From a virus: a stretch of 64,000 nt of DNA. The translations under genes and the position numbers were made by a program. The notes below the pieces were generated by a model. The model worked only from the letters and a program-made list of their open reading frames with translations, made no database searches and was not told the DNA's origin. Of the stretch, positions 1-64,000 are shown one piece after another; the stretch's first letter is position 1, and each line of letters opens with the position of its first letter. Where the stretch lies: positions 1-64,000 of the IMG/VR virus record IMGVR_UViG_3300008117_008509; one strand, given 5' to 3'.

Positions 1-620
1 ATGTTTTAATACTATCCCCACACACAGATGATGCGGAATTAGGATGTGGAGGAACAATATCAAAGTTGTTAGAACAAGGTAATAATATTTTTGTTGCGAT
101 ATTTTCACATTGTGATGACTCACTACCAAAAAATTTTATAAAAGGAACACTAAAGGAAGAATGTAAAAACTCACTAATAAGTTTGGGAGTTTTGGAAAAT
201 AATATTTTATTTTTTGACTATAAAGTCAGGTACTTCAACTACGAAAGACAAAGTATTTTAGAAGATTTAGTAGTAATCAAAAAAAATATATCACCAGAAT
301 TAGTTTTTACACCATCAATTGATGACCATCATCAAGATCACAAAACCATATCAGAGGAGTCTATAAGATGTTTTAAAAATAATTGCTCAATACTTAGTTA
401 TGAACTAATATGGAACAACACCGGATTCAAAAATCAAATGTATTTCTCGTTATCCGAAAAAAACATAAATGATAAAATAAATAGCTTAAGTTTCTATAAA
501 TCACAATCAAAAAGAAAATACATGAGCTCAGAATTTATAAAATCTCTTGCATTAGTAAGAGGAATTCAAAATGGAGTAAATTTAGCCGAAGCATTTGAAG
601 TAATAAGATATAAGTTTTAA
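1..620 (+). CDS. PIG-L/LmbE-family deacetylase (5' end outside window)
   Basis: Reading the frame back to the window edge gives VLILSPHTDDAELGCGGTIS, the PHxDDxxLGCGGT zinc/active-site motif of PIG-L/LmbE N-acetylglucosamine deacetylases. The second metal motif HHQDHKTIS (HxDH) follows at about 320-345. The start codon therefore lies before position 1; the TTG at 66 is internal. These zinc hydrolases remove N-acetyl groups from GlcNAc-type sugars. It is followed 46 bases later by a glycosyltransferase, so the pair may make or modify a glycan on the phage, its DNA or the host surface; that role is inference. Family call is strong, substrate unknown. Confidence 0.85.
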   Translation, partial: VLILSPHTDDAELGCGGTISKLLEQGNNIFVAIFSHCDDSLPKNFIKGTLKEECKNSLISLGVLENNILFFDYKVRYFNYERQSILEDLVVIKKNISPELVFTPSIDDHHQDHKTISEESIRCFKNNCSILSYELIWNNTGFKNQMYFSLSEKNINDKINSLSFYKSQSKRKYMSSEFIKSLALVRGIQNGVNLAEAFEVIRYKF

Positions 621-665
621 ACAAAAATATATCATTATGATATAAATAAAAAATAATTATTTTAA

Positions 666-1427
666 ATGAACCAAACTCATTCTTTCACATACGTTATTGG
701 ATATAGACACCAAATAGATAGATTAAACAACCTCAGAAGAGTTTTAGATTGGATAAACGGATTTATGGGTGTAGAAGTTTTATTAATTGAACAAGATACA
801 CATTCTAAGATATCACATATGGGTCTTAGATGTAAGCACGTTTTCTTAAAATCAAATAAACCGTATAACAAATCGTGGGCATTTAATTACGCCACCAAGA
901 TAGCAAAATCAAATATAATTGTTTTTGCTGATTCAGACCTACTGATGGATCCTAATCATTTTATTGAATCTCTTAAACATTTAGAACAATTTGAAATGGT
1001 GAATCCTTATAATTCAGTAATTGATCTAGAACCCCAAGAGTCAGCAATGCAGTTTGAAGATGTAATAAAGATTAATAGACCAGGTAGAGGAGAAACCGAC
1101 CACCAAAAAGTTCCAATTTGTGGAGGAATTTGTATGTTCAGAAAAGACGCAATAAATAAAATCGGCGGATGGAATGAAAATTTTATCGGATGGGGAGGAG
1201 AAGATGACTTTGTATCTATCAAAGTTCAACATTTTTTAAATTGGAAACAAATGGAAGCAAAATGTTATCATCTCTTTCATTCAAGACCTCAACCAGATAT
1301 GAATCTATATCAAAAAAATTTACAACTTCACAACACGTATCTGAATATGACTAAAGAAGAATTCTCAAAACAACTTTATAAAGATATTGCTCGTAATGGT
1401 TTAAAAAACAAATATGACACATTTTAA
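666..1427 (+). CDS. Glycosyltransferase, GT-A fold (family 2 / galactosyltransferase C-terminal type)
   Basis: A 253-residue protein with the GT-A signature FADSDLLMD (about residues 79-87, DxD-type metal site) and a later GGWNENFIGWGGEDDF block (about 168-183). The latter is the Glyco_transf_7C-like acceptor motif found in chondroitin polymerase and polypeptide GalNAc-transferase-like enzymes. It should transfer a sugar from a nucleotide-sugar donor; the acceptor cannot be read. No signal peptide or membrane segment. Its last 14 bases overlap the next gene, so the two are probably co-translated. The upstream deacetylase suggests a glycan-modification pair. Confidence 0.82.
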   Translation: MNQTHSFTYVIGYRHQIDRLNNLRRVLDWINGFMGVEVLLIEQDTHSKISHMGLRCKHVFLKSNKPYNKSWAFNYATKIAKSNIIVFADSDLLMDPNHFIESLKHLEQFEMVNPYNSVIDLEPQESAMQFEDVIKINRPGRGETDHQKVPICGGICMFRKDAINKIGGWNENFIGWGGEDDFVSIKVQHFLNWKQMEAKCYHLFHSRPQPDMNLYQKNLQLHNTYLNMTKEEFSKQLYKDIARNGLKNKYDTF

Positions 1428-2160
1428 AGAACAATTAAAAACTATCTGTAACTATTCAGATAAGCAAATGAAATTGCCTAATGCTCAATTAATGTATGTT
1501 GATATGATTTCTTCAGATGACGAAGAGTATCAGAGAAAAGTTAAACAACAAAATAGAGAATTGGTTGTTGAGGCTATATTAGATGATAAAGTCGAAGAGT
1601 TAAACATATTTAGAGAAAATCAAGTAGTTGATGTCTCTAACCAATATAACTCGACATCCACAATGGGCGTTATCGGTCCGAAAATAATGCAAATTAATAT
1701 GACTGCTCAAAGATTTGAGAGTTATGAAAAGAGTTGGAATGAAGTGATTGATTTCTTAAATAAAAATACACAAAGTCCAAAATCTAAAGCAAATGGACCA
1801 TACTCATCATTAGATATCACTTTACAAGATGATTTTGATGTAGATTATAGAAAGATAATCTCAAAGATACTAATGTGTTCTAATATAATTGCGATGGATG
1901 GTAGAATTGGATCAGGAACATCAGTAATATATGGAAAAAACCTCTTACCATATATGTCTCAGTTTGATAAGGATAATAACGGAAATAACTTAACTACTTA
2001 TTATAGTAAATTGGTTGATGATGATAAAGTAATTGTTTGTAGAGGAAATAATATAGACCAACCAGGATTACTATTTATCGATAATTCACTAACTGGAAAC
2101 TACTTCTTTAATCAAACTCCAAACTGGCATAAACAATATTGTTGGTTTAGAATTATTTAG
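1414..2160 (+). CDS. Short gp23-like major capsid protein paralogue
   Basis: A 248-residue protein whose C-terminal half resembles the C-terminal part of the major capsid protein encoded at 52944-54650. SNIIAMDGRIGSGTSVIYG here matches SNYIATEGRVGPAQYVITN there, and VIVCRGNNIDQPGLLFI matches IVLGRKNNPDQPGIIFV. The same two blocks occur in T4 gp23. The N-terminal half (about residues 1-115) has no recognisable relation and no capsid propeptide. It could be a minor vertex or decoration protein, an assembly regulator or a remnant of a duplicated capsid gene. It overlaps the glycosyltransferase by 14 bases and ends tail-to-tail with the next gene (8-base overlap). Homology call rests on eye alignment. 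Confidence 0.6.
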   Translation: MTHFKEQLKTICNYSDKQMKLPNAQLMYVDMISSDDEEYQRKVKQQNRELVVEAILDDKVEELNIFRENQVVDVSNQYNSTSTMGVIGPKIMQINMTAQRFESYEKSWNEVIDFLNKNTQSPKSKANGPYSSLDITLQDDFDVDYRKIISKILMCSNIIAMDGRIGSGTSVIYGKNLLPYMSQFDKDNNGNNLTTYYSKLVDDDKVIVCRGNNIDQPGLLFIDNSLTGNYFFNQTPNWHKQYCWFRII

Positions 2161-2692
2161 AAGCTACTCTTAATTTGTCATATTTAGATAACAACATAAA
2201 CATATCTTTCCACTCAATCTCAGGATTTTCAACTTTTTTCTGATACCATTTATTATTATTTAAATACTCAACTATCATTCCGACTTTAAAATCTTCTAAT
2301 TTATTTGGTTTCCAATATCTTACTTGTTCAACAAAAGAAAAACTTACTCCATTATATAGATAGGACATGTTATCAGCGTCCGTGTTATAAAGTGTAATAC
2401 CTAAAGGCTTCTCAGATCCGTCTTTAAACAATTTTTTTGCTAAATTTTCTCCGGTATATTTAATTATTCCACAATCTTGATGAAAATGATTTAATAAAAA
2501 AATCAAGTCTTTTCTTAACTCATCATTATCGATGTTAGAAAAAGCCATAACTGAATCTTCATACTGACCCTGATAATAACCTTTTATTGGAAGTATTTGA
2601 TAATTTTTTGCATACAATATCGAAACCATATCATCTAATCTTTCAGACGAAAGGAGTATAAAAGCTAATTTAGGATTAGTTAAATCTATCAC
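2153..2692 (-). CDS. Hypothetical protein
   Basis: A 179-residue protein starting at GTG, 4-14 bases downstream of a TTAATATATAT promoter-like element. No family recognised. It opens with IDLTNPKLAFILLSSERLDD, which has the rhythm of an alpha/beta (Rossmann-like) first strand and helix, and carries several aromatic-rich segments (YYQGQYEDS, VRYWKPN). No signal peptide or transmembrane segment. Its 3' end overlaps the + strand capsid paralogue by 8 bases, so neither stop is followed by a visible terminator. Confidence 0.65.
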   Translation of the reverse strand: MIDLTNPKLAFILLSSERLDDMVSILYAKNYQILPIKGYYQGQYEDSVMAFSNIDNDELRKDLIFLLNHFHQDCGIIKYTGENLAKKLFKDGSEKPLGITLYNTDADNMSYLYNGVSFSFVEQVRYWKPNKLEDFKVGMIVEYLNNNKWYQKKVENPEIEWKDMFMLLSKYDKLRVASK

Positions 2693-2695
2693 AGA

Positions 2696-2706
2696 ATATA
2701 TATTAA
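2696..2706 (-). promoter_or_regulatory. Late-promoter-like element TTAATATATAT
   Basis: Matches the recurring 11-base element TTAATATATA(N) and lies directly before the GTG start at 2692. Confidence 0.5.
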
Positions 2707-2716
2707 TATTAGTTTT

Positions 2717-3946
2717 TCACTTTAAATCAAATTCTTTTGATAACTCATAATCAAAAATATTTTTGATTTCTTCTTTATATATTTTAGGAAAAACTATACT
2801 ATCATGAACCGTTATTAATTTTATATCAGGATATAAAATCATAATTTTTTTTATGATTTTATTGTAGATTAATTTTGATTCAGCTCTTTGTAAATCATGA
2901 GCCAATACTTTATGATTACCCCATTCTTTTTTATATAACTTTATGAAATTATAAATTGTAGGAAATAATTTATTAAATTCAATGTCCGCTTTTGAGTTGC
3001 TTCTGTTTCTTCCAAAAAGAACCTTATATGTCATTTCCTTTACTAAATTTCTATCTTTTTCACCAGTTGATTGCATTAAAAATTGATAAAATTTCCCAGT
3101 CATTGTTAGTTGCTTAAAAAATTCAAATTCATCTCGATTGACCCATGCGGTTTGTGAGTCAGAAATCAATTTACATAAGAAAAGAGGCTGACTATTTTTA
3201 ATATCTAATTCAAAAGTCTCTAGTCCGTCTATTAATAAACAATTTTTACGTATAAATGATTTTAGTATTGTAAAATTTGTATGAAGTCTTCCATAATCAT
3301 CAAAATGGTAAAATATATGTTTATCATTTATTGATTCAACTGAATAAATATTTCTATTATAAATGTCAATGTCTTCTTTTTTAAGACAGTTCAAATAAAA
3401 TAGACTTCTTTCAAAATCAATATCAACTGAAAAAAGGTCTGATATTAATTTTTCTCGTATATCTATATTAATAGAAGACTTATCAATATCTACAAATTCA
3501 ATAGTGTCAAATATTTTCTTTTTATATTTTTTTACCAAAACTTTATCTTGATTATTTGTTCTTTTAATCTGTTCTTTAAATATTGTAGGATTTAAAGAAT
3601 AGATTCTAGACGTAACACCTTTTTTATAATTACAAATCATCTTTATTATACTTTTATCAACAAGATAATCAATATAATGTTTGTATAAGTATCCATATTT
3701 ATCTTTTAAAACTTGAGCATTTATCGTAAATTTATTTTCTTTCTTAAAATAATATTTAAGAAGAAGGTTATGAACGATATCAATTAAGTAAGAAGTCTTA
3801 ATTTTTTCATCTTTGTAAAAGATATGACTTGTCTTGGAAACTAATTCAAGACATTTAGGTAAGAATTGTAAAGATTGATTTTTTTTATTAAGTTTTTTAG
3901 TAATATTTGATTTATAAAGAGAAGGTAAATTATTGGATATTTTCAT
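2717..3946 (-). CDS. Family-A DNA polymerase-like protein with an N-terminal winged-helix-like region
   Basis: A 409-residue protein. The C-terminal half shows the order of motifs expected of a family A polymerase palm: FELDIKNSQPLFLCKL (motif A, catalytic Asp followed by the SQ/SG turn), LVKEMTYKVLFGRNRSN (motif B, Lys...Tyr/Phe-Gly), an ESKLIYNKIIKKI helix, and LITVHDSIVFP (motif C, HD). It lacks the length for the usual 3'-5' exonuclease and most of thumb and fingers. The N-terminal region (residues about 60-125) reads like a winged helix of a plasmid replication initiator. Canonical T7/PolI enzymes have HDE at motif C; here it is HDS. It could be a dedicated replication or repair polymerase, a template-independent polymerase or a replication initiator. 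Start follows a TATATA box at 3948-3960. Confidence 0.6.
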   Translation of the reverse strand: MKISNNLPSLYKSNITKKLNKKNQSLQFLPKCLELVSKTSHIFYKDEKIKTSYLIDIVHNLLLKYYFKKENKFTINAQVLKDKYGYLYKHYIDYLVDKSIIKMICNYKKGVTSRIYSLNPTIFKEQIKRTNNQDKVLVKKYKKKIFDTIEFVDIDKSSINIDIREKLISDLFSVDIDFERSLFYLNCLKKEDIDIYNRNIYSVESINDKHIFYHFDDYGRLHTNFTILKSFIRKNCLLIDGLETFELDIKNSQPLFLCKLISDSQTAWVNRDEFEFFKQLTMTGKFYQFLMQSTGEKDRNLVKEMTYKVLFGRNRSNSKADIEFNKLFPTIYNFIKLYKKEWGNHKVLAHDLQRAESKLIYNKIIKKIMILYPDIKLITVHDSIVFPKIYKEEIKNIFDYELSKEFDLK

Positions 3947-3981
3947 ATAGATTATATATGATATTCACATTATGGTTTTTG

Positions 3982-4173
3982 TTAAGGAAATATATTTTTG
4001 ATTGAATTTTTTCGTTTTTCAATTCTAAAAATTCTTTCTATTTCTTTCTCTAAGGAAACACCATGATATGAGTTTAAATCCTGCACCATTTCATGTGACC
4101 AAGTAGCTCTTAGAGATCTTGTTTCAGATCTAACCTCAACAGAAGTCATATTAAGATTAATTTCCTTCATCAT
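3982..4173 (-). CDS. 63-residue gp23-like capsid domain fragment
   Basis: Almost the whole protein (SVEVRSETRSLRATW followed by EMVQDLNSYHGVSLEKEIERIF) matches the segment of T4 gp23 that reads roughly V-x-A-K-S-R-x-L-K-A, then ELAQDL-x-x-x-HG-x-D-A-x-x-EL. The phage's own full-length capsid protein has a more divergent version of the same segment (IEVSSALRRTEIEDIKANTGMDIVQK in part). The gene is coupled to the preceding 446-residue protein by an ATGA overlap. Whether it is an expressed mini-protein or the relic of a second capsid gene cannot be told; the intact frame and coupling favour expression. Confidence 0.6.
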   Translation of the reverse strand: MMKEINLNMTSVEVRSETRSLRATWSHEMVQDLNSYHGVSLEKEIERIFRIEKRKNSIKNIFP

Positions 4174-5510
4174 TTAAGAGGTGTTTTAGGCTCGTCTGTT
4201 GATTCTGGTGTTATTGGCATTTTTCCACCTTTTCCTTTTTTCTTTTTATCAGAAGGAATTCCTTTCTCAAACTCATCATATACGTCAGGATATACTTGAC
4301 CCTCAGCATCTGTGTCATATTGAATCTCAAAGAAGTCACCAAAGTCTAAAAGACCAGCTCGTCCTAATTCTATTTCATGCATCTTATTTAGATATTTAGA
4401 AATATATACATCAATATCATCTACAAATTTGTTAAATAAACTGACTGTATTTTCCGTAAATACACCAATAGCTTTCTTTCTCTTTTTATTGAATGATCCT
4501 AATATCACTTTAAAAATATATTCTAACTTTTTATCTTCTGTTATATAGTCTTTAGTTAATTTATTTTTAATTAACTCGGTATTAATTTTGAACTTCTCTT
4601 TGTCGAAAAATTCAGGAACAGTGAAGTCAAAATTTAATAAATCTTCTTTTACTTCACTCATATAGATATTGAATAACTTACAAATAAGATAGATGTAGAT
4701 TTCATCCTTTTTCTCACCTTTTAAATTTATATCGGTCAAATTTACCGACTGACAAAAATTTAAGAAATTCACAAGTATTAAAGTATAAATTTCAACAAAA
4801 TCTGTCTGATTAGTATCACTGAATCTTTTATAAAGAGGATTCAATAATTCAAAAGAAATATCTCTACTTTGACTTCTAATAACTAATTTTTCTAAATTCT
4901 TTTGAAAGTCTTCATTCATTAAAAAGGAATTATCTAAACTAGGATTTAGTATTTTATAGAAAAAATAAGCAAATGATTTTTCACCAAAAACATATTCTAA
5001 ATCTTCTTCCGAAGTGTTAATAAAGTATTTTATCGCCTCTTTCATAGTCTCGGTCAATTGACCCTGGTAAATAACGGGTATCAAATCAACTTGAAATAAT
5101 CTAGCATACTCATCTAACTCATCTATTGAAAAGTCATACTTTTTATTTTTATTAATAGCAGTGATAACTAATTGATTTTGAGGAACTCTATTATACTCAA
5201 TATTAGCAGGTTGATTATCAGGAAAATATTCAAAACAAAACCACCATTTTCTATTGAGTAAATTCTTCACATTTACGTCTAATTCACTAAAGAACTTAAT
5301 TACCGGATTATAGTAATTTTGCATAGCCAAATCTATCAAATTTATTGGCTCATTTGAAATAGACTTTGGTCTAATTTCAAATTCATTTCCATTCCAATTG
5401 ACCCATATTTTTGATCCTTGAATATCTTCCAATACAAGGATTTCATCATTGAACAATTCTGATATAAGTTGCTCATCGTCAATTCCATTTAAGGTTATTA
5501 ATTTACTCAT
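4170..5510 (-). CDS. Nucleotidyltransferase (RNA/DNA ligase)-fold protein with degenerate catalytic motif
   Basis: A 446-residue protein. Residues about 28-50 (LEDIQGSKIWVNWNGNEFEI) look like motif I of the covalent nucleotidyltransferase fold (E-K-x-D/H-G-S), followed by RPKS. Then comes KWWFCFEYFPDNQPANI, which takes the place of motif III (FGE-type), and DEYARLFQVDLIPVIYQG, resembling the segment before motif IIIa in T4 RNA ligase 2. The lysine that would be adenylated appears to be replaced by Asp in EDIQG, so it is probably not an active ligase. The C-terminus is Lys-Gly rich and ends in a Pro-Thr tail. Coupled by ATGA to the 63-residue capsid-like gene. Assignment is tentative. Confidence 0.45.
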   Translation of the reverse strand: MSKLITLNGIDDEQLISELFNDEILVLEDIQGSKIWVNWNGNEFEIRPKSISNEPINLIDLAMQNYYNPVIKFFSELDVNVKNLLNRKWWFCFEYFPDNQPANIEYNRVPQNQLVITAINKNKKYDFSIDELDEYARLFQVDLIPVIYQGQLTETMKEAIKYFINTSEEDLEYVFGEKSFAYFFYKILNPSLDNSFLMNEDFQKNLEKLVIRSQSRDISFELLNPLYKRFSDTNQTDFVEIYTLILVNFLNFCQSVNLTDINLKGEKKDEIYIYLICKLFNIYMSEVKEDLLNFDFTVPEFFDKEKFKINTELIKNKLTKDYITEDKKLEYIFKVILGSFNKKRKKAIGVFTENTVSLFNKFVDDIDVYISKYLNKMHEIELGRAGLLDFGDFFEIQYDTDAEGQVYPDVYDEFEKGIPSDKKKKGKGGKMPITPESTDEPKTPLK

Positions 5511-5550
5511 ACGTTGATTTCTGTTTTTATCGTAGGTATATATTATAAAT

Positions 5551-5823
5551 CTAAGCTTCCTGTAAAAAACTCAACATAATATCAATGTTTTCTTTTGAAA
5601 ATCCGTCTAAAGGAGTACCTCCGGATTTCAGATAGTTATTGTGCAATTCATTATACTCATCTTCAGTATAAAAATTACCATCAATTCCCTCAATTACATT
5701 AGTGTGGTGTGAAGATATAGTTTTATTTTGAAGTCTGGTTTCTCCATAAGCAGGACCAACAGGACCAACTAATTCAGTACCAGATATTTCTTCATTAAAT
5801 TGTTTCCATTTTTTAATCTTCAT
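5551..5823 (-). CDS. Small protein with capsid-targeting-like N-terminus
   Basis: A 90-residue protein beginning MKIKKWKQFNEEIS, one of about eleven proteins in this window that start with a short basic/aromatic stretch ending in FxE or LxE. This resembles the capsid-targeting sequences cleaved from T4 internal proteins. The rest (ELVGPVGPAYGE, then a hydrophilic body with an acidic helix near the C-terminus) is not recognised. It overlaps the stop of the upstream gene as TAATG, so it is translated from the same mRNA. A packaged small protein is the favoured guess. Confidence 0.6.
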   Translation of the reverse strand: MKIKKWKQFNEEISGTELVGPVGPAYGETRLQNKTISSHHTNVIEGIDGNFYTEDEYNELHNNYLKSGGTPLDGFSKENIDIMLSFLQEA

Positions 5824-6272
5824 TAACTGGCTTCAATTTTTTCAAAGTACTCATCATGTTCTTCTAATGAATAATGGTCTTTCTTTAAGTTATATATTAA
5901 ATTATAAAGAAATTTTTCATGTAAATTATGTTTTATACTACCTTTCATGATAATTACTGATGAATCTTTCTCATAGTCATTTTCAACATCTATTATTTCT
6001 AAACCTAACTTACCATCTCTATCTGTTAAATTACAAATTACTTTTTTACCTAGTACTATCATTTCTTTTATTTTAGTAGAAACTACGCTTTTTGAAAGTA
6101 ACATATAATCTCTGTTATTAGATAATTGAGTTTCATTATAAAGATCTAAAAAATTATGTTCTTTTGATGTTAATTTAGACTTTTGACAAATTTTATTCAA
6201 AATTCTTTTAATCTCAATCTCTTTAAGTGATTCTCCAAGTATGTAATGTTGTATCATTTTTCTAATATTCAT
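5823..6272 (-). CDS. Hypothetical protein
   Basis: A 149-residue protein, largely helical by composition, with a central beta-like stretch (KKVICNLTDRDGKLGLEIIDVEN). No family recognised and no signal peptide or membrane segment. It starts just after a TATAATATATAAC box (about 6275-6287) and is the first gene of a leftward run whose next gene begins inside its stop codon (TAATG). Confidence 0.6.
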   Translation of the reverse strand: MNIRKMIQHYILGESLKEIEIKRILNKICQKSKLTSKEHNFLDLYNETQLSNNRDYMLLSKSVVSTKIKEMIVLGKKVICNLTDRDGKLGLEIIDVENDYEKDSSVIIMKGSIKHNLHEKFLYNLIYNLKKDHYSLEEHDEYFEKIEAS

Positions 6273-6334
6273 AAGTTATATATTATAAGAAGTATCTATG
6301 TTTTTTATATATACTTTGAAATTGAAAGTTTTTT

Positions 6335-9300
6335 ATGGATAAACAGTTATTAAAAGCTTTAGAGAATGTTGCCTTCGCTTTGGAAGACATGACGGAAGCA
6401 TTAAAGAATAGAGAAAAAAAAGGTGGAGGCTCTGCTACTGGAGCTGCTCTTACTAAAGGAGATTTTGGTGATCAACTAAAAGAAATTAGTGTTGAGATAA
6501 AATCAATCAAAAAAGACACTCAGGAGATACTTCGCCAACAACAAACAATTCTTTCTATGCAAAAGAAAAAGTCTAGTGATAAAAAATCTGGACTTTTTGA
6601 GGAAGCAGGTGGTGACAAGAAAAAGGAAAGTAGTCTTAAAAAAGGAGTAGCGACTATCATATTAATAGCGATTGCTGTATTAGCAATAGGAATGGCTTTC
6701 AAATTAGTCGGTAAAATAGATTTTCTTTCTGTTATTGGACTTGGATTAGCCATATTGGCAATTTCTTTTGCTTTTGAAAAAGTAGCGAAATTAAAACTCG
6801 AAGTAAAAGAAGTATTAGTTGCTTCTTTAGCATTAGTTCTAATGGCGGTTGCAATAACTATGTCTTCATGGATTTTAAAACTAATAACACCAATTGGATT
6901 CGCACAAATGGTTACAGCTATTTTAATTGCTGCAATGTTTGCGGTGATGGCATCCAAATTAGAAAAGGTATTTATTGCAGTAGCGGTCTTTCATAGACTA
7001 AGAGTTAAAAAAACTGCCTTAGTTTTAGCATTAGTTTCAATAGCAGCAGCAATTACCGCATCATCCTGGATTTTACTACTTGTAACTCCAATTGGATTTC
7101 TACAAGCACTCACAGCAATATTAATAGCAGGTGTTTTTGCAGTAATAGCATTCAACTTTGAAAAGATAGCACTGGGAGTAGCTGCCTTTGATAAACTAAA
7201 TGTTAAAAAATCAGCTTTAATATTGACACTCGTTGGAATTGCTACCGCAATTACTTTATCATCTTGGATTATGGCCTTAATTATACCTATGAGTTTCGGA
7301 AAAGCTATAACAGCCATTTTAATATCCGCAATATTTTTAATTATATCATTAAATTTTGAAAAAATTGCACTGGGTATAGCAGCATTTGATAAATTAAAAA
7401 TTAAGAAAAGTGTTTTATTACTCACTCTTGTTGGAATCGCTACAGCAATAACTCTTTCATCATGGGTGATGGCTTTAATTATACCTACAACACTATCACA
7501 ATTTTTGACAGCACTTGGAATAGCTCTATTGTTCGCACTTATGTCCTATGTAATGCCAGAACTAGCAGCTGGTTTATATATAATTGATAAAATACTTGGT
7601 AAAAAAGGAGTATTCTTATTCCCACTTGTATTTGTAGCAATTTCAGCTGCTATAATGCTCTCTTCTCACATATTAAATATGAGCGCTGACATTGCACTCG
7701 GAAAAATTCTACAGATAGCAGTATTTGGAGTAGCACTGGCTATTATTGTATTAGCAATGTTACCTTCCGTATTATTAGTTGGGGCGGTAGCTGCTTCAGG
7801 GGTTGGAGCAGGAGCAATAGGATTAGGTGTTTTAATGATACCACTAATAGCAGCTGCTATTATGGCATCTTCTCACATTTTGAATGCCGGAACGTATTCG
7901 AAATATCCAAGTTGGAAATGGTCTCTTAGTGTAGGACTATCAATGACTATATTCGGAGCAGCAGTAGTTGCTTTAGGAGCAATAGCATTGACAGGTATCG
8001 GAATCGCAGCGGTTGCTGCAGGAATGTTACTAGTTCCATTAGTTGCCCTATCTATAGTTTTAGTTGATAAAGTAATAAGAAAAGGTAAATATGATAAATA
8101 TCCAAGTTTAAAATGGATACTAAGTGTAGGATCTGTAATGACTGGATTTGCAATTGCTATAGTAGGACTAGGAGCTTTAGCACTGACAGGTATAGGGTTA
8201 GTAGCTGTTTTAGCAGGAGTATTAGTTGTCCCAATGATTGCAAAGACAATTGTTAAAGTAGATGGTATAATCAGAAAAGGTAAATATGATAAATATCCAG
8301 GTTTAAAATGGATATTAAGTGTTGGAACCGTAATGACTGCTTTTGGAGCAGCAGTTGTAACACTAGGTGTATTAGCAATCACAGGATTTGGATTAGGAGC
8401 AGTAGCGTTGGTGGCTGGCTCATTAGCGGTTTTACTGATAGCAGCGACAATTGTAGAAACTGATAAAATAATAGGTAAGGGTAAATATGATAAATATCCA
8501 GGTTTAAAATGGATATTAAGTGTTGGAGCAGTAATGACTGGATTTGGAGCAGCGGTTGTAACCTTAGGTATATTAGCTATAACAGGATTTGGCTTAGGAG
8601 CAGTAGCGATGATTGCTGGAGCTGGAGCAGTTATACTAATCGCAGCGACAATTTTAGCAACTGATAAAATAATAGGTAAAGGTAAATATGATAAATTCCC
8701 AGGAGCCAGATGGATTTTGAGTATAGGAGCTCTGTTAGCAATTTTTGGAGCAGCGGTCGTAACTCTCGGTATATTAGCTATAACAGGATTTGGATTGGGA
8801 GCGTTAGCTATTGTAGTAGGAACAAAAATGGTTCCAAAGATAGCAAAGACGATTGTTGCGGTAGATGAGATACTTTCAAAAGGAAAATATAATAAAGGTC
8901 CAAATTGGCAATGGGCCTCATCAGTTGGATCTTTAATGTTAGTATTCGGAGGAGCTATTCTTGGAGTAGGATTACTAATAGTATCTAGTTTAGGACTTGG
9001 ATACGTTGCCATAAAAGCAGGTTCAGCCGCAGTAAAACTAATTGCTCAATCAATTGTAGATGTTGCTGGTATTTTTGCAAAAAGTGGAGCTGTTTGGAAA
9101 CAAGGTCCAACTAAGAAGTGGGCTGAAGGTGTTTCAATAGCATTAGGCGCATTTTCACCTATTTATAAAATGTTGATGAGCGGTGGAATTATGTCTATAT
9201 TTGCTGGATCAGGACCAAGTCCTACGAAATTCGCAGCTGCAATAAGGACTATTTCTCAGGGTATTGTTGATGCTGCTAACTTCTTTGGAGCACCGGGCAT

Positions 9301-10480
9301 GAAAGCGGTTTATAAAGGCGGACCTTCTAAAAAATGGGCCGAAGGTGTCGGATTAGCCATTGGAGCATTCGCACCTGTGTATAAAATTTTAGCAGCCGAG
9401 AAAGGACTTTTTGGTTCAGGAGTTTCAATCGATAAATTCAAGAAAGCAATTATAACAATATCTAAAGGTATTGTGGAAGCAGCTGGAATATTTGGAAAAA
9501 ACAAAGCAACTTTTGATAAAGGAAATTATCCTTCTGCAAAATGGGGACAGGGTGTAGGAGCAGCTATCAGAGCTTTTGCTCCGGTATTCAAAGCTCTAAG
9601 TGAAGATACTGGATGGTTCTCATCCGGAGATGATGTCATCAAAGGAATGGTAAATGGAATTAAGAGTATCGCAGGAGCTATAGTTGCAGTAGGTCTCAAA
9701 TTTTCAAATAAAAACATTGACTGGAAATCTTATCCAACAAAAAAATGGTCTTGGGCTTTAAAATTAGCAGTTGGAAGTTTTGTAAGAGTATCACAATCTA
9801 TAGCAGAATTAGATTTAAGTATTTTAAATAATCCTATTGTTGTAGCAAATAAAATGTCAAACATTGCGAAAATATTTGCTAAAAATAAAAAATTCTTTGA
9901 TACAAAATTTGACCAAAACTGGGTAAAAAGAATAAGAAAGAGTTTATTAGATTTTAATTCATTAGTTAGAGAACTTCAAAAATCAAAAGGAGGAGGTATT
10001 CTTGGATCATTAGCAGACGCTGCTAAAAATTTAACGGGTAACGATCCTATAACTCAGATGGCAAAACAAATGATAACTTTATCAAAAGGATATGATGCAT
10101 TAGCAAACTCATTAATTAAATTAGGATTCGCAATGAAATTGTTAAATTTAAAAAGTTTTTCACAATTAGCGATGCTTACAAATGCGATTCAGAGTGGGAA
10201 ACAAATTGATGTTAGAGAATCATCCAACAAAAAAGTTGGAAAAACTGATGGTGAGATGGCTCGTGTAACAGCAAGTGGGAAAAAAGAGGGAGAAGATAGT
10301 GGTCCAGCTTTAAAGGGAAATCTTCAACAAAAAAATAACATTTGGTATTTATCAGAACAGGTTGAAAAAACAAATAAAATATTAAAAATGATTGCAAGAT
10401 CTACTGCTACAATTGATGAATTTATTACATTACAAACCGATGGTAAAATCAAACAAGCTCCTCCGTTAGATAAAATGTAA
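6335..10480 (+). CDS. Tape-measure candidate: giant hydrophobic repeat protein
   Basis: A 1381-residue protein. Residues 1-110 form a charged coiled-coil-like head with a GGGSATGAA linker; residues about 105-900 are dominated by long Ala/Ile/Leu/Gly hydrophobic segments, and the last about 300 residues are more polar. From about residue 510 a unit recurs at 65-67 residues, marked by GKYDKYPGLKWILSVG; degenerate copies with a fixed Trp (QGPTKKWAEGV, GGPSKKWAEGV, YPSAKWGQGV, YPTKKWSWAL) run on to about residue 1145. Regularly spaced Trp in a very long hydrophobic protein fits a tail tape measure, which sets tail length and can enter the host membrane. A membrane-spanning internal virion protein is the alternative. 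It is not next to the sheath or tube genes, which weakens the call. Confidence 0.55.
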   Translation: MDKQLLKALENVAFALEDMTEALKNREKKGGGSATGAALTKGDFGDQLKEISVEIKSIKKDTQEILRQQQTILSMQKKKSSDKKSGLFEEAGGDKKKESSLKKGVATIILIAIAVLAIGMAFKLVGKIDFLSVIGLGLAILAISFAFEKVAKLKLEVKEVLVASLALVLMAVAITMSSWILKLITPIGFAQMVTAILIAAMFAVMASKLEKVFIAVAVFHRLRVKKTALVLALVSIAAAITASSWILLLVTPIGFLQALTAILIAGVFAVIAFNFEKIALGVAAFDKLNVKKSALILTLVGIATAITLSSWIMALIIPMSFGKAITAILISAIFLIISLNFEKIALGIAAFDKLKIKKSVLLLTLVGIATAITLSSWVMALIIPTTLSQFLTALGIALLFALMSYVMPELAAGLYIIDKILGKKGVFLFPLVFVAISAAIMLSSHILNMSADIALGKILQIAVFGVALAIIVLAMLPSVLLVGAVAASGVGAGAIGLGVLMIPLIAAAIMASSHILNAGTYSKYPSWKWSLSVGLSMTIFGAAVVALGAIALTGIGIAAVAAGMLLVPLVALSIVLVDKVIRKGKYDKYPSLKWILSVGSVMTGFAIAIVGLGALALTGIGLVAVLAGVLVVPMIAKTIVKVDGIIRKGKYDKYPGLKWILSVGTVMTAFGAAVVTLGVLAITGFGLGAVALVAGSLAVLLIAATIVETDKIIGKGKYDKYPGLKWILSVGAVMTGFGAAVVTLGILAITGFGLGAVAMIAGAGAVILIAATILATDKIIGKGKYDKFPGARWILSIGALLAIFGAAVVTLGILAITGFGLGALAIVVGTKMVPKIAKTIVAVDEILSKGKYNKGPNWQWASSVGSLMLVFGGAILGVGLLIVSSLGLGYVAIKAGSAAVKLIAQSIVDVAGIFAKSGAVWKQGPTKKWAEGVSIALGAFSPIYKMLMSGGIMSIFAGSGPSPTKFAAAIRTISQGIVDAANFFGAPGMKAVYKGGPSKKWAEGVGLAIGAFAPVYKILAAEKGLFGSGVSIDKFKKAIITISKGIVEAAGIFGKNKATFDKGNYPSAKWGQGVGAAIRAFAPVFKALSEDTGWFSSGDDVIKGMVNGIKSIAGAIVAVGLKFSNKNIDWKSYPTKKWSWALKLAVGSFVRVSQSIAELDLSILNNPIVVANKMSNIAKIFAKNKKFFDTKFDQNWVKRIRKSLLDFNSLVRELQKSKGGGILGSLADAAKNLTGNDPITQMAKQMITLSKGYDALANSLIKLGFAMKLLNLKSFSQLAMLTNAIQSGKQIDVRESSNKKVGKTDGEMARVTASGKKEGEDSGPALKGNLQQKNNIWYLSEQVEKTNKILKMIARSTATIDEFITLQTDGKIKQAPPLDKM
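8084..8890 (+). repeat. Tandem coding repeat, about 195-201 bp period
   Basis: The DNA unit encoding GKYDKYP plus a hydrophobic stretch starts at 8084, 8279, 8480 and 8681, with a diverged copy near 8883. Spacing is 195, 201 and 201 bases, all multiples of three. The copies at 8279 and 8480 are the most alike, which suggests recent duplication or gene conversion. Confidence 0.8.
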
Positions 10481-10503
10481 ACAATTTTAAAATAAAAAAT
10501 ATA

Positions 10504-10923
10504 ATGGATATGTTTAAAAAGTTAAAATTATTTCTCACATACAGAAAATTTATTAGCCAGAATAAAACTGAGCTAGAAACTATGTTCAATATAAGAGTTG
10601 ATAAAGCTCAAAGACTTTATACTGTAATAAATATTCCCGAAGAATTAATAGGAGAAGCATATTCTATAAAAAAATCTGATATTGATAGAATATCAGAAAC
10701 TTACTTAAGACAATTCTCATCAGAACTATCAAACTATTTAGATAATAAAAATCTAAAAGAACTTTATGATGTTTATGAAATTCAAAAAGTAGACAAATAC
10801 TCATATCTTTTAGTTTTTGGATTTTCACTTTTCAAAAGTCAAAAATATTATAACACTCTATATTATGGAGTAATACCAGGTATATCAATTTCAATTATCG
10901 CATTACTTTTAATCTTATTATAA
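10504..10923 (+). CDS. Hypothetical protein with C-terminal membrane anchor
   Basis: A 139-residue protein. Residues 1-118 are soluble and mainly charged; the final 20 residues (GVIPGISISIIALLLILL) form one strongly hydrophobic segment that ends at the C-terminus, as in a tail-anchored membrane protein. Starts 23 bases after the tape-measure candidate, so probably co-transcribed with it. No family recognised; a role in the tail, in DNA injection or in lysis is possible but unsupported. Confidence 0.6.
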   Translation: MDMFKKLKLFLTYRKFISQNKTELETMFNIRVDKAQRLYTVINIPEELIGEAYSIKKSDIDRISETYLRQFSSELSNYLDNKNLKELYDVYEIQKVDKYSYLLVFGFSLFKSQKYYNTLYYGVIPGISISIIALLLILL

Positions 10924-10969
10924 ACTTTATCCCAAAATAACAATATAATAAAAAAATTATATTAACAAA

Positions 10970-11398
10970 ATGGATAGATTTTATGAATTATCTGAGGATA
11001 CCACTAATGACTTTTTTGAAGTTTTCAACAAAAAGTCATTTCCCGTATCTGTAAAATTCCAATTTATTGGAGACAGCAAACAAAAAAACCTAATTAAGAT
11101 TGCTAAAGTAGCCGATGATTACGCTTTCATTCTTCAGAAAGAACTCAAAGTTTGCATCAATGAAGACCTAATGAATGTTTATGATGATGAGTCAGTAACT
11201 ATTTTATTTGAACAAGAAATTGATAAAATAAATATTAACTTAGATTCGGGTAAAATAAAATTAGTAAAAACAGACCTAAATACTTTTTCATCTTTAGTAA
11301 ATAAATACGGAGTAGAAAAAGTTGCTAGAGCAAATAAAGTAGAAGAGTTATATCAAGAGCAACAAAGTGATGCTAAAGACGAAGAATTTATTATATAA
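10970..11398 (+). CDS. Phage metallopeptidase-like protein lacking the HExxH site (tentative)
   Basis: A 142-residue protein whose layout recalls the putative phage metallopeptidase family: a core segment LKVCINEDLMNVYDDESVT, then the position where that family has HExxH, then DSGKIKLVKTDLNTFSSLVNKYG. In this copy the HExxH position reads ILFEQEIDKI, so the metal ligands are missing and it is probably not a protease. Acidic C-terminus. Three bases separate it from the next gene. The family link is from memory of the pattern and needs a profile search. Confidence 0.4.
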   Translation: MDRFYELSEDTTNDFFEVFNKKSFPVSVKFQFIGDSKQKNLIKIAKVADDYAFILQKELKVCINEDLMNVYDDESVTILFEQEIDKININLDSGKIKLVKTDLNTFSSLVNKYGVEKVARANKVEELYQEQQSDAKDEEFII

Positions 11399-11400
11399 TC

Positions 11401-11646
11401 ATGATTAAACCAAATGAAATAGGAAAAAATTATATCTCGGCTCTACGAATTAAATACTTAGCAGAGATGGAAGAAGCTAAAGCAAATTTATCTCTTTACT
11501 CATCCAATCTTACAGGAATTGGAGAACACTCTGATCTAATGACTGAATTCAATCTTTGGATTGAAAAATACACAGATGCTAAAGACAAATTATCATCTTT
11601 AGATGAATTATTTGATATAACACTAAGTAGTGTTATCAAAGGATAA
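11401..11646 (+). CDS. Small helical hypothetical protein
   Basis: An 81-residue protein, apparently all helical (KIKYLAEMEEAKANLSLY, then NLWIEKYTDAKDKLSSLDEL). It begins 2 bases after the preceding stop, and the next gene follows 23 bases downstream. No family recognised. Its position in a run of small genes ending in a strong terminator suggests a structural or assembly role. Confidence 0.6.
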   Translation: MIKPNEIGKNYISALRIKYLAEMEEAKANLSLYSSNLTGIGEHSDLMTEFNLWIEKYTDAKDKLSSLDELFDITLSSVIKG

Positions 11647-11669
11647 AAAATAAAATATAAATATAAATT

Positions 11670-12332
11670 ATGGAAAATTTTCAAACAAATGTTGTTAAAC
11701 CAAAAACTTCTTTTACAGTAAATGAAACTGAATATCTACTTATAGACTCAAATTTTGAAACTGAACTGGATAATTCAATAAAAAGTGTAAATGATTATAT
11801 AAATAATAATCACGGTAAAGGAAAATCTAATCAAGAACAAGATTCTCTTTATTTAGAGTCACAAAAATTGTGGAAAGAATTTGCAAAAAATCTTAAAGAT
11901 GCAAAATATAACTTCTATCTTAATCAAGACCAGTTAAACTTTTTAACAGACTTAGTTTTAACAAAACTTGAATATGATGTCAATACCGTATTTTTTGCAA
12001 TCGAGTTAAAGTCAATGTTTGATGAAATGAAATCCACCAAGCTTAAAAATTCAACCGATATGGCATGTCATAAGTTAAATGCGACAGAAATTACTTATCT
12101 TTATCACTTAATTTCTAAACACAATGTAAAAGGACTTAATAAAAGTGCAATTCTTTTCTCTGAAATACTTTTAAAAATTGGAGACATTAGTAAAGTTTTT
12201 AATTACTATGACACGACTGGTAAAAATCTTTCAACAGATATTCAAGACTGGGTTGCCACTTTTGAAGAAAGTGTAATAAAAGAAGAAAGAAAACCCAAAA
12301 CAATCGAGGCTCAAGTTCTTCCAAACAATTAA
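11670..12332 (+). CDS. Hypothetical protein
   Basis: A 220-residue protein, mainly helical and polar, with no signal peptide or membrane segment. The upstream gap contains TATAAATA (about 11655-11665), identical to the T4 late promoter core, so it may have its own promoter. It is the last gene before the hairpin terminator at 12351. Function not recognised. Confidence 0.6.
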   Translation: MENFQTNVVKPKTSFTVNETEYLLIDSNFETELDNSIKSVNDYINNNHGKGKSNQEQDSLYLESQKLWKEFAKNLKDAKYNFYLNQDQLNFLTDLVLTKLEYDVNTVFFAIELKSMFDEMKSTKLKNSTDMACHKLNATEITYLYHLISKHNVKGLNKSAILFSEILLKIGDISKVFNYYDTTGKNLSTDIQDWVATFEESVIKEERKPKTIEAQVLPNN

Positions 12333-12350
12333 AATAAATTACTTAATTTT

Positions 12351-12378
12351 AACCTCTTCAATTTGAAGAGGTTTTTTT
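12351..12378 (+). terminator. Rho-independent terminator
   Basis: AACCTCTTCA-ATT-TGAAGAGGTT hairpin (10-bp stem, 3-base loop) followed by T7. It ends the rightward run 6335-12332; its T tract runs into the stop codon of the convergent 1914-residue gene. Confidence 0.88.
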
Positions 12379-15300
12379 ATGTATAAACTGGAGTGATAGG
12401 CACAAAAGGCCCAATTGGATCAATATACCTATATGGCTCTTGTAAATCTTTTGTTCCTTTAAGATAATAATTCTTTTTATCTCTATACACACTACCATAT
12501 CCATTATGAGAGCTAACCTCAATAACTAAGAATGGGTCGATATTTGAATCTACAGTAAAGTTATAAGGTGTAAGTTCTTCACCAGGTCTTGTTTCAGTTA
12601 AAGTCTGAACTGGTTCTAAATCAATTTGTTTCCATTCTGTAATCTTCAACCAATTTGTTGGATCTAAATTCGGAATAACAGTAGAATTTGGATCACCAAG
12701 TCCACTATAAACATAATAATCTCTCTCCCATTCAACCGTAGATGTTGATTCATAAGTTGAGAATTCATCCCAGGTACTAACATTCTCGAATCTTCTAGGA
12801 TTTTTTATTCTATTGTTATCAATTTGTGATTCATAAATTTTATCAAAATAAGCTACCTTATCACCTTTATTATAGGTAACATATGGAGCCCATTCTTTAT
12901 ATATTTTATAAGTTCTAATTTTAATATCATATAACTCAGGAACAGAAACTTTAGAATTATAATATGGTTTTGGATTTGGTAAAAACTCATTAATCTGATT
13001 TGTACCAGGTAATATATTATAGAAATCTAAAACACAATTATAAACAGTAGAACCAGAATTAACCGGATGCAAATAAGCCTCATTCATTTTAAAGGTTACC
13101 GGTGACATTTCATCACTAATTTTAATTATTCTCATGTCATAAGTTTGATGAGTTATTTGGTTACCTCCAGTAAAGAAAGCTCTTCCTGTAATATCAAGTA
13201 TTTTATGAGTTAAAGGAATAATATTTCTTTTTAGCCAATATTTTAAACCTTGTAGTTTTATAATGATTTCATCTAAGCTATAATTGAGAATATAATTTCC
13301 CTCTTTATCGGTTATGAAATAAGTTAGATTGAACATGTTTGTCTCTTCATAATTATCACTTGGTAGATATTTTATCAGAAAATCTTGTTCATTCCACCCC
13401 TTTATAGTATTATCGAATATATCCGGAATCTCCACTTTAAAGAGTTTTCCAAATTCTTTTGAATTAACATCTTTATTTCGATAATATTCATTCAATTGCA
13501 AATCATTATATCCAAAATAATTGATTGCATTAATTAATGACTTATAAGAACCTATGTATGGATAAATTACATTTCTAACCATCAACATCTCTTTTCTCTT
13601 CTTATTAAGATACATCCAATCTATACCACCTTCATTAATATCATATTCTTTAAAAATAAAGACTTCATCTGGATTTATGAGTTTTCCTATATTCCCTAAT
13701 TCGGTTTTAAATCTAATATCTTCTTCTTCAGTTTGACCCCAAGTAATGAATCTTCCTATTTCTCTATCTCTAACTCTAAAATTTGTTTTTAGGTAAGTTG
13801 TTTTACCATACTGTGGATAGTTGGTCAAAACTGTATTTTCATTTTCTAAAATATCAACATCGATGTTGAAAAAATCTACAATTAAAATCTTTGTATAAAC
13901 CTCTCTTATTTTAACTATAATCGCATTATTATCAGAAATATATTGATTTTTAACATTAGAAGTATCTTTGACATAGATTACCAAATGCTGGCCAGGTTTT
14001 AATCCTCTACCCGTAAAATTGACAGAAGATGTTTCATTTATAAAAATTCTACCTCTTTTATCAGTTACGTTTTCTATATCTATTGTTTCAAAAGTTATAT
14101 TTGTAAGTGAATCTGAAATAATATCAAATTCAATTTCTTCTTTTTTATAAAGTTGTAAAACAGAACGTAAAGCTCCTTCATTATCAGCTTTAAATCCTAA
14201 AAATAACTCTAAAGCCTGAGGAGCTGAAGATACATCATCTTCATCATCTACGTAACTTAACGTATATTCAACCTTATCAAATATTGTTTGTTGATAAGCA
14301 GAATAAGAAACTTTAGTTATATCTTTATTTATATTTCTATTTAAAACTGCATTTTTTAGAGGTTTTTCTCCACTATAAGCATAGACACCAGTAGTAGCTA
14401 ATTGTTCTCCTGAAAAATCATATATAAAAAACTCAGGAACTTCATCACTTAGCCACTTCCAGTAGTATTTTACAGAAACATCACCTTCAAAATTTTCACG
14501 TGGTCTTCTAAAATAATCTCTAGTCTTTAACCAAATACTTTCTCTTGGTTCATAATTTGGATCTAAAGTTCCATAAACATTATCCTCAATATTAGAAAAC
14601 GTTAGAGGTAATGGATTTATTTGGTTGTTCAACTCAACTGATACTTCTACAACTGAATTTAAAGTAGGTTGAATTGCCCAAACAGTCTTTCTCTCAGGAT
14701 TATAAATAATTCTTCCCGTACCAGAAGGCAAAGGTTGAGTATTCAATACCTGTTTTGTTTGAGAGTCTAATATAACTATTGTATTAAAAGCTTGAGAGGA
14801 CATATAAACATCACCATCAAATTGATTAACAACCAAATAACCATAATTACTTAATAAAGTAGAATCAGCAGTTGTATCGGATAGGTCCAAATCATAATAA
14901 TTAAAACTAGAGTCCGATATATTCATAAGACCCGAGATGTTATTAAAAATAATATCTCTAAATCCATATGTTGAAACATTAGTTATTGATTGAGTAACCC
15001 CATTGTCAATTTCCCAAAGTGTTCCTGATCCATAAACATAAACCGCTTCTTGAACTGGTTCGTAAAATATTGAGTTGGTTGCCCCGGGAACTCCATAAGC
15101 TGTCGAGAAAGATCGATTGACTCCATTAATTCTTATAACATGACCAGTACCAGCAAATGAAGTTATATACATATCTTGTTCAAAGTCATTAAATACCATA
15201 GCACCTCCAGAACAATCAAATCCACCATTTGGAATAACACCAGAAGGATTATTTGTTAAATTATCAGATGTCCAATATCGCGGAGTTCCATTGTTTTTAA

Positions 15301-18121
15301 ATGTTAGATAAACATCTCCATTTACAGGATTTATTTCTATTTCTTGAGCAATATTTGAAAAAGTAATTCCAGTAATTAATAAGTTACTTGTTGGATCTAC
15401 AACCCATAAATAACTTTCCGATAAGCAATAAAGATAACTATTTATTGGATTGAATTTCATTTCAATACTTTGAGTATTACCAGGTAGCAAAATACTAGTA
15501 ATGTACTCACCTAAAAAAGCATCAATTACAACAACACCATCACCAAAACAATAAATTGAATTAGATAGTTGTATATACTCAATATCAACAAAGTTTCCTG
15601 ATCCTGGATTCGAACTAAAGTTAAAAGTATTAACAGAATAAACGTTTGGATAGACTGTAAGTGAAAACATATTTGGATCAAACATAGTAGGATCAAAAGG
15701 TCCTCCGGTTCCACCAGTTGGAGGAACAATAATCGTGCAAGCAGTTTGACCAAATCCATTGTTAAATCCAAGTATAGCAAATGCTCCTGTATTACACTCA
15801 GGTCCGGTCAATCCCCAGAAAGGACCTTGATAACTTAAATTCATTGATGTTGGTTCAAGATTCTGTATAACGTAATCTTGATTAAGCCAAGGATAAAAAG
15901 TATTATTAATCGCAAAAGCCATTCCAGTTGCAAATCCTTCTTGTTCAAAGGATACTGTAGAAGATTGAGGAATAACTACTTCATTTGAAGCGACCAATAC
16001 ACCCTCGTTACCCAAAAGTCTTTTTGTGATTTTATAATCAACAATTCCTGGAATATTCAACTTACCAGTATTTATAGTATAGTCTAATCTAAAATCAGCA
16101 TCTAATAAATCTAATCTTAATATTGTATTATAAGCCCCAGCTAAAACTCCAAATTCCAAAAGAGTCTCGGCATGTTCCTCAGCCCAGGCTGTTAGAGTAG
16201 CCGAGATATTAGGAACGGAATTAGTAGCAAAAATTGTTTGTACTCCATAATCCTCATCATTAATATTAATAGTTAAATAAGGTCCTAAATTTGTAAATAA
16301 TATTTTTGAATGTTCAATATAATAAAAAGCTGTTGTTCCTACTTCTATTTCCTCGATAGTTATTGGAACATTTGGATATTGAGATTTAATTAGAATTGAG
16401 TTGTAAAATATTGACGTAGAGTTTCCAGTATATTGAAGATCCACAATTATACCTAATGAAAGTAGTCTAAAACTCCATCTTCTTAACCAACTTCTCAAAG
16501 TTCTATCAATAGTTCTCTCCATATCGATTGTAGAACCCGAAAAAACAAATGCTACTTCTTCATCATAGACCATTCCATTTATCAAAATCTTAATCCCAAC
16601 CTCATCAATGTCGGTAAAAACAACATTATATCTAAAATTTTGAGAAAAATTGTAATTCAGTTCATAATCTAAAACTTCTTCTACTTCAACTAATCTTTCA
16701 ATTGTTTGTCTTGTTTGACCGACTGAAAAAGTTGAACCTAACTGAGTGTGGTAAAAATTGACTTGCGTATATAAAGACGCATATTTTAAATCAGCTCTTA
16801 ATTTATTATTCTCATAAAATAAATCAACATTAAAAAGATCTAAATCTGTTTTAAATTTTTGAGCCGCTGACGCCAATGTGACCTCATTTGAGACAGTAAA
16901 ACCATAAGTGTAGTAAAATCTATCTGTAGTAAAATACAATTGAGCATCTAGCAAGTTTTCAACAAATGTAGGCTGTTCTACTTTGATATAATCAGGATTG
17001 GACCAATAAGTAGTATTTTCCGGATTAACAAAGTTAGTAGCTTCTGATAATCCAAAACTCTGTGTATAAGCTTGAATACACTGATAAATTCTATTGTTAT
17101 AAATAACCTGAGACTGTAAAGCAAAGTAGGTAGCCTGAGTAATTTTATCAAACTCTGGTATTCCAGCTACAGTATAAAAGTTATTATTATTAAATGATCC
17201 AATAATTTTAAACTCTTTACCCGGCTTCATTGATTGTGGATAATTAAAATTGTCTATAATTTTGATTATTCCACCAGATTGTATTTCCATTTCTCCAGAA
17301 TAAACTAGTGGAACATCGGTCTTTGTTATAACTTCAATTATTAAATCAGAGTTTTGCGGAAAAGCTGACTTATTCAAAATATATTCAAAGTGAGTAGCAT
17401 CAGTCAAGTTGGGATTTTTTACAACTAAAATTTCATCATTTTTCTCACTACCTACAACATTTAATTTTTTACCAACATAATACTTTTGATGAAAATCTGG
17501 CTCATTCCAACTTGCTAATTTATTATTAAAATTAACAGCATAGTCATAAACACCAAAAGCATTAACTCCGGAAATACTATACAATGGAGTTAAATTGGGA
17601 GTTTGAGTTGAAAGAAGACCAGTATATATAGATTGATAAGTTGTTTCAAATGTTGCATTGTCCATCTGAGAAAGTATCATAATTGCTCCTGGTTTTGATC
17701 CTACAACAGTATAAATCTGATCAGTATTTGTAAATTCCGTAAATGATTCATTAAACCTAATAAAAGTACCAATTGGGAATTTTGCGTCAAAATTATCACC
17801 ATAAATCCACTTAGTATAAAAAGTCGGATCGTTATTCACAGGCTCTATTGTAGTTATTGATTGAGTAGCCCATTTGGATCCATAAAAATGAAATCCATAT
17901 TCGTTAAATAATTGAAATTTATTAGTTGTAAGCTGACCAGGCAGCTCAAAATCAAAAGAAGGAATATGCTCTAGAGTATATAAACCGACTGTTTTGTATG
18001 TATCGTTTGAGTTTTCGTGAAAAAGTATATCACCCTCAAATCTTTCTTCAACTTCATTATAGTTGAAATTCAGATAATCTCCTTCTTTGTTGAAAAAGTA
18101 TAAATTTTTATGATTAGACAT
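12377..18121 (-). CDS. Giant baseplate/adhesin structural protein
   Basis: A 1914-residue protein. The N-terminal half is rich in Thr/Asn/Tyr beta segments. Around residues 790-1150 it has repeated units such as LYCLSESYLWVVDPTSNLL and VYMSSQAFNTIVILDSQTK, spaced like YVTN/beta-propeller blades. The C-terminal third contains a mixed segment (MYLNKKRKEMLMVRNVIYP, then SYKSLINAINYFGYND) of the kind seen in baseplate wedge or tail-fibre-connector proteins, and then WxxxxxYxxGDxVxY carbohydrate-binding-like modules (EWAPYVTYNKGDKVAYFDKIYES). A receptor-binding or baseplate role is likely from size, modular beta content and position next to tail genes. Exact T4 equivalent not assignable. Confidence 0.65.
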   Translation of the reverse strand: MSNHKNLYFFNKEGDYLNFNYNEVEERFEGDILFHENSNDTYKTVGLYTLEHIPSFDFELPGQLTTNKFQLFNEYGFHFYGSKWATQSITTIEPVNNDPTFYTKWIYGDNFDAKFPIGTFIRFNESFTEFTNTDQIYTVVGSKPGAIMILSQMDNATFETTYQSIYTGLLSTQTPNLTPLYSISGVNAFGVYDYAVNFNNKLASWNEPDFHQKYYVGKKLNVVGSEKNDEILVVKNPNLTDATHFEYILNKSAFPQNSDLIIEVITKTDVPLVYSGEMEIQSGGIIKIIDNFNYPQSMKPGKEFKIIGSFNNNNFYTVAGIPEFDKITQATYFALQSQVIYNNRIYQCIQAYTQSFGLSEATNFVNPENTTYWSNPDYIKVEQPTFVENLLDAQLYFTTDRFYYTYGFTVSNEVTLASAAQKFKTDLDLFNVDLFYENNKLRADLKYASLYTQVNFYHTQLGSTFSVGQTRQTIERLVEVEEVLDYELNYNFSQNFRYNVVFTDIDEVGIKILINGMVYDEEVAFVFSGSTIDMERTIDRTLRSWLRRWSFRLLSLGIIVDLQYTGNSTSIFYNSILIKSQYPNVPITIEEIEVGTTAFYYIEHSKILFTNLGPYLTININDEDYGVQTIFATNSVPNISATLTAWAEEHAETLLEFGVLAGAYNTILRLDLLDADFRLDYTINTGKLNIPGIVDYKITKRLLGNEGVLVASNEVVIPQSSTVSFEQEGFATGMAFAINNTFYPWLNQDYVIQNLEPTSMNLSYQGPFWGLTGPECNTGAFAILGFNNGFGQTACTIIVPPTGGTGGPFDPTMFDPNMFSLTVYPNVYSVNTFNFSSNPGSGNFVDIEYIQLSNSIYCFGDGVVVIDAFLGEYITSILLPGNTQSIEMKFNPINSYLYCLSESYLWVVDPTSNLLITGITFSNIAQEIEINPVNGDVYLTFKNNGTPRYWTSDNLTNNPSGVIPNGGFDCSGGAMVFNDFEQDMYITSFAGTGHVIRINGVNRSFSTAYGVPGATNSIFYEPVQEAVYVYGSGTLWEIDNGVTQSITNVSTYGFRDIIFNNISGLMNISDSSFNYYDLDLSDTTADSTLLSNYGYLVVNQFDGDVYMSSQAFNTIVILDSQTKQVLNTQPLPSGTGRIIYNPERKTVWAIQPTLNSVVEVSVELNNQINPLPLTFSNIEDNVYGTLDPNYEPRESIWLKTRDYFRRPRENFEGDVSVKYYWKWLSDEVPEFFIYDFSGEQLATTGVYAYSGEKPLKNAVLNRNINKDITKVSYSAYQQTIFDKVEYTLSYVDDEDDVSSAPQALELFLGFKADNEGALRSVLQLYKKEEIEFDIISDSLTNITFETIDIENVTDKRGRIFINETSSVNFTGRGLKPGQHLVIYVKDTSNVKNQYISDNNAIIVKIREVYTKILIVDFFNIDVDILENENTVLTNYPQYGKTTYLKTNFRVRDREIGRFITWGQTEEEDIRFKTELGNIGKLINPDEVFIFKEYDINEGGIDWMYLNKKRKEMLMVRNVIYPYIGSYKSLINAINYFGYNDLQLNEYYRNKDVNSKEFGKLFKVEIPDIFDNTIKGWNEQDFLIKYLPSDNYEETNMFNLTYFITDKEGNYILNYSLDEIIIKLQGLKYWLKRNIIPLTHKILDITGRAFFTGGNQITHQTYDMRIIKISDEMSPVTFKMNEAYLHPVNSGSTVYNCVLDFYNILPGTNQINEFLPNPKPYYNSKVSVPELYDIKIRTYKIYKEWAPYVTYNKGDKVAYFDKIYESQIDNNRIKNPRRFENVSTWDEFSTYESTSTVEWERDYYVYSGLGDPNSTVIPNLDPTNWLKITEWKQIDLEPVQTLTETRPGEELTPYNFTVDSNIDPFLVIEVSSHNGYGSVYRDKKNYYLKGTKDLQEPYRYIDPIGPFVPITPVYT

Positions 18122-18141
18122 TAATTCTAATTGAGTTTTAA

Positions 18142-18152
18142 CTATATATTAA
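18142..18152 (-). promoter_or_regulatory. Late-promoter-like element TTAATATATAG
   Basis: Exact TTAATATATAG on the minus strand, 21 bases before the start codon of the 1914-residue structural gene at 18121. Divergent from a second copy at 18177. Confidence 0.55.
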
Positions 18153-18176
18153 AAACCTATTTCTCAATCGTCAAAA

Positions 18177-18187
18177 TTAATATATAA
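18177..18187 (+). promoter_or_regulatory. Late-promoter-like element TTAATATATAA
   Basis: TTAATATATAA immediately before the ATG at 18191; with the minus-strand copy at 18142 it forms a divergent promoter pair within 46 bases. Confidence 0.55.
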
Positions 18188-18190
18188 GAT

Positions 18191-18559
18191 ATGAGTAAAA
18201 TTTATAATTATGACGATTTTCTTAATGAAGAGTTTTTTAAAAAACTTTTTGGTAGAAATAAAAAGTCTGAAAAAAAATCCAATACTGATATATGCGTTGA
18301 GGAGATAATAAATTTTCTTGCAGAAAACGGAATTTACACATGGGATGATTTTCTTTATTCAAAAAAGACCGATAAGTATATTATAAACAAAATAATTGAT
18401 GGTTCTGCTCAAAATATGAAGGACGTTGAGGAAATAAGATTCAGACTAAGAATCGAGTTATCAAGCAGACAACAACTAAAAGAATGGATGAAAGAATTAG
18501 AAGCTCAAGAAGAGTATGAGAAATGTGCTAAAATTTTAAAAGCAATAAATAATAAATAA
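18191..18559 (+). CDS. Small protein with capsid-targeting-like N-terminus and UVR-like C-terminal motif
   Basis: A 122-residue protein beginning MSKIYNYDDFLNEEFF, where FLNE fits the [I/L]-x-E site of T4-type prohead protease. The C-terminal segment ELEAQEEYEKCAKILKAIN matches the UVR motif pattern (L-x-x-E-E-x-Y-E-x-A/C-A-x-L-R), a short helical hairpin used for protein contacts in UvrB/UvrC and McsA. A second small protein with a similar motif is encoded at 19781-19990. It heads a + strand run of three genes. Function unknown; packaging into the head is inferred from the N-terminus only. Confidence 0.55.
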   Translation: MSKIYNYDDFLNEEFFKKLFGRNKKSEKKSNTDICVEEIINFLAENGIYTWDDFLYSKKTDKYIINKIIDGSAQNMKDVEEIRFRLRIELSSRQQLKEWMKELEAQEEYEKCAKILKAINNK

Positions 18560-18574
18560 AAATAAATCACAGAT

Positions 18575-19510
18575 ATGAAAATTAAAAAACTCTCTGAAAA
18601 GGATAAAAATAAAGACCAAGAGGCTTTATTCAACGTAAAGTCTTTAGAAAAAGATAAAGAAAACAGACCTTCTTTCAAAACTTCAGTTGAAGACCAAGAA
18701 AAAATTGAAAAAGAATTCAAAAAGAATTCTGATAAAGTTGAAAAGTTTGAATCTTTCATTGATATTCATATAGATAATATTGAAAATTTAGAAATTAAAC
18801 ACGATGAAGATAACTTTGATGCAGACTACGAAGAAAGTGAAACATCTGGTTGTGGATGTTGTAGTGACTGCACGGGAGAGGAAGGTTGTTATTGTGGATG
18901 TGATGACTGCAAATGTGATACTGATGAAAATGTTAAAAAAGCATCTGAATTTGTAAATGTTCTGTTTTCAGAGAGTTTAAAGTATCATTTAGAAAATAAT
19001 AAACCAATAACTGAAAATATTTTCAGACCAGGCTCAGAAGCTTTCTATCAAGTTATTAAAGAGGCTCGCCAATTATTTGATGAAGGAAAAGTCAAATTAT
19101 GTGAAATAGATAAAGAAATTTATGAATCAACAGAAATTGGTAAATTTGGTTACTTTAACGGAGAATTAGTTCCTTTGGATTTACCTATGGAAAATATAGA
19201 ATTTGTTTCTGAAGCAGAATATAAAGGAAAAGAAGTGAAATTAAATCACCCAATGAGAAATAGCGGCGGTGGAAAAAAATACTATGTTTATGTTAAAAAT
19301 CCAAAAACAGGAAATGTTAAAAAGATTTCTTTCGGTGATGTTCACGGTGGCTTAACAGCTAAAGTTAGTAATCCAGACGCTAGAAAGTCATTTGCGGCTC
19401 GTCATAAATGTTCAACTAAGAAAGATAAGACTAAAGCTGGATACTGGGCGTGTCGTCTGACGAAATACGGACATTTGTGGGGTGGTAAAACTTATCCTGG
19501 ATTCTGGTAA
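18575..19510 (+). CDS. Virion-type protein with Cys cluster and C-terminal phage ARHKC domain
   Basis: A 311-residue protein in three parts. Residues 1-85 are a highly charged Lys/Glu coil; about 90-115 form a Cys-dense knuckle (GCGCCSDCTGEEGCYCGCDD) likely to bind metal. The last 95 residues are a conserved phage domain with the landmarks KKYYVYVKNPKTGNVKKISFG, NPDARKSFAARHKC, and KAGYWACRL...LWGG. That C-terminal domain occurs in many T4-like and cyanophage proteins of unknown role. Fusion to a Cys cluster is less usual. Its function cannot be assigned. Confidence 0.7.
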   Translation: MKIKKLSEKDKNKDQEALFNVKSLEKDKENRPSFKTSVEDQEKIEKEFKKNSDKVEKFESFIDIHIDNIENLEIKHDEDNFDADYEESETSGCGCCSDCTGEEGCYCGCDDCKCDTDENVKKASEFVNVLFSESLKYHLENNKPITENIFRPGSEAFYQVIKEARQLFDEGKVKLCEIDKEIYESTEIGKFGYFNGELVPLDLPMENIEFVSEAEYKGKEVKLNHPMRNSGGGKKYYVYVKNPKTGNVKKISFGDVHGGLTAKVSNPDARKSFAARHKCSTKKDKTKAGYWACRLTKYGHLWGGKTYPGFW

Positions 19511-19517
19511 TTGATTT

Positions 19518-19784
19518 ATGGAACTACCTTTCAAAGAAAATAAAATATCAGATAATACATTTATCAGAGTATTCAGTCAAAACACTGATTCTGGAGAGTT
19601 TATGTGGCACAGAGATTACGAAGATCGTATAATAGAGTCAATTGAAGATACAGATTGGAAAATACAAATAGATAACGAACTACCTAAATTAATAGAGGGA
19701 AAAGTATTTATACCAATGGGAGCTTATCATAGATTGATAAAAGGAACAGGTGATTTAAAGATTAAATTAGATAAACTCTACTAA
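19518..19784 (+). CDS. Small cupin-like protein
   Basis: An 88-residue protein with the pattern FMWHRDYEDRIIESIE, then WKIQIDNELPKLIEGKVFIP, then AYHRLIKGTGDLKIKL. This fits a single cupin (double-stranded beta-helix) domain with possible metal ligands His32, Asp34 and a His near residue 70. Similar short WHRD...YHR proteins occur in other large phages. A metal-binding or sugar-binding role is possible. It lies 7 bases after the Cys-cluster protein and overlaps the minus-strand gene at 19781 by 4 bases, tail to tail. Confidence 0.5.
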   Translation: MELPFKENKISDNTFIRVFSQNTDSGEFMWHRDYEDRIIESIEDTDWKIQIDNELPKLIEGKVFIPMGAYHRLIKGTGDLKIKLDKLY

Positions 19785-19990
19785 CTCTTTTGAGCAACTA
19801 ATACATAATAATTTTCCTGATGATTAAATCGCTGTCTAATATATTTAGACAAGTCAGAGCATTTTTCATACTCTTCTAATTCCGCAAGTTTTGTAATAAC
19901 TTTTTGTAGATATTTTTCTGAATAAATTTTAAAATCTACAGTGTAAGGTTTATTAGAAAGACATCTATCATAAACTTCGTATGGATCCAT
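19781..19990 (-). CDS. Small UVR-motif protein
   Basis: A 69-residue protein whose centre, KLAELEEYEKCSDLSKYIRQR, matches the UVR helical-hairpin pattern seen also in the protein at 18191-18559. It is encoded 1 base after the gp47-like nuclease, which precedes it on the minus strand, so both are expected on one transcript. It could be an interaction module for DNA-repair enzymes; no other domain is visible. Confidence 0.5.
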   Translation of the reverse strand: MDPYEVYDRCLSNKPYTVDFKIYSEKYLQKVITKLAELEEYEKCSDLSKYIRQRFNHQENYYVLVAQKS

Positions 19991-19991
19991 T

Positions 19992-21119
19992 TTAGTCGTT
20001 TTTTGAATTAAAATTTTCTTTGTAAATCTTTATAACTTCGTTATACTCGTTCAAAATTCCTTGTTTAAACTTTTCATTATCATATTTTTGTTTTAAAATA
20101 TACTCTTTTACATAATCTTCATAATCCAATGCTATTGATATCTCAAAAGTCTCTTCATCAACTTCGATTGCCTCATTTAACTCATCATCATCTTCTAGAT
20201 TTTTAGTAATGTCATCTATATATTCTACAGAAGCAAAGTTACTTTTTTCTAAAATAACTTCCAATTTTCTTCTTAGTTTTCTATTTGAAATTAAAAGATT
20301 GTTAGAAATAGCAATATCAATATAATCTTTAGAATCTTTAAGACTTTCTAATAATTGAACATCATCTTCACCAACAACTCTGACTTTTTTAAATACAGGT
20401 GATACTTTATTTGGAATAAATTCCTCTGTGTTATCTTCAGTATCAATTACAAAAATTCCTTTTTGGTCACCGTAGTCATTTCTATCCATTTGGAAAATCG
20501 AACCCACAAATGTAAAGTTTTTATTACGCTGGACAAGGTGTATATGCCCAGAATATACTCCTTTAAAAGCCGAAAAGTTTTCAATATCAATTTTATCAGA
20601 GTTTTTGTGAGCAACCGATGTTAAGTGCATTTTACAACCATTTAAATCAGAGTGACAAAAAAGATACTCACAATCTCTATTTTCATCTATGTATTTGGCC
20701 TGTTCTAATCTTTTCTCAATATAGGGCATCATAAGTATTTTTCTACCATTATATTCAATCTTAGTAACTTTATCGTAAATTGTTACATCAGGAATATATC
20801 TAAATGGTCTGATTGAGTTTATTTCAGAAGCAGATTTTGACCAAAGGTCATGATTTCCTATTATAATATGGGTAGGTGCGATTTTACATAGCTCCTCAAC
20901 CACATCCATTCCATAGTTTAATAAATTGATTGGAATAACATTTCTATTATCAAATAAGTCACCTAAATGAACAATAATATCACCTGGTTGAACTCTTTTT
21001 TTAAGAGTTGGAATTAGAAATTCTGTAAAATACTCCTGATGAACTTTATACCACTTATCGACAGAATTTGGATATCCAAGTCCAATATGTGAATCACCTA
21101 TAAGGTAAATTTTAGACAT
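19992..21119 (-). CDS. SbcD/Mre11-type recombination nuclease (T4 gp47-like)
   Basis: A 375-residue calcineurin-type metallophosphoesterase with all five motifs in order: GDSHIG (about residues 8-13), HLGDLFDNR (about 51-59), IIGNHDLW (about 86-93), CHSDLNG and YSGHIHLVQ. T4 gp47 (339 residues) pairs with the ABC ATPase gp46 to process double-strand ends and degrade host DNA. No gp46/SbcC-like partner is encoded in this window. The start at 21119 follows a TATATATAG box near 21145. Confidence 0.88.
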   Translation of the reverse strand: MSKIYLIGDSHIGLGYPNSVDKWYKVHQEYFTEFLIPTLKKRVQPGDIIVHLGDLFDNRNVIPINLLNYGMDVVEELCKIAPTHIIIGNHDLWSKSASEINSIRPFRYIPDVTIYDKVTKIEYNGRKILMMPYIEKRLEQAKYIDENRDCEYLFCHSDLNGCKMHLTSVAHKNSDKIDIENFSAFKGVYSGHIHLVQRNKNFTFVGSIFQMDRNDYGDQKGIFVIDTEDNTEEFIPNKVSPVFKKVRVVGEDDVQLLESLKDSKDYIDIAISNNLLISNRKLRRKLEVILEKSNFASVEYIDDITKNLEDDDELNEAIEVDEETFEISIALDYEDYVKEYILKQKYDNEKFKQGILNEYNEVIKIYKENFNSKND

Positions 21120-21181
21120 AAATTAAAACATTTTTTGTTACTATATATAGTCTAAAATCAAAAATAGTTGTATTATTTACT

Positions 21182-21520
21182 CTATGAATCTTTTCTTCTG
21201 GCTTCTCTAGCACATTTCTCACATCCTCTACCAGAATAAAGGTGAGCATCCGGAGTCTGCTCAAATACTCCATGAACTGGACATATTATCTTTACTTTAG
21301 TTCTGCAATTCTCATATAGAACTAAATCATATACATACTTATTATTGTGTTTGATTATGGACTTTAAAATAAATTGCCTACTTTTTAAACTTTTTCTATT
21401 TAACACCTTCAACTCTTTTGATATAGCCATTTCTTTTGATTTGCAATTTTTATTACAGAATCTTCTATCAGGTCTTCCGTATTTTATTGGTCTTCCGCAA
21501 TATCTATAGTTACAGTTCAT
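21182..21520 (-). CDS. Zinc-ribbon protein related to homing-endonuclease accessory domains
   Basis: A 112-residue protein from the ATG at 21520; the longer frame to 21580 would need a TTG start and lacks an upstream box. Two zinc sites are visible: CNYRYCGRPIKYGRPDRRFCNKNC at the N-terminus and IICPVHGVFEQTPDAHLYSGRGCEKC near the C-terminus. The second is the CPxHG-F-x-Q-x-P-x-x-H-L-x-G-x-GCPxC module often fused to phage homing endonucleases. No nuclease motif (HNH, GIY-YIG) is visible, so it is either a stand-alone DNA binder or the remnant of a homing gene. Confidence 0.55.
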   Translation of the reverse strand: MNCNYRYCGRPIKYGRPDRRFCNKNCKSKEMAISKELKVLNRKSLKSRQFILKSIIKHNNKYVYDLVLYENCRTKVKIICPVHGVFEQTPDAHLYSGRGCEKCAREARRKDS

Positions 21521-21638
21521 AATTATATCTATTAAATCTAAAAAGTGGAAAAGGCAATTTTTACAACATATTTGTTTCAAAAAGACTTAGAGACAAAAAC
21601 GAGAAAAATATATAATATACAAAAAAATAATAAAAAAC

Positions 21639-22259
21639 ATGGGATTACCACATTTTACTCAAGTAATTAACACAGGAACACCAGGGGGACCTGGAACATT
21701 ACCTGATGAGGTTGTATACTTAAACCTGTTTGAGATAAACTTTATCTTACCAGTTATACTTCAAGCTCAAGGTAGAGATCCACTTTTATTGCTTCAAAAC
21801 GCAACTAAAATAGACTTAAACTTAACTGAATTTGGAGTTACAGCAAAACCACAAAGATTCAAGTATTCAACTAGAATGTTTATGACTCCTCCGGATAAAA
21901 CAGACATTGCTTTTTCAATTCCATTCCAAGTGAATGTGAATCAAGCAGGTTCTATGGAAACTTGGAATACTTTAAAAGCTTGGTACGATTTAGTGTTCAA
22001 CTCTCAAAACGGAGCTCTTCACTATAAATCTGATATCATCGGAACAATTATTGTAAATCAACACGATAAGAAAGGTGTTGTATTAAGAAGAGTAACTTTT
22101 CAAAACGTTCAATTAACCAAAATAAGTGGATTTTCACTTGACTGGGGTTCTAACAACATTCAAGAAAACGTTTCAGCTGATTTCGTAGCTGATTACTTCA
22201 TCGATGAGTACATTGATGCTCAGTTTCAGATTAATCCACCAATCGTTAGTGGTTATTAA
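21639..22259 (+). CDS. Tail tube protein (T4 gp19-like)
   Basis: A 206-residue beta-rich protein (T4 gp19 has 163) with the late segment VQLTKISGFSLDWGSNN followed by a short beta hairpin and an acidic end, as in gp19-family tube proteins. The central block (FMTPPDKTDIAFSIPFQ, ALHYKSDIIGTIIVNQHD) fits the tube beta sandwich. Tube subunits stack as hexamers around the tape measure and carry DNA to the host. The gene stands alone on the + strand, ending at a strong hairpin, next to the minus-strand chaperone and sheath genes. Confidence 0.75.
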   Translation: MGLPHFTQVINTGTPGGPGTLPDEVVYLNLFEINFILPVILQAQGRDPLLLLQNATKIDLNLTEFGVTAKPQRFKYSTRMFMTPPDKTDIAFSIPFQVNVNQAGSMETWNTLKAWYDLVFNSQNGALHYKSDIIGTIIVNQHDKKGVVLRRVTFQNVQLTKISGFSLDWGSNNIQENVSADFVADYFIDEYIDAQFQINPPIVSGY

Positions 22260-22280
22260 TATTAAACTACTTAAAACAAA

Positions 22281-22310
22281 AAAACCCACCAAATTTTGGT
22301 GGGTTTTTTA
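22281..22310. terminator. Bidirectional rho-independent terminator
   Basis: AAAACCCACCAAATTTTGGTGGGTTTTTT hairpin with A tract before and T tract after, between the convergent tail tube (+) and chaperone-like (-) genes. Confidence 0.88.
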
Positions 22311-22321
22311 TTTCTACAGTT

Positions 22322-22576
22322 TTAGAACTTTGGCATACTGAAATTTGGCGCACTAAAGTTTCCAGCTCCCTTCATCATTGAAGATGTGTCAGGCATTGAC
22401 TTTGAATGATCATCTTCTTGTTTCTTCTTCTCTTTTTCTTCCTCTTCAATTAATTCATTAACGAGTTTGATGTTTTCTTCAAACATCCAGAATGGCCAAC
22501 CATCAATTGCCCATTCTTGAAGATGAAAATGTTTTTGAAGCTGTAATTTATTCTTTAATATATGCTTCAAAGGCAT
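22322..22576 (-). CDS. gp51/tail-chaperone-like C-terminal partner protein
   Basis: About 84 residues from the ATG at 22576. It overlaps the end of the upstream 313-residue gene by 29 bases in another frame. Key features: EWAIDGWPFWMFEENIKLVNELIEEEEKEKKKQ, an amphipathic acidic helix after a Trp/Phe-rich turn (given here only as landmarks WPFWMFEE and NELIEEEE), then a Ser/Met/Pro-rich disordered tail ending SMPKF. Proteins of this shape follow the CxxC baseplate/chaperone gene in T4-like phages (gp26/gp51 region) and act in tail assembly. The frame relation to the upstream gene is +1, so it may be made by re-initiation or by frameshift fusion. Confidence 0.55.
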   Translation of the reverse strand: MPLKHILKNKLQLQKHFHLQEWAIDGWPFWMFEENIKLVNELIEEEEKEKKKQEDDHSKSMPDTSSMMKGAGNFSAPNFSMPKF

Positions 22577-23489
22577 CTGAAACAACGAAAATGCCTGAGG
22601 CTCCGTTGGGAAATTGCATATCAGTGCGGACCTCCGCACCGCACTCACAAGTTTTTTTCAAATCTTTGATACCAAAAGTCATCTTTGTAACAGCAGCATT
22701 CAAAAATTGGAAAGAGATATCATCCATTTCTTCAAACTCTTTTAATTTAGCTTTGATACCGTCGTATGTTATTGCAGTTCTACCTGGTAACATAAATGGA
22801 ATAATCTTTAAGAAAGAAAGATTTGGTGTTCTTTTTTCATTATTTTCTTTGACAATATAGTCGGTAAATGCTTTTTGTAATCCAATATTTGGAGGAGTTA
22901 ATTCAAAGTTTTTACCATTGACCGTTTTGAAATTAAAAGTTCTTGAAGACAAACTAAAATATTTTTGTAACTTCTCATCGATATCATAATAGTCAAAGTG
23001 ATTTCTGTTTAATTCTATTTTTTGCTCAGCACCACAAGCACCACAATTTAGCGTAACAGCTAAAGAGTTTCCTTGTTGAAAAGTAAGCTCTCTAATTAAA
23101 AATATTAAATATAACCTGTCCTGGTCTTTAACCTCAAGAAATGATCCAACTTTACCATCAGGGTATTTAATCCTAACACACGCTTGAAGCATATCATTCA
23201 TTTTTTCAACTATATCGTAGAAGTTTTCATCATCAACCATAGAATAAGCTTGTATTTCTTTCACTTGAGCTGGTCTTACCATAAAGAGTGTTCCGGTTGG
23301 ATAAAATTGACCACAAGGTAGTTGATTTACATCCATATTAAAGAATTGTAAATCTGTAGTTCTTGAAGCATCTACTTGTTGAATAAATGGAATCTCCCCA
23401 TCAGCAATTTTTTTACCAGTTTCTAACTCACTTAAATGTTTTTTTAAGTAGTCTTCTTCTGACATTTCTTGTTTTTTATTATCTGACAT
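22548..23489 (-). CDS. gp26-like baseplate hub / tail chaperone protein with zinc-binding CxxC pairs
   Basis: A 313-residue protein. Two Cys pairs, CGACGAE (about residue 148) and CECGAE (about 284), could together bind one zinc. Between them lies an all-alpha/beta body. This arrangement is seen in the T4-like gp26-family baseplate hub/chaperone proteins. Its stop lies inside the start of the next minus-strand gene (29-base overlap). Situated between tail tube and tail sheath genes, so a tail assembly role is well supported even though the exact T4 equivalent is inferred. Confidence 0.6.
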   Translation of the reverse strand: MSDNKKQEMSEEDYLKKHLSELETGKKIADGEIPFIQQVDASRTTDLQFFNMDVNQLPCGQFYPTGTLFMVRPAQVKEIQAYSMVDDENFYDIVEKMNDMLQACVRIKYPDGKVGSFLEVKDQDRLYLIFLIRELTFQQGNSLAVTLNCGACGAEQKIELNRNHFDYYDIDEKLQKYFSLSSRTFNFKTVNGKNFELTPPNIGLQKAFTDYIVKENNEKRTPNLSFLKIIPFMLPGRTAITYDGIKAKLKEFEEMDDISFQFLNAAVTKMTFGIKDLKKTCECGAEVRTDMQFPNGASGIFVVSDAFEAYIKE

Positions 23490-23571
23490 ATTATTAAATA
23501 TTTTTTTTTATATATTCGAGAGTTTATCTCCTCTATTATAATTAATAATTTCAAATAAGTTTATATTATAA

Positions 23572-23604
23572 ATAAAAAAACCTCCAATTATAATTGGAGG
23601 TTTT
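23572..23604 (-). terminator. Rho-independent terminator of the tail sheath gene
   Basis: On the minus strand AACCTCCAATTATAATTGGAGGTT followed by T7, 23 bases beyond the sheath stop codon. Confidence 0.88.
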
Positions 23605-23626
23605 AGATTGTTTAATTATTCTTATC

Positions 23627-26600
23627 TTAAGAGTTGATGAAACCACCAGCACTGATAGCACCTGTTCTAAGAATCGTAATGTTATTAACAATAACACCCA
23701 TTCCTTTGATTGGTTCAACATAAGTATCAAGAACACCGATTTGATTATCAATGATTTCTGGAGTGTTATTTTCATCATCCATTTTATTGAAATAGTTATA
23801 TAAACCATTTTTACCAACATATGTTTCACAAATAACGTCAGCTCTTAACTTAATTTCAGCTCTGATATCTGGTGTATTAAATTTCCACTGGAAGTCCAAT
23901 AACATTCTCGATAACTCTCTCTCAAGTTCAATCAATACCTCTCTTACGTGAATGTAAGAAAGAGCTGACTTATAAAGAGTCTGAGCCGTATTTTCAGTCT
24001 CAATTACAAAACCTCTATTTCTTTTGAATACCAAAGGATTCATTTGAGCTATGTTAAGGTTTTCAATATCACTTGGAGTTAAATCTTGTTCCAAACTATT
24101 GATGTTTGTAATTCTACCATTAGTAACACCCGCAGCTATCGTCCAAGGAGTAACATTTCCTACATTAGAGATATGTTTTCTCATATATGTAGTTGCTACG
24201 AATGGAGCTGGTGGATGATCTAAAGGTCTTCCATTATCATTTATATTTACATAAGGGAAGAAGTATCCTACACAAGTTGTTCCTCCTCCTTCACCAAATG
24301 AGTAAAGGAATGCTGGATTACTCTCAGGATCACCTCCTGAAGCAATAAACGCAGTTTGTAAAACTCCTTCATTATTAACAAAAGAAGGCGAAGATGAATT
24401 TTTGAAAGATCTAGCAGACGGCATGTTAATGAAACCGAATGAGTCTAATCTATCTCCACAAATATCCATCAATTGTTGCTTACTTCTTTCAGTAAGACCC
24501 AATCCAAATGAGTCAATTAAATATCTAAAGTCAATTGCTTCTTTATTAGTTGTTGCTTTAAATAAAGGTGTTCCTTTAGCAACTAAGTTTAAGATAGCAT
24601 TTTGCTTAGATTCTGTACCATCAGGAAGTGAAGCATTTCTGATTCTAAATCCTTTAAGAGAGATTGCCTTATATGTAGTAGCATATTGATCGATTGTTAC
24701 AAATCTTGTAGTTTGTAAGTCACCACCAAAGTTTCTTATAGCAATTCTTGAGTCACAAGTAACCTCAACAAGTGATGGATCTCCACTATATTGTCTTTTA
24801 GAAAGAACTCTAGTTATTTTTCTTGGATATTCACCAACTTGTAAAAGTGATGTATCATAGAAAGCCTCTAAGAAATCACCAACTTTAATTTCTGTATATC
24901 TAGCACCATCAATTAAAATCTTATTAGGTGTTTGAACATAACCAGATGGAACCTCAAGTTCAATAGTCTGAGTAAAGTTTGACTTATCAGATTGAACATA
25001 GAAAGTATTATTTGCTTCAGGATCAACATCAATATCACTATCAAGTAAAGAGTCTTTAAACTCAACCGAAAGTACTCCATTTCCATCTAAGAACATTCTT
25101 AAATAATGTCTTCCTAAATAGTCATAAATAAGACTAACATCAAATAGTTCTTCATATTCAACTTCTTCATTAACTTGATAAGCGAAGAAGTTAGAAGCTG
25201 TATAACCAAGAGCCGCTGCTAACTGAGCTGGAGTTTGACCAGCATTTACAGAGTTTGATACTATTGTAAATGATCCTTTATTTTTAGAAGCTGAAGGGAA
25301 CATTAGTTGTTCAAAAGTTGCTAAGTTAGTCTCAGTTTCAAAGCTAGGAGCATTGAAGATAATATAATCATAACCAGCGTATGAAGACGTAGGTGATCCA
25401 AGAGGAGCAGATTCTCCATCCACAAATACCACATCAACTGTTCCACCTGTAGAAGCATACGCGTTAGCAAATCCACCATCCATAGCCGAAGCATCAAGAT
25501 ATAGTCTGTTAGCGTAGAAGAAGTCTTTTGTATTGATTTGACCATCAAAATATCTTTGATAGAATTTAGAGTATTTTGCAACAACTCCCAATTCATTTAA
25601 GCTTGTTCCAGCAACTTCATCCTTAGTGATTACGCCATCAAATCCAAGTAAGAATTCGTTATCTTCAGTATAAAGAATAAACATACCACCTAATACATTA
25701 GAAAGTTCGGCTTGTGAAAGACCAGTTGTTAAAATAAACGACTTATTTTGAGTTGTTGAATTAACAATATTTGAAATAGTCACATTCGACATACTATATT
25801 TCACATCAGTATCAGTTGGTCCAAGTAAAAGAGTCATTTTATCTTTTCCTGGGCTATCAATAATATTTGTTAATCTGTTAAATAGTTTAAATCTTCTGTA
25901 TTGATCGTAGTTAGATGGACTAGCGATTGCCGCTGTATCATTAAATGTAATTTTAATTTTACCAGTAGTTGGGTCTTCTAATGAGATATAATAGTCGTCA
26001 CCAGATTGAGTACCAAATTGATAATCAATAAATCCTTGTGTTCCAACATTAACATTTATAAAGTTAGATACAAGTGAACCTAAATTGACAAATTGATTAG
26101 CATTTACATCAACATCAATATATCCTAATACGATATCTGTTGTAGCGACACTTGGATTAACACCTTCTGTCAAGCTATTAATAACTGAGATTTCACCAGT
26201 ATTATCAATAACAAATACTGAACGGTATGTCGCAGTAGTTGTAGAGTAAGGATAATCAGAAGCACTTATATTAAGTGTAACTGAACCAGATGATGTTCCT
26301 TGAACAGGAATATAAGTCTCTCCAATAACAACATAAGAATCAGATATCAAATCATAATCAACACTAATAGATTGAGTTGAAGATGTGATAGGAGAAGTCG
26401 GTCTTGTAACACCATACACCGAATATTCAGCAAACCAAGCAGTTCTCTCATCAGCATTTACCACAACACCCGAAGGCTTAACACCACCAGAAACGTTTCC
26501 ACCAAATGCATGAGGATCTTGATTAATATATCCATATCCGGACCAAGTACCACCCAACATAGCAGTTACGTTACCAGGTAAGTCTAATGGAGTATTAGTA

Positions 26601-27607
26601 ATCATCACAGATTCAGTGATGGTTTCTTTATAAGAAAGGAAATTAACATCCATATCTTCAGCTCCAACTAAAGTATTACCTAATAAGTCAAGTAATCCTG
26701 TGTAATAGTCTTTTTCAACTAAATCATTGTTAAATGCACAGAACACACCAGTTCTATCAGTATCTCTGTTAATTGTAGTTTCAATAAATATATTTCTTCC
26801 GTTTAAATCTCTAAAATATGGTATTAATGACAATCCTTCATAATAAGCAAGTGTAGTGATATTTCTATCATTGGCGAAGTTTCTAACTTCACTCTTTCTC
26901 AAACCAGAAGCATTAAAGTAAGCACTCCATCTGTTATCAACAGCAAGTTCTTGATAATTTGACCAATCACCAGCTACAATAACAACATCCACTAAGTAAT
27001 CAGACGCATAATCATTAGGATTGACATAAGCTGGCATTCTTTCAATTGATCCGTACCACTCTAACATAGTTCTATCAAAACCAGTTAATGTAGATTTGAA
27101 AGTAAATATAGTTACATATCTATCTGATAAGTTAGTTAGACTTAATGCTCTCTCTGAGTAACCTAAGTTATTTTTTGTAAGATTAATAAATGACTCAGTG
27201 TCTCTTTTCCAGAAACCAGTAGTATCAAAAAATCTTCTATATGGACCTTCTCTTTCAATGTCGTTGTTATATCCAGAAGAAGATGATAATGATTGATATT
27301 CAATCACATCTAAAGTATCGTCTGTTAATAACAAGTTCATTGCAAAAACAGGAGCTGTTTCAAGCATTTTTGCAACTGTTCTGTGAAAGAATGATCCTTT
27401 TCTCTCAAGAGATCTATCTAATTGACCAAAAATAGACTCAAAATCACCAGTAGTAGTGACTCTGATTGGAGTATTAACTGGTCCTTTTTTAGAAACCCCA
27501 ATAATTAAATTTGTGATTCCTTCTACCACAGGACTAGTTATGACTGATTTGTCAAATTCCTCGATGAAGATTCCTGGTCTCTTGTATTTTCCAATTTGAA
27601 TTGCCAT
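23627..27607 (-). CDS. Tail sheath protein (T4 gp18-like), unusually long
   Basis: A 1326-residue protein, about twice the length of T4 gp18 (659). The N-terminus KRPGIFIEEFDKSVI and the C-terminal third (WTIAAGVTNGRI, LNIAQMNPLVFKRNRGFVIE, then REVLIELERELSRMLLDFQW) are the conserved sheath landmarks; the C-terminal domain forms the contractile core mesh. The extra length lies in the middle (about residues 330-900), a Ser/Thr/Gly-rich set of beta segments probably displayed on the outside of the tail. Expressed from a TATATA box at about 27640 and ended by the hairpin at 23572. Confidence 0.88.
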   Translation of the reverse strand: MAIQIGKYKRPGIFIEEFDKSVITSPVVEGITNLIIGVSKKGPVNTPIRVTTTGDFESIFGQLDRSLERKGSFFHRTVAKMLETAPVFAMNLLLTDDTLDVIEYQSLSSSSGYNNDIEREGPYRRFFDTTGFWKRDTESFINLTKNNLGYSERALSLTNLSDRYVTIFTFKSTLTGFDRTMLEWYGSIERMPAYVNPNDYASDYLVDVVIVAGDWSNYQELAVDNRWSAYFNASGLRKSEVRNFANDRNITTLAYYEGLSLIPYFRDLNGRNIFIETTINRDTDRTGVFCAFNNDLVEKDYYTGLLDLLGNTLVGAEDMDVNFLSYKETITESVMITNTPLDLPGNVTAMLGGTWSGYGYINQDPHAFGGNVSGGVKPSGVVVNADERTAWFAEYSVYGVTRPTSPITSSTQSISVDYDLISDSYVVIGETYIPVQGTSSGSVTLNISASDYPYSTTTATYRSVFVIDNTGEISVINSLTEGVNPSVATTDIVLGYIDVDVNANQFVNLGSLVSNFINVNVGTQGFIDYQFGTQSGDDYYISLEDPTTGKIKITFNDTAAIASPSNYDQYRRFKLFNRLTNIIDSPGKDKMTLLLGPTDTDVKYSMSNVTISNIVNSTTQNKSFILTTGLSQAELSNVLGGMFILYTEDNEFLLGFDGVITKDEVAGTSLNELGVVAKYSKFYQRYFDGQINTKDFFYANRLYLDASAMDGGFANAYASTGGTVDVVFVDGESAPLGSPTSSYAGYDYIIFNAPSFETETNLATFEQLMFPSASKNKGSFTIVSNSVNAGQTPAQLAAALGYTASNFFAYQVNEEVEYEELFDVSLIYDYLGRHYLRMFLDGNGVLSVEFKDSLLDSDIDVDPEANNTFYVQSDKSNFTQTIELEVPSGYVQTPNKILIDGARYTEIKVGDFLEAFYDTSLLQVGEYPRKITRVLSKRQYSGDPSLVEVTCDSRIAIRNFGGDLQTTRFVTIDQYATTYKAISLKGFRIRNASLPDGTESKQNAILNLVAKGTPLFKATTNKEAIDFRYLIDSFGLGLTERSKQQLMDICGDRLDSFGFINMPSARSFKNSSSPSFVNNEGVLQTAFIASGGDPESNPAFLYSFGEGGGTTCVGYFFPYVNINDNGRPLDHPPAPFVATTYMRKHISNVGNVTPWTIAAGVTNGRITNINSLEQDLTPSDIENLNIAQMNPLVFKRNRGFVIETENTAQTLYKSALSYIHVREVLIELERELSRMLLDFQWKFNTPDIRAEIKLRADVICETYVGKNGLYNYFNKMDDENNTPEIIDNQIGVLDTYVEPIKGMGVIVNNITILRTGAISAGGFINS

Positions 27608-27670
27608 ATTGTTATTTTAATTTTTTATAATTTTTATAGTATATATAAAGTTGAAAAAATGATATTTTTT

Positions 27671-28204
27671 CTATTTTTGGTCTTCTTGTTTAATATTCTG
27701 TGTATTTTTAGTAATTTCTTTCTTTAAATCTTCCATTTTTTTAGTATGTTTAGTTTTAAAGTCTTGTAACTCTTTCATCTTATTGGCTATTTTAGCATCG
27801 TAACTACCCATTCTCGACTTAATATCATTCAATTTAAATGATATACGTTGTTTAATATCAGACCCCTGCGCTAAAGACATTTCACTATTAAAATCATCTA
27901 ATTTAATTTTATCATCTGTTTTATTTTTTTGAATATCAAATATTTCTTTTTGAAGTCTTAATAATTTTGTAAGTTCCGATAAAAACGGATTTTTATCCTT
28001 TTCTTCACCTAATATCTTTTTTAAACCTTCTTCAATTTCTAAATTATTAGAAGTGCTACTATAGAGAGATTCAATTTTAGACTTTTTTTGATTATATTCT
28101 AATAAATTTTGTGACACATCATTTGTCTGTTCCTTTGCAAGTTTAACATCAGGTTTATCAGTGTCTTTAATTTCAATATCTTCAAAGTATTTTAAGTATT
28201 TCAT
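27671..28204 (-). CDS. Coiled-coil protein with capsid-targeting-like N-terminus
   Basis: A 177-residue protein beginning MKYLKYFEDIEIKD, nearly identical at the N-terminus to the NFACT-R (MKYLKYFES) and SET-domain (MKYLKFFEN) proteins of this window. The rest is Lys/Glu/Asp/Gln-rich and predicted to be mostly coiled coil, ending in a very polar tail. Overlaps the preceding 958-residue gene as ATGA. A small internal head or core protein is the most consistent interpretation, by analogy with T4 internal and core proteins. Confidence 0.6.
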   Translation of the reverse strand: MKYLKYFEDIEIKDTDKPDVKLAKEQTNDVSQNLLEYNQKKSKIESLYSSTSNNLEIEEGLKKILGEEKDKNPFLSELTKLLRLQKEIFDIQKNKTDDKIKLDDFNSEMSLAQGSDIKQRISFKLNDIKSRMGSYDAKIANKMKELQDFKTKHTKKMEDLKKEITKNTQNIKQEDQK

Positions 28205-31077
28205 TTTGATTTTGAAATATTTTCATCAGATTTTAGACTTTCTAAAATATTTTTAAAACCAGAGGTTTGGTCAATGGCAACTCTCAATTTAGCCATATCC
28301 GTATTTTTGTAAAGAGTATATGTTTCTTTATCTTTCTCTCCACTCTGTTTAGATAAAAAGTGAATATCTTTAACTGAAATTGTTTTTCCTTTTTCATCAT
28401 TTTTTCCCTTTGAATCAATAGCGTTAATTTCAAATTTTTCTTTTCTTTTAAGTATAAAATCTATTAAATCTTGTTTTTTAATTTTTGTCCCAAATATTCC
28501 AAAGGATTCTTTTTCTAATTTGACCTGGGCTCCATTTTTAATGGAATCTTCTCTACTCACAGTAGGTGATCCTCCCTTAATTTGAGACTTTAAATAAGCA
28601 TTGTGATAGTAAAAAGTTCTTGAATAAGTCAGATAATAGAAATCTTTTTGAAAATCTTGAATATTAAAATAAAATCTAACATCTTCTCCCTTTTCGTTGG
28701 TTGCCTTTATCTGAAAAGACATTCCATCAAATTTACCAGAATTCAATTCATCTTTGACTTCCTCTCTTCTAACAAAAACATACTTCAATTCTTCAATAGC
28801 ATCAGCAATAGGACCAATATCTTCAGTATCTGGATTTCCAGTTCTTGGATCTTTATCACTAACACTCTCATCTTTGATATCAACGTCATCAGTCACTTCA
28901 CCAAAATATTTGTTAAGGTATTTCTTTTGAGTTCCCGCAGTACTACCGGAATCACTAGATTTATATAATTCTTCACCATCTAATAAGTCTAAAATCATCT
29001 GTCTAAGAATAGCACCAGCGTTATCTTTAACTCTATCACCATTTCTTATTGATGTGCCTTTATCAAATACCTCTTCATATTCTTTGAAAACATCAAATAC
29101 ATAATTTTCCCACTTATTAAATAGTCTATTATTTCTATAAGGACCATCTCCTTTTCCCGACATTTCACCAGATGTGTTACCAAAGGCGGTCCATTGATTC
29201 ATAGTAATGGCATTTAATTTACCATCTGTTCTTCCTGAAAAAGGTATAGCATTTTTAGTATGTATTTTATAAGCTCTATTAAATATTCTAAAGATTTCAA
29301 TAATAGGTCCGATTCCTTGAATAACTATTCGACCTTCATTATCTTTTTTATACTCTTTAACTTTCTCTTCAACTTCATCTACATCATCTTGTGAAATTGC
29401 CCAATATTTTAAGTCAAAGTTCTTATTGTAATATTCTCTAATTTGGTCAGATACAGACTTTTTAGTTTCACCTTCACCCTCACCTTCTTCAGCTTCATTT
29501 ATTTTACGAATAAATGAATCATATTTTAGAAGAACTTTTTCATTTTTCTTTACTTCTTCACCTTCTTCTTTCTTAGGCTCTATTTTCTTAATTTGAGATT
29601 TTGTAAGAACTTTCATCGCCTCAACATATTCCTTAAGTGGTTTTCCTAAATCACCTAAACCACCGTAAAGATTTTCACCATCAAATTGCATCGCTCTTTT
29701 AGTAAAGATTGCAATTTTTTGAGACACGTTTATAGTAGTTCCAGTATTATCTAAAACTTCTAGACTCTCTTTATACAGTGGATCTTGAGCCGCATTTAAT
29801 GTATTCTTTTTATCACCAACTAAAAATCGATTAACTTCAAAGAAAAGACTATAAATAACTCTTTTTGCACGAGCTGTAACTTTTTTATCTTTAACAACAG
29901 CTTGTGATGTAACCGCATTTAAGAAATCAGTTGTCACCGAAATGTCTTTATCTTTAGACTCTAAAAATTCACAAGACTTTTTAAGTTTAGCAAAGGCCTG
30001 AGTTAGAAAATCTTCACCGGTTTTGATATTGGCTCTTTCCTGACCACCACCAGCGCCTATTGGCGTTTTACTACCTTCTTTATTACTACCACCTAAAGCA
30101 TCTTCGAATAAGAACATAAAGTCCTCCATTACAAGTACTATTTCAGCTGGTAGCGTTTGAGTATTTTTGTCTTTTCCTGGCTCAAAAAACTCAGCGAATT
30201 TCTTTTTTTCACCTTTATGTGTTACAATTTGATTCTTTGCCAAGATATCTTTTTCTTTTAACTTGAATTTATTTGTTTGTAAATCTGTTGCTATTTTAGT
30301 CAATGTATCACCTTGTTTTGTAACATATGTATGTTTTTTCGAATCAGCTTGAGGTTTTGCATTTATTGTAACTTTTTTATAATAAGCCAAAATAAGAGCA
30401 AGTGACTTTAATGATTTAATCATTGTTGTGTAAATAGGTTTTCCATCAGAACCGGTCTGACCATCAGCTGACTGAGAATCTTCTCCTTGACCATCACCTT
30501 CTCCTTCTTCACCCTCACTGAGTTCTTCTTCTCTTGATCTCCCACCTTCATCATCTTTGAATTGGTCAAGCCATTTTCTAAATTCTTCTAATTTATCCAA
30601 CAACTCTTCTTTTACATCTTGACTTTCTTCATCAACCTGAATTGCATCTATCTCGAAAATTGTTTCATCACAGATATTTTTAATATCACCAACTCTAAGA
30701 CCATCTTCGACTGCTTGAGTCAAAGCTCTCAGAAGAGTTGCTATTTTCATTCTAGATATTCTAGAACCTGTTTCAGAATCTTCATTTGAAATTTCTTCAA
30801 TAGATGTTTGCATTATATAATTGAAATGATTCTTCAATCTTCTACCTTGAATATCTATTCTAAGAGCGTTTGCATTTTCTTGAACTTTTCTTAATGTGGA
30901 GTTTATAAGTCTTCCCAATAAAGAGTCTCCCCAGTTAATCTCGTTACCTAATGGCCCAGTATTTGGACTACTTTCATAAACTTTCTGCAAATTTTTATAA
31001 AAGAGTTCTTCTTGTTGTTTTTCTCTAATCTGAGACCTTTTTTGTAAGTAATTATCTTTGTGATTTAAATACTTCAT
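28201..31077 (-). CDS. Large LysM-containing protein, candidate internal virion protein
   Basis: Start placed at the ATG at 31077 (958 residues), which gives MKYLNHKDNYLQKRSQ and sits behind a TTAATATATAG element at 31100; the longer frame to 31125 would place the start upstream of that element. Visible parts: a helical N-terminal region, an acidic low-complexity stretch (EELSEGEEGEGDGQGEDSQ), a LysM-like module (HTYVTKQGDTLTKIATDL... KDILAKNQ) at about residues 245-285, and long charged helical regions afterwards. LysM binds peptidoglycan, so the protein may contact the cell wall during DNA entry. Coupled by ATGA to the small coiled-coil gene that follows. Confidence 0.6.
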   Translation of the reverse strand: MKYLNHKDNYLQKRSQIREKQQEELFYKNLQKVYESSPNTGPLGNEINWGDSLLGRLINSTLRKVQENANALRIDIQGRRLKNHFNYIMQTSIEEISNEDSETGSRISRMKIATLLRALTQAVEDGLRVGDIKNICDETIFEIDAIQVDEESQDVKEELLDKLEEFRKWLDQFKDDEGGRSREEELSEGEEGEGDGQGEDSQSADGQTGSDGKPIYTTMIKSLKSLALILAYYKKVTINAKPQADSKKHTYVTKQGDTLTKIATDLQTNKFKLKEKDILAKNQIVTHKGEKKKFAEFFEPGKDKNTQTLPAEIVLVMEDFMFLFEDALGGSNKEGSKTPIGAGGGQERANIKTGEDFLTQAFAKLKKSCEFLESKDKDISVTTDFLNAVTSQAVVKDKKVTARAKRVIYSLFFEVNRFLVGDKKNTLNAAQDPLYKESLEVLDNTGTTINVSQKIAIFTKRAMQFDGENLYGGLGDLGKPLKEYVEAMKVLTKSQIKKIEPKKEEGEEVKKNEKVLLKYDSFIRKINEAEEGEGEGETKKSVSDQIREYYNKNFDLKYWAISQDDVDEVEEKVKEYKKDNEGRIVIQGIGPIIEIFRIFNRAYKIHTKNAIPFSGRTDGKLNAITMNQWTAFGNTSGEMSGKGDGPYRNNRLFNKWENYVFDVFKEYEEVFDKGTSIRNGDRVKDNAGAILRQMILDLLDGEELYKSSDSGSTAGTQKKYLNKYFGEVTDDVDIKDESVSDKDPRTGNPDTEDIGPIADAIEELKYVFVRREEVKDELNSGKFDGMSFQIKATNEKGEDVRFYFNIQDFQKDFYYLTYSRTFYYHNAYLKSQIKGGSPTVSREDSIKNGAQVKLEKESFGIFGTKIKKQDLIDFILKRKEKFEINAIDSKGKNDEKGKTISVKDIHFLSKQSGEKDKETYTLYKNTDMAKLRVAIDQTSGFKNILESLKSDENISKSK

Positions 31078-31099
31078 GTTAAAGTAAAATATATTTTTT

Positions 31100-31110
31100 C
31101 TATATATTAA
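31100..31110 (-). promoter_or_regulatory. Late-promoter-like element TTAATATATAG
   Basis: Exact TTAATATATAG on the minus strand, 22 bases before the ATG at 31077. Confidence 0.55.
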
Positions 31111-31150
31111 GATTAAATTGCTCAATTTTTACTTTATTTAATAAATAAAT

Positions 31151-31180
31151 TTGTCACTTCTAATTTTTTTATTATATTTG
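31151..31180 (+). promoter_or_regulatory. Bacteroidetes-type sigma-70 promoter
   Basis: TTG at 31151-31153, a 19-base spacer, then TATATTTG at 31173-31180. This fits the Bacteroidetes vegetative promoter consensus (TTG, about 19 bases, TAnnTTTG). It lies 29 bases before the ATG at 31210, so that gene is probably expressed early by host RNA polymerase, unlike the TTAATATATA-preceded genes. Confidence 0.65.
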
Positions 31181-31209
31181 TATAAATAATCACTACAAAA
31201 AACAAAAAA

Positions 31210-31653
31210 ATGAAAAACATCATCTGCGTTGATTTAACTAAATACAATCAGTCACAATTGTCAAAAATATCAGACATTATCGGTATAGTAGATGGGTCTC
31301 TTCAATCTTCAAAAAAAGAAGGTGTTAAGAAAGTTTTTTTCGATAAAGAAAAAAACTTATTCATCGGTGAAATAATTAAAGAAACATCTAATTACCTATA
31401 TTCTTACAAAGGTCTTATACTCACAACAGAATATTCTTATCTTTCAAAAAAAGAAAAAGAAAATCTTATCAAAATGTCAGGAACTAATTTTGATAGTAAA
31501 AACTCAGTTGTCAAAGTTCAAAACACTAAATCCGAATCAACGATTTCTGTAAAACTTGAGGTAGATGCTATTTTAGAAAAAATATTCAATTTTGGAATTA
31601 ATTCTTTGACAAAATCTGAAAAAGAGTTTTTGGACAAAGAGTCTCAGAAATAA
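31210..31653 (+). CDS. Hypothetical early protein
   Basis: A 147-residue protein, Lys/Ser-rich, with alternating beta and helical segments (IICVDLTKYNQSQLSKISDIIGIV near the N-terminus). No family recognised. It is the only protein gene in the window with a clear host-type promoter (31151-31180), and it is closed by its own terminator at 31659, so it is a single-gene transcription unit. Such isolated early units often encode host-takeover proteins, but nothing in the sequence shows that directly. Confidence 0.65.
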   Translation: MKNIICVDLTKYNQSQLSKISDIIGIVDGSLQSSKKEGVKKVFFDKEKNLFIGEIIKETSNYLYSYKGLILTTEYSYLSKKEKENLIKMSGTNFDSKNSVVKVQNTKSESTISVKLEVDAILEKIFNFGINSLTKSEKEFLDKESQK

Positions 31654-31658
31654 TGTAA

Positions 31659-31690
31659 AAAACCGACAAAATTTGTCGGTTTTATTTTTT
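31659..31690 (+). terminator. Rho-independent terminator
   Basis: AACCGACAAAATTTGTCGGTT hairpin followed by a T-rich tract, directly after the early gene. Confidence 0.85.
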
Positions 31691-31800
31691 TAAAATTATT
31701 TTTTTTGAAATTTTATTAAATTTTTTAAAAAATCCGCCTTTTCAAATATTAATGAAAAAAAGTTCTAATATATAACCATGTAAATTGAACTTTTTTAAAG

Positions 31801-32082
31801 ATGGAAATTTTAGAACTTAAGTATAATGATAGAATTTATACTAACAAACGTGACATAATCAATACACTTAAATCAAATGAATTTTATTGGTTAATTGACT
31901 CAGAGATTGCAGATGCTGTCATTGAGATAAAAAATAATACACTTATATGGCATGATGGTATATTTATGACTGGAGACTGGCACTATGGAATATTCAAAAA
32001 TGGTGAATTTTACGGTAACTGGGAAAACGGAATATGGGAAAGCGGTTTATTTAAAGGCAATTGGAAAAGCGGATTAAAATAA
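31801..32082 (+). CDS. MORN-like repeat protein
   Basis: A 93-residue protein. After a 45-residue N-terminal part, it carries short tandem units of the type G-x-W-x-x-G-x-F/W-x-x-G (DWHYGIFKNGEFYGNWENG, then IWESGLFKGNWKSG), which form a flat beta-hairpin stack as in MORN repeats. It follows a CTAATATATAA box at about 31770. Likely an interaction module; partner unknown. Confidence 0.6.
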   Translation: MEILELKYNDRIYTNKRDIINTLKSNEFYWLIDSEIADAVIEIKNNTLIWHDGIFMTGDWHYGIFKNGEFYGNWENGIWESGLFKGNWKSGLK

Positions 32083-32099
32083 AAAATAATCACACTACT

Positions 32100-32552
32100 A
32101 TGAAAAAGAGAAAACTTTTAATTGATTCAGAAATATCTGAATCTATTTTTAAAGATGAAAAAACAAAAATAAATAAAATAGACGGAGAGTGGTATTTTGA
32201 AATTGGAAGAGAAGTTACATCAGACTTAGCAGAAGCAGTAACTTTAATGATGAGACTTTATGATTCTAAAGATGAAATTTGGAATTTGGAAATTAAAACA
32301 AAGTCAGAATCTATTACACCAGAAAAATGTTTATTCTGGCTTACTGGTGGTAAAAATGAATGGTCGTCTTGTGAAAATTACATCATTAATTGGTCAAAGT
32401 GTCATTTAGATTTTCAGGAAGAATTTGGAATATTGATTATAAATATTGTAAAAAGGTCAAAAAATTTAGGTGATATTAGAAAACATTTTTTAAAATATTT
32501 GAACTTAGCCATTCTATACGATTTTGCATTAAGTAAAGGATTTATCAACTAA
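32100..32552 (+). CDS. Hypothetical protein
   Basis: About 150 residues from the ATG at 32100; the earlier start at 32061 would overlap the preceding gene by 22 bases and is less likely. The N-terminal LLIDSEISESIF and a Trp-containing middle (NEWSSCENYIINWSKCHLDF) are notable; no family recognised. Ends at a strong hairpin. Shares a transcription unit with the MORN-like gene, 17 bases apart. Confidence 0.55.
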   Translation: MKKRKLLIDSEISESIFKDEKTKINKIDGEWYFEIGREVTSDLAEAVTLMMRLYDSKDEIWNLEIKTKSESITPEKCLFWLTGGKNEWSSCENYIINWSKCHLDFQEEFGILIINIVKRSKNLGDIRKHFLKYLNLAILYDFALSKGFIN

Positions 32553-32557
32553 CTTTT

Positions 32558-32589
32558 AAAACCCATCAATTTGATGGGTTTTGTTTTTT
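32558..32589 (+). terminator. Rho-independent terminator
   Basis: AAAACCCATCAATTTGATGGGTTTTGTTTTTT: 9-10 bp stem plus T tract, 6 bases after the stop at 32552. Confidence 0.87.
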
Positions 32590-32597
32590 ATATATAG
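32589..32597 (+). promoter_or_regulatory. TATATATAG late-promoter-like box
   Basis: TATATATAG starting at the end of the terminator T tract and 4 bases before the ATG at 32601; a shorter match to the TTAATATATAG element. Confidence 0.4.
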
Positions 32598-32600
32598 TCT

Positions 32601-32858
32601 ATGGAAGAATTTGAAAAAATTTGTAAGAATCCCTGGTGTAAAGGATTGTTTAGATACAATGAAACTCATTTTATAAAAAAAGAAGACGGTACCTTAGAAC
32701 ATCCAAAAACTTGTCATAAATGTAATAGCTTTTCAAATGATTTAAGTGGTGGTGTTGAATGGAACGACAAAACTTATGAAGAAAGAGAAGACGAATGTTT
32801 TTATCCAGGATCTTCAATTTATTCATATAAATATAAAATTACTCAATATAGACAATGA
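32601..32858 (+). CDS. Small zinc-binding protein
   Basis: An 85-residue protein with two Cys pairs, ICKNPWCKGLF at residues 7-17 and KTCHKCNSF at about 37-45, which together form a plausible treble-clef or zinc-ribbon site (C-x4-C ... C-x2-C). The C-terminus is Tyr-rich. The next gene starts 4 bases inside its end (ATGA), so they are translationally coupled. Function unknown. Confidence 0.6.
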   Translation: MEEFEKICKNPWCKGLFRYNETHFIKKEDGTLEHPKTCHKCNSFSNDLSGGVEWNDKTYEEREDECFYPGSSIYSYKYKITQYRQ

Positions 32859-33727
32859 CAGCTCATTTTTTTGATATCAATTCAGTTATTCAATCACATG
32901 CTGAGGTTTGGATTGTTTCGAAATCCGAGCCTAATAAACCAATACTTAAAGTTTCTCAGTCAGATTTTAATTTGATTAAGAAAGGAATATTCAAAAAACA
33001 CGAACAACAAATAAAAATAAATGGTCAAAGTTATTGGATAGACGAACAAACTATGAATAAATTAAAAATTAGATGTAAAAATCTAAAAGTTAATATAAAT
33101 AACCTTCACTTTTCAATGCAAGAATTTATGAATCCAGAATTAATCAGTAACATTAACTTTAAAATCTGGAATGAACACTTTATTCATTTAAGAAACTCAC
33201 AAGATGATATTTATATAATCTGCTCTAAAAACAACAAAAGAAACTATGAGTCACTAATTGACAAATTAGAGGAAGATATGAGAAATATCGGAATACAAAT
33301 AAAAGACTATTATTTTATTTCAGAGACTTTTTATAATAGAGATCAGGACGATATATCTCATAAAAAATGTAGGCTTATATTACAACACATCGTTGGATTG
33401 AAAACAGATATCGATAAATTTACAGAAGAAGAAATTACCAAATACGATAAAATAATATTTTATGATGACGAAATTGAGTCAATTGATTTAATCAATAACT
33501 CAAATACTTTATTAAAATTTCTTTATGGTAATTCAGAAAAAAATGTTCAAAGTAATATCAAAGAAATTCTAAAATCTTATCCAGTAGTTGAGACAAATCT
33601 TGTTACATTCAATAAAGTAAATATATTTGTAAAAAAGGAAATAAAAATTGAATTAGATAAAATTTTTAAGACTTTTGAAAGTTTTAGTCTTTTTTACCAG
33701 AATCTTTATTTAACATCGCGGTCTTAA
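32855..33727 (+). CDS. HAD-like hypothetical protein
   Basis: A 290-residue protein. The segments DDIYIICSKNNKRNYESLIDKL, KDYYFISETFYNR and YDKIIFYDDEIESI follow the order of HAD-phosphatase motifs II to IV (Ser/Thr-x-N after a strand; Lys; DD). The N-terminal HFFDINSVI may be a degenerate motif I, since the usual DxDxT is reduced to D-x-N. It may therefore be a binding rather than a catalytic protein. The last 44 bases overlap, tail to tail, the coding region of the minus-strand gene at 33684. Confidence 0.45.
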   Translation: MTAHFFDINSVIQSHAEVWIVSKSEPNKPILKVSQSDFNLIKKGIFKKHEQQIKINGQSYWIDEQTMNKLKIRCKNLKVNINNLHFSMQEFMNPELISNINFKIWNEHFIHLRNSQDDIYIICSKNNKRNYESLIDKLEEDMRNIGIQIKDYYFISETFYNRDQDDISHKKCRLILQHIVGLKTDIDKFTEEEITKYDKIIFYDDEIESIDLINNSNTLLKFLYGNSEKNVQSNIKEILKSYPVVETNLVTFNKVNIFVKKEIKIELDKIFKTFESFSLFYQNLYLTSRS

Positions 33728-34313
33728 TAAGTTCATTTAGTTTTCTATTATCCATAATCTCACCATCAGTATTTGTACTCTCAGACAACTCTTCGTTGTT
33801 TTTTATATCTGGATTTTCAATTTCATTGAATCCCATATCCTTTCTCAATGTTTTCCAAAACTTTTCAAAATCAGTTCTTTGACCCATTAAAAATTTAGAG
33901 TTCTCTCTTATTTGACCAATAGTCTGATTAACTACTTCATGCATTCTAGCAGAATTATCACCATTATCAACTTGTCTTAATTGAGAAAGGAAGTTTTTTC
34001 TAGTCATTTTTTGTAGAAAAAGACCTTCAGCATAAACCATAGCATCCTCTTTCATTTTGTTTTTGATGTAAGGGTGTTCTTTTAATTGAGGAATATCACT
34101 TAAATAAAGATCAACTAAAGACTCTAATACATCCATAGATTGTTGTGATGAAACTGTTAAGTCTGAATCATAGTCATATATTTCAATTTCACCTAAATCA
34201 GGTAAATCTTCTGGCTTAGCTAAGTGTTTTGATATATCAAAATCACCACCCTCTGACTGAATCTGTTCAAATTCATCTTTCAATCTATTTCTTTCGTTTT
34301 CTGATTTCGACAT
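33684..34313 (-). CDS. Candidate terminase small subunit or packaging-associated protein
   Basis: A 209-residue, mostly helical, acidic protein (VLESLVDLYLSDIPQLKEHPYIKNKM, then long helices to a Lys-rich end). It is divergently transcribed from the terminase large subunit with 44 bases between the starts. Position and size (T4 gp16 has 164 residues) make a small terminase plausible, but no helix-turn-helix motif is recognised, so the call rests on context. Confidence 0.4.
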   Translation of the reverse strand: MSKSENERNRLKDEFEQIQSEGGDFDISKHLAKPEDLPDLGEIEIYDYDSDLTVSSQQSMDVLESLVDLYLSDIPQLKEHPYIKNKMKEDAMVYAEGLFLQKMTRKNFLSQLRQVDNGDNSARMHEVVNQTIGQIRENSKFLMGQRTDFEKFWKTLRKDMGFNEIENPDIKNNEELSESTNTDGEIMDNRKLNELIKTAMLNKDSGKKD

Positions 34314-34357
34314 AGAAGCGGTTTTTTACGATATATATAATAAAACGGTCTTTCCGT

Positions 34358-36499
34358 ATGACTAATATTAGAGAAGAAAAAGAAAAACAGATGATATTTA
34401 CTACCAAATTGGTAGATGAATCAACTGATAAGATAAATGACGGTGTTGTTTTAAAACGATATCAAAATCCATGGCTAAAAAGTGAAGTAGGTCTAAGAAG
34501 ATCGGGAGTAACTTTCAGAATGACTCCCGATGAACAACAAGAGTATGTAAGATGTGCAATAGATGTTCATTACTTTGTTGAAAAATATTGTAAAGTTAAA
34601 AGAGAAGATGGTTCAATTGGAAATATTTTCCTAAGAGATTATCAGAAAGATATATTAGATAACTTTGTAAATAGTAGATTTAATATACTTATGGCCTCTC
34701 GACAAGTAGGAAAAACAGTCTCTTCTTCAATTTTTATGTTACATAAAATTCTTTTTGATAATGATAAAAACATAATGATTGTTGCAAACAAAGGAGATAC
34801 AGCTGTAGAAATCGTCGATAAAATAAAATCAATTTATACATTGCTTCCATTCTTCTTAAAACCAGGTATAAAAACTTGGAATCAAAAGTCACTAACATTT
34901 GAGAATGGATGTAGAATAAAAACATCAGCTAGAACAAAAACTCCAGCAATCGGTTTCACCATTGACGTTCTTTATTTAGATGAGTTTGCTCATATTCCTT
35001 CGAATATCATCGAACCATATTATACCGCTGCTTTCCCAACTACAGCTGCTGTACAAAACTCAAAAATTATAATTACTTCCACTCCTAATGGTATGAATCT
35101 ATTTCATAAACTTTTAACAGACGCTGAAAGACCAGAGGGAGATCCATTAAGGAATAACTATAAAGCAATGAGAGTCTATTGGTATCAAGTACCTGGTAGA
35201 TTTGTAACATATTTAAGACTAAACTCACATAAGCTATATGAACATGGATTAACAAAAGAGGAGATTTTTGAAATTTGCAGAGAAAGATGGGAAAATAAAA
35301 CAAAAATTGAAATAGGATATAACTCTGACTTACAAAAAGATGTAATTCATATCTATAATAATGAAAATTGCTCTGATGAAGATGTCAAATCAATGACATT
35401 TATAGATAACAAAGGATTTGAAGTTCCTATTAGATTTTTAGCGGAAGTGACCACTTGGAAAGAAGAAGCAATAAAAGACATTGGAGGAGAAGACGCATTT
35501 AATCAAGAATACGGTCTAAGGTTTATAAATGCTTCAAAATCACTATTAAATGAAGGAATAATAGATGAGCTACTTAGAAACAAAAAGAACTATGAATTTG
35601 AAGAAATTTACGAATTTGATAAAAAAATAAAATTTAGTTATAGAGATTTGAAATGGGTAGATGATGATAATATATTCTTACCAGTAAGAAGAAAAGAATA
35701 TAAAATAGTTATATCAGTGGATATATCCGAAGGTTTAGGTCAAGACTACTCAGTGATAAATATTTTTAAAATAAGCGAAAAGACTAAAGAAACAATAGAA
35801 TCTCAAAAAGATTCTTATAAATCCATAGTTGATTTCTTTAGACTTGAACAAGTAGGAATTTTCAGAAGCAATCTAGTATCAGTAAAACAATTATCCGAGT
35901 TCTTATACATTTTGGCATTTGAATATCTAAATCCTGAAAATGTAAAAATAGTTCTTGAATTAAATAACTATGGAAACACCCTTTTAGCTGAAATGCCTCA
36001 CGTTTTTGATGGAAATAATAACTACGGATCATCTATCTTTGTAAGATATAAACATAGAGCGGATTCGACAGAAGAAAAAATTGGACTCAAAGTTGGTGAA
36101 AATAAGAATCTTTTGGTGAAAGATTACCAAGATTTAATGTATGCTAAATCATTTGCTATCAATAACGAGGATACTATAAGAGAAATTACAACATTTGTTA
36201 AACACATAACAACAGCTGGTAACGTGAGATACGCAGCAGACGTTGGACATGATGATACAGTAATGACTATAGTAAATGCTACTACAGTTTTTCAAAAAAA
36301 TGAGTTTAAGGAAATGGTTGAAGAATATTCTAACAAACAATTAGATAAAGAAATGCTATCATATATTAAAGAATGTATGAATAGACTTGACTATGTTGAG
36401 GGTGTTGATTACGGACAAGTATTGAGAATTAGAAGACAAAATCAAAATCAAAGAAATATGAACAAAAACTCAGGAATTAACTGGTTTGGTAAAAATTAA
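34358..36499 (+). CDS. Terminase large subunit (T4 gp17-like)
   Basis: A 713-residue packaging ATPase-nuclease (T4 gp17 has 610). ATPase motifs: Walker A ASRQVGKTVSS at about residues 113-123, Walker B VLYLDEFAH at about 204-212, and coupling motif IITSTPNG at about 233-240. RNase H-like nuclease start: VISVDISEGLGQDYSV at about 450-465, with the second acidic block near YAADVGHDDTVM. It cuts concatemeric DNA and pumps it through the portal (60154-61881). Its stop overlaps the ClpS gene by 4 bases, tail to tail. Confidence 0.95.
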   Translation: MTNIREEKEKQMIFTTKLVDESTDKINDGVVLKRYQNPWLKSEVGLRRSGVTFRMTPDEQQEYVRCAIDVHYFVEKYCKVKREDGSIGNIFLRDYQKDILDNFVNSRFNILMASRQVGKTVSSSIFMLHKILFDNDKNIMIVANKGDTAVEIVDKIKSIYTLLPFFLKPGIKTWNQKSLTFENGCRIKTSARTKTPAIGFTIDVLYLDEFAHIPSNIIEPYYTAAFPTTAAVQNSKIIITSTPNGMNLFHKLLTDAERPEGDPLRNNYKAMRVYWYQVPGRFVTYLRLNSHKLYEHGLTKEEIFEICRERWENKTKIEIGYNSDLQKDVIHIYNNENCSDEDVKSMTFIDNKGFEVPIRFLAEVTTWKEEAIKDIGGEDAFNQEYGLRFINASKSLLNEGIIDELLRNKKNYEFEEIYEFDKKIKFSYRDLKWVDDDNIFLPVRRKEYKIVISVDISEGLGQDYSVINIFKISEKTKETIESQKDSYKSIVDFFRLEQVGIFRSNLVSVKQLSEFLYILAFEYLNPENVKIVLELNNYGNTLLAEMPHVFDGNNNYGSSIFVRYKHRADSTEEKIGLKVGENKNLLVKDYQDLMYAKSFAINNEDTIREITTFVKHITTAGNVRYAADVGHDDTVMTIVNATTVFQKNEFKEMVEEYSNKQLDKEMLSYIKECMNRLDYVEGVDYGQVLRIRRQNQNQRNMNKNSGINWFGKN

Positions 36500-36780
36500 C
36501 CATTTTCTTCCATTGTTACAGACAATCCAGAATTTTGTAATTTTTCTTTCATAGAAGAAATTGTATCAAAATCTCCGTATTTTACATCACATTTTCCTTT
36601 AAAATGGACAATATGAGCACATTGATTTGCTTGCTCAAATTCGTGACCACAGTATTTCATAAGACAATTGATTACATGATCAAACGTATTATGATCATCA
36701 TTATGAAGGTCTAATCGATAAGGTTTAGAAAGTAATTCTTTTACTTTACTTTGTGTTTTCTTTTTTGTAATTGTTGCCAT
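36496..36780 (-). CDS. clpS: ClpS-like N-degron adaptor
   Basis: A 94-residue protein matching ClpS along its length: YRLDLHNDDHNTFDHVI (the conserved N-D-D-x-x-T loop that lines the N-degron pocket), CLMKYCGHEFEQANQCAHI, and HFKGKCDVKYGDFD. The pattern is closest to the Bacteroidetes form (xLHNDDxNTFDxVI...YCGH). ClpS delivers proteins with N-terminal bulky residues to ClpAP/ClpCP and blocks some SsrA-tagged substrates. A phage copy could redirect host proteolysis. Only a short N-terminal extension (KKKTQSKVKELLSK) precedes the core. Follows the HAD phosphatase gene by 15 bases. Confidence 0.88.
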   Translation of the reverse strand: MATITKKKTQSKVKELLSKPYRLDLHNDDHNTFDHVINCLMKYCGHEFEQANQCAHIVHFKGKCDVKYGDFDTISSMKEKLQNSGLSVTMEENG

Positions 36781-36795
36781 ATAAGTAATATTATT

Positions 36796-37317
36796 TTATG
36801 AGTTAAAAGTTTTAGCTGTTTTATTTACAACATCTACTATTGTAACCACACACATCTGTGTTTTAGCCCATTCTTCAAAATGAGGTAGATGTTCCAATCT
36901 ATCATCATACATAACAAAATGACGACAACCTGTTTTTGATATCATTTTTTCAAAAAGAGTAGTTTTAAATTTAAAAGTATCACCTCCCCAATTAAGATAT
37001 AATTCATCAAATTGAAAATTGTAGTATTCTAATATTTTAGAAACAGCGTCTCTCATTCCCGTAACCGTATCCAATCTACCGGTTGCTAATATTAAGTAAC
37101 CACTTGGATCATTTTTTGCATCTACATATTTTTTATAAACCCATTCGTTTTTTGGTGTATCAAAAATAGAAATATCTAAAGTTTCTACTTTAGACCACCA
37201 TCCTCTATGAGGCCAGACACTGCCAGTTTTTTCTTGCCATATTTGCTTCCCCGGTTCAGGTAACATAGTATGTATTAATGTTTCATCAAAGTCGAATGAG
37301 TATAAAGTATTATACAT
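36796..37317 (-). CDS. HAD-superfamily phosphatase (Swiss-Army-Knife RNA-repair type)
   Basis: A 173-residue protein. Motif I FDFDETLIHT at residues 8-17 is followed by LPEPGKQIW...GWW, the hallmark of the HAD_SAK group found near RNA-repair genes. Motif II is LILATGR at about 74-80, and motif IV MYDDRLEHL at about 139-147. All catalytic Asp residues are present. It could remove 5' or 3' phosphates from nucleic-acid ends or sugar phosphates. It probably shares a transcript with clpS. Substrate is unknown. Confidence 0.75.
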   Translation of the reverse strand: MYNTLYSFDFDETLIHTMLPEPGKQIWQEKTGSVWPHRGWWSKVETLDISIFDTPKNEWVYKKYVDAKNDPSGYLILATGRLDTVTGMRDAVSKILEYYNFQFDELYLNWGGDTFKFKTTLFEKMISKTGCRHFVMYDDRLEHLPHFEEWAKTQMCVVTIVDVVNKTAKTFNS

Positions 37318-37400
37318 AAAATTTATTTATTTTTTCACAAATATATATAAATTATTTAAAAGTAGAAACAGAAGAATAAAAAATTATATATAATTTAATT

Positions 37401-37817
37401 ATGAAAATACAACTTGACTTTAAATCGATTTTAATTTTGGTGTTTTTAGGAATATCAATTTTGTTTTTCTCAATGTGGTTTCTAAAAGGAACTGGTTATA
37501 AAAAAGAATTTAAGAAACTAGAATTAGAATTTCAAAAATTACAAAAAACAAGAGATTCATTAGAAGCAGTCAATATAAAATTAAAAATTGACTTTGAAAA
37601 AATTCAACAGAAAATTGATGAAAGAAATTTAGAAATTAAAAAGGTAGAATATGAATTAGTAAAAGTTAAAAAAGATCTTAATTCATCCAATAATCAATTA
37701 CAAAAAAATAAAAAAGATTTAGAAGAGACTAGAAAAAAAATAGAAAAACTTAAAAAAGATCCAATAAAGAGAGAAGGCGAAGACCTTATAAATTCTCTTA
37801 AAGAAAAATTAAAATAA
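37401..37817 (+). CDS. Membrane-anchored coiled-coil protein, inner-membrane spanin-like
   Basis: A 138-residue protein: residues 11-30 (ILILVFLGISILFFSMWFL) form one N-terminal membrane segment, and the rest is a continuous Lys/Glu coiled coil, the layout of an inner-membrane (i-)spanin. The next gene, 2 bases later, encodes an exported coiled-coil protein, as expected for an i-/o-spanin style pair that fuses the two membranes at lysis. A start 2 kb from any endolysin makes this context-only; an internal scaffold anchor is another option. Preceded by a TATATAATTTAATT box. Confidence 0.5.
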   Translation: MKIQLDFKSILILVFLGISILFFSMWFLKGTGYKKEFKKLELEFQKLQKTRDSLEAVNIKLKIDFEKIQQKIDERNLEIKKVEYELVKVKKDLNSSNNQLQKNKKDLEETRKKIEKLKKDPIKREGEDLINSLKEKLK

Positions 37818-37819
37818 AA

Positions 37820-38317
37820 ATGAAAAATATATTAATAACTTCAATATTCTTAATTTTATCAACTATTTGTTTCTCTCAAGACTATCCTAGAATTGAAACT
37901 GATTCAAACGGAATAAAATTGGTAGTAATGACTTATGAACAAGCTCAAAAAATTGATAACGCATTTGAATTAGTCACTCTATTAGAAAAGGCAGGAGCTG
38001 AATGTGATAGTCTTACTCTATCTTATGTAAAAGTTATAGACGGTCTAAAAAGACAAGTTTCTCTTTTAGAATTAGATTTAAGTTTATATAAAGGACAAGT
38101 AATAGACAAAGATAGACAATTATCAAATATTCAAAAACAATTAAATAATTGCGAAACTAATAAAGCAGCATGTGATTCTCAAATTTCTATAAGAGATAGT
38201 CAAATTAATTTACTCAATGATGAAATTAAGACTTTGAAAACAAAGAGAAATATTGCATATGGTGTAGGGATTGGAGGAGTTATCGGAGGCATTCTACTTG
38301 TTTTATTTATTCATTAA
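37820..38317 (+). CDS. Exported coiled-coil protein with C-terminal membrane anchor, spanin-like
   Basis: A 165-residue protein. Residues 1-20 (MKNILITSIFLILSTICFSQ) are a signal peptide with the xFSQ end typical of flavobacteria; STIC is a poor lipobox. A coiled coil follows (about 75-140) with three Cys that could form disulphides (ECDS, NNCETNKAACDS). Residues 147-165 (YGVGIGGVIGGILLVLFIH) form a final membrane segment. An exported coil tethered at its C-terminus next to an N-anchored coil is compatible with a two-gene or unimolecular spanin. This signal peptide is also the best host clue in the window. Confidence 0.55.
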   Translation: MKNILITSIFLILSTICFSQDYPRIETDSNGIKLVVMTYEQAQKIDNAFELVTLLEKAGAECDSLTLSYVKVIDGLKRQVSLLELDLSLYKGQVIDKDRQLSNIQKQLNNCETNKAACDSQISIRDSQINLLNDEIKTLKTKRNIAYGVGIGGVIGGILLVLFIH

Positions 38318-38343
38318 AATTGAAAAAAAATTGGTTTTTTTAA

Positions 38344-38354
38344 TTAATATATAC
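38344..38354 (+). promoter_or_regulatory. Late-promoter-like element TTAATATATAC
   Basis: TTAATATATAC, 24 bases before the ATG at 38378. Confidence 0.5.
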
Positions 38355-38377
38355 ATTATAAAAAATATAGCTATAAA

Positions 38378-39133
38378 ATGAAGCACATTAGAACATTTGA
38401 AAGTTATCGTATAAGAAAAAACAGAGAAGAGATTATTAAAGAATCTGTTCTTCAAGTAAACGATATCTATAAAGTTAAGACTATGATTGATATTCCACAA
38501 TCATTAATCAATGCTTATGTTAAAAAAGTAAAAGATACTACAGGTAAAAACTTGAGACAATTTTTTGGAGATGTTGATATCGCTGAAGAAATTGTTAAGT
38601 ATATAAACTTGAATAATCTTGATGTTGAAAAACTACCAGGAAATGCTCTCATGGGTGGGGCTCAAGGACAAACTCAAGGACAAAATCAGACACAAGTTCA
38701 AGTAGAAGGTGGTCAAGAACAAGCTCAAACACAAGAACAAGCTCAAACACAAGGACAAGCTCAAACACAAGGACAAGCTCAAACACAAGGACAAGCTCAA
38801 ACACAAGGACAAGCTCAAACACAAGGACAAGCTCAAGGTCAAGGACAAGCTCAAGGTCAAGCTCAAGGTCAAGGACAAGCTCAGGGTCAAGGACAAGCTC
38901 AAGGACAAGCTCAAGGTCAAGGACAAGCTCAAGGTCAAGGACAAGCTCAGGGTCAAGGACAAGCTCAAGAAGGAGAATTTGAAGAACCACAAGCTCAAGG
39001 ACAAGCTCAAGGACAAGCTCAGGGTCAAGGACAAGGTCAGGGTCAAGGACAAGCTCAAGGACAAGCTCAAGGACAAGCTCAAGGACAAGCTCAAGAAGAG
39101 GAAGAAGAGGGAGAAGAGGAATTACCAGCTTAA
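38378..39133 (+). CDS. Candidate internal head protein with QAQGQ low-complexity domain
   Basis: A 251-residue protein starting MKHIRTFESYRIRK (capsid-targeting-like). Residues about 20-92 form a folded helical domain. From about residue 95 to 240 the chain is made of Q-A-Q-G-Q and Q-A-Q-T-Q units, interrupted once by EGEFEEP, and ends in an acidic tail (EEEEEGEEELPA). Such a Gln/Ala/Gly domain is expected to be disordered or to self-associate. Ends at a strong hairpin terminator. The other two + frames and the complementary frames are open only because the repeat has no stops. Confidence 0.7.
   Translation: MKHIRTFESYRIRKNREEIIKESVLQVNDIYKVKTMIDIPQSLINAYVKKVKDTTGKNLRQFFGDVDIAEEIVKYINLNNLDVEKLPGNALMGGAQGQTQGQNQTQVQVEGGQEQAQTQEQAQTQGQAQTQGQAQTQGQAQTQGQAQTQGQAQGQGQAQGQAQGQGQAQGQGQAQGQAQGQGQAQGQGQAQGQGQAQEGEFEEPQAQGQAQGQAQGQGQGQGQGQAQGQAQGQAQGQAQEEEEEGEEELPA
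38655..39095 (+). repeat. Low-complexity 6/12/18-bp tandem repeat (CAAGGACAAGCT type)
   Basis: Units CAAGGT, CAAGGA, CAAGCT and CAAACA are shuffled in frame for about 440 bases, giving Q-G/Q-A/Q-T dipeptides. An 18-bp unit encoding A-Q-T-Q-G-Q is repeated exactly at 38736-38830, a sign of slippage or recent expansion. Copy number is likely to vary between isolates. Confidence 0.9.
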
Positions 39134-39153
39134 TCTAAAATAAAATATTAAAG

Positions 39154-39180
39154 AAACCCATCAGAAATGATGGGTTTTTT
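39154..39180 (+). terminator. Rho-independent terminator
   Basis: AAACCCATCA-GAAA-TGATGGGTTT followed by T tract; the loop is a GNRA-type tetraloop (GAAA). Confidence 0.88.
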
Positions 39181-39182
39181 AT

Positions 39183-39193
39183 TTAATATATAG
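39183..39193 (+). promoter_or_regulatory. Late-promoter-like element TTAATATATAG
   Basis: Exact TTAATATATAG, 3 bases before the ATG at 39197. This close spacing suggests a leaderless or very short-leader mRNA. Confidence 0.55.
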
Positions 39194-39196
39194 TTT

Positions 39197-39811
39197 ATGA
39201 AGTTTATTAAAACATTTGAAAGCTACAATGAAGATACTTTAATCATAGTGGATGTTCAGAAATCATTTAGAAAGTATTTTTCCGAAATGTATCTAAACGA
39301 ACTTAAAAAATACTGTAAAAATTTTAATAATGTTTATCAGATTTGGGATAATCATCCGGATGGTAAAAATGTGGATAAAGATTATCTATATGATGAGACT
39401 CCTGAAATTCCTATCCATAAAGACATTTATCACTTTCCAAATCAAAAAGAATTAATTGAAAAAAGATATAATTACGACGTTGATGCCGATTTTTACAAGA
39501 AAATACTAGATAAAGAAGTTTATGATAAAATTAGTAAAAAAGAAGAGGAAAAAACATTAAAAAAAGGAGATATCTTTGAGACAAAGGAGGGAACTATAAT
39601 CACATTTATAAACAACAATCATGTTTGGTTTCACTGTCCTAAAAAACTATATGATCTTTTAATAGACTTAAAGGGAAGAGAAGTTACTATTGTTGGTGGA
39701 GCTGACGGCGAGTGTCTAGAGGATGTAGTAACAACAGCTGAAAGTTTAGGTGTCAAAATAAAAAGAGATTATAAATACATCTGGACCGCTACAAGTTGTC
39801 CAATAAAGTAG
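39197..39811 (+). CDS. Isochorismatase/nicotinamidase-like cysteine hydrolase with capsid-targeting-like N-terminus
   Basis: A 204-residue protein. After MKFIKTFESYNED comes TLIIVDVQKSFRKYF, the first strand and catalytic Asp of the isochorismatase-like fold. Near the C-terminus REVTIVGGADGECLEDV supplies the nucleophilic Cys, followed by VVTTAESLGVKI. Family members hydrolyse nicotinamide, isochorismate or other amides; a nicotinamidase would act on NAD salvage. The N-terminal 12 residues are extra to the fold and match the shared leader. Followed 7 bases later by the SET-domain gene, which carries the same type of leader, so the two are co-expressed. Confidence 0.65.
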   Translation: MKFIKTFESYNEDTLIIVDVQKSFRKYFSEMYLNELKKYCKNFNNVYQIWDNHPDGKNVDKDYLYDETPEIPIHKDIYHFPNQKELIEKRYNYDVDADFYKKILDKEVYDKISKKEEEKTLKKGDIFETKEGTIITFINNNHVWFHCPKKLYDLLIDLKGREVTIVGGADGECLEDVVTTAESLGVKIKRDYKYIWTATSCPIK

Positions 39812-39818
39812 AAAACAA

Positions 39819-40271
39819 ATGAAATATTTAAAATTTTTTGAAAACTTCGAATATGAAGAAATAGAATTACCAGAAGAAGAGTATCTTTACATCCAACCCT
39901 CACAAATTAAAAATGCAGGTAATGGTCTTTTTACCTCTATAGATATAGAATGTGGTGAAATCATTTCTAAATTTAAAGGGGAAGTAATATCAGATGAAGA
40001 AGCAAAAAGAAGAGCCTATCTAGGAGATGATGATTACTTTATGAATTTACCATCAGGAGAAACTTTAGACTGTAAAAGAACAGATTGTTTTGCTAAATTT
40101 GCAAATGATGCTGAAGGAATTCCTTCAAATTTTGAAAATAACTCAATTATAACAATGGACGATGATAACAATGTTGTTTTATTATCAGATAGAGATATCA
40201 AATCAGGTGAAGAAATATTTGTTGGATACGGAAAAAGTTACTGGAAAATAAATAAATATCGAGTTAATTAA
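39819..40271 (+). CDS. SET-domain protein (lysine methyltransferase-like) with capsid-targeting-like N-terminus
   Basis: A 150-residue protein: leader MKYLKFFENFEYEE, then a SET domain. Landmarks are KNAGNGLFTSIDIECGEII (GxGlfa...i..ge, SAM-binding start, about residues 31-49), CFAKFANDAEG (position of the usual R-F-x-N-H-S/C block) and SGEEIFVGYGKSYW (position of GEEi-x-x-x-Y-G, with the catalytic Tyr). Viral SET proteins are known from chlorella viruses; a phage one carried in the virion would be new to me. The NH motif is altered (AND), so activity is not certain. Confidence 0.75.
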   Translation: MKYLKFFENFEYEEIELPEEEYLYIQPSQIKNAGNGLFTSIDIECGEIISKFKGEVISDEEAKRRAYLGDDDYFMNLPSGETLDCKRTDCFAKFANDAEGIPSNFENNSIITMDDDNNVVLLSDRDIKSGEEIFVGYGKSYWKINKYRVN

Positions 40272-40645
40272 GAAACAGAAGCATAAACTTCATAACCCGC
40301 TACCTCAAAGTTTATTTCCATATATTCTTGAAATCTCTCTGGATCTTCAAAAAATTCAACTAATAAAGAATATTCAATTTCTTTTAATTCAGGAATATAT
40401 TCATTTATTTGTGATTTAATTTCATTTTCTATACTTTCAGCTGATAATCTTGTCTCATGTAATAGTTGATATAAATCTCCTCCGAAATTAGGATCACCAA
40501 AAAAATCACCTTTATTAGTGAATAAAATCATTTCATATTTTTGTATTATAACTCTTACAACATCATCCTCAATAATATCCGGAGTTTTAAATCTGGGATG
40601 ACCAGGGTACCCTATATAAAAATCTACAAAATTAAAATTACTCAT
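40268..40645 (-). CDS. Baseplate wedge protein (gp25/GPW-like)
   Basis: A 125-residue protein (T4 gp25 has 132) with the family core MILFTNKGDFFGDPNFGGDL (xxLxTxxGExxxxPxFG), then LLHETRLSAESIENEIKSQINEYIPEL, and a final beta strand. gp25 proteins sit in the inner baseplate and start the sheath. It overlaps the SET gene by 4 bases, tail to tail. Preceded by its own TTAATATATAA element. Confidence 0.8.
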   Translation of the reverse strand: MSNFNFVDFYIGYPGHPRFKTPDIIEDDVVRVIIQKYEMILFTNKGDFFGDPNFGGDLYQLLHETRLSAESIENEIKSQINEYIPELKEIEYSLLVEFFEDPERFQEYMEINFEVAGYEVYASVS

Positions 40646-40649
40646 AAAA

Positions 40650-40660
40650 TTATATATTAA
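40650..40660 (-). promoter_or_regulatory. Late-promoter-like element TTAATATATAA
   Basis: TTAATATATAA on the minus strand, 4 bases before the ATG at 40645 of the gp25-like gene. Confidence 0.5.
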
Positions 40661-40671
40661 AAATTAGAATC

Positions 40672-41643
40672 TCAATTCAATATATCTCTTATTTTTCCAA
40701 TAATAGTCATCGCTAGTATTATTGGGTCGGTATTGGTTTCTAATTTAGAACCATAGTCAGCGATAATATAATTACATTCAAATAATTTTTCTATACTTTT
40801 TCCCTCAGATATAGACCAATCAATAAAAGGTTTTCCTAGAAGTTTTATCATTGTGTCAATTCTATCAGCTGTAAATGTATTCATTAGAAAATGATAAATT
40901 TTCTCATAATCTAAAGATTTATCATAGATAATATTATATAAATCTAATTTTATTTTATTTGAAACGTTTATCGATGAGGTATTTGTGACACCGGATTCTA
41001 AGAAACTTTGAACTTCCACAATTATACTTCTAAAGTCTGGAAATTTCTTTTGAATTATCGAAACCAACTCTTCTTTTTTGATTTCTTTTTGCTCTGTTGG
41101 TAGAATTGTTGTTGTTAATCTTTTAAATATTTCCTGCTTTAAAAACTTTTCTTCTTCCATATTTTGACAATCAAAGCATATTTGAGGTATTCTAGATTTT
41201 ATCCCATCCGAAATTTTGTTTATATGATTAGTTGTTATTATAAACCTTACATTCTTATTATACTTCTCAATAAATGCTTTAAATGCATCTTGAAATTGAG
41301 ATGATACTCTTTCAAACTCATCTAAAAATATATATTTGATATCAGAATCAGAATCAGATAACATTAATGGAGTAAATTTACAGAAGTCTTCAATTTGATT
41401 TCTCAAAACATCAATTGATGTAAAAAGTGAGGAGTTTAGTTCAAGAAAAGGTTTATCTTTTGTGTATTTACCAATTAATATTCTAGCTAAGCTAGTCTTT
41501 CCGGTACCAAAGTGTCCGTAAAAAATGTAATTACCATTTATTCCATTTTCGAATTGTTTTTTTATTCTTGGAAGTAATATAATATCTTCTAATTTTTTAG
41601 GACGCCATTTTTCCCATAACAATAATTGATTAACTGAACTCAT
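40672..41643 (-). CDS. Sliding-clamp loader ATPase (T4 gp44-like)
   Basis: A 323-residue AAA+ protein (T4 gp44 has 319). WEKWRPKKLEDIIL is the typical clamp-loader N-terminus; Walker A YGHFGTGKTSLAR at about residues 37-49, Walker B YIFLDEFERVS at about 104-114, sensor 1 FIITTNHINKI, and arginine-finger motif GIKSRIPQI (SRC-type). It opens the clamp ring around primer-template DNA. Neither the small subunit gp62 nor the clamp gp45 is in this window. Confidence 0.88.
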   Translation of the reverse strand: MSSVNQLLLWEKWRPKKLEDIILLPRIKKQFENGINGNYIFYGHFGTGKTSLARILIGKYTKDKPFLELNSSLFTSIDVLRNQIEDFCKFTPLMLSDSDSDIKYIFLDEFERVSSQFQDAFKAFIEKYNKNVRFIITTNHINKISDGIKSRIPQICFDCQNMEEEKFLKQEIFKRLTTTILPTEQKEIKKEELVSIIQKKFPDFRSIIVEVQSFLESGVTNTSSINVSNKIKLDLYNIIYDKSLDYEKIYHFLMNTFTADRIDTMIKLLGKPFIDWSISEGKSIEKLFECNYIIADYGSKLETNTDPIILAMTIIGKIRDILN

Positions 41644-41715
41644 AAATTTTATATGATTTTACTATGTGAAAGTTATAGATAAATGCAGGGACTAAGTTTT
41701 TTATATATAACGAAT

Positions 41716-42897
41716 ATGATTGGAGAAAAATTTAATTTTGAAGATGTATTTTTTAGAGACTTAACGGTTTGTGTCTTAGACACACTAGAAGGCCAAGTCA
41801 ATTGGATTAATAGATTCTCATCAGGGGATATTCCGGTTAGCGTACCATTTTACTACTCACTGAGTGGCGATGAAAGATTTTTACTTGATTCTTTTCAAGA
41901 TGATATAGTATCAGAAAACAGATTTGTTGAACTAAATACCGATATCATACCAAGAGGACATCTTACACTAACAGGATTTAATATTAAGTCAGATGAATTT
42001 GCCAATCCAAATGTTTGGCTTAGAATGGTTGTTGAAAATGAAATAGAAATTAGAAAAGTTTTAGCAAAAGTGAGAGCAATTCCGATTACTGTAAATTATG
42101 ACTTAACTATTCTTCTCTCAAATGAAATAGACACATTTAAGTGTAGTCAAGCTATTATGGACACACTTTGGATTTATAAATTTATGTATTTTGAATACAA
42201 CTTTATGAATATTGACGCGGTGATATTAATGCCAGATTCTAATCAAATTGAATTATCTAGAGAAAAAAACCTCACCAGTGATAACAACATCACATTAAAA
42301 GTGTCTTTTACGGTAGAAACTTATTATCCAGCATTTAGAAGAGATAGAGTAAATATTGAAGGATATCCTAAATATTATGGAGGATCAATGACAGATCTTA
42401 ACAATTACACAATAACAGGAGGTGTTTCTGAGTACTTTGCAGGTCCTGGTTTTACAGGATCAAGCAGCAGAAATCCTACATTTACTTCCGTAACAAACAC
42501 AACAAATGAGGCAAGTGGATTTCCAGGATGGCCAAGACCACCATATATTGGTCCTCCATTTTTAACACCTCCATTTTCAACCATCGGAGGTACTGAAACA
42601 GGAGTAACAGGAGTTCCGGGTCAAGATGGAAATACTGGATTCTTTGGACAAACTGGTGGATTCAATGAATTAAGTAATCCATTTGGATCTAACTTATCAC
42701 AAGTAATTGGTCCTAACGGAACTCTTACAAATGACCCTGACTACTTTATGGTTTCACCAAAAAGAACAAAATGGTTTAACAATATACTAAAAGCGAGACA
42801 GAGGTCTGCTGCTCAAAGTCCTAATCCAAACTCAGGACCACCAACAAATGCTAATGATGGAGCATCAAATCCACCAACAAATCCTAATCCTTTGTAA
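41716..42897 (+). CDS. Neck/tail-completion-type structural protein with Gly/Pro-rich tail
   Basis: Start placed at the ATG at 41716 because a TATATATAA box ends 6 bases before it; an in-frame ATG at 41683 would add 11 residues. The roughly 393-residue protein has a mixed alpha/beta core with RAIPITVNYDLTILLSNEID followed by a helix and two strands, resembling the core of gp15-like tail-sheath stabilisers. The last 150 residues are collagen-like and Asn/Gly/Pro-rich (GVTGVPGQDGNTGFFGQTGG). A connector or tail-completion role is inferred. Confidence 0.5.
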   Translation: MIGEKFNFEDVFFRDLTVCVLDTLEGQVNWINRFSSGDIPVSVPFYYSLSGDERFLLDSFQDDIVSENRFVELNTDIIPRGHLTLTGFNIKSDEFANPNVWLRMVVENEIEIRKVLAKVRAIPITVNYDLTILLSNEIDTFKCSQAIMDTLWIYKFMYFEYNFMNIDAVILMPDSNQIELSREKNLTSDNNITLKVSFTVETYYPAFRRDRVNIEGYPKYYGGSMTDLNNYTITGGVSEYFAGPGFTGSSSRNPTFTSVTNTTNEASGFPGWPRPPYIGPPFLTPPFSTIGGTETGVTGVPGQDGNTGFFGQTGGFNELSNPFGSNLSQVIGPNGTLTNDPDYFMVSPKRTKWFNNILKARQRSAAQSPNPNSGPPTNANDGASNPPTNPNPL

Positions 42898-42930
42898 AAT
42901 TATAAAATGACAAAAAGTGACTTTTTTGTG

Positions 42931-42941
42931 TTAATATATAG
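42931..42941 (+). promoter_or_regulatory. Late-promoter-like element TTAATATATAG
   Basis: Exact TTAATATATAG, 29 bases before the ATG at 42970. Confidence 0.55.
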
Positions 42942-42969
42942 TAATAAAGAAAAAATAATATTTTAAAAT

Positions 42970-44253
42970 ATGAAGAATCTTAAACTCGAGTTGTTTAACT
43001 TCAAAAAGAATCTTTCCCTTGATCAAGAAGAGATTTCTGTTATAGTAGAAGGACATATGAATGCTTGCATAGAGCACTCAGAAAAAACAATAATCAAATC
43101 ATTAAATGAGAGATTAAAAGCTTATACTTATGATAAGAGTGTTAAGTCTCTTTTAGAGGGCCTAAACGATGACATGGCTAATTATGAATTGTTATATGAA
43201 TTAAAGAATTTATATAATGTTTTAAATTCAAAAAATCAAGGAGAGCTTTATAGACAACCAATTAATGTTTTATTACAAACTATTAATCTTGAATCAGATC
43301 AAGATAGAATGTCTAAAATTCTTAATGAATTAGCTGTTTATGATTGGGTACCTGAAGTTAAATTATTTGTTCACAATTTAACTACTTCTCCTGAGAAGAG
43401 AAGCAACTTGTTAAGTGGGGGTAAAGGGGAATCAGTTTATTCAATTGTAGAACAAGTAGAAAATGGTCACATCGCACTTATCAAAGATTCTTGGTTTATT
43501 TTAACAGAAAACACAATCGAAAAAACTTTACTTGAATCAAATATTAAAGAAGAAGGAGAACTTAGAACTCTAAGAACTTTAGAAACTGCTATGAAATATG
43601 CTACAGTTAATGAGGATAGAATTAATTTCAGAATTTCTGAATATCTTACATTAGGTCTTTCCGTTTCTAAAAAAGGAGGAATCTACATAAATGACGACGA
43701 ATTAAACTCAGACACTACACTTGAGTCTTTATTTAATTCTCCGATTGTTCCAATCGTAAATAAGAACTTCTATCCAATTTTATTAGAAGTATCTGAAAAT
43801 TTAGACAAATTTGTAGAATTAGACGTAGTTAAGAAAATTGAAAACCTCATAAATCCTCACTTAGAGTGCTACGCATTTAACTACAAAAACAACACTTATC
43901 TTTACAGATGTGATGAAAGATATGGAAATTCTTTCTTTAAATACGAATCGGCTTTAGAATTAGTAAATGAAGTAAGAAATGAGTTAAACTATGATTTAAC
44001 TTACTTTTATGAAAATAAATTATCTAAAGAAACTGTTGTTAAAAGAAAACTTGAAGATAAAGAAAGAGAAATCAGTTTAAAGCTAGAAGATGTTCAATTC
44101 AACATTGAAAAAGTCAGAGGATCAATTCAAATGATAGGCGAATCAGAAGTTTTAACTACCGCTCTTAAAAACTTAGAAAAAAGAGAAGTAGTTCTTAAAG
44201 CTGAACTTGGTGGTGTTAAAGAACTTCAATATAAAGAAAGAATTAAACTTTAA
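42970..44253 (+). CDS. Hypothetical protein, probable structural
   Basis: A 427-residue protein not recognised. Helical N-terminal third, a mixed middle (VEQVENGHIALIKDSWFILTENT), and a C-terminal coiled coil from about residue 360 (EDKEREISLKLEDVQFNIEK). Single-gene unit with its own TTAATATATAG element and terminator, the usual layout of an abundant late protein in this genome. Codon use is richer in C-ending codons than in most neighbours, also consistent with high expression. Confidence 0.65.
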   Translation: MKNLKLELFNFKKNLSLDQEEISVIVEGHMNACIEHSEKTIIKSLNERLKAYTYDKSVKSLLEGLNDDMANYELLYELKNLYNVLNSKNQGELYRQPINVLLQTINLESDQDRMSKILNELAVYDWVPEVKLFVHNLTTSPEKRSNLLSGGKGESVYSIVEQVENGHIALIKDSWFILTENTIEKTLLESNIKEEGELRTLRTLETAMKYATVNEDRINFRISEYLTLGLSVSKKGGIYINDDELNSDTTLESLFNSPIVPIVNKNFYPILLEVSENLDKFVELDVVKKIENLINPHLECYAFNYKNNTYLYRCDERYGNSFFKYESALELVNEVRNELNYDLTYFYENKLSKETVVKRKLEDKEREISLKLEDVQFNIEKVRGSIQMIGESEVLTTALKNLEKREVVLKAELGGVKELQYKERIKL

Positions 44254-44274
44254 TTTTTTTAAAATATAAAAATT

Positions 44275-44305
44275 AAATCCTCAAAGAAATTTGAGGATTT
44301 TTTTG
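44275..44305 (+). terminator. Rho-independent terminator
   Basis: AAATCCTCAAAGAAATTTGAGGATTTTTTTG: 9-10 bp stem and T7. Confidence 0.87.
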
Positions 44306-44327
44306 TTTTATAAACTTTTTAAATAAA

Positions 44328-44338
44328 TTAATATATAA
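44328..44338 (+). promoter_or_regulatory. Late-promoter-like element TTAATATATAA
   Basis: TTAATATATAA, 60 bases before the gp55-like gene, the longest leader among the copies found. Confidence 0.5.
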
Positions 44339-44340
44339 CA

Positions 44341-44393
44341 TGAAGTAAAAAGCTTCAAAGAAATAATCAGATTATTTCTTAAAAATAAAGCTT
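44341..44393 (+). promoter_or_regulatory. Structured leader of the gp55-like gene
   Basis: Two hairpins: TGAAG...CTTCA (44341-44357) and a perfect 10-bp stem AAGAAATAAT-CAG-ATTATTTCTT (44358-44380). AAGCTT occurs at both ends (44350-44355 and 44388-44393). It lies directly before the sigma-factor ATG at 44399 and has no T tract, so it is more likely a translation or stability control element than a terminator. Confidence 0.45.
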
Positions 44394-44398
44394 AATGA

Positions 44399-44764
44399 AT
44401 GTATTTAAATAATAAAGATCTATACGTAGAAATTATCGTATCAAAAGCACAAGGCAAACTTACCAGAAACGCCGAAAAAATGTTAGAACTCCTAGCCAAA
44501 AAAACAATAAAAAAAATGAGATACTGGTCAAATGATGACAAATTAGACTGTTATCAATCTGGACTTTTAGATATGTTCCAAAACTGGTACAATTTTAATG
44601 AAGACAAATCAGTTAACGCATTTGCTTACTTCACCGAAGTATTTAAAAGAGGAATAGCCAAAGGATTTAATGAAATCTATAAAAAGAAAGGTGATAACGA
44701 AAATCAGATTAAATTAATATCAATTGAAGGAAGTAACGATGGACAAGGTCTTCACTCAATCTAA
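44399..44764 (+). CDS. Late-transcription sigma factor (T4 gp55-like)
   Basis: A 121-residue protein (T4 gp55 has 185). The C-terminal two thirds read WSNDDKLDCYQSGLLDMFQ...YNF...KSVNAFAYFTEVFKRGI, the region-2-like core of gp55 and other group-4 sigma factors (DAxQxGxLxxxxxxxxFDxxKxxNxFAYFTxxxxxxI), which contacts the core polymerase and the late -10 element. No region 4 is present, as in T4, where the sliding-clamp co-activator takes its place. It is the natural reader of the TTAATATATA element found throughout the window. Confidence 0.75.
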   Translation: MYLNNKDLYVEIIVSKAQGKLTRNAEKMLELLAKKTIKKMRYWSNDDKLDCYQSGLLDMFQNWYNFNEDKSVNAFAYFTEVFKRGIAKGFNEIYKKKGDNENQIKLISIEGSNDGQGLHSI

Positions 44765-44783
44765 ATAGAATATAAGTCATTAA

Positions 44784-44812
44784 AAAACCCACTTAAAAGT
44801 GGGTTTTTGTTT
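44784..44812. terminator. Bidirectional rho-independent terminator
   Basis: AAAACCCACTT-AA-AAGTGGGTTTTTG hairpin flanked by A and T tracts, between the convergent sigma-factor and glutamine synthetase genes. Confidence 0.87.
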
Positions 44813-44813
44813 T

Positions 44814-45875
44814 TTACGAATAAACTGTTTCTAACATTTTAGCAGATACCAAATAAGGATCACAATTTGAAGATGGTCTTCTATCTTCAAAATATCCTCG
44901 TCCATCCACAAGTGATTGAGCCGGAATTCTAATAGATGTATCTCTAGTGCTATACCCATAGCTAAATTCATGAATTCCCGATGTCTCATGCTCACCGGTC
45001 AATCTTTGTTCGTTATGCAAACCATAAACTTCAATATGTTCCATATGAGATGATTCAAGTTTTGGCATTGTTTCTTTAATCAATTCAATACCACCATCTT
45101 CTCTCATTTCTTTAGAAGAGAAATTAACGTGACACCCTGTTCCATTCCAGTCACCTTTGATAGGCTTTGGATGCAAAGAAACATTAACACTATGTTTTTC
45201 AGCAACTCTTTCTAAGATATATCTTGATATCCAAAGTTGATCAGAACCGTTGAGAGCCGTAACAGGACCAATTTGATATTCCCATTGTCCAAGTAGAACT
45301 TCGGCATTGATTCCCGAGATATCTAAACCAATCTCTAAACACATATCCATATGCTCCTCAACAATTTGACGACCAATTACTGTATCAGCCCCAATTCCAC
45401 AATAGTAGTCACCTTGTGCTCTTGGAGTTTTACCAACTTCAAATCCCAAAGGCAAACCAACACCCTCTCCAAAAGGCATACCCGGCTTATGAGTCAAAGT
45501 GTATTCTTGTTCCCAACCAAACCAAGGAGCATCATTCTTAATTAAAGAATTAAGATTTAAACCATCTACAATAGAAGCTAATTTTCTTCTATTGTTTGTT
45601 GGATGATTAGTTCCATCTGGACTCAAAACCTCACAAAATACTAATTTATTAGGATATTCTCTAAATGGATCTTTACAAACAAATACTGGTTTTAACAAAC
45701 AATCTGTGTTTTTACCTTTACCTGCCTCTGCTTGAAGAGTTGAACTACCATCAAAAGACCACATTGAGTAGTCCTCGGGATTCATAGTTTCTGCTTTATC
45801 AACTATTTTTGTTTTACTTCTGAGTTGCTGGGGCTCGGAACCATCTAACCAAATATACTCTAATTTAATTTTCAT
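44814..45875 (-). CDS. glnII: Glutamine synthetase, type II (GSII)
   Basis: A 353-residue enzyme, full length for GSII (about 350-370). Motifs in order: EYIWLDGS, WSFDGSSTLQAEA (about residues 40-52), FGWEQEYTL, NAEVLLGQWEYQIGP, PKPIKGDWNGTGCHVNFSS (ATP/ammonium site), RLTGEHETS, and the C-terminal RRPSSNCDPY. All expected metal-binding Glu and His residues appear present. It would make glutamine from glutamate, ammonia and ATP, feeding nucleotide synthesis, so it is an auxiliary metabolic gene. It is a single-gene unit closed by the bidirectional hairpin. Confidence 0.95.
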   Translation of the reverse strand: MKIKLEYIWLDGSEPQQLRSKTKIVDKAETMNPEDYSMWSFDGSSTLQAEAGKGKNTDCLLKPVFVCKDPFREYPNKLVFCEVLSPDGTNHPTNNRRKLASIVDGLNLNSLIKNDAPWFGWEQEYTLTHKPGMPFGEGVGLPLGFEVGKTPRAQGDYYCGIGADTVIGRQIVEEHMDMCLEIGLDISGINAEVLLGQWEYQIGPVTALNGSDQLWISRYILERVAEKHSVNVSLHPKPIKGDWNGTGCHVNFSSKEMREDGGIELIKETMPKLESSHMEHIEVYGLHNEQRLTGEHETSGIHEFSYGYSTRDTSIRIPAQSLVDGRGYFEDRRPSSNCDPYLVSAKMLETVYS

Positions 45876-45943
45876 AAAAGTGTTTTTTTTTATTTTATTA
45901 AATTTTAAAACAAAGTTTAGATAAATAAATATACTTTTGTAAT

Positions 45944-46234
45944 ATGAGATTAGCTATTATACAAATTTGGGAAGAGTCGTTTAGTGATAACTCAATATCA
46001 CCCGATGGATGCACTTTACATATTGATAAAGAATATAGAAATAGATATGTTGAAAATTTTTATAACAACAGAACAGAAGAAGTACCAGATACTTACGAAA
46101 GGATAGTAGGTAGAGAATCATTTGTTAAAATATCAGAAGAATTATGGGATATACTCTCAATAAACAAAAATATAAGAATAACAGAAGTTGAATTCAATAA
46201 CCTAATTGGTTTTAAAAAAATAAAACAAGCATGA
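45944..46234 (+). CDS. Hypothetical protein
   Basis: A 96-residue protein beginning MRLAIIQIWEESFSDNS and rich in Tyr/Arg (EYRNRYVENFYNNR). No family recognised. Divergent from glutamine synthetase, with 68 bases between; TACTTTTG just upstream resembles a host -10 box but no TTG lies at the right distance. The next gene starts inside its end (ATGA). Confidence 0.55.
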   Translation: MRLAIIQIWEESFSDNSISPDGCTLHIDKEYRNRYVENFYNNRTEEVPDTYERIVGRESFVKISEELWDILSINKNIRITEVEFNNLIGFKKIKQA

Positions 46235-46584
46235 TATCTTACTTATCACTTATTCCTCTCTTTATTTGGATGAATCTTTTTTATCTTTCCAATATTACTA
46301 AAATTGATATTAGGTTTCATCAAATAGATTTGTCAAAAAGTAATAAGACTTTAATTTTATTTTATATTACTAAAATTTTATACTGGATGTGGATAATTTT
46401 TGGAATTTATTTGAAATTATACACCCCAGTGTTGATACTTATCTCACTGACTATAGTAAAGTTTTTGTCATATCGTTTTTCAACTAAATTATACAAAATA
46501 TCTAACTTAATAACACCTATAATCTCAATAGTGTTAATGACTTTGATAGTTTTAACTTATTTTTTAAACATTAAACTTTTTTAA
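46231..46584 (+). CDS. Small multi-span membrane protein
   Basis: A 117-residue protein with four hydrophobic segments (residues about 3-21, 36-57, 62-80 and 93-114), separated by short Lys/Arg-bearing loops. No family recognised. Its size and topology would suit a holin, superinfection-exclusion protein or membrane effector; none is supported further. It overlaps the gp4-like gene by 21 bases, tail to tail. Confidence 0.55.
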   Translation: MISYLSLIPLFIWMNLFYLSNITKIDIRFHQIDLSKSNKTLILFYITKILYWMWIIFGIYLKLYTPVLILISLTIVKFLSYRFSTKLYKISNLITPIISIVLMTLIVLTYFLNIKLF

Positions 46585-47091
46585 GTGATCTTCAGTTATT
46601 ATAATAAATTCATATCCCTTCTTATTACAATATGATATCATAGTTTCCCACTTATTCTTATTCTTATAAGCCATTTTTAAATCGTATTCAAAGTTTTTTA
46701 ACTTTTTTGCACCAGACTGAGGAACAACTAACCGACCTTCATTTAAGTCTTGAACCATTTTATACTCTTTCATTGGCTTAACTTCAACCACTACTTGTTT
46801 TAAAGATCCATCTTCCAGTCTCATTTCATAGTAAAAATCAGGATAGTAACAATGCTCTTTAATTTTTGTATCTCCGTTTTCAAAATGGGTCATTTGATAA
46901 GGTATTCTCATACATTCAGCCCCCCACTTTGTAATTTTAGTATTGTGGTCTAACCAAGTCATTATCTTCTTTTCCCAAGAACTTCTAAAATAGACACCAC
47001 CATAAGTATTTAACTTTATGACTTTATCTTTAAACTTAGGTATATAATTACCCTGATTATAGTTCTTATTACTTGGTTTAGAATTTAACAT
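46564..47091 (-). CDS. Head completion protein (T4 gp4-like, TnsA/nuclease fold)
   Basis: A 175-residue protein (T4 gp4 has 150). YFRSSWEKKIMTWLDHNTKI, then HCYYPDFYYEM, then KQVVVEVKPMKE: the E ... PD ... ExK pattern of a restriction-endonuclease-like active site, as in gp4 and TnsA. In T4, gp4 with gp13 and gp14 completes the packaged head. Preceded by a TATATAAAA box. Confidence 0.78.
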   Translation of the reverse strand: MLNSKPSNKNYNQGNYIPKFKDKVIKLNTYGGVYFRSSWEKKIMTWLDHNTKITKWGAECMRIPYQMTHFENGDTKIKEHCYYPDFYYEMRLEDGSLKQVVVEVKPMKEYKMVQDLNEGRLVVPQSGAKKLKNFEYDLKMAYKNKNKWETMISYCNKKGYEFIIITEDHLKKFNV

Positions 47092-47139
47092 AAATAAAGG
47101 ATTCTATTTATTTTATATATAAAATAAACTTTAAACCCT

Positions 47140-47853
47140 ATGGGAGAACTATATGAAAGACTAAAACTAAATAAGTTTGTAAAAAGCAATGACGTTCCAA
47201 GTTTTTTTAAGCAAAATTCTCTCGACTTCTATCAAAGATATTTAAAGTCAGATGATTATGTCAAATCAACTCCTGTCACAAATATTATAAAAGGTCAATT
47301 TTATTTTTTTCACTATAAAGATGACTCTAACTGGGTCAAATGGTCTCCTGTTTTTGTAGTTGATGTAAAAGTTTATAGTAATAAAATTATTTTACTATGT
47401 GTAAATTTTAATTTTCTACCTTTAGAGGTAAGAGTGGCTATTTTTGATAAGTATCTTACAGAAGCTGATTTTGAAAAGTGTGAAAGACTAAAAGGCAGAC
47501 ACTTTATAAAAGTTAAATTTGAGCCAATGTATAATGAGTTAAAAAGATTGAAACTAGAGTATTGTTTAATGGAATATAATGCTATTCAAATTGCTCAAGC
47601 ACACAGAATTCATTTTACATTACTACCCGAATTTCTTTATTCTCAACATCCAAAGAATAAATATGACCCTAAAAAACTTATTCAAATTTGGAAAAAGAAA
47701 GCAGAAACTTCTGTAGAAAGAGACTCTGAAATGTCACAACTAGCTATTGATGATCTATATAACTTTGATAAGGATTTTACAACAAAATTTAAAGTTTTAG
47801 AAGGACACATCAAAAGGATTAGAGCAAGTGCTCAAAAATATGGAAAAGGCTAA
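47140..47853 (+). CDS. T4-like conserved structural protein (tentative)
   Basis: A 237-residue protein with a beta core GQFYFFHYKDDSNWVKWSPV and ILLCVNFNFLPLEVRVAIFD. This is the pattern (...YYDxFPLVLPI...GxNFHYLPxxxRxxLLD) of a conserved virion protein in T4-like cyanophages. A Lys/Arg-rich C-terminal tail could touch DNA. It ends 4 bases inside the minus-strand gene at 47850. Role unknown. Confidence 0.45.
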   Translation: MGELYERLKLNKFVKSNDVPSFFKQNSLDFYQRYLKSDDYVKSTPVTNIIKGQFYFFHYKDDSNWVKWSPVFVVDVKVYSNKIILLCVNFNFLPLEVRVAIFDKYLTEADFEKCERLKGRHFIKVKFEPMYNELKRLKLEYCLMEYNAIQIAQAHRIHFTLLPEFLYSQHPKNKYDPKKLIQIWKKKAETSVERDSEMSQLAIDDLYNFDKDFTTKFKVLEGHIKRIRASAQKYGKG

Positions 47854-48182
47854 TCTAATAGATTGTCAATATTAAAGTCTCTATAAACTTGTTTTGTTAT
47901 ATCACCTAAACCAGTATCAAGTAATTTATCAAAATTTGAATCTGTTGAGTCAATCTCATAATCTTTAAGTGTTTCTAAATTTTTATTATACCACATATAA
48001 AAGAAATCACATGCAGTCTCAACTATATCTTCATAAGAAGGTTCCGAAACTGAATCATAAGCACAAAATAAAATTCTAACATCTAATGGCTGTTCAGTGT
48101 CATAGATAATATCAATTGATTTATTCCAATTTAAGTTTATAGTAAATCCTAATTTTTCAATTCTATCTAAATGATCAAACAT
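47850..48182 (-). CDS. Small acidic hypothetical protein
   Basis: A 110-residue acidic protein (high Asp/Glu, few Lys). No family recognised. It overlaps the preceding minus-strand gene by 8 bases and belongs to the run 49346-47850 headed by the DNA methylase. Small acidic proteins next to phage DNA-modifying enzymes are sometimes DNA mimics; nothing here proves that. Confidence 0.55.
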   Translation of the reverse strand: MFDHLDRIEKLGFTINLNWNKSIDIIYDTEQPLDVRILFCAYDSVSEPSYEDIVETACDFFYMWYNKNLETLKDYEIDSTDSNFDKLLDTGLGDITKQVYRDFNIDNLLD

Positions 48183-48405
48183 TTTTTAATATTTTACTAA
48201 GTTTATTCTCTCTTTTATCTTCTATTTCAATTGGTTCTACTATTATCTCACCGTTTGATATTCTAATTTCCCATTTGTTACCAGTGACATCATCAAGTAG
48301 AGCTAATTTTTTTATAACACAATAACCATCTGGTTCTATTCTAAGAACAGAATCACCAGTTGAACTATTCACATTAAATATATTAGGTTGAAGTTTAACA
48401 GTCAT
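48175..48405 (-). CDS. Small beta-rich hypothetical protein (tail-fibre-tip-like module)
   Basis: A 76-residue protein: NSSTGDSVLRIEPDGYCVIKKLALLDDVTGNKWEIRISNGEIIVEP. Two halves of this pattern (DxxVLRIxPDGxV...DDxTGxxWxIRxxNGxIxxEP) are common short modules in phage structural proteins. It overlaps the methylase stop by 1 base and the next gene by 8, so it is translationally coupled on both sides. Confidence 0.5.
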   Translation of the reverse strand: MTVKLQPNIFNVNSSTGDSVLRIEPDGYCVIKKLALLDDVTGNKWEIRISNGEIIVEPIEIEDKRENKLSKILKNV

Positions 48406-49346
48406 TATAGTTTAATACCGGTTTTGGGATCGTAATTCATAATTAACAACTCAATACCTTTAGCTTGTTCGGATTTTAAATCAGAGTTGTTTCCACCTTG
48501 AGCCGAACTTCTAAATACTTCTTTCTCTGTCCAAACGTATTTATCTTTAGGTAATAACTCTTCTAAAAGAGGAAAATAATAATAAGAAAGTGACCAACGA
48601 CACTTAGTCTTTTTGATTAACTCCAATAGTCTTCTATGAGAAGCTGGTCCAAACATTCCTTCTTTGTCAGCACCATACCAAAACAATCTTTTAGCGTCAT
48701 CTTCACCATTTTCATCTGGTCTGAAGTATGGTGGATCCAAATAAAGATAAGTATCTTCTGAATCATATTTTGTAATAAGTTCTTCAAAATCAATATTTAA
48801 GAAATCAGTAATTGATTGTAATTTAGGAGTATATTTATTTTTTTTCAATTTATCAATAAGAACTTCTAATTTCAAACGGTCTTTATCTTTTTTATAACCA
48901 TTGAAACCAGCACCTCGAGGATAAACAGAGTTATGAGCAGAAGTGATAAGAAAAGCATAAATAGCGGCTTTCTCAAAATCACCAATTTCAAAATTCATAT
49001 CATCTAAGAAATCATTTTTTTGATATTCTTTATAAATCTTTTTATAGAAATCCCATTTCTTTAATGGATCTGTTTCTTCTGTGAAAAGAAGAGTATTTTT
49101 TAAATTCTCTAAATAAGGTAGGAACTCCTCAGGTTGTGATGAACACTTGTATAAGTTCACCTGATGACGATTTTTATCATTATAGACAACTACATCGAAT
49201 TTAAGTTGATCGTCATCCATATACGTTCCCATTGAACCAGAAAAAGGTTCTAAATACGTTTTAATTCCAGTTTTTGGGATTTTTGTATTGATTAATTCTT
49301 GAAATGCTGAGGAACTCTTACCTCCGAAATAACTTATTACCGCCAT
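48405..49346 (-). CDS. DNA adenine-N6 methyltransferase, D12 (Dam) class
   Basis: A 313-residue enzyme. N-terminal YFGGKSSSAF (FxGGK, SAM-binding loop) with TYLEPFSGSMGT (motif I), and catalytic TYLYLDPPYFRP (DPPY, motif IV) at about residues 196-207. The class transfers a methyl group to N6 of adenine, often in GATC, and could protect phage DNA from host restriction. The last part (RSSAQGGNNSDLKSEQ) fits the family end. It follows the NADAR gene by 1 base. Confidence 0.88.
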   Translation of the reverse strand: MAVISYFGGKSSSAFQELINTKIPKTGIKTYLEPFSGSMGTYMDDDQLKFDVVVYNDKNRHQVNLYKCSSQPEEFLPYLENLKNTLLFTEETDPLKKWDFYKKIYKEYQKNDFLDDMNFEIGDFEKAAIYAFLITSAHNSVYPRGAGFNGYKKDKDRLKLEVLIDKLKKNKYTPKLQSITDFLNIDFEELITKYDSEDTYLYLDPPYFRPDENGEDDAKRLFWYGADKEGMFGPASHRRLLELIKKTKCRWSLSYYYFPLLEELLPKDKYVWTEKEVFRSSAQGGNNSDLKSEQAKGIELLIMNYDPKTGIKL

Positions 49347-49347
49347 T

Positions 49348-49866
49348 TTATTTATTTTGATTTTTAATTTGTTCTTCTAGTGAAGGTCTTTCATTTTGTT
49401 GTCTTAATTCTTCTCTAATCTTCATTAAAATTTTACCTAAATGATTTTCACCAATACTATTACATTTTGGACAAGAACACTGACCCCAAAAGACATCGTG
49501 CCAAAAGTTACCCTCTATAAGTTCTAATTTACCAGTATCCAATAACATCTCGCATAATTTAGGATCTTTGAATTTTTCACGAATTCCCCAATTCATAAAG
49601 TCTAATTTTTTTTCTTCCCAATCTTGTCTAACTTTTACTCGACTTCCTAATTTTTTTACATCACCAGCATCTGGTATTCTAGCAATTAACTCTCTAAAAT
49701 CAGGAGCAGTATAATAAACACCATCAATGAATTGCATTTGAGTAACTTTTAGAGCAACATAATAGTGTTCTACAGAAGGATATGTAATTCCTTTATGTTC
49801 AATTTTACAGGGATAAAAGTTTGAAAGGAAATAATAACGACCTCTAAAAGAATTGATATAACTCAT
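49348..49866 (-). CDS. NADAR-family N-glycosidase
   Basis: A 172-residue protein with the complete NADAR outline: FRGRYYFLSNFYPCKI, YPSVEHYYVALK (catalytic Glu), KLGSRVKVRQDWEEKK, KFKDPKLCEMLLDTGKLELIEG, and FWGQ...GENHLGKILMKIREEL. NADAR enzymes cleave N-glycosidic bonds of ADP-ribose derivatives; some remove ADP-ribose from guanine in DNA and act as antitoxins to DarT1-type toxins. A CSCPKC insertion between FWG and GEN is unusual and could bind zinc. Co-transcribed with the adenine methylase. Confidence 0.88.
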   Translation of the reverse strand: MSYINSFRGRYYFLSNFYPCKIEHKGITYPSVEHYYVALKVTQMQFIDGVYYTAPDFRELIARIPDAGDVKKLGSRVKVRQDWEEKKLDFMNWGIREKFKDPKLCEMLLDTGKLELIEGNFWHDVFWGQCSCPKCNSIGENHLGKILMKIREELRQQNERPSLEEQIKNQNK

Positions 49867-49886
49867 AATTCTTATATGTTATAAAT

Positions 49887-49914
49887 TAAAAAAGTCCACC
49901 TTAGGCGGACTTAA
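49887..49914 (-). terminator. Rho-independent terminator of the tmRNA gene
   Basis: On the minus strand AAGTCCGCC-TAA-GGTGGACTTTTTT (one G-U pair), starting about 8 bases after the tmRNA 3' end and followed by T6. It separates tmRNA from the NADAR operon. Confidence 0.85.
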
Positions 49915-49920
49915 TTTTAG

Positions 49921-50294
49921 TGGAGATGACCGGCTCTGCCTCCGGTGTCTTCCCTAGCTAACAATAATTATTCATTTACAGGCTTAGTGAAATTTTTCTA
50001 AACTCACAAAATATTTAGTTGAACTAACCCATCACTCTAACAATTCTGGTTTCACATTTTAAACTGTGTGATTCAGCTGGAGAATTTTTGCGATTAGCTT
50101 AAAAGCTTAAACTACTGCTAGCTCTTCTGCCTTAAGCATGTTGTTTTGTAACGCCGCTACTAAATCTTCACGGGATGCTACTTCATTTGTTTTGCCATTT
50201 ACGACTTTTGTTACCTAATTTATTAGTCGGTCATTTAACCACCCGACACCTGCATAACTACCACTACTCTATGAATCTATTCTATGACATCCCC
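49921..50294 (-). ncRNA. ssrA: Phage transfer-messenger RNA (tmRNA)
   Basis: This is the only long stretch without a protein gene (49867-50355). On the minus strand, 5' GGGGATG pairs with 3' CATCTCC to make a 7-bp acceptor stem with G3-U70, the AlaRS identity pair, then discriminator A73; CCA is not encoded. A 5' GTTATGCAGGTGTCGG block, a pseudoknot candidate (GTCGG/CCGAC with GTTA/TAAC), and the pre-resume sequence AAAAGTC-GTA match the tmRNA layout. UGCAGG pairs with CCUGUA from the 3' half (helix 2). The open frame from GTA has 31 codons, starting VNGKTNEVASRE and ending AEELAVV, then TAA. The D- and T-loops are unusual: ACCGG-AGGCAGAG-CCGGT has no TTCRA. A TACATTTG host-type -10 box lies at 50316-50323. 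Confidence 0.87.
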
Positions 50295-50355
50295 ATAGTC
50301 ATTGTAATTATTTTACAAATGTATATATAATATTTGAAAATAAGAAAAAGTTTAA

Positions 50356-50925
50356 TTAAAATGGCATATTATCATCTTCTAAACCTTCATCTAATGTAAA
50401 ACCAAACGAAAGTATTCCACCACCGGATTTCGATTGCCAAATGTCAAATTCAGCATCATATTGAGCTAATATATCTCTTTTAAGTTTGTTAGCTACTTCA
50501 AAAACTTTAATAATACTTCTAAGTGTCTCTTTTTTTGCCATATTAACTTCAATGACAATATCCTCATTTCTTTTTGCCGTAATCTGAACATTATCAACAC
50601 CCGAGTTTCTAAACATTTGACGAAGCAAATAAGTTAAATGTTGCACGTCATCATCATCATCATCATCATCTGATTCATATCCATAGTCATCATCTTCATC
50701 ATCGAATTTAGGATTTGATGATTTTCTCGAGTTATCACGCGTACTTTCATCGTCATACCAATCATCATAATCTCCATAATCTTTAGTAGAATCATCATCA
50801 TATCCATAATCATCTTCTGGCCAACGAGCTTCATTTTTCTTATTAGCAGAAAGTTCGTTATTAAGATGACTAAATTCGTCTTCTCTGATATTTTCTAAAT
50901 ATTTTATAAATGTTTTTATTTTCAT
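50356..50925 (-). CDS. Asp-rich protein with capsid-targeting-like N-terminus
   Basis: A 189-residue protein: leader MKIKTFIKYLENIREDEF (two possible cleavage sites, YLE and IRE), an acidic low-complexity middle of Asp/Tyr/Gly (YGYDDDS, DDEDDDYGYESDDDDDDDD; about residues 35-95), and a folded C-terminal domain with beta-alpha pattern (VDNVQITAKRNEDIVIEV). The polyacidic middle could bind cations or mimic DNA. Starts 1 base after the peptidase gene stop, so both are on one transcript. Confidence 0.6.
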   Translation of the reverse strand: MKIKTFIKYLENIREDEFSHLNNELSANKKNEARWPEDDYGYDDDSTKDYGDYDDWYDDESTRDNSRKSSNPKFDDEDDDYGYESDDDDDDDDVQHLTYLLRQMFRNSGVDNVQITAKRNEDIVIEVNMAKKETLRSIIKVFEVANKLKRDILAQYDAEFDIWQSKSGGGILSFGFTLDEGLEDDNMPF

Positions 50926-50926
50926 A

Positions 50927-52468
50927 TTACTTTAGCTCTATTTTAAAATATGTTTCATCAAAGATTCCTAAATCCTCTATTTTGTACTTGTTAAGTATTG
51001 TCTGTATTCTTATAAGTGAATCATAAATTTCACCCATATCAGTCTCTTCTAAATCTAAACTAACAAATATTCTATCATCTTTACCAATGACCTTTACATC
51101 AATCCCAAATACATTCTTTTTAATCTCGTTTATAAGATTCTTATGTTTTGCAAATAATTCTTCATTATAACCAACCTTTCTTTTAATCGGAAGTTTATTC
51201 CAATCAACTTTAACAGAAGCCTCTGCTAACTTAATGAGGTAAGTCATATTTTGCATTTCTGTTCCTCTGTGTTCGTTATAATAACCAACAGATATATTAG
51301 TACATTCAGCAATATCCTCCATTAGAGAAGCCGAATCAGTATAAACACCAGTTGTATCTAATGAAAGATTTAAACCGCTTTTGTTATATTCGTCACAAAG
51401 TGCTTGTCCAAACTCATTTGAACAACATTGTCTTCCCAACTGATGAGTAATCACAGATGTAGTTCTTCTTCTATCAAATGATACACAAGCTTTAACATCA
51501 GTAAGATATTCACATCTATCATATATTGAAGAGAGTGCATTTGAACCAATTCCACCTCTTTCCTCACCAATAAAGAAATAGTAAATTCCCGGCACATTGT
51601 TAGTCATCATATATAACATAACAGCAGTTCCTGCTTTATCATCGGCTCCTAAAATTGAAGATCCATCAGTGTAGATATGCTCATCACCAGATCCAGTTTT
51701 AATTAGTCTAAAAGAATATCCCTCTTCCGATACTCTACCATTTGCTTGAAAAAGTTTAGTAGTTTTTTGCTCTCTATCGGCGGTATCTAAGTGACAAGTA
51801 AACATTATTGTTGGTTTATCACTTCCTATTATTTTATAATAATTACCAACTTCGTCTCTTTTTAAGTCTTTTGGTAAAAACTGTAATACTTCTTTTTCAT
51901 GTCTACAATCATCAAAATGAGGATAAGTTTTAGTAGTCAAAGACAGAAAAGTTGCCTTAACATCCTTTGGATTATAAGTAAAAGAAGGCACTTGTATTCT
52001 TTGAGCGGAAGTCGTAGATTCATCTCCGATATTATCAGAAACCATATCATTGTATTGATAAATAAAAGACTTTATTTCATCTTCAGTAAGAAGACCAGGC
52101 CAATAATATCTAAAGAACTTACCAATCTTCATATCAAATTTTTTACCACCAATAGTTACCTCAAAACAATAAGCCTTATTTGAAATTGTAACATCTGTAA
52201 TTCCTAAACCATTTTGATACTTAGATCCAGGCTCACCCAACCAAAGCATTTCAAATGCAAGATAACTATCATTATCTTCCATTTTCTTAAGAACTTTTTC
52301 TAATTCACTAGAAATTTTAATTCTAGCACTCCTATCTACGTCTTTTGGTGCTTCTTTTTTGAAAACATCTTCTTTAGATTTATATGCACCAGTTGGTATA
52401 TTTCTATTTGGATCAGTTATAGACTGTGTTCCAGCCTCAAATATTTGATTAAATTTAAATAAATTCAT
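50927..52468 (-). CDS. M20/M28/M42-type zinc aminopeptidase-like protein with capsid-targeting-like N-terminus
   Basis: A 513-residue protein. Leader MNLFKFNQIFEAGTQS (IFE cleavage-type site), a polar region to about residue 190, then a co-catalytic metallopeptidase: TCHLDTAD (first His-x-Asp, about residue 224), ILGADDKAGTAVML (bridging Asp, about 273), YFFIGEERGGIGS (catalytic Glu-Glu, about 296), DTTGVYTDSASL, and a final GYYNEHRGTE (His). All metal ligands look present. Such enzymes trim peptides from the N-terminus. An extra 190-residue N-terminal part and C-terminal extension are unusual. Driven by a TTAATATATAC element. Confidence 0.8.
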   Translation of the reverse strand: MNLFKFNQIFEAGTQSITDPNRNIPTGAYKSKEDVFKKEAPKDVDRSARIKISSELEKVLKKMEDNDSYLAFEMLWLGEPGSKYQNGLGITDVTISNKAYCFEVTIGGKKFDMKIGKFFRYYWPGLLTEDEIKSFIYQYNDMVSDNIGDESTTSAQRIQVPSFTYNPKDVKATFLSLTTKTYPHFDDCRHEKEVLQFLPKDLKRDEVGNYYKIIGSDKPTIMFTCHLDTADREQKTTKLFQANGRVSEEGYSFRLIKTGSGDEHIYTDGSSILGADDKAGTAVMLYMMTNNVPGIYYFFIGEERGGIGSNALSSIYDRCEYLTDVKACVSFDRRRTTSVITHQLGRQCCSNEFGQALCDEYNKSGLNLSLDTTGVYTDSASLMEDIAECTNISVGYYNEHRGTEMQNMTYLIKLAEASVKVDWNKLPIKRKVGYNEELFAKHKNLINEIKKNVFGIDVKVIGKDDRIFVSLDLEETDMGEIYDSLIRIQTILNKYKIEDLGIFDETYFKIELK

Positions 52469-52472
52469 ATCA

Positions 52473-52483
52473 GTATATATTAA
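52473..52483 (-). promoter_or_regulatory. Late-promoter-like element TTAATATATAC
   Basis: TTAATATATAC on the minus strand, 4 bases before the ATG at 52468. Confidence 0.5.
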
Positions 52484-52485
52484 AT

Positions 52486-52869
52486 TTAAATAGTGATTTC
52501 TTCCGCATTTATATAATCAACTTTAACTTGACCATCATTCATACCAGGTTCTTTTTTGACAAACTTTCTTTGACAATAAACCACTTTGACAGAAGGTTCT
52601 TTAGCTGCTTTTGAATTCTTTTTAGCAATTTCAGCGGCATATTTTAATATTTCAGGTGTAGGTAAGTTTTCTCTAACTCTTATAACAACATGAGAACCAG
52701 GAACACCTTTAACGTGCATCCAAATATCTTCATCCTCAGCAACATTAAAAGTTAAATAGTCATTTGATTTAGCATCTCTTCCATATTGTAGAAAAAAACC
52801 ATCAACTTCAATCTTTTTGATATCTGGGAATTTAGGCTTTTTACTTTCAAAATATTTCAAATATTTCAT
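52486..52869 (-). CDS. Stand-alone NFACT-R (RqcH-type RNA-binding) domain with capsid-targeting-like N-terminus
   Basis: 127 residues from the ATG at 52869 (the longer frame to 52908 runs into the terminator hairpin and is rejected). Leader MKYLKYFESKKPKF, then the NFACT-R signature: GFFLQYGRDAKSNDYLTF, DIWMHVKGVPGSHVVIR, the helix with AAEIAKKNSKAAK, and VKVVYCQRKFVKKEPG. NFACT-R is the domain of bacterial RqcH (and eukaryotic Rqc2/NEMF) that contacts the 50S subunit and tRNA during ribosome quality control; the NFACT-N catalytic-like part is absent. A free domain could compete with host RqcH. Confidence 0.85.
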   Translation of the reverse strand: MKYLKYFESKKPKFPDIKKIEVDGFFLQYGRDAKSNDYLTFNVAEDEDIWMHVKGVPGSHVVIRVRENLPTPEILKYAAEIAKKNSKAAKEPSVKVVYCQRKFVKKEPGMNDGQVKVDYINAEEITI

Positions 52870-52892
52870 TACATATATATTATTTATATAAA

Positions 52893-52925
52893 ACAAAAAA
52901 GACCTCATTTAGAGGTCTTTTTTGA
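52893..52925 (-). terminator. Rho-independent terminator of the major capsid gene
   Basis: On the minus strand AAAAAAGACCTC-TAAAT-GAGGTCTTTTTTG, 19 bases after the capsid stop at 52944. Confidence 0.88.
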
Positions 52926-52943
52926 ATATTTGGTAACTTAATA

Positions 52944-54650
52944 TTAGTTAAGGAAACCAGCTGCATCTACAACTTTGATAGTCATAAATTGCTTTTGTGG
53001 GAACCAACCAACTTCAGCAACTGCATATCTACTTCTTAGTAACATTCTTGGAGCGAATGTAGCTTCAGAAATGATAGAGATTGACTGAGCCATTAAGTAA
53101 GGTACGAAAATGATACCTGGTTGGTCAGGATTGTTCTTTCTACCAAGAACGATTCTGTTGTCGTTATATTTCATATATGGATCAACATAGATTGAAATAT
53201 CACCAATTGAACCTACAGGGTAAAGTTGTCCAGAAGCATTCATTTTAGACTTCAACGGGTTAATTGTATAACCAGCGATATCAGATAGAGCTGCAGCAAG
53301 ACCTCCGTTTGTAATAACGTACTGAGCAGGACCTACACGACCTTCAGTTGCGATATAGTTAGAAGCGTGAGCAATCTTAGTGACAAGCTTTCTTTGAACA
53401 GCGTGAGTAGTTTCACCACCAGGACCACCTGTACCAACATAAGCTGTGTTTAAGTCGAAGATAGTCTTACCAGCTGGGTCACCAGTTAATGCTGCACCTG
53501 CTGCTGGAGCTGAAGTTCTGTTAAGATCACCTAATTCAAAAATCTTAGCAACGATTTGCTTAGAGATTGTTTGAGATAATTCATTAACAAGAATAGATTC
53601 CATTTTTTGAACGATATCCATACCTGTGTTAGCTTTGATATCTTCAATTTCAGTTCTTCTAAGAGCTGAAGATACTTCGATAGTACCAACTGCGATAGTT
53701 TTAGAAGAGATTTTTGGACCGATAACACCTGAGTAAGTATCATCATCATCCTGACGAGACATTGGGTAGTTTCCAGTAAATCCAGAAGCTCCTGATGTCC
53801 AGTTTGAAGAGAATCCAGGGATATGATCTTCAAGAGCTGATACTAATTCAACTGTTAAGTTAGCAGCACCTGGAGTAACAGATACAGTACCTACTGTAGC
53901 GATTTGATCAACCATTGACATAGTTGCATTGAAAGTGTTTCTTGTTTCATCAAATGACCAAAGAGCACCAGCACCACTATTAACAGCTGTATGAGATGTA
54001 TTAAATTGTCTGAAAGCTCTAAACATTGGATAACCATCAATACGAGAGAATCCTAAGAATTCAACAACACCCGCTCTAGAACCACCTGGATCAGCAGCAG
54101 CATTTACAGTTGAACCGTAGATGTTTGTGAACCATCTTCCTTGAAGACCACCTTGTGTTTGAGCACCAGCGTTAGCTGTCAAAGTAGCATTTACAGCAGC
54201 TTTCTGAGCAGCATCATCAACGTTTAATTTGAAAACTTGTGGTCTTTCATCTTGTTGTCCCAATCTTGTATCATCATATTGGAAGTCAATGTAAAGTAAG
54301 TCGATTTTTGGACCTGGAGAAGGTTTAACAGCAACAAGGTCAAGACCGATTGTTTGAGCTGCGATTTTCATAGCTACAGGTAATAGGTTTTGACCAACAT
54401 CACCAGAACCAGGAGTTCCTGTGTAGTTAGCACCTACTGTTGTTCCAGCAGGACCACCAATTACTGGGTTCAATACTGCACCCATACCAGCTACGTTAGA
54501 AGCGTTTACATACGCGTTCTCATTAATTGAGTGATACTCAGCATATTCTGACATCCAATCAAGTCTGTCTTCACCTGCTACACCCATGTTCTCAAGAACT
54601 GGAGACCACTTCTTAAGAGCTTTTGATTTGTCTATTCTAATGTGTGACAT
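52944..54650 (-). CDS. Major capsid protein (T4 gp23-like)
   Basis: A 568-residue protein (T4 gp23 has 521). N-terminal SKALKKWSPVLENMG matches the gp23 propeptide; SINE-NAYVNASNVAGMG shows the expected cleavage after Glu44 ([I/L]-x-E), followed by LLPVAMKIAAQTIGLDLVAV, the P-domain landmark. The C-terminal blocks SNYIATEGRVGPAQYVI and RIVLGRKNNPDQPGIIFVPY are shared with the short paralogue at 1414-2160. Codon use is noticeably enriched in C- and GC-containing codons, fitting an abundant protein. Mature protein predicted at about 524 residues. Confidence 0.92.
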   Translation of the reverse strand: MSHIRIDKSKALKKWSPVLENMGVAGEDRLDWMSEYAEYHSINENAYVNASNVAGMGAVLNPVIGGPAGTTVGANYTGTPGSGDVGQNLLPVAMKIAAQTIGLDLVAVKPSPGPKIDLLYIDFQYDDTRLGQQDERPQVFKLNVDDAAQKAAVNATLTANAGAQTQGGLQGRWFTNIYGSTVNAAADPGGSRAGVVEFLGFSRIDGYPMFRAFRQFNTSHTAVNSGAGALWSFDETRNTFNATMSMVDQIATVGTVSVTPGAANLTVELVSALEDHIPGFSSNWTSGASGFTGNYPMSRQDDDDTYSGVIGPKISSKTIAVGTIEVSSALRRTEIEDIKANTGMDIVQKMESILVNELSQTISKQIVAKIFELGDLNRTSAPAAGAALTGDPAGKTIFDLNTAYVGTGGPGGETTHAVQRKLVTKIAHASNYIATEGRVGPAQYVITNGGLAAALSDIAGYTINPLKSKMNASGQLYPVGSIGDISIYVDPYMKYNDNRIVLGRKNNPDQPGIIFVPYLMAQSISIISEATFAPRMLLRSRYAVAEVGWFPQKQFMTIKVVDAAGFLN

Positions 54651-54729
54651 AGTTTAAATTTATTTTTTTTTGTTATCTATATATAACCCTTTATTTCCCT
54701 AATTTTTGAAGGTGTGGATTTTTTATAGA

Positions 54730-56823
54730 TTAAATCTTTTTGAATCTTTCTAAAATAGCTTGAGCTTCATTATCAGAAAGTTTATCTTCTTGTATCAAAG
54801 TCTCGTGAGCAACTAATTTTTTAGTTACAGATTCATTCTTTTTGAGGTTTCTAGTTAACCAGAAATGCTCAACTTGTGATTCAGTCATTAAAACTTCAGA
54901 TGGATAAAGTCTAGCTTGTGATAAGATAGATTTTTTAGCTGATTCGTTCATTTGACTCCAGATTGCCTTAGTGTTTTCAGGCATTAATCTGATTACTCTT
55001 TCTTCTAGAGTTTCATTCTTTGTAGATAGAGCTTCAGCGATTAATGATAGAACTTCCTTCTGTGTAAAATAACTACTTTCGTTTATGTGTAGTTTAACAG
55101 TTTCTTGTTCTTCATCAGAAAGTGCATAAAAGCTGTCAACTTGTGACTTGTTTAAGAATTTTAAGAAATTCAAGTCAGTTGTTTCAGAAACTTTACGTTT
55201 TTTAGCTTCTTCAATAAGTTTATTAATTGACTCAGACAATTCAGAATCTTCGTGACCACTTACTTCATAAGAATTTGGACCACATTCTTCATCATCTTCG
55301 TTTTCATCTTCATTTTCATAAGAATAGGATTCTTCCTCTTCATGAGAAGGAACACCTTTATAATCATAATTGTTTTCATTCTCATCCTCGTCTTCTACTG
55401 CTTCAAAACCTGCAGCTGAAAGTGAAGGAAAATTCTCTTCTTCATTATTTTCAAATAATTTACCACCTTTAGAGTTTAATTTCTCAACAATCATTCCTTG
55501 ATAAGAAATTGATTTATCTAAATTTTCTGCGATATATTCTGAATAAGCGATATTATCATCTAAATGCTCAGCAATGTACTCAGAGTAAGCGATGTTACCT
55601 TCAACATGTTCTGCTAAATACTCAGAGTAAGCAATTGAATTATCAACATGTTCTGCGATATATTCAGAGTAAGCAATGTTTTTGTCTAAGTTTTCTGCGA
55701 TGTATTCAGAGTAAGCAATGTTTTTGTCTAAGTTTTCTGCGATGTATTCAGAGTAAGCAATGTTTTTATCTAAGTTTTCTGCTAAATACTCAGAATAAGA
55801 AATATTCTTATCAAGATTCTCAGCGATATACTCAGAATAAGAAATGTTTTTATCTAAGTTTTCTGCTACATACTCAGAATACTCAATGTTTTTATCAAGA
55901 TTCTCAGCTACATACTCAGTGTAATTAATAGCCTTTTCAAGATTTTCAGCTAAATAGTCATTGTGTTTAGCTAATTTCTCAGTTGTAGATTTAAGAGATT
56001 TGTTCTCATTAACCACTACCTGAATTTTCTCTGCTAAGTAATCTAAATACTTAACTACTTTCTCATTAGTTGTGTTTAATTCTTCATAGTATTCAAGCAA
56101 TTGCTCTAATTTCTTAGGAGCCATATCACCTTTAGAAATAGCAGATTTAACTTCTTTTTTAGTAGAAGCAATCTCATTTACTAGATACTTTGAATAATCA
56201 GTCAACTGTTTTTTTGTAACAAATTCGTTCTTGTTCATGTTGAATAATTCATTTATTTTTGACTCGTCGGACATTTCATATATCCTAAAGTTAGATTTTG
56301 GGTTAGTATAACCTAAAGATTCATTTAGTACCTTTACAGACATTTTAGCCGAAGCAAATCCTGGATCAGCAACGATGTCATATGTAAATAACTTCTTCAA
56401 AGAAACAGAACCATCCGATTCAGTGATACCAGCCGCTCTAGAAGAAACGAAAACTGGACAACCATCATCTACTAATGCTTTTGCCTCTTTACCCCAATAA
56501 GTACTTAGAAGTCTAATTTCACCTGATACAATATTTTGTTCTTTAACATATTGTGCCTTGGTGATTACGTGTGATGCTCTTGCTAACGAAGTGTCAAAAA
56601 CATCTGGGTGATCAAATTCACCGTAAACAGCACCTAAACTGCTCATTCTTTCATTTAACTCATCTAACGCTGGTAAGAATCTGTCTGCCGTGTAAATACG
56701 TTCATTACGGTTCTTCACACCAAATTCTGTGAAGGTTCCACCTAAAACGTAATCTTTTTTACCGGAAGCATTTTCTCGTATCAACGAACTAGTAGAGTTT
56801 TCTACGATTAATACTGGTTTCAT
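54730..56823 (-). CDS. Prohead protease fused to a repeat scaffold (gp21-gp22 fusion)
   Basis: A 697-residue protein. Residues 1-170 are a T4 gp21-type serine protease: GGTFTEFGVKNRNERIY, VYGEFDHPD (His72) and GCPVFVSSRAAG (Ser127). Residues about 180-290 are helical. About 290-455 hold eleven complete 14-residue repeats of the type YIAENLDKNIAYSE. This is two heptads per unit, so coiled coil, and each unit has an [I/L/V]-A-E cleavage-type site. An acidic linker (EEESYSYENEDENEDDEE) and a helical end follow. In T4 the protease (212 residues) and scaffold gp22 are separate genes; here one chain would build the core and then cut it up. It lies directly upstream of the capsid gene. Confidence 0.88.
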   Translation of the reverse strand: MKPVLIVENSTSSLIRENASGKKDYVLGGTFTEFGVKNRNERIYTADRFLPALDELNERMSSLGAVYGEFDHPDVFDTSLARASHVITKAQYVKEQNIVSGEIRLLSTYWGKEAKALVDDGCPVFVSSRAAGITESDGSVSLKKLFTYDIVADPGFASAKMSVKVLNESLGYTNPKSNFRIYEMSDESKINELFNMNKNEFVTKKQLTDYSKYLVNEIASTKKEVKSAISKGDMAPKKLEQLLEYYEELNTTNEKVVKYLDYLAEKIQVVVNENKSLKSTTEKLAKHNDYLAENLEKAINYTEYVAENLDKNIEYSEYVAENLDKNISYSEYIAENLDKNISYSEYLAENLDKNIAYSEYIAENLDKNIAYSEYIAENLDKNIAYSEYIAEHVDNSIAYSEYLAEHVEGNIAYSEYIAEHLDDNIAYSEYIAENLDKSISYQGMIVEKLNSKGGKLFENNEEENFPSLSAAGFEAVEDEDENENNYDYKGVPSHEEEESYSYENEDENEDDEECGPNSYEVSGHEDSELSESINKLIEEAKKRKVSETTDLNFLKFLNKSQVDSFYALSDEEQETVKLHINESSYFTQKEVLSLIAEALSTKNETLEERVIRLMPENTKAIWSQMNESAKKSILSQARLYPSEVLMTESQVEHFWLTRNLKKNESVTKKLVAHETLIQEDKLSDNEAQAILERFKKI
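55505..55965 (-). repeat. 42-bp tandem coding repeat in the scaffold part
   Basis: About eleven in-frame copies of a 42-base unit encoding Y-I/L/V-A-E-N/H-L/V-D-K-N-I-x-Y-S-E. Adjacent units near 55640-55770 are almost identical; outer units have diverged. The antisense reading frame is open by consequence and is not a gene. Confidence 0.92.
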
Positions 56824-56877
56824 TCAAAAATAATTATTTTTTACCCTTTTAAAGTTGTTGTATATATTCCTAATAAA

Positions 56878-56908
56878 AAACCACCTATTTTAAAAGGTGG
56901 ATTTTTTA
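56878..56908. terminator. Hairpin with T tracts on both strands
   Basis: AAAAAACCACCTATTTTAAAAGGTGGATTTTTT between the divergent protease-scaffold (-) and zinc-finger (+) genes. No gene ends here on either strand, so it may insulate the two divergent units from read-through. The following 97 bases to 57005 hold a TTTAATAAATAAC stretch but no clear gene. Confidence 0.6.
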
Positions 56909-57005
56909 TAGTCCTCGAGAACTACTGAAAATAAAAAGACATGTAAAACATTAGTAGGAAGAAGAAACTATTTAATAAATAACTTTAAATTTTAAACGGT
57001 TTTTT

Positions 57006-57404
57006 ATGATTCTTACCAGAGAAATAAAGATTAAGATTACTGAATCCAATTATCAATACTATGAGGATCTTGGTTACGAAGTATTAATTGGAGAAAATCT
57101 TTTAATACCCGTTGAACTAATGTCTAAAGGATCTCATTACAAGATTAAATGCAAATGTGATATGTGTGGTTTAGAAAAAGAAGTTATTTTTAAAAACTAC
57201 GTCAAATATGATAACAACTGGGGAGAATATAATTGTAGAAAATGCTCAGAAAAGAAAAGAAAAGAGACTTTACAAAAAAACTACGGAGTGGATTACCCTA
57301 TACAGAATAAAAAATTAATGGGAAAAATGAAAAAAACTCTCCTAAAAAAATACGGAGTAGAAAACATTTCAAAGAAAGAAACTAAACAAAAAGATTCTGA
57401 ATAA
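57006..57404 (+). CDS. Zinc-binding protein related to homing-endonuclease N-terminal regions
   Basis: A 132-residue protein. KCKCDMCGLEKEVIFKN...YNCRKCSEKKRK forms a four-Cys zinc site. It is followed by two copies of a KKYGVENISK-type motif (LQKNYGVDYPIQNKKLMGK, LLKKYGVENISKKE), a pattern found ahead of phage homing endonucleases. No nuclease domain follows; the gene stops after 132 residues and RNase R begins 10 bases later. It is either a remnant of a homing gene or an adapted DNA/RNA-binding protein. Confidence 0.55.
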   Translation: MILTREIKIKITESNYQYYEDLGYEVLIGENLLIPVELMSKGSHYKIKCKCDMCGLEKEVIFKNYVKYDNNWGEYNCRKCSEKKRKETLQKNYGVDYPIQNKKLMGKMKKTLLKKYGVENISKKETKQKDSE

Positions 57405-57414
57405 TACAACTTCT

Positions 57415-59292
57415 ATGATAAACATAATAGAAGGTGATCGATATGAAGGTCAAATAGAGTTCTCAAATAGTGGAAATGCAAACATAACAATTGGAGAAAA
57501 GTCAATTTTTATACACAGAAAAAATACTCATAACTCACTACACTTAGATAAAGTAAAAGTAGAAATATTTAAAGGTGAAAAGAAATTAGAGGGGAAAGTA
57601 ATTGAAACAGTTTCAAGATTTAGAACAGATTTTGTTGGTAGAGTTCAAATAGGAAAAAAGTCGACATTTGTAATACCAGACAGTGATAAATTATCAGTAG
57701 ATTTTTATATCAAAGGTGGATTAGTTGCAAAAGACGGACAAAAAGTTATTGTAGAACTAACAAAATGGGAAGATTCTAAGTCACCACAGGGTAAAATAAC
57801 TAAAATACTCGGAGACGCAGGTGATAACAACGCGGAAATGAACTCAATAATGTATGAGTATAATCTACCGGTTGATTTTCCACAAGAAGTTTTAAATGAG
57901 TCAGAATTAGTACCTGAAGTAATATTTGAAAATGAAATACTAAAAAGAAAAGATTTAAGAAGTGTAACAACACTAACAATAGATCCGGTCGATGCTAGAG
58001 ATTTTGATGACGCTCTTTCAATACAAATAATCAACGAAAATAATATTGAAGTAGGAGTTCATATAGCAGACGTTGGTCACTATGTAAAACCAGGAACTAA
58101 ACTAGATGAAGAAGCTTACAAAAGAGCAACATCGGTATATTTAGTTGATAGATGCGTTCCGATGTTACCTGAGAGACTAAGTAACGGAATTTGCTCACTA
58201 AAGCCACATGAAGATCGTTTGGCCTTTTCTGTAATATTCAATATAGATAAAGATGGGAAAATTATTAAAGAGTGGCACGGAAAAACGGTTATACACTCAG
58301 ATAGAAGATTTACTTACGAAGAAGCTCAAGAAATAATCGAAGGATCTGACGGAGACTTTCACAATGAAATAAGAGTTCTTAATACATTAGCTCAGAAAAT
58401 TAGAAAGAAAAGAATAAAAGATGGTTCAATCGAAATGGGAGGAATTGAAGTTCGTTTTAAATTAGCAGAAGATAATAAAAAACCTATTGGAGTTTATTTC
58501 AAAGAACAAAAAGAAGCTAACAAACTTATTGAAGAATTTATGTTACTAGCTAACAAATCAGTTGCTAAAATACTTTCAGAAAATCAATGGTTTAATGTTT
58601 ATAGAATACACGATACACCAAATATGGAAAAATTACAACAACTAGTAGGAGTTTGTGAGAATTTTGGACACAATGTTAAAATAGAAGGAGAAGGAGATGA
58701 TTTAAAAAAATCAATTAATCAACTACTAAAAGAAATAAAAGGAACTCCTGAAGAAAACATGATAGAGACTTTAGTTACCAGATGTATGTCTAAGGCTAAA
58801 TATACTATCAAGAACATTGGTCACTATGGATTAGGTTTCAGTCACTATTCTCACTTTACATCTCCAATTAGAAGATATCCGGATTTAATCACACATAGAA
58901 TTTTATTTGATTTTTTAAATAAAGGAAAACAAGGAAATCCTGCTAAAATTGAAGAAAATGCTAGTTGGTGTTCTAGTAGAGAATTAATAGCAGCAAAAGC
59001 ACAAAGAGACTCTATAAAATACAAACAAGCTGAGTTTTTACAAGATAAAATTGGTCAAGTTTTTGACGGAATTGTATCAGGTGTAACAGATTGGGGAATT
59101 TATGTAGAATTAACCGAATCCAAATGCGAGGGAATGATAAGATATAATACAATAGGTAAAGTAAAAGTAGATTTAGAACATTATACTATTTCAGATGAAA
59201 TGGGTAATAAAATTAGACTAGGGGATCCTTTAAAAGTTATAGTATCAACAGTTGATTTAGAAAAAAAGCAAATTGACTTTAAATTATTCTAA
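57415..59292 (+). CDS. rnr: Ribonuclease R (RNase II/RNB family)
   Basis: A 625-residue 3'-5' exoribonuclease. Cold-shock-like N-terminal domains (about 1-150), RNB domain with catalytic TIDPVDARDFDDAL (Asp190, Asp193, Asp196, Asp198, Asp199), VHIADVGHYV, and HYSHFTSPIRRYPDL, and a C-terminal S1 domain (FDGIVSGVTDWGIYVEL, about 555-625). E. coli RNase R has 813 residues; the N-terminal helix-turn-helix and the basic tail are missing here. RNase R degrades structured RNA and, in bacteria, non-stop mRNAs during trans-translation. It heads a three-gene operon with 1-base and 4-base overlaps. Confidence 0.92.
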   Translation: MINIIEGDRYEGQIEFSNSGNANITIGEKSIFIHRKNTHNSLHLDKVKVEIFKGEKKLEGKVIETVSRFRTDFVGRVQIGKKSTFVIPDSDKLSVDFYIKGGLVAKDGQKVIVELTKWEDSKSPQGKITKILGDAGDNNAEMNSIMYEYNLPVDFPQEVLNESELVPEVIFENEILKRKDLRSVTTLTIDPVDARDFDDALSIQIINENNIEVGVHIADVGHYVKPGTKLDEEAYKRATSVYLVDRCVPMLPERLSNGICSLKPHEDRLAFSVIFNIDKDGKIIKEWHGKTVIHSDRRFTYEEAQEIIEGSDGDFHNEIRVLNTLAQKIRKKRIKDGSIEMGGIEVRFKLAEDNKKPIGVYFKEQKEANKLIEEFMLLANKSVAKILSENQWFNVYRIHDTPNMEKLQQLVGVCENFGHNVKIEGEGDDLKKSINQLLKEIKGTPEENMIETLVTRCMSKAKYTIKNIGHYGLGFSHYSHFTSPIRRYPDLITHRILFDFLNKGKQGNPAKIEENASWCSSRELIAAKAQRDSIKYKQAEFLQDKIGQVFDGIVSGVTDWGIYVELTESKCEGMIRYNTIGKVKVDLEHYTISDEMGNKIRLGDPLKVIVSTVDLEKKQIDFKLF

Positions 59293-59726
59293 TGAAAAGG
59301 ACATTTGAAATAGAATTAAATAATTCCAAAATAGAGGATTATGAAGACATTCTATCACGATTTAGTAATTGGAAAAAATACAAAAGAGAAATAAACCTAA
59401 ATATTTTATTAGAAGAAGGTAAAAAAATTCAATTTGATGTTGAAATACCAAATAATCAAAGTGTCTTTTATGTTAGTGTTTCGGATGATTTTAAATACAC
59501 AACCGCTTTGGTAAATGTTTGTTCTGTTATAAATAAATTTGTTTTTATTATCCTAAACAACCAAATCATTAACTTAAAAATTGATGTTACCTTTTTAGAC
59601 ACGAACTGGGGTAAAAAAGTTAAAAATATACTTGAATCCGACATAGATTTAAAACTATTTCAACATATAAATATAGAAGGTCAAATAGATAATTTTTATT
59701 TTGAATTACCAAAAATGGCGGCATGA
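59292..59726 (+). CDS. Hypothetical protein in RNase R operon
   Basis: A 144-residue protein; its ATG shares the last base of the RNase R stop codon (TAATG), so translation is coupled. Alternating strands and helices (FDVEIPNNQSVFYVSVSDDF, FVFIILNNQIINLKIDVTFL). No family recognised. Tight coupling suggests it works with RNase R, for example as a partner, but no motif shows this. Confidence 0.6.
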   Translation: MKRTFEIELNNSKIEDYEDILSRFSNWKKYKREINLNILLEEGKKIQFDVEIPNNQSVFYVSVSDDFKYTTALVNVCSVINKFVFIILNNQIINLKIDVTFLDTNWGKKVKNILESDIDLKLFQHINIEGQIDNFYFELPKMAA

Positions 59727-60157
59727 AATTTTATAAAGTTGTAACTCAACACACTCAGTATGAGTTGGATAAATTATTGAAAAAAATGAGCTCTACAGAG
59801 GTAGAGTATATTCAAAGTCTATACAGTAAAATATCTATAGTAGAATATACAGACGAGAATAACTTTGAATGTATGTTTGCAATTCTAAATGATTATTTGC
59901 TAAAAAAGCTAGATATCCTCTACAATAGTTATAATTTAAAATTTAAATTGATTGATTTAACAAGACAAATAATCAATGACGATTTTATAAAAACAAAATA
60001 CTACAACAATTATCAAAGGAATGTCGAGGAAGAAATTTTATATTTGATAAAAAAATATAAAAAAGAATGGATTTCAAAAGATGATATCTTAGATAAAATT
60101 TTAGATAAAGGAATTGATTCTCTTACCGACTTTGACTTAGACATTCTTAACTCTTAA
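59723..60157 (+). CDS. Hypothetical protein in RNase R operon
   Basis: A 144-residue helical, Lys/Tyr/Asp-rich protein that begins 4 bases inside the preceding gene (ATGA). The segment KKYKKEWISKDDILDKILDKGIDSLTDFD resembles the C-terminus of the early protein at 31210-31653 (ILEKIFNFGINSLTKSEKEFL). The shared I-L-x-K-I-x-x-x-G-I-x-S-L-T-x-x-x-x-x-x-L core is a known motif at the end of several Bacteroidetes proteins. It overlaps the portal gene by 4 bases, tail to tail. Confidence 0.6.
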   Translation: MKFYKVVTQHTQYELDKLLKKMSSTEVEYIQSLYSKISIVEYTDENNFECMFAILNDYLLKKLDILYNSYNLKFKLIDLTRQIINDDFIKTKYYNNYQRNVEEEILYLIKKYKKEWISKDDILDKILDKGIDSLTDFDLDILNS

Positions 60158-61881
60158 AACTCAAATTCTCCTCCTTCAGCGGGCGCTTCTCCTCCTCCTT
60201 CAGCAGGTGCCTCTGGAGCATCTTGAGCTCCTGCTTGAGCTTCACCACCACCCTCAACAGGAGCTTCTCCACCTTCAGCCGGCATTTCTCCTTCAACTGG
60301 AGCACCACCTTCAGCACCAGGAGCAGCACCAGCCGCACCAGCAGCCGCTTTATTAGCGGCATCTTTAGCCCAATATCTTTGGTTTTCAGTTTTTTCTTCA
60401 GGTGTTAATTTAAAGACATTATCCATAATCCACTCAATGTGAAAATATGGTTGTTCTCCATTCATAATTCCGGTTAATGTAGTAACAGCCTCAGCTCTTT
60501 TAGCTAAATTATTTATTTTTTTCCATTCTTCAAAAATCTGATTAGTATAGAAAATGATATCAACGCTATTAACAAAAACTTCATCATCCTTTAACTCAGG
60601 AAACTCGATTAGCATTTGTAATTTAAGAGGCTTAACAATAATCTCTTTAAAATTTGCTCTCAATCTACTAATAAAATTATGAAACTTAATTTCATCTCTT
60701 GTCATCTCAGCGGCATCTGTTATTAAGTTACCACCACCCGAGTCACCCTCAAAACGAGTAAGTGGAATTTTTGAAGCTCTTTTAAGTCCTTGGTGAAACC
60801 ACTTTAACATTGTTTCATCATTTAAGTCATGTCCCTCTTGTTTAACGATTTCAAATCCCGGTGTTCCGGCATCTCCTTCTGGAAACCAGATTTGTTTGTT
60901 ATAGTGTAAGTGCTTAGACCCATTTATTGATAAAGTTCCTAAGGTATCATCCCATTCAACTTCCTCCGAATAGTCATGAATTAATTGACCTATCTGTTCT
61001 TCTGCTCTTTGACGAGATAAACCTTTAATTGGAATTGTAAATTTTTGCCAAATCATTGCATTTGTTACGTTCCACATAATTCTTGTTTGTTCAAGAATTT
61101 TTAATTGGTTATAAGGCTTGATTAATCCTTCCACATAAGAAGTTTCCGAATAATCATTTTGAGTGGAATATGATATATAAATAATCTGAGAATCTAAGAA
61201 AATTCTCCTAAGTTGAGGATCTTCTGGAAACTGAATCCAAAGGTGGCCAACATTTGGCTCATAAGCCGGAACTAATGTCTCGGGTCTCAATCTGTTGAAT
61301 CCGATAACATTTTTCTTTTTATCATCATAAATTATTTCAATTGCAATATATCCATCAATTAAGAAATCTCTCAACATATTCCAAGCGGTGATATTATCCG
61401 AGAATCCAAATTTTGTGTATAATCTCTCAAAAAATTCTTGATACTTATCTGTTATTTCTTGTGAATAATCAGTAGGCAGCGGTCTTGGTGAACAAAAGTC
61501 TTTATCCTCGTTATAAACTACTGTCTCATCTGATATAGCAGAAACAAAATCTCTAATTTCATCTTTAATTGAATACTCTCTTAAAATTCTTCTTTTATCA
61601 GCATATGACTTATCTAAATAAGGAATTGATTTTCTATTTAAAACTGAAGCAACAGCTCTTTGTGAAAAGAAATCATACATAGAATTACCCTTTGCTGAGT
61701 AAGGATCTTCATTGATTCCAATACCGACTTGATTTTTTATAATCATGTCATCATAGTTCATACCATAATTAGAAAGTGTTCTTAAGATTCTACTAAATAA
61801 TCCTTTATTTTCTATTGCTGAGTTATTTCCTATGAAATTCTGACCAAATCCTGATGTATTAAAATTGTTATAAGTAGCCAT
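60154..61881 (-). CDS. Portal protein (T4 gp20-like)
   Basis: A 575-residue protein (T4 gp20 has 524). Landmarks: ADKRRILREYSIKDEIRDFV, MLRDFLIDGYIAIEIIYDDK, RLRPETLVPAYEP, and ASKIPLTRFEGDSGGGN...EMTRDEIKFHNFISRLR, the gp20 stem and crown region. The dodecameric portal starts prohead assembly and channels DNA. The last 60 residues are a Gly/Ala/Pro/Glu repeat (APVEGGGEAQAG, PAEGGGEAPAEGG), unusual for gp20 and probably flexible. It carries its own TTAATATATAT element. Confidence 0.9.
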   Translation of the reverse strand: MATYNNFNTSGFGQNFIGNNSAIENKGLFSRILRTLSNYGMNYDDMIIKNQVGIGINEDPYSAKGNSMYDFFSQRAVASVLNRKSIPYLDKSYADKRRILREYSIKDEIRDFVSAISDETVVYNEDKDFCSPRPLPTDYSQEITDKYQEFFERLYTKFGFSDNITAWNMLRDFLIDGYIAIEIIYDDKKKNVIGFNRLRPETLVPAYEPNVGHLWIQFPEDPQLRRIFLDSQIIYISYSTQNDYSETSYVEGLIKPYNQLKILEQTRIMWNVTNAMIWQKFTIPIKGLSRQRAEEQIGQLIHDYSEEVEWDDTLGTLSINGSKHLHYNKQIWFPEGDAGTPGFEIVKQEGHDLNDETMLKWFHQGLKRASKIPLTRFEGDSGGGNLITDAAEMTRDEIKFHNFISRLRANFKEIIVKPLKLQMLIEFPELKDDEVFVNSVDIIFYTNQIFEEWKKINNLAKRAEAVTTLTGIMNGEQPYFHIEWIMDNVFKLTPEEKTENQRYWAKDAANKAAAGAAGAAPGAEGGAPVEGEMPAEGGEAPVEGGGEAQAGAQDAPEAPAEGGGEAPAEGGEFEF

Positions 61882-61903
61882 TTAAAAATGCTAAAATTTT
61901 GTG

Positions 61904-61914
61904 ATATATATTAA
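61904..61914 (-). promoter_or_regulatory. Late-promoter-like element TTAATATATAT
   Basis: TTAATATATAT on the minus strand, 22 bases before the portal ATG at 61881. Confidence 0.5.
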
Positions 61915-61936
61915 ATTTTTGATATTCCTCCAGAAA

Positions 61937-62584
61937 TTACTTTTTAATAGTTATTGTAATCTCTGCCTGTTTATCACCGTATCGGTCCTCTGTTATATTT
62001 TTCTCAACATCGAAATCAGAGAAATCTATTCCCCTAAAAAGACCATTCCACTTTCTATCAGTATAACTACCAGGTCCAAAACCATTACAATTTACAGTAA
62101 TTTTAAATTCTTCTTTATTTAATCTTTTCACAATACCATTTACAAAATCACTTTTTGCAGCACTTGTCCTTTTGGACATTTCATTGTACAATTTTTGAAC
62201 TTTGAATAAATCGCCTTCTACTTTTGCATTTTGAATAAAACAAACGACAATACCCCATTTCCAACTAGTATTAATTGACACCTGGACACTTTCTAAACGA
62301 TTTTTAAAAGATATAAGTTCATCTAAAAACTCCCAAAACTTATCATCAATTATCATTTCGGTGTAACCACCCATAGGTCCAGTTTTAAATGAATTTCTGA
62401 ATATGATATTCATTGAAGTATATCCCTCATATTCACCTTCTGTGATTGTTCTTGGTGGCTGAAAAGAATATTCAATATCCAAATCCTTTATAGGAAGTAA
62501 CATCTCATCTAACTCTTCTTTAGAAAGATCTGTTATATCCTGAGATTCATTTAAATGTTGTAAAAACTTATGTAAATATTTCAT
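61937..62584 (-). CDS. Hypothetical protein with capsid-targeting-like N-terminus
   Basis: A 215-residue protein starting MKYLHKFLQHLNESQ (LNE cleavage-type site). The body is mixed alpha/beta (FKTGPMGGYTEMIIDDKFWEF, WKWGIVVCFIQNAKVEGD) and not recognised. Its ATG overlaps the stop of the preceding gene by 1 base (TAATG). It lies between the portal and a nucleotidyltransferase-like gene. Confidence 0.6.
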   Translation of the reverse strand: MKYLHKFLQHLNESQDITDLSKEELDEMLLPIKDLDIEYSFQPPRTITEGEYEGYTSMNIIFRNSFKTGPMGGYTEMIIDDKFWEFLDELISFKNRLESVQVSINTSWKWGIVVCFIQNAKVEGDLFKVQKLYNEMSKRTSAAKSDFVNGIVKRLNKEEFKITVNCNGFGPGSYTDRKWNGLFRGIDFSDFDVEKNITEDRYGDKQAEITITIKK

Positions 62585-63279
62585 TATTTATTTTTAAGTT
62601 TTTTATCTAATATTTTAGCGACATGGTCACCAATAAAGAAGTGCAGGTTTTTAAGAGTGTCTGTTTCAAACGTCTCTATCTCATCCATAAAACGAAATTG
62701 GTATTTATATATGTCTATTTCATCCTCACTTGTTTTATCAACCTTAGAAATTGACAACTCCATATTATAGTTATTATTTATGTTGATTTTAAAGTCAAAT
62801 GTGGTTTCATCACAAGGAGTTGTTTTAAACTTTGGTTGATACTCAACATCAAAGACCGAATAGTCAGTGATTTTTGCTCTACGCATGTAGTAATTTAAAA
62901 ACATAGCGGGTGCTTCAATAAAGTCTGAAAGAATTTGTAAATCTTGACCAAAATCATTTGAGTCTATGATATCTTCAATTTTCTTCTTAACATCTAATAC
63001 ATTTTCAAACTCAATTTTGTGATAAACACAATTTATATCATATAAGTAAATAAAAGAATTCTCAATTAGATTTTTTTTATTTAAATCAACTTTGAATATG
63101 TACTTTGTATGTATAATAGAAACATCTTCAGTTTCTAAACCCTGAATAGATATCACCATCTTATAAAACTTTTCATCTGGTGACATCTCATAAACTATCT
63201 CTACGGAAGAAGCAATTCCCTCTTCTTCCTCGAATATCTCTTTAAATAGTTCTTGTATTTCTGAAATTTTAATATCCAT
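62584..63279 (-). CDS. Hypothetical protein
   Basis: A 231-residue acidic protein, beta-rich in the first half (VSIIHTKYIFKVDLNKKNLI) and unrecognised. It begins 1 base after the nucleotidyltransferase-like gene, with which it forms a three-gene leftward run ending at 61937. No signal peptide or membrane segment. Confidence 0.6.
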   Translation of the reverse strand: MDIKISEIQELFKEIFEEEEGIASSVEIVYEMSPDEKFYKMVISIQGLETEDVSIIHTKYIFKVDLNKKNLIENSFIYLYDINCVYHKIEFENVLDVKKKIEDIIDSNDFGQDLQILSDFIEAPAMFLNYYMRRAKITDYSVFDVEYQPKFKTTPCDETTFDFKININNNYNMELSISKVDKTSEDEIDIYKYQFRFMDEIETFETDTLKNLHFFIGDHVAKILDKKLKNK

Positions 63280-63280
63280 A

Positions 63281-64000
63281 TTATTTAAATTGTTTGTCGT
63301 ATAATTTTCTTTTCATTTCCATGATTTTTCCGATATATCCATTTCTTCTTAGTAACTTAAATACTAAGTTACCCAATGAAAATTCACCACTTTCGGAATC
63401 TAATCCACTTTGTCGATAACTTTTTATCTTTTTCCAAACCTTTTTTATCTTTGGTTCTAGTTCATCAAAGTCCTTTTCTTTAGAATCGGATTCAATATCA
63501 TCTATAGACATTATAATAGTCTTAGATTTTTCTTTAATCATTCTCTCATTTGGTTTAAAATCAACTTTTTCTGGTTTTTTAACCCATTTATCATTCATCA
63601 ATGAGTAGACTCCTCCCATTTTTCCGGTTTTTAACTCATCACGCATAATTGCATCATCCTGAATACAAACCTCAACCTCATAACCCTTTATTTTAATATC
63701 ATGTTGTTGGTTCCAAATTTTCTTAGCATAATCACATAGTTTTTCAACTAAATCATAGTCTTCATCAACATTTTTATAATCTATAGTTATATGTAAATCA
63801 TAGTCTGAATATTTTTCAGACCAATTATAATTACACAGAGATCCACATAAAACTATATCAACAACATCCGTTTTTATTTCAGTTCCTTCAAAGAAATCCT
63901 GAGCAATTTGTAATAACTGTTTTTTAATATCACCGTCCAATTCAAAATTATCCCACAACTTTGAAGGTAATTCATTTTGAATCCTAAATGACTTAATTGG
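63281..64000 (-). CDS. Nucleotidyltransferase (MNT/Pol-beta-type) domain protein, 5' end outside window
   Basis: The frame stays open to the window edge (upstream residues read PIKSFRIQNELPSKLWDN), so the TTG at 63958 is internal. VDIVLCGSLCNYNWSEKYSDYDLHI contains the GS(x)n-SDxDL metal-binding motif of minimal nucleotidyltransferases, with a third carboxylate in YEVEVCIQD. The helical C-terminus (about 140-225) is charged. Related proteins occur in many T4-like phages with unknown substrate. Toxin-antitoxin MNT proteins share the fold, but no HEPN partner is visible. Confidence 0.7.
   Translation of the reverse strand, partial: PIKSFRIQNELPSKLWDNFELDGDIKKQLLQIAQDFFEGTEIKTDVVDIVLCGSLCNYNWSEKYSDYDLHITIDYKNVDEDYDLVEKLCDYAKKIWNQQHDIKIKGYEVEVCIQDDAIMRDELKTGKMGGVYSLMNDKWVKKPEKVDFKPNERMIKEKSKTIIMSIDDIESDSKEKDFDELEPKIKKVWKKIKSYRQSGLDSESGEFSLGNLVFKLLRRNGYIGKIMEMKRKLYDKQFK

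Follow-up and report, generated by a model that had tools for sequence, protein, structure and literature searches.

The internal proteins IPI-IPIII of phage T4 bear a capsid targeting sequence (CTS), MKTYQEFIAE/A (here and below a slash marks a known or predicted cut), which is cut by gp21. In the accessible parts of the sources, these leaders are given as 10-19 residues long (PMC9026906), and at least ten internal proteins are reported for phages related to T4, which itself has three (PMC12373910). The giant phages phiKZ and SPN3US are described, in the portions of the accounts available, as carrying a large load of head proteins, many of which are cut by the prohead protease (PMC13282480, PMC9026906, PMC7411985).

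The window considered here is a stretch of 64,000 nucleotides of viral DNA, part of a 121.8-kb record akin to megaphages of 634-735 kb. A first-pass annotation had proposed that about eleven unrelated proteins of this window share a T4-like capsid-targeting leader, and the N-termini it listed were found at the genes to which it had assigned them. A leader of this type remains the best fit, being short, borne by unrelated bodies, ended by hydrophobic-x-Glu and accompanied both by head genes of T4-type PHROGs and by an upstream element of head genes. At a probability of roughly 85%, and from sequence alone, it is read as a propeptide of the T4 kind with a prohead cleavage signal; packaging, cleavage and injection are inferred.

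Tagged genes and the bodies behind the leaders

Leaders were scored with a three-component model trained on four other phages only, from which the window was excluded. Ten of the eleven proposed proteins score above 5 (range 5.8 to 14.0). On the minus strand, a 90-residue protein (5551..5823) begins with MKIKKWKQFNE/E (5791-5823; score 12.2), and its orthologues begin with MIKKFYQFINE/I.. in W01 (11.6) and MAIKSFKSFNE/E.. in W02 (only 3.2). A protein of 122 residues on the plus strand (18191..18559) has MSKIYNYDDFLNE/E (18191-18229; 9.3), and MKYLKYFE/D (28181-28204; 11.9) opens a minus-strand protein of 177 residues (27671..28204), for which family searches gave a best E of merely 0.016 in PHROGs and 0.054 in Pfam. 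The eleventh, a LysM-like protein of 958 residues (28201..31077, minus strand; LysM match weak, E 0.034), fits only loosely, since it starts with MKYL but scores 0.1 and has no short leader. Its longer candidate leader of 35 residues ends in VYE/S (30973-31077), and by eye the junctions in the window and three relatives read ...VYE/S, ...IYE/N, ...INE/S and ...IKE/E, each followed by a conserved body.

On the plus strand, a GQAQ-repeat protein of 251 residues (38378..39133) carries MKHIRTFE/S (38378-38401; 14.0); its W01 relative has MKHIRTYE/N, and the W04 orthologue of that relative has no leader. MKFIKTFE/S (39197-39220) precedes a 204-residue protein of unknown fold (39197..39811), and E8 is invariant in all 24 aligned sequences (the window, 21 of the 70 loci found, W01 and W02). 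This leader is predicted to form a helix over residues 2-8, in a low-confidence model (mean pLDDT 62.7). An isochorismatase-kind cysteine hydrolase, suspected by eye for this body, gained no support (best E 0.25 against PDB sequence profiles, best Foldseek value 0.3, best VIA Z 5.8), so that the body goes without a name. A SET-domain protein of 150 residues (39819..40271, plus strand; PF00856, E 1.8e-11) has MKYLKFFE/N (39819-39842), with MRYLKTFE/S on its W02 counterpart; for the SET proteins, the scores are 2.0 in W03 and -8.9 in W04.

The remaining tagged genes lie on the minus strand. An acidic protein of 189 residues (50356..50925) has MKIKTFIKYLE/N (50893-50925; 5.8), and relatives start with MKINKYKKFLE/KDNIRE.. 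and MKVKTFIKYLE/NIRE.. A peptidase of 513 residues (50927..52468; phrog_4191, E 1.4e-65) has MNLFKFNQIFE/A (52436-52468), a leader being present in 8 of 54 distinct relatives with at least three gains or losses. Adjoining the capsid gene is an NFACT-R-domain protein of 127 residues (52486..52869; PF05670, E 1.4e-14) with MKYLKYFE/S (52846-52869); here the proposed leader stands but its position was corrected, the initiating Met lying at 52869 rather than at the reading frame's first ATG (52908). Finally, a protein of 215 residues (61937..62584) has MKYLHKFLQHLNE/S (62546-62584; 7.0), and its relatives have MKHLQKFFNYITE/S and MRYLENFVTYINE/S.

Of the 121 genes in the full 121.8-kb record, 13 exceed a score of 8, with 0.0 expected from shuffled N-termini and 0.2 from internal Met; one of the 13, at 42970, has a predicted cut without Glu and is probably a false positive of the scoring. 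An untrained regular expression of the first-pass form matched 7 of the 121 genes, where shuffled sets gave a mean of 0.0 and at most 1. The estimate of about eleven proved too low for this kind of phage, as 33 to 167 genes exceed 7 in each of five large relatives, where chance would give 4-5. Held-out counts above 8 are 130/928 in W01, 147/956 in W02, 45/910 in W03 and 46/978 in W04, with a shuffled expectation of 1.8 to 2.2 in each. Against these stands a W03 protein (447700-449505), probably an RNB match, that passes the scoring with a predicted cut lacking Glu and looks false. In Lak-B1, 0 of 43 genes score above 7 and 3 of 43 above 5 (0.8 expected). A leader form peculiar to Lak-B1 was noticed by eye only, among 180 genes.

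The bodies are for the most part unrelated to one another. The eleven proteins in the full record that clear a cut-off of 6 in an earlier, W01-trained model have 11 mutually unrelated bodies, and with earlier models 132 tagged proteins fall into 118 body clusters in W01, 156 into 133 in W02, 68 into 61 in W03 and 122 into 76 in W04. The exact 8-mer MKYLKYFE occurs in viral contigs at 65 sites, on 22 unrelated body families; at 64 of the sites the reading frame meets a stop, or the stretch itself ends, no more than 30 codons upstream, and a scrambled version of the 8-mer found 0 stretches there. The same body may have a leader in one phage and none in another, as seen for RNA ligase, Acb1-like protein and peptidase; such gain and loss suggests, but no more than suggests, that a leader suffices to package a foreign protein. 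The claim of a diverse enzyme cargo is borne out in part, by SET, NFACT-R, peptidase, RNA ligase, NUDIX and PPK2 domains, although Pfam matches at 1e-3 were obtained for no more than 89 of the 414 tagged proteins scanned and some of the known functions are not evidently useful as cargo. A PADLOC scan of 68 of the 136 W01 proteins yielded a DEDDh exonuclease (1.2e-12) and one weak match of DnaG-like type as its two leads. An Acb1 search gave five places, of which two passed the cut-off, an untagged protein of W02 and one of W03 whose leader score is 7.6; the clearly tagged Acb1-like protein of W01 (leader score 10.4) reached 23.8 bits against a cut-off of 27.

Junctions, head genes and upstream element

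The head genes of the window belong to the families of their T4 counterparts: run against PHROGs, T4 gp23, gp21 and gp20 fall in phrog_138, phrog_207 and phrog_213, as do the major capsid protein (52944..54650, minus strand; E 2.9e-23), the head maturation protease (54730..56823, minus strand; E 1.9e-30 over residues 4-229) and the portal protein (60154..61881, minus strand; E 6.6e-58), the last without a leader. The capsid protein has a predicted propeptide of 44 residues ending SINE/NA (54519-54650). This site, which sits at the cut position of T4, reads INEN in 82 of 84 relatives, the two exceptions having IHEN and MNEN; in T4 gp23, FLTE/A ends at residue 65, which is the published propeptide length. 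The protease is fused to a scaffold-like repeat region (55525..56040, minus strand) in which a motif count gives 12 Y[ILV]AE copies on a 14-residue rhythm, spaced 14 or 28 residues apart; the fusions of W01-W04 have 11, 11, 11 and 12.

The leaders, of 8-17 residues, meet the CTS criterion of a short N-terminal propeptide on unrelated proteins, and their end, hydrophobic-x-Glu followed by Ser, Asn, Ala or Glu, resembles both the capsid INE/N and the scaffold Y-[ILV]-A-E. P1 is Glu in 133/138, 164/167, 52/56 and 66/66 and P3 is hydrophobic in 86-94%, although the Glu figures depend on a model that itself rewards Glu. Leader form varies from phage to phage, and two features of the main dialect (W01, W02 and the window) count against a T4-type reading: P4, which is Phe in T4, is basic (0.62, 0.58), and P3 is non-hydrophobic in 14%. 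Aromatic residues at P7/P4, corresponding to T4 positions 4 and 7, occur at 0.52/0.52 in W05, 0.45/0.53 in W04, 0.32/0.16 in W01 and 0.20/0.13 in W02.

Among orthologues, the junction is kept while the length and sequence of the leader vary. The NFACT-R family, matched in 67 of the 84 records searched and thus common in the clade, shows in 61 of the 67 an E/K..FP junction, where E is followed almost invariably by S or G, across 39 leader or junction forms and with lengths of 8 to 13 where the leader Met was found. Counting against the reading, four records (three forms) have the junction without a short leader, and six of the 67 have neither. So common a capsid-adjacent gene would also suit cargo that is targeted and cut but mostly stays in the head or aids assembly, as core or inner-body proteins, with little of it injected or acting on the host; cleavage does hit T4 core proteins too, in the part of the source available (PMC9026906). 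This remains possible but unlikely, as the tagged genes are poorly conserved (a W02 orthologue exists for 0.32 of tagged and 0.50 of untagged W01 genes) and several tagged proteins have enzymatic or counter-defence-like domains.

Tagged and head genes also have an upstream element in common. ATATATA lies within 60 nt upstream of 147 of 158 tagged genes with upstream space and of 380 of 1304 untagged genes, and it is present in 55/59, 59/59 and 44/49 distinct upstream regions of capsid, protease and portal genes. Two observations weaken this point: in W01 and W02 the element lies at a median of 5 nt from the ATG in tagged genes and about 20 nt in untagged ones, and it is not restricted to head genes. 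Of 54 untagged W01 carriers, 48 were compared with PHROGs, and in the 25 of 47 families listed, portal and head decoration stand beside UvsX-like, PhoH-like, peptidase and DNA methyltransferase families. Among 110 of the 200 untagged W01 genes without the element, none of the 25 of 103 families listed is named for head or tail; helicase, primase, exonuclease, sigma factor and elongation factor are represented, and so are peptidase and DNA methyltransferase. A strict late promoter is thus partly rejected, the untagged carriers being of mixed function.

The element bears as well on the proposal that the leader targets an intracellular site (replication compartment, membrane or host target) without involvement of the head, the Glu junction being merely the end of a binding helix. 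Several enzyme kinds are tagged, a short helix, itself from a low-confidence model, could bind anything, the exact spacing of T4 is absent from the main dialect, and no virion data or proteomics were found for these phages, which also counts against the capsid-targeting reading. Nevertheless, the junction matches the capsid-protein site and scaffold repeats of the clade and stays constant while leader length varies, and the upstream element is common to tagged and head genes, which leaves the intracellular proposal improbable. That the leaders merely reflect start-codon context, AT-rich base composition or a single 5' end duplicated recently can be ruled out for practical purposes, as far as sequence allows, even though the leaders are Lys-rich, the genomes AT-rich and third codon positions somewhat more alike in tagged than in untagged genes (0.43/0.37 in W01, 0.48/0.35 in W02, 0.35/0.34 in W04), given the shuffled and internal-Met controls, the AT-rich control of 50 kb of phage G (0 of 72 genes above 5), upstream DNA about as dissimilar in tagged as in untagged genes (0.38/0.37, 0.37/0.36, 0.38/0.35), the unrelated bodies and the scrambled peptide without matches.

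Proposed route and implications

For the capsid-targeting reading, sequence-level support is given by the shared leader on unrelated bodies, the junction, leader gain and loss and the common upstream element. In the inferred route, tagged proteins would be synthesised together with head proteins, and an N-terminal helix of some 8-17 residues would bind the scaffold core and so bring each into the forming prohead. There the gp21-type protease, fused to scaffold, is inferred to cleave after Glu, following the sequence rule that also holds for the capsid protein and scaffold repeats, releasing the body inside the head. By further inference, the released proteins would be packaged with the DNA, ejected into the next host and active before phage genes are expressed.

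A broader proposition, held with less assurance though still considered probable, is that in the largest known phages each head delivers some 50 to 170 distinct proteins, most of them unrelated, through one interchangeable N-terminal code, phage-specific in form and removed on maturation. As any protein could be recruited by gaining 8-13 residues, the head would be a general protein-delivery vehicle, with numerous unknown effectors alongside a first-strike kit that comprises RNA repair, Acb1-like and NUDIX enzymes, methyltransferases, SET and peptidase. Literature searches gave no report of a T4-type leader used at such scale. Hundreds of hypothetical megaphage genes would thereby be gathered into a single predicted class, that of proteins delivered as infection begins, whose members a simple sequence rule allows to be listed. 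Tad1 is the sole anti-defence protein described so far in jumbo phages, according to the available part of a 2026 review (PMC13282480), and the leader offers a direct list of candidates for others. It hints, too, at one benefit of having a very large head, and the leaders are possible protein-packaging tags to try.

Comparison with known systems

The inner-body and ejection proteins of phiKZ and SPN3US resemble the present case in their large head load, in the cleavage of many of them by a prohead protease and in belonging to giant phages, but differ in that the available portions of the source texts describe no short shared leader, a comparison made without sequences. Tenacibaculum phage PTm1 shares the scaffold-protease fusion, annotated as 'prohead core scaffolding protein and protease', in phrog_207 and adjoining the capsid gene; however, its leader-like N-termini are few (3 of 303 above 7, with 0.7 expected), and an untrained T4 rule matches 9 of 303 (2.0 expected).

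The T4 internal proteins share with the megaphage proteins a short N-terminal propeptide on unrelated bodies with a hydrophobic-x-Glu end, a protease and capsid protein of the same PHROGs and an unstable gene content. The W05 dialect, MKYIKEYEDFINE/A, has the spacing of T4, which in its exact form is absent from the window leader. The leaders of T4 itself fall below the model threshold (IPII 3.7, IPIII 3.7, IPI -0.8), which counts against the CTS reading. Further differences are that leader form here depends on the phage, that the protease is fused to scaffold, and that, against the three internal proteins of T4, the W01-W04 genomes each have 56 to 167 genes scoring above 7.

Leaders in the window and its relatives

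The window spans bases 1-64,000 of a 121,804-base virus record. Its capsid protein is 77.0% identical to that of metagenomic phage W01 (LR745206; 634,780 bases), 75.7% to that of W02 (LR756502; 642,428), 53.1% to that of W03 (LR756504; 636,363), 51.5% to that of W04 (LR756501; 735,411) and 37.8% to that of W05 (LR756500; 462,018); its identity is approximately 30% with Lak phages and 29% with Tenacibaculum phage PTm1. For huge phages above 634 kb, Bacteroidetes are predicted as hosts in the available portion of one study (PMC7162821). The first-pass annotation had listed capsid-targeting-like N-termini shared by otherwise unrelated window proteins, and these sequences were confirmed as it gave them. 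Such a leader is a short N-terminal tag ending in hydrophobic-x-Glu before a predicted cut (marked here by a slash), and genes carrying one are termed tagged.

W01-W05 and PTm1 were taken whole, with genes predicted by a simple codon-based caller written for the analysis; gene starts rest on this caller, which limits the leader calls. The leader model has three components and comprises a five-residue N-terminal block, a variable gap and a six-residue junction block. With the genome under test excluded from training, scores above 8 were obtained for 130 of 928 genes in W01, 147 of 956 in W02, 45 of 910 in W03, 46 of 978 in W04 and 13 of 121 in the whole 121,804-base record of the window, one of these 13 being without Glu. 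The respective expectations were 2.0, 1.8, 2.2, 2.2 and 0.0 from shuffled N-termini, and 0.9, 2.1, 1.4, 0.5 and 0.2 from internal Met. At the looser score of above 7, W01-W04 yielded 138, 167, 56 and 66 genes (5.1, 5.1, 5.4 and 4.8 expected). Trained on W01-W04, the model placed above 7 33 of 663 genes in W05 (4.3 expected), 3 of 303 in PTm1 (0.7 expected), none of 72 in 50 kb of phage G, none of 43 in 50 kb of Lak-B1 and, in 50 kb of T4, only gp2 among 66; the leaders of the T4 internal proteins IPII, IPIII and IPI score just 3.7, 3.7 and -0.8. False positives at score 7 amount to about 3-10% by shuffles, and the thresholds also lose true leaders: MIKKFYQFINE of W01 scored -3.6 in the first per-genome models and 11.6 in a later one, and some W04 proteins, e.g. 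MIKKFRIFE/NDEL (6.8), lie slightly below 7.

Untrained rules were also applied. A regular expression in the form given by the first-pass annotation matched 46, 56, 19, 0 and 13 genes in W01-W05 (no shuffled mean exceeding 0.1), and its absence from W04 indicates that the form of the leader varies between phages. A looser rule derived from T4 (an early basic residue followed by an aromatic one and by [IL]-x-E, with S/A/N/G/D/E next) matched 10 of 121 genes in the window record (shuffled mean 1.6), 72, 74, 41, 57 and 24 in W01-W05 (11.3, 9.0, 9.6, 10.0 and 8.5), 9 of 303 in PTm1 (2.0), 3 of 66 in T4 (0.6), 3 of 43 in Lak-B1 (0.5) and none of 72 in phage G (0.7).

The exact leader MKYLKYFE, searched as a degenerate pattern, occurred in 59 stretches of a collection of viral contigs, part of them in near copies of the window; a control pattern scrambled without change of composition occurred in none. 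An in-frame stop or the stretch end lay within 30 codons upstream at 64 of 65 sites, 60 of the 65 began a frame 60 residues long or longer, and the 35 distinct bodies fell into 22 unrelated families. In a bacterial and archaeal genome collection (11.3 versus 2.9 million contigs), the pattern, in which Phe is also allowed at position 4, found 17 stretches, just four of which had an open frame of at least 60 residues near a start; all four read MKYFKYFE and look like one small family. One viral contig (L410) carries four bodies, leucine-rich by eye, each with MKYLKYFE. Within the first 50 residues, 23 of the 978 W04 genes (e.g. 475399-475854) encode a second short motif, DP[YF]GEE; an earlier model had tagged 122 W04 genes, and these include 18 of the 23. 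The motif is found in no gene of W01-W03 and recurs after MKYLKYFE in contig L393.

The predicted junction and the head protease

When leaders are lined up at the predicted cut, Glu occupies P1 in 133 of 138 in W01, 164 of 167 in W02, 52 of 56 in W03, 66 of 66 in W04 and 31 of 33 in W05; P3 is hydrophobic in 86-97%, and Ser, Asn, Ala or Glu is the usual P1' residue. The model rewards Glu, so that these figures lean on it. Independent of it, INEN lies near residue 44 of the capsid protein in 82 of 84 relatives (IHEN and MNEN in the other two). The corresponding place in T4 gp23, by eye, is FLTE/A, ending at residue 65, and the accessible text of a review gives the gp23 propeptide length as 65 (PMC9026906). 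The head protease matches phrog_207 (E 1.9e-30), as does T4 gp21 (E 8.1e-76). Across five phages compared, the region fused to the protease contains Y[ILV]AE 11-12 times, in most cases at 14-residue spacing; in the window gene at 54730-56823, the scaffold part (residues 262-433) consists of 14-residue repeats, nearly all with this motif. Judged from sequence, the repeats may form an in-built row of candidate cut sites.

Bodies, upstream DNA and leader turnover

With the leader removed, the proteins that earlier per-genome models had tagged at threshold 6 formed, by blastp at 1e-3, 118 body clusters from 132 proteins in W01, 133 from 156 in W02, 61 from 68 in W03 and 76 from 122 in W04, where one cluster holds 30. 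Over the first codons, likeness of tagged versus untagged genes at third positions was 0.43 versus 0.37 (W01), 0.48 versus 0.35 (W02) and 0.35 versus 0.34 (W04), an excess far smaller than at first and second positions (0.54 versus 0.31, 0.56 versus 0.31 and 0.44 versus 0.31). DNA upstream of tagged genes is about as dissimilar as elsewhere. Thus, what is conserved is the peptide and not a DNA segment that was copied.

Pfam searches (1e-3) matched 13 and 8 families in two sets of 68 tagged W01 proteins, 16 and 12 in two sets of 80 from W02, and 36 in 118 from W03 and W04 (names from the best 25 of 36), such that at most 89 of 414 tagged proteins can match; part of the W03 and W04 matches probably fall on false positives. 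Predicted cargo families include SMODS-associated NUDIX, NUDIX, RNA ligase, 2'-5' RNA ligase, Acb1, NFACT-R, SET, PPK2, DHH, HNH and methyltransferases; phage lysozyme, an aminotransferase family, RNB and others in the set are less evident as cargo. In the window, the tagged protein at 38378-39133 has a long GQAQ repeat tail, and the gene product at 44814-45875 appears glutamine synthetase-like by eye, its PHROGs match being phrog_21628 (function unknown; E 7.1e-16).

When only genes with over 40 nt of space upstream are counted, ATATATA is present in the 60 nt before 45 of 46 tagged genes in W01, 50 of 54 in W02, 29 of 33 in W03 and 23 of 25 in W04; for untagged genes the respective counts are 94 of 287, 90 of 289, 90 of 388 and 106 of 340. 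It also occurs in the clade's distinct upstream regions of capsid (55 of 59), protease (59 of 59), portal (44 of 49) and sheath (3 of 4) genes, which places tagged and head genes in one group, though other genes also have the element. Its end lies a median of 5 nt before tagged starts in W01 and W02, versus about 20 nt before untagged ones; the mRNA of these tagged genes may therefore be nearly leaderless.

Leaders differ between homologues. The NFACT-R protein, whose gene adjoins that of the capsid, keeps E/K..FP in 61 of 67 family records, with Ser or Gly nearly always after the Glu; the other six match only in the later part of the protein, and their N-termini differ. Its 39 distinct leader/junction forms include MKYLKYFE/SKK, MIKKFNSFNE/SKK and MRNLSTFKRFLNE/GKK, and those leaders that have a Met measure 8, 10, 11, 12 or 13 residues. 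A short leader is missing from four records (three forms), and such proteins (W02:229253-229942, L044 and L073) retain an E/(S/G)K junction after a longer N-terminal extension. Scores under 5 were obtained for two forms. In the protein of unknown fold at 39197-39811, E8 is kept in 24 of 24 aligned sequences. The tag is present on RNA ligase in W01 and W02 and absent in W03 and W04; an Acb1-like protein has it in W01 and lacks it in W02. Of 54 distinct relatives of the peptidase at 50927-52468, 8 have a leader, and strongly supported branches alone already require three or more gains or losses (two labels assigned by hand). The 422 W01-W02 reciprocal best pairs comprised 31 with two tagged members, 21 with one and 346 with none, the other 24 scoring between the two limits used; an orthologue was present for 0.32 of tagged versus 0.50 of untagged genes, at median identities of 45% versus 56%.

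Comparison with T4 and other known systems

None of the papers listed by the literature searches (subscription journals and most preprints being outside their scope) describes such leaders in huge phages in its title or abstract opening, and no virion data were found for this clade. By eye, some proteins of Lak-B1 (L291, L293-L295) seem to have in common an N-terminal form particular to them, with NE or ES at its end and, on one body, different leader lengths. Two T4 proteins have starts resembling leader and cut rule, namely gp2 (L290:16061-16885; MAIFQIINE/ST, score 8.7) and gp24 (L290:47323-48606; MAKINELLRE/ST, score 5.7). For T4 IPIII, the portion of the review available states that the first ten residues are enough for packaging, with targeting by residues 4 and 7 and processing by 8 and 10 (PMC9026906); T4 internal proteins are injected and act as inhibitors of GmrSD restriction enzymes, according to excerpts of a further paper (PMC12373910). 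In the W05 leader MKYIKEYEDFINE/A, the spacing of Tyr, Phe, Ile and Glu is exactly that of T4, and the aromatics of W04 match it in part, whereas in the window dialect the aromatics are shifted and P4 is basic. Owing to these differences, full membership among T4-type capsid targeting sequences is not claimed, although on the sequence evidence the leader is predicted to work like one.
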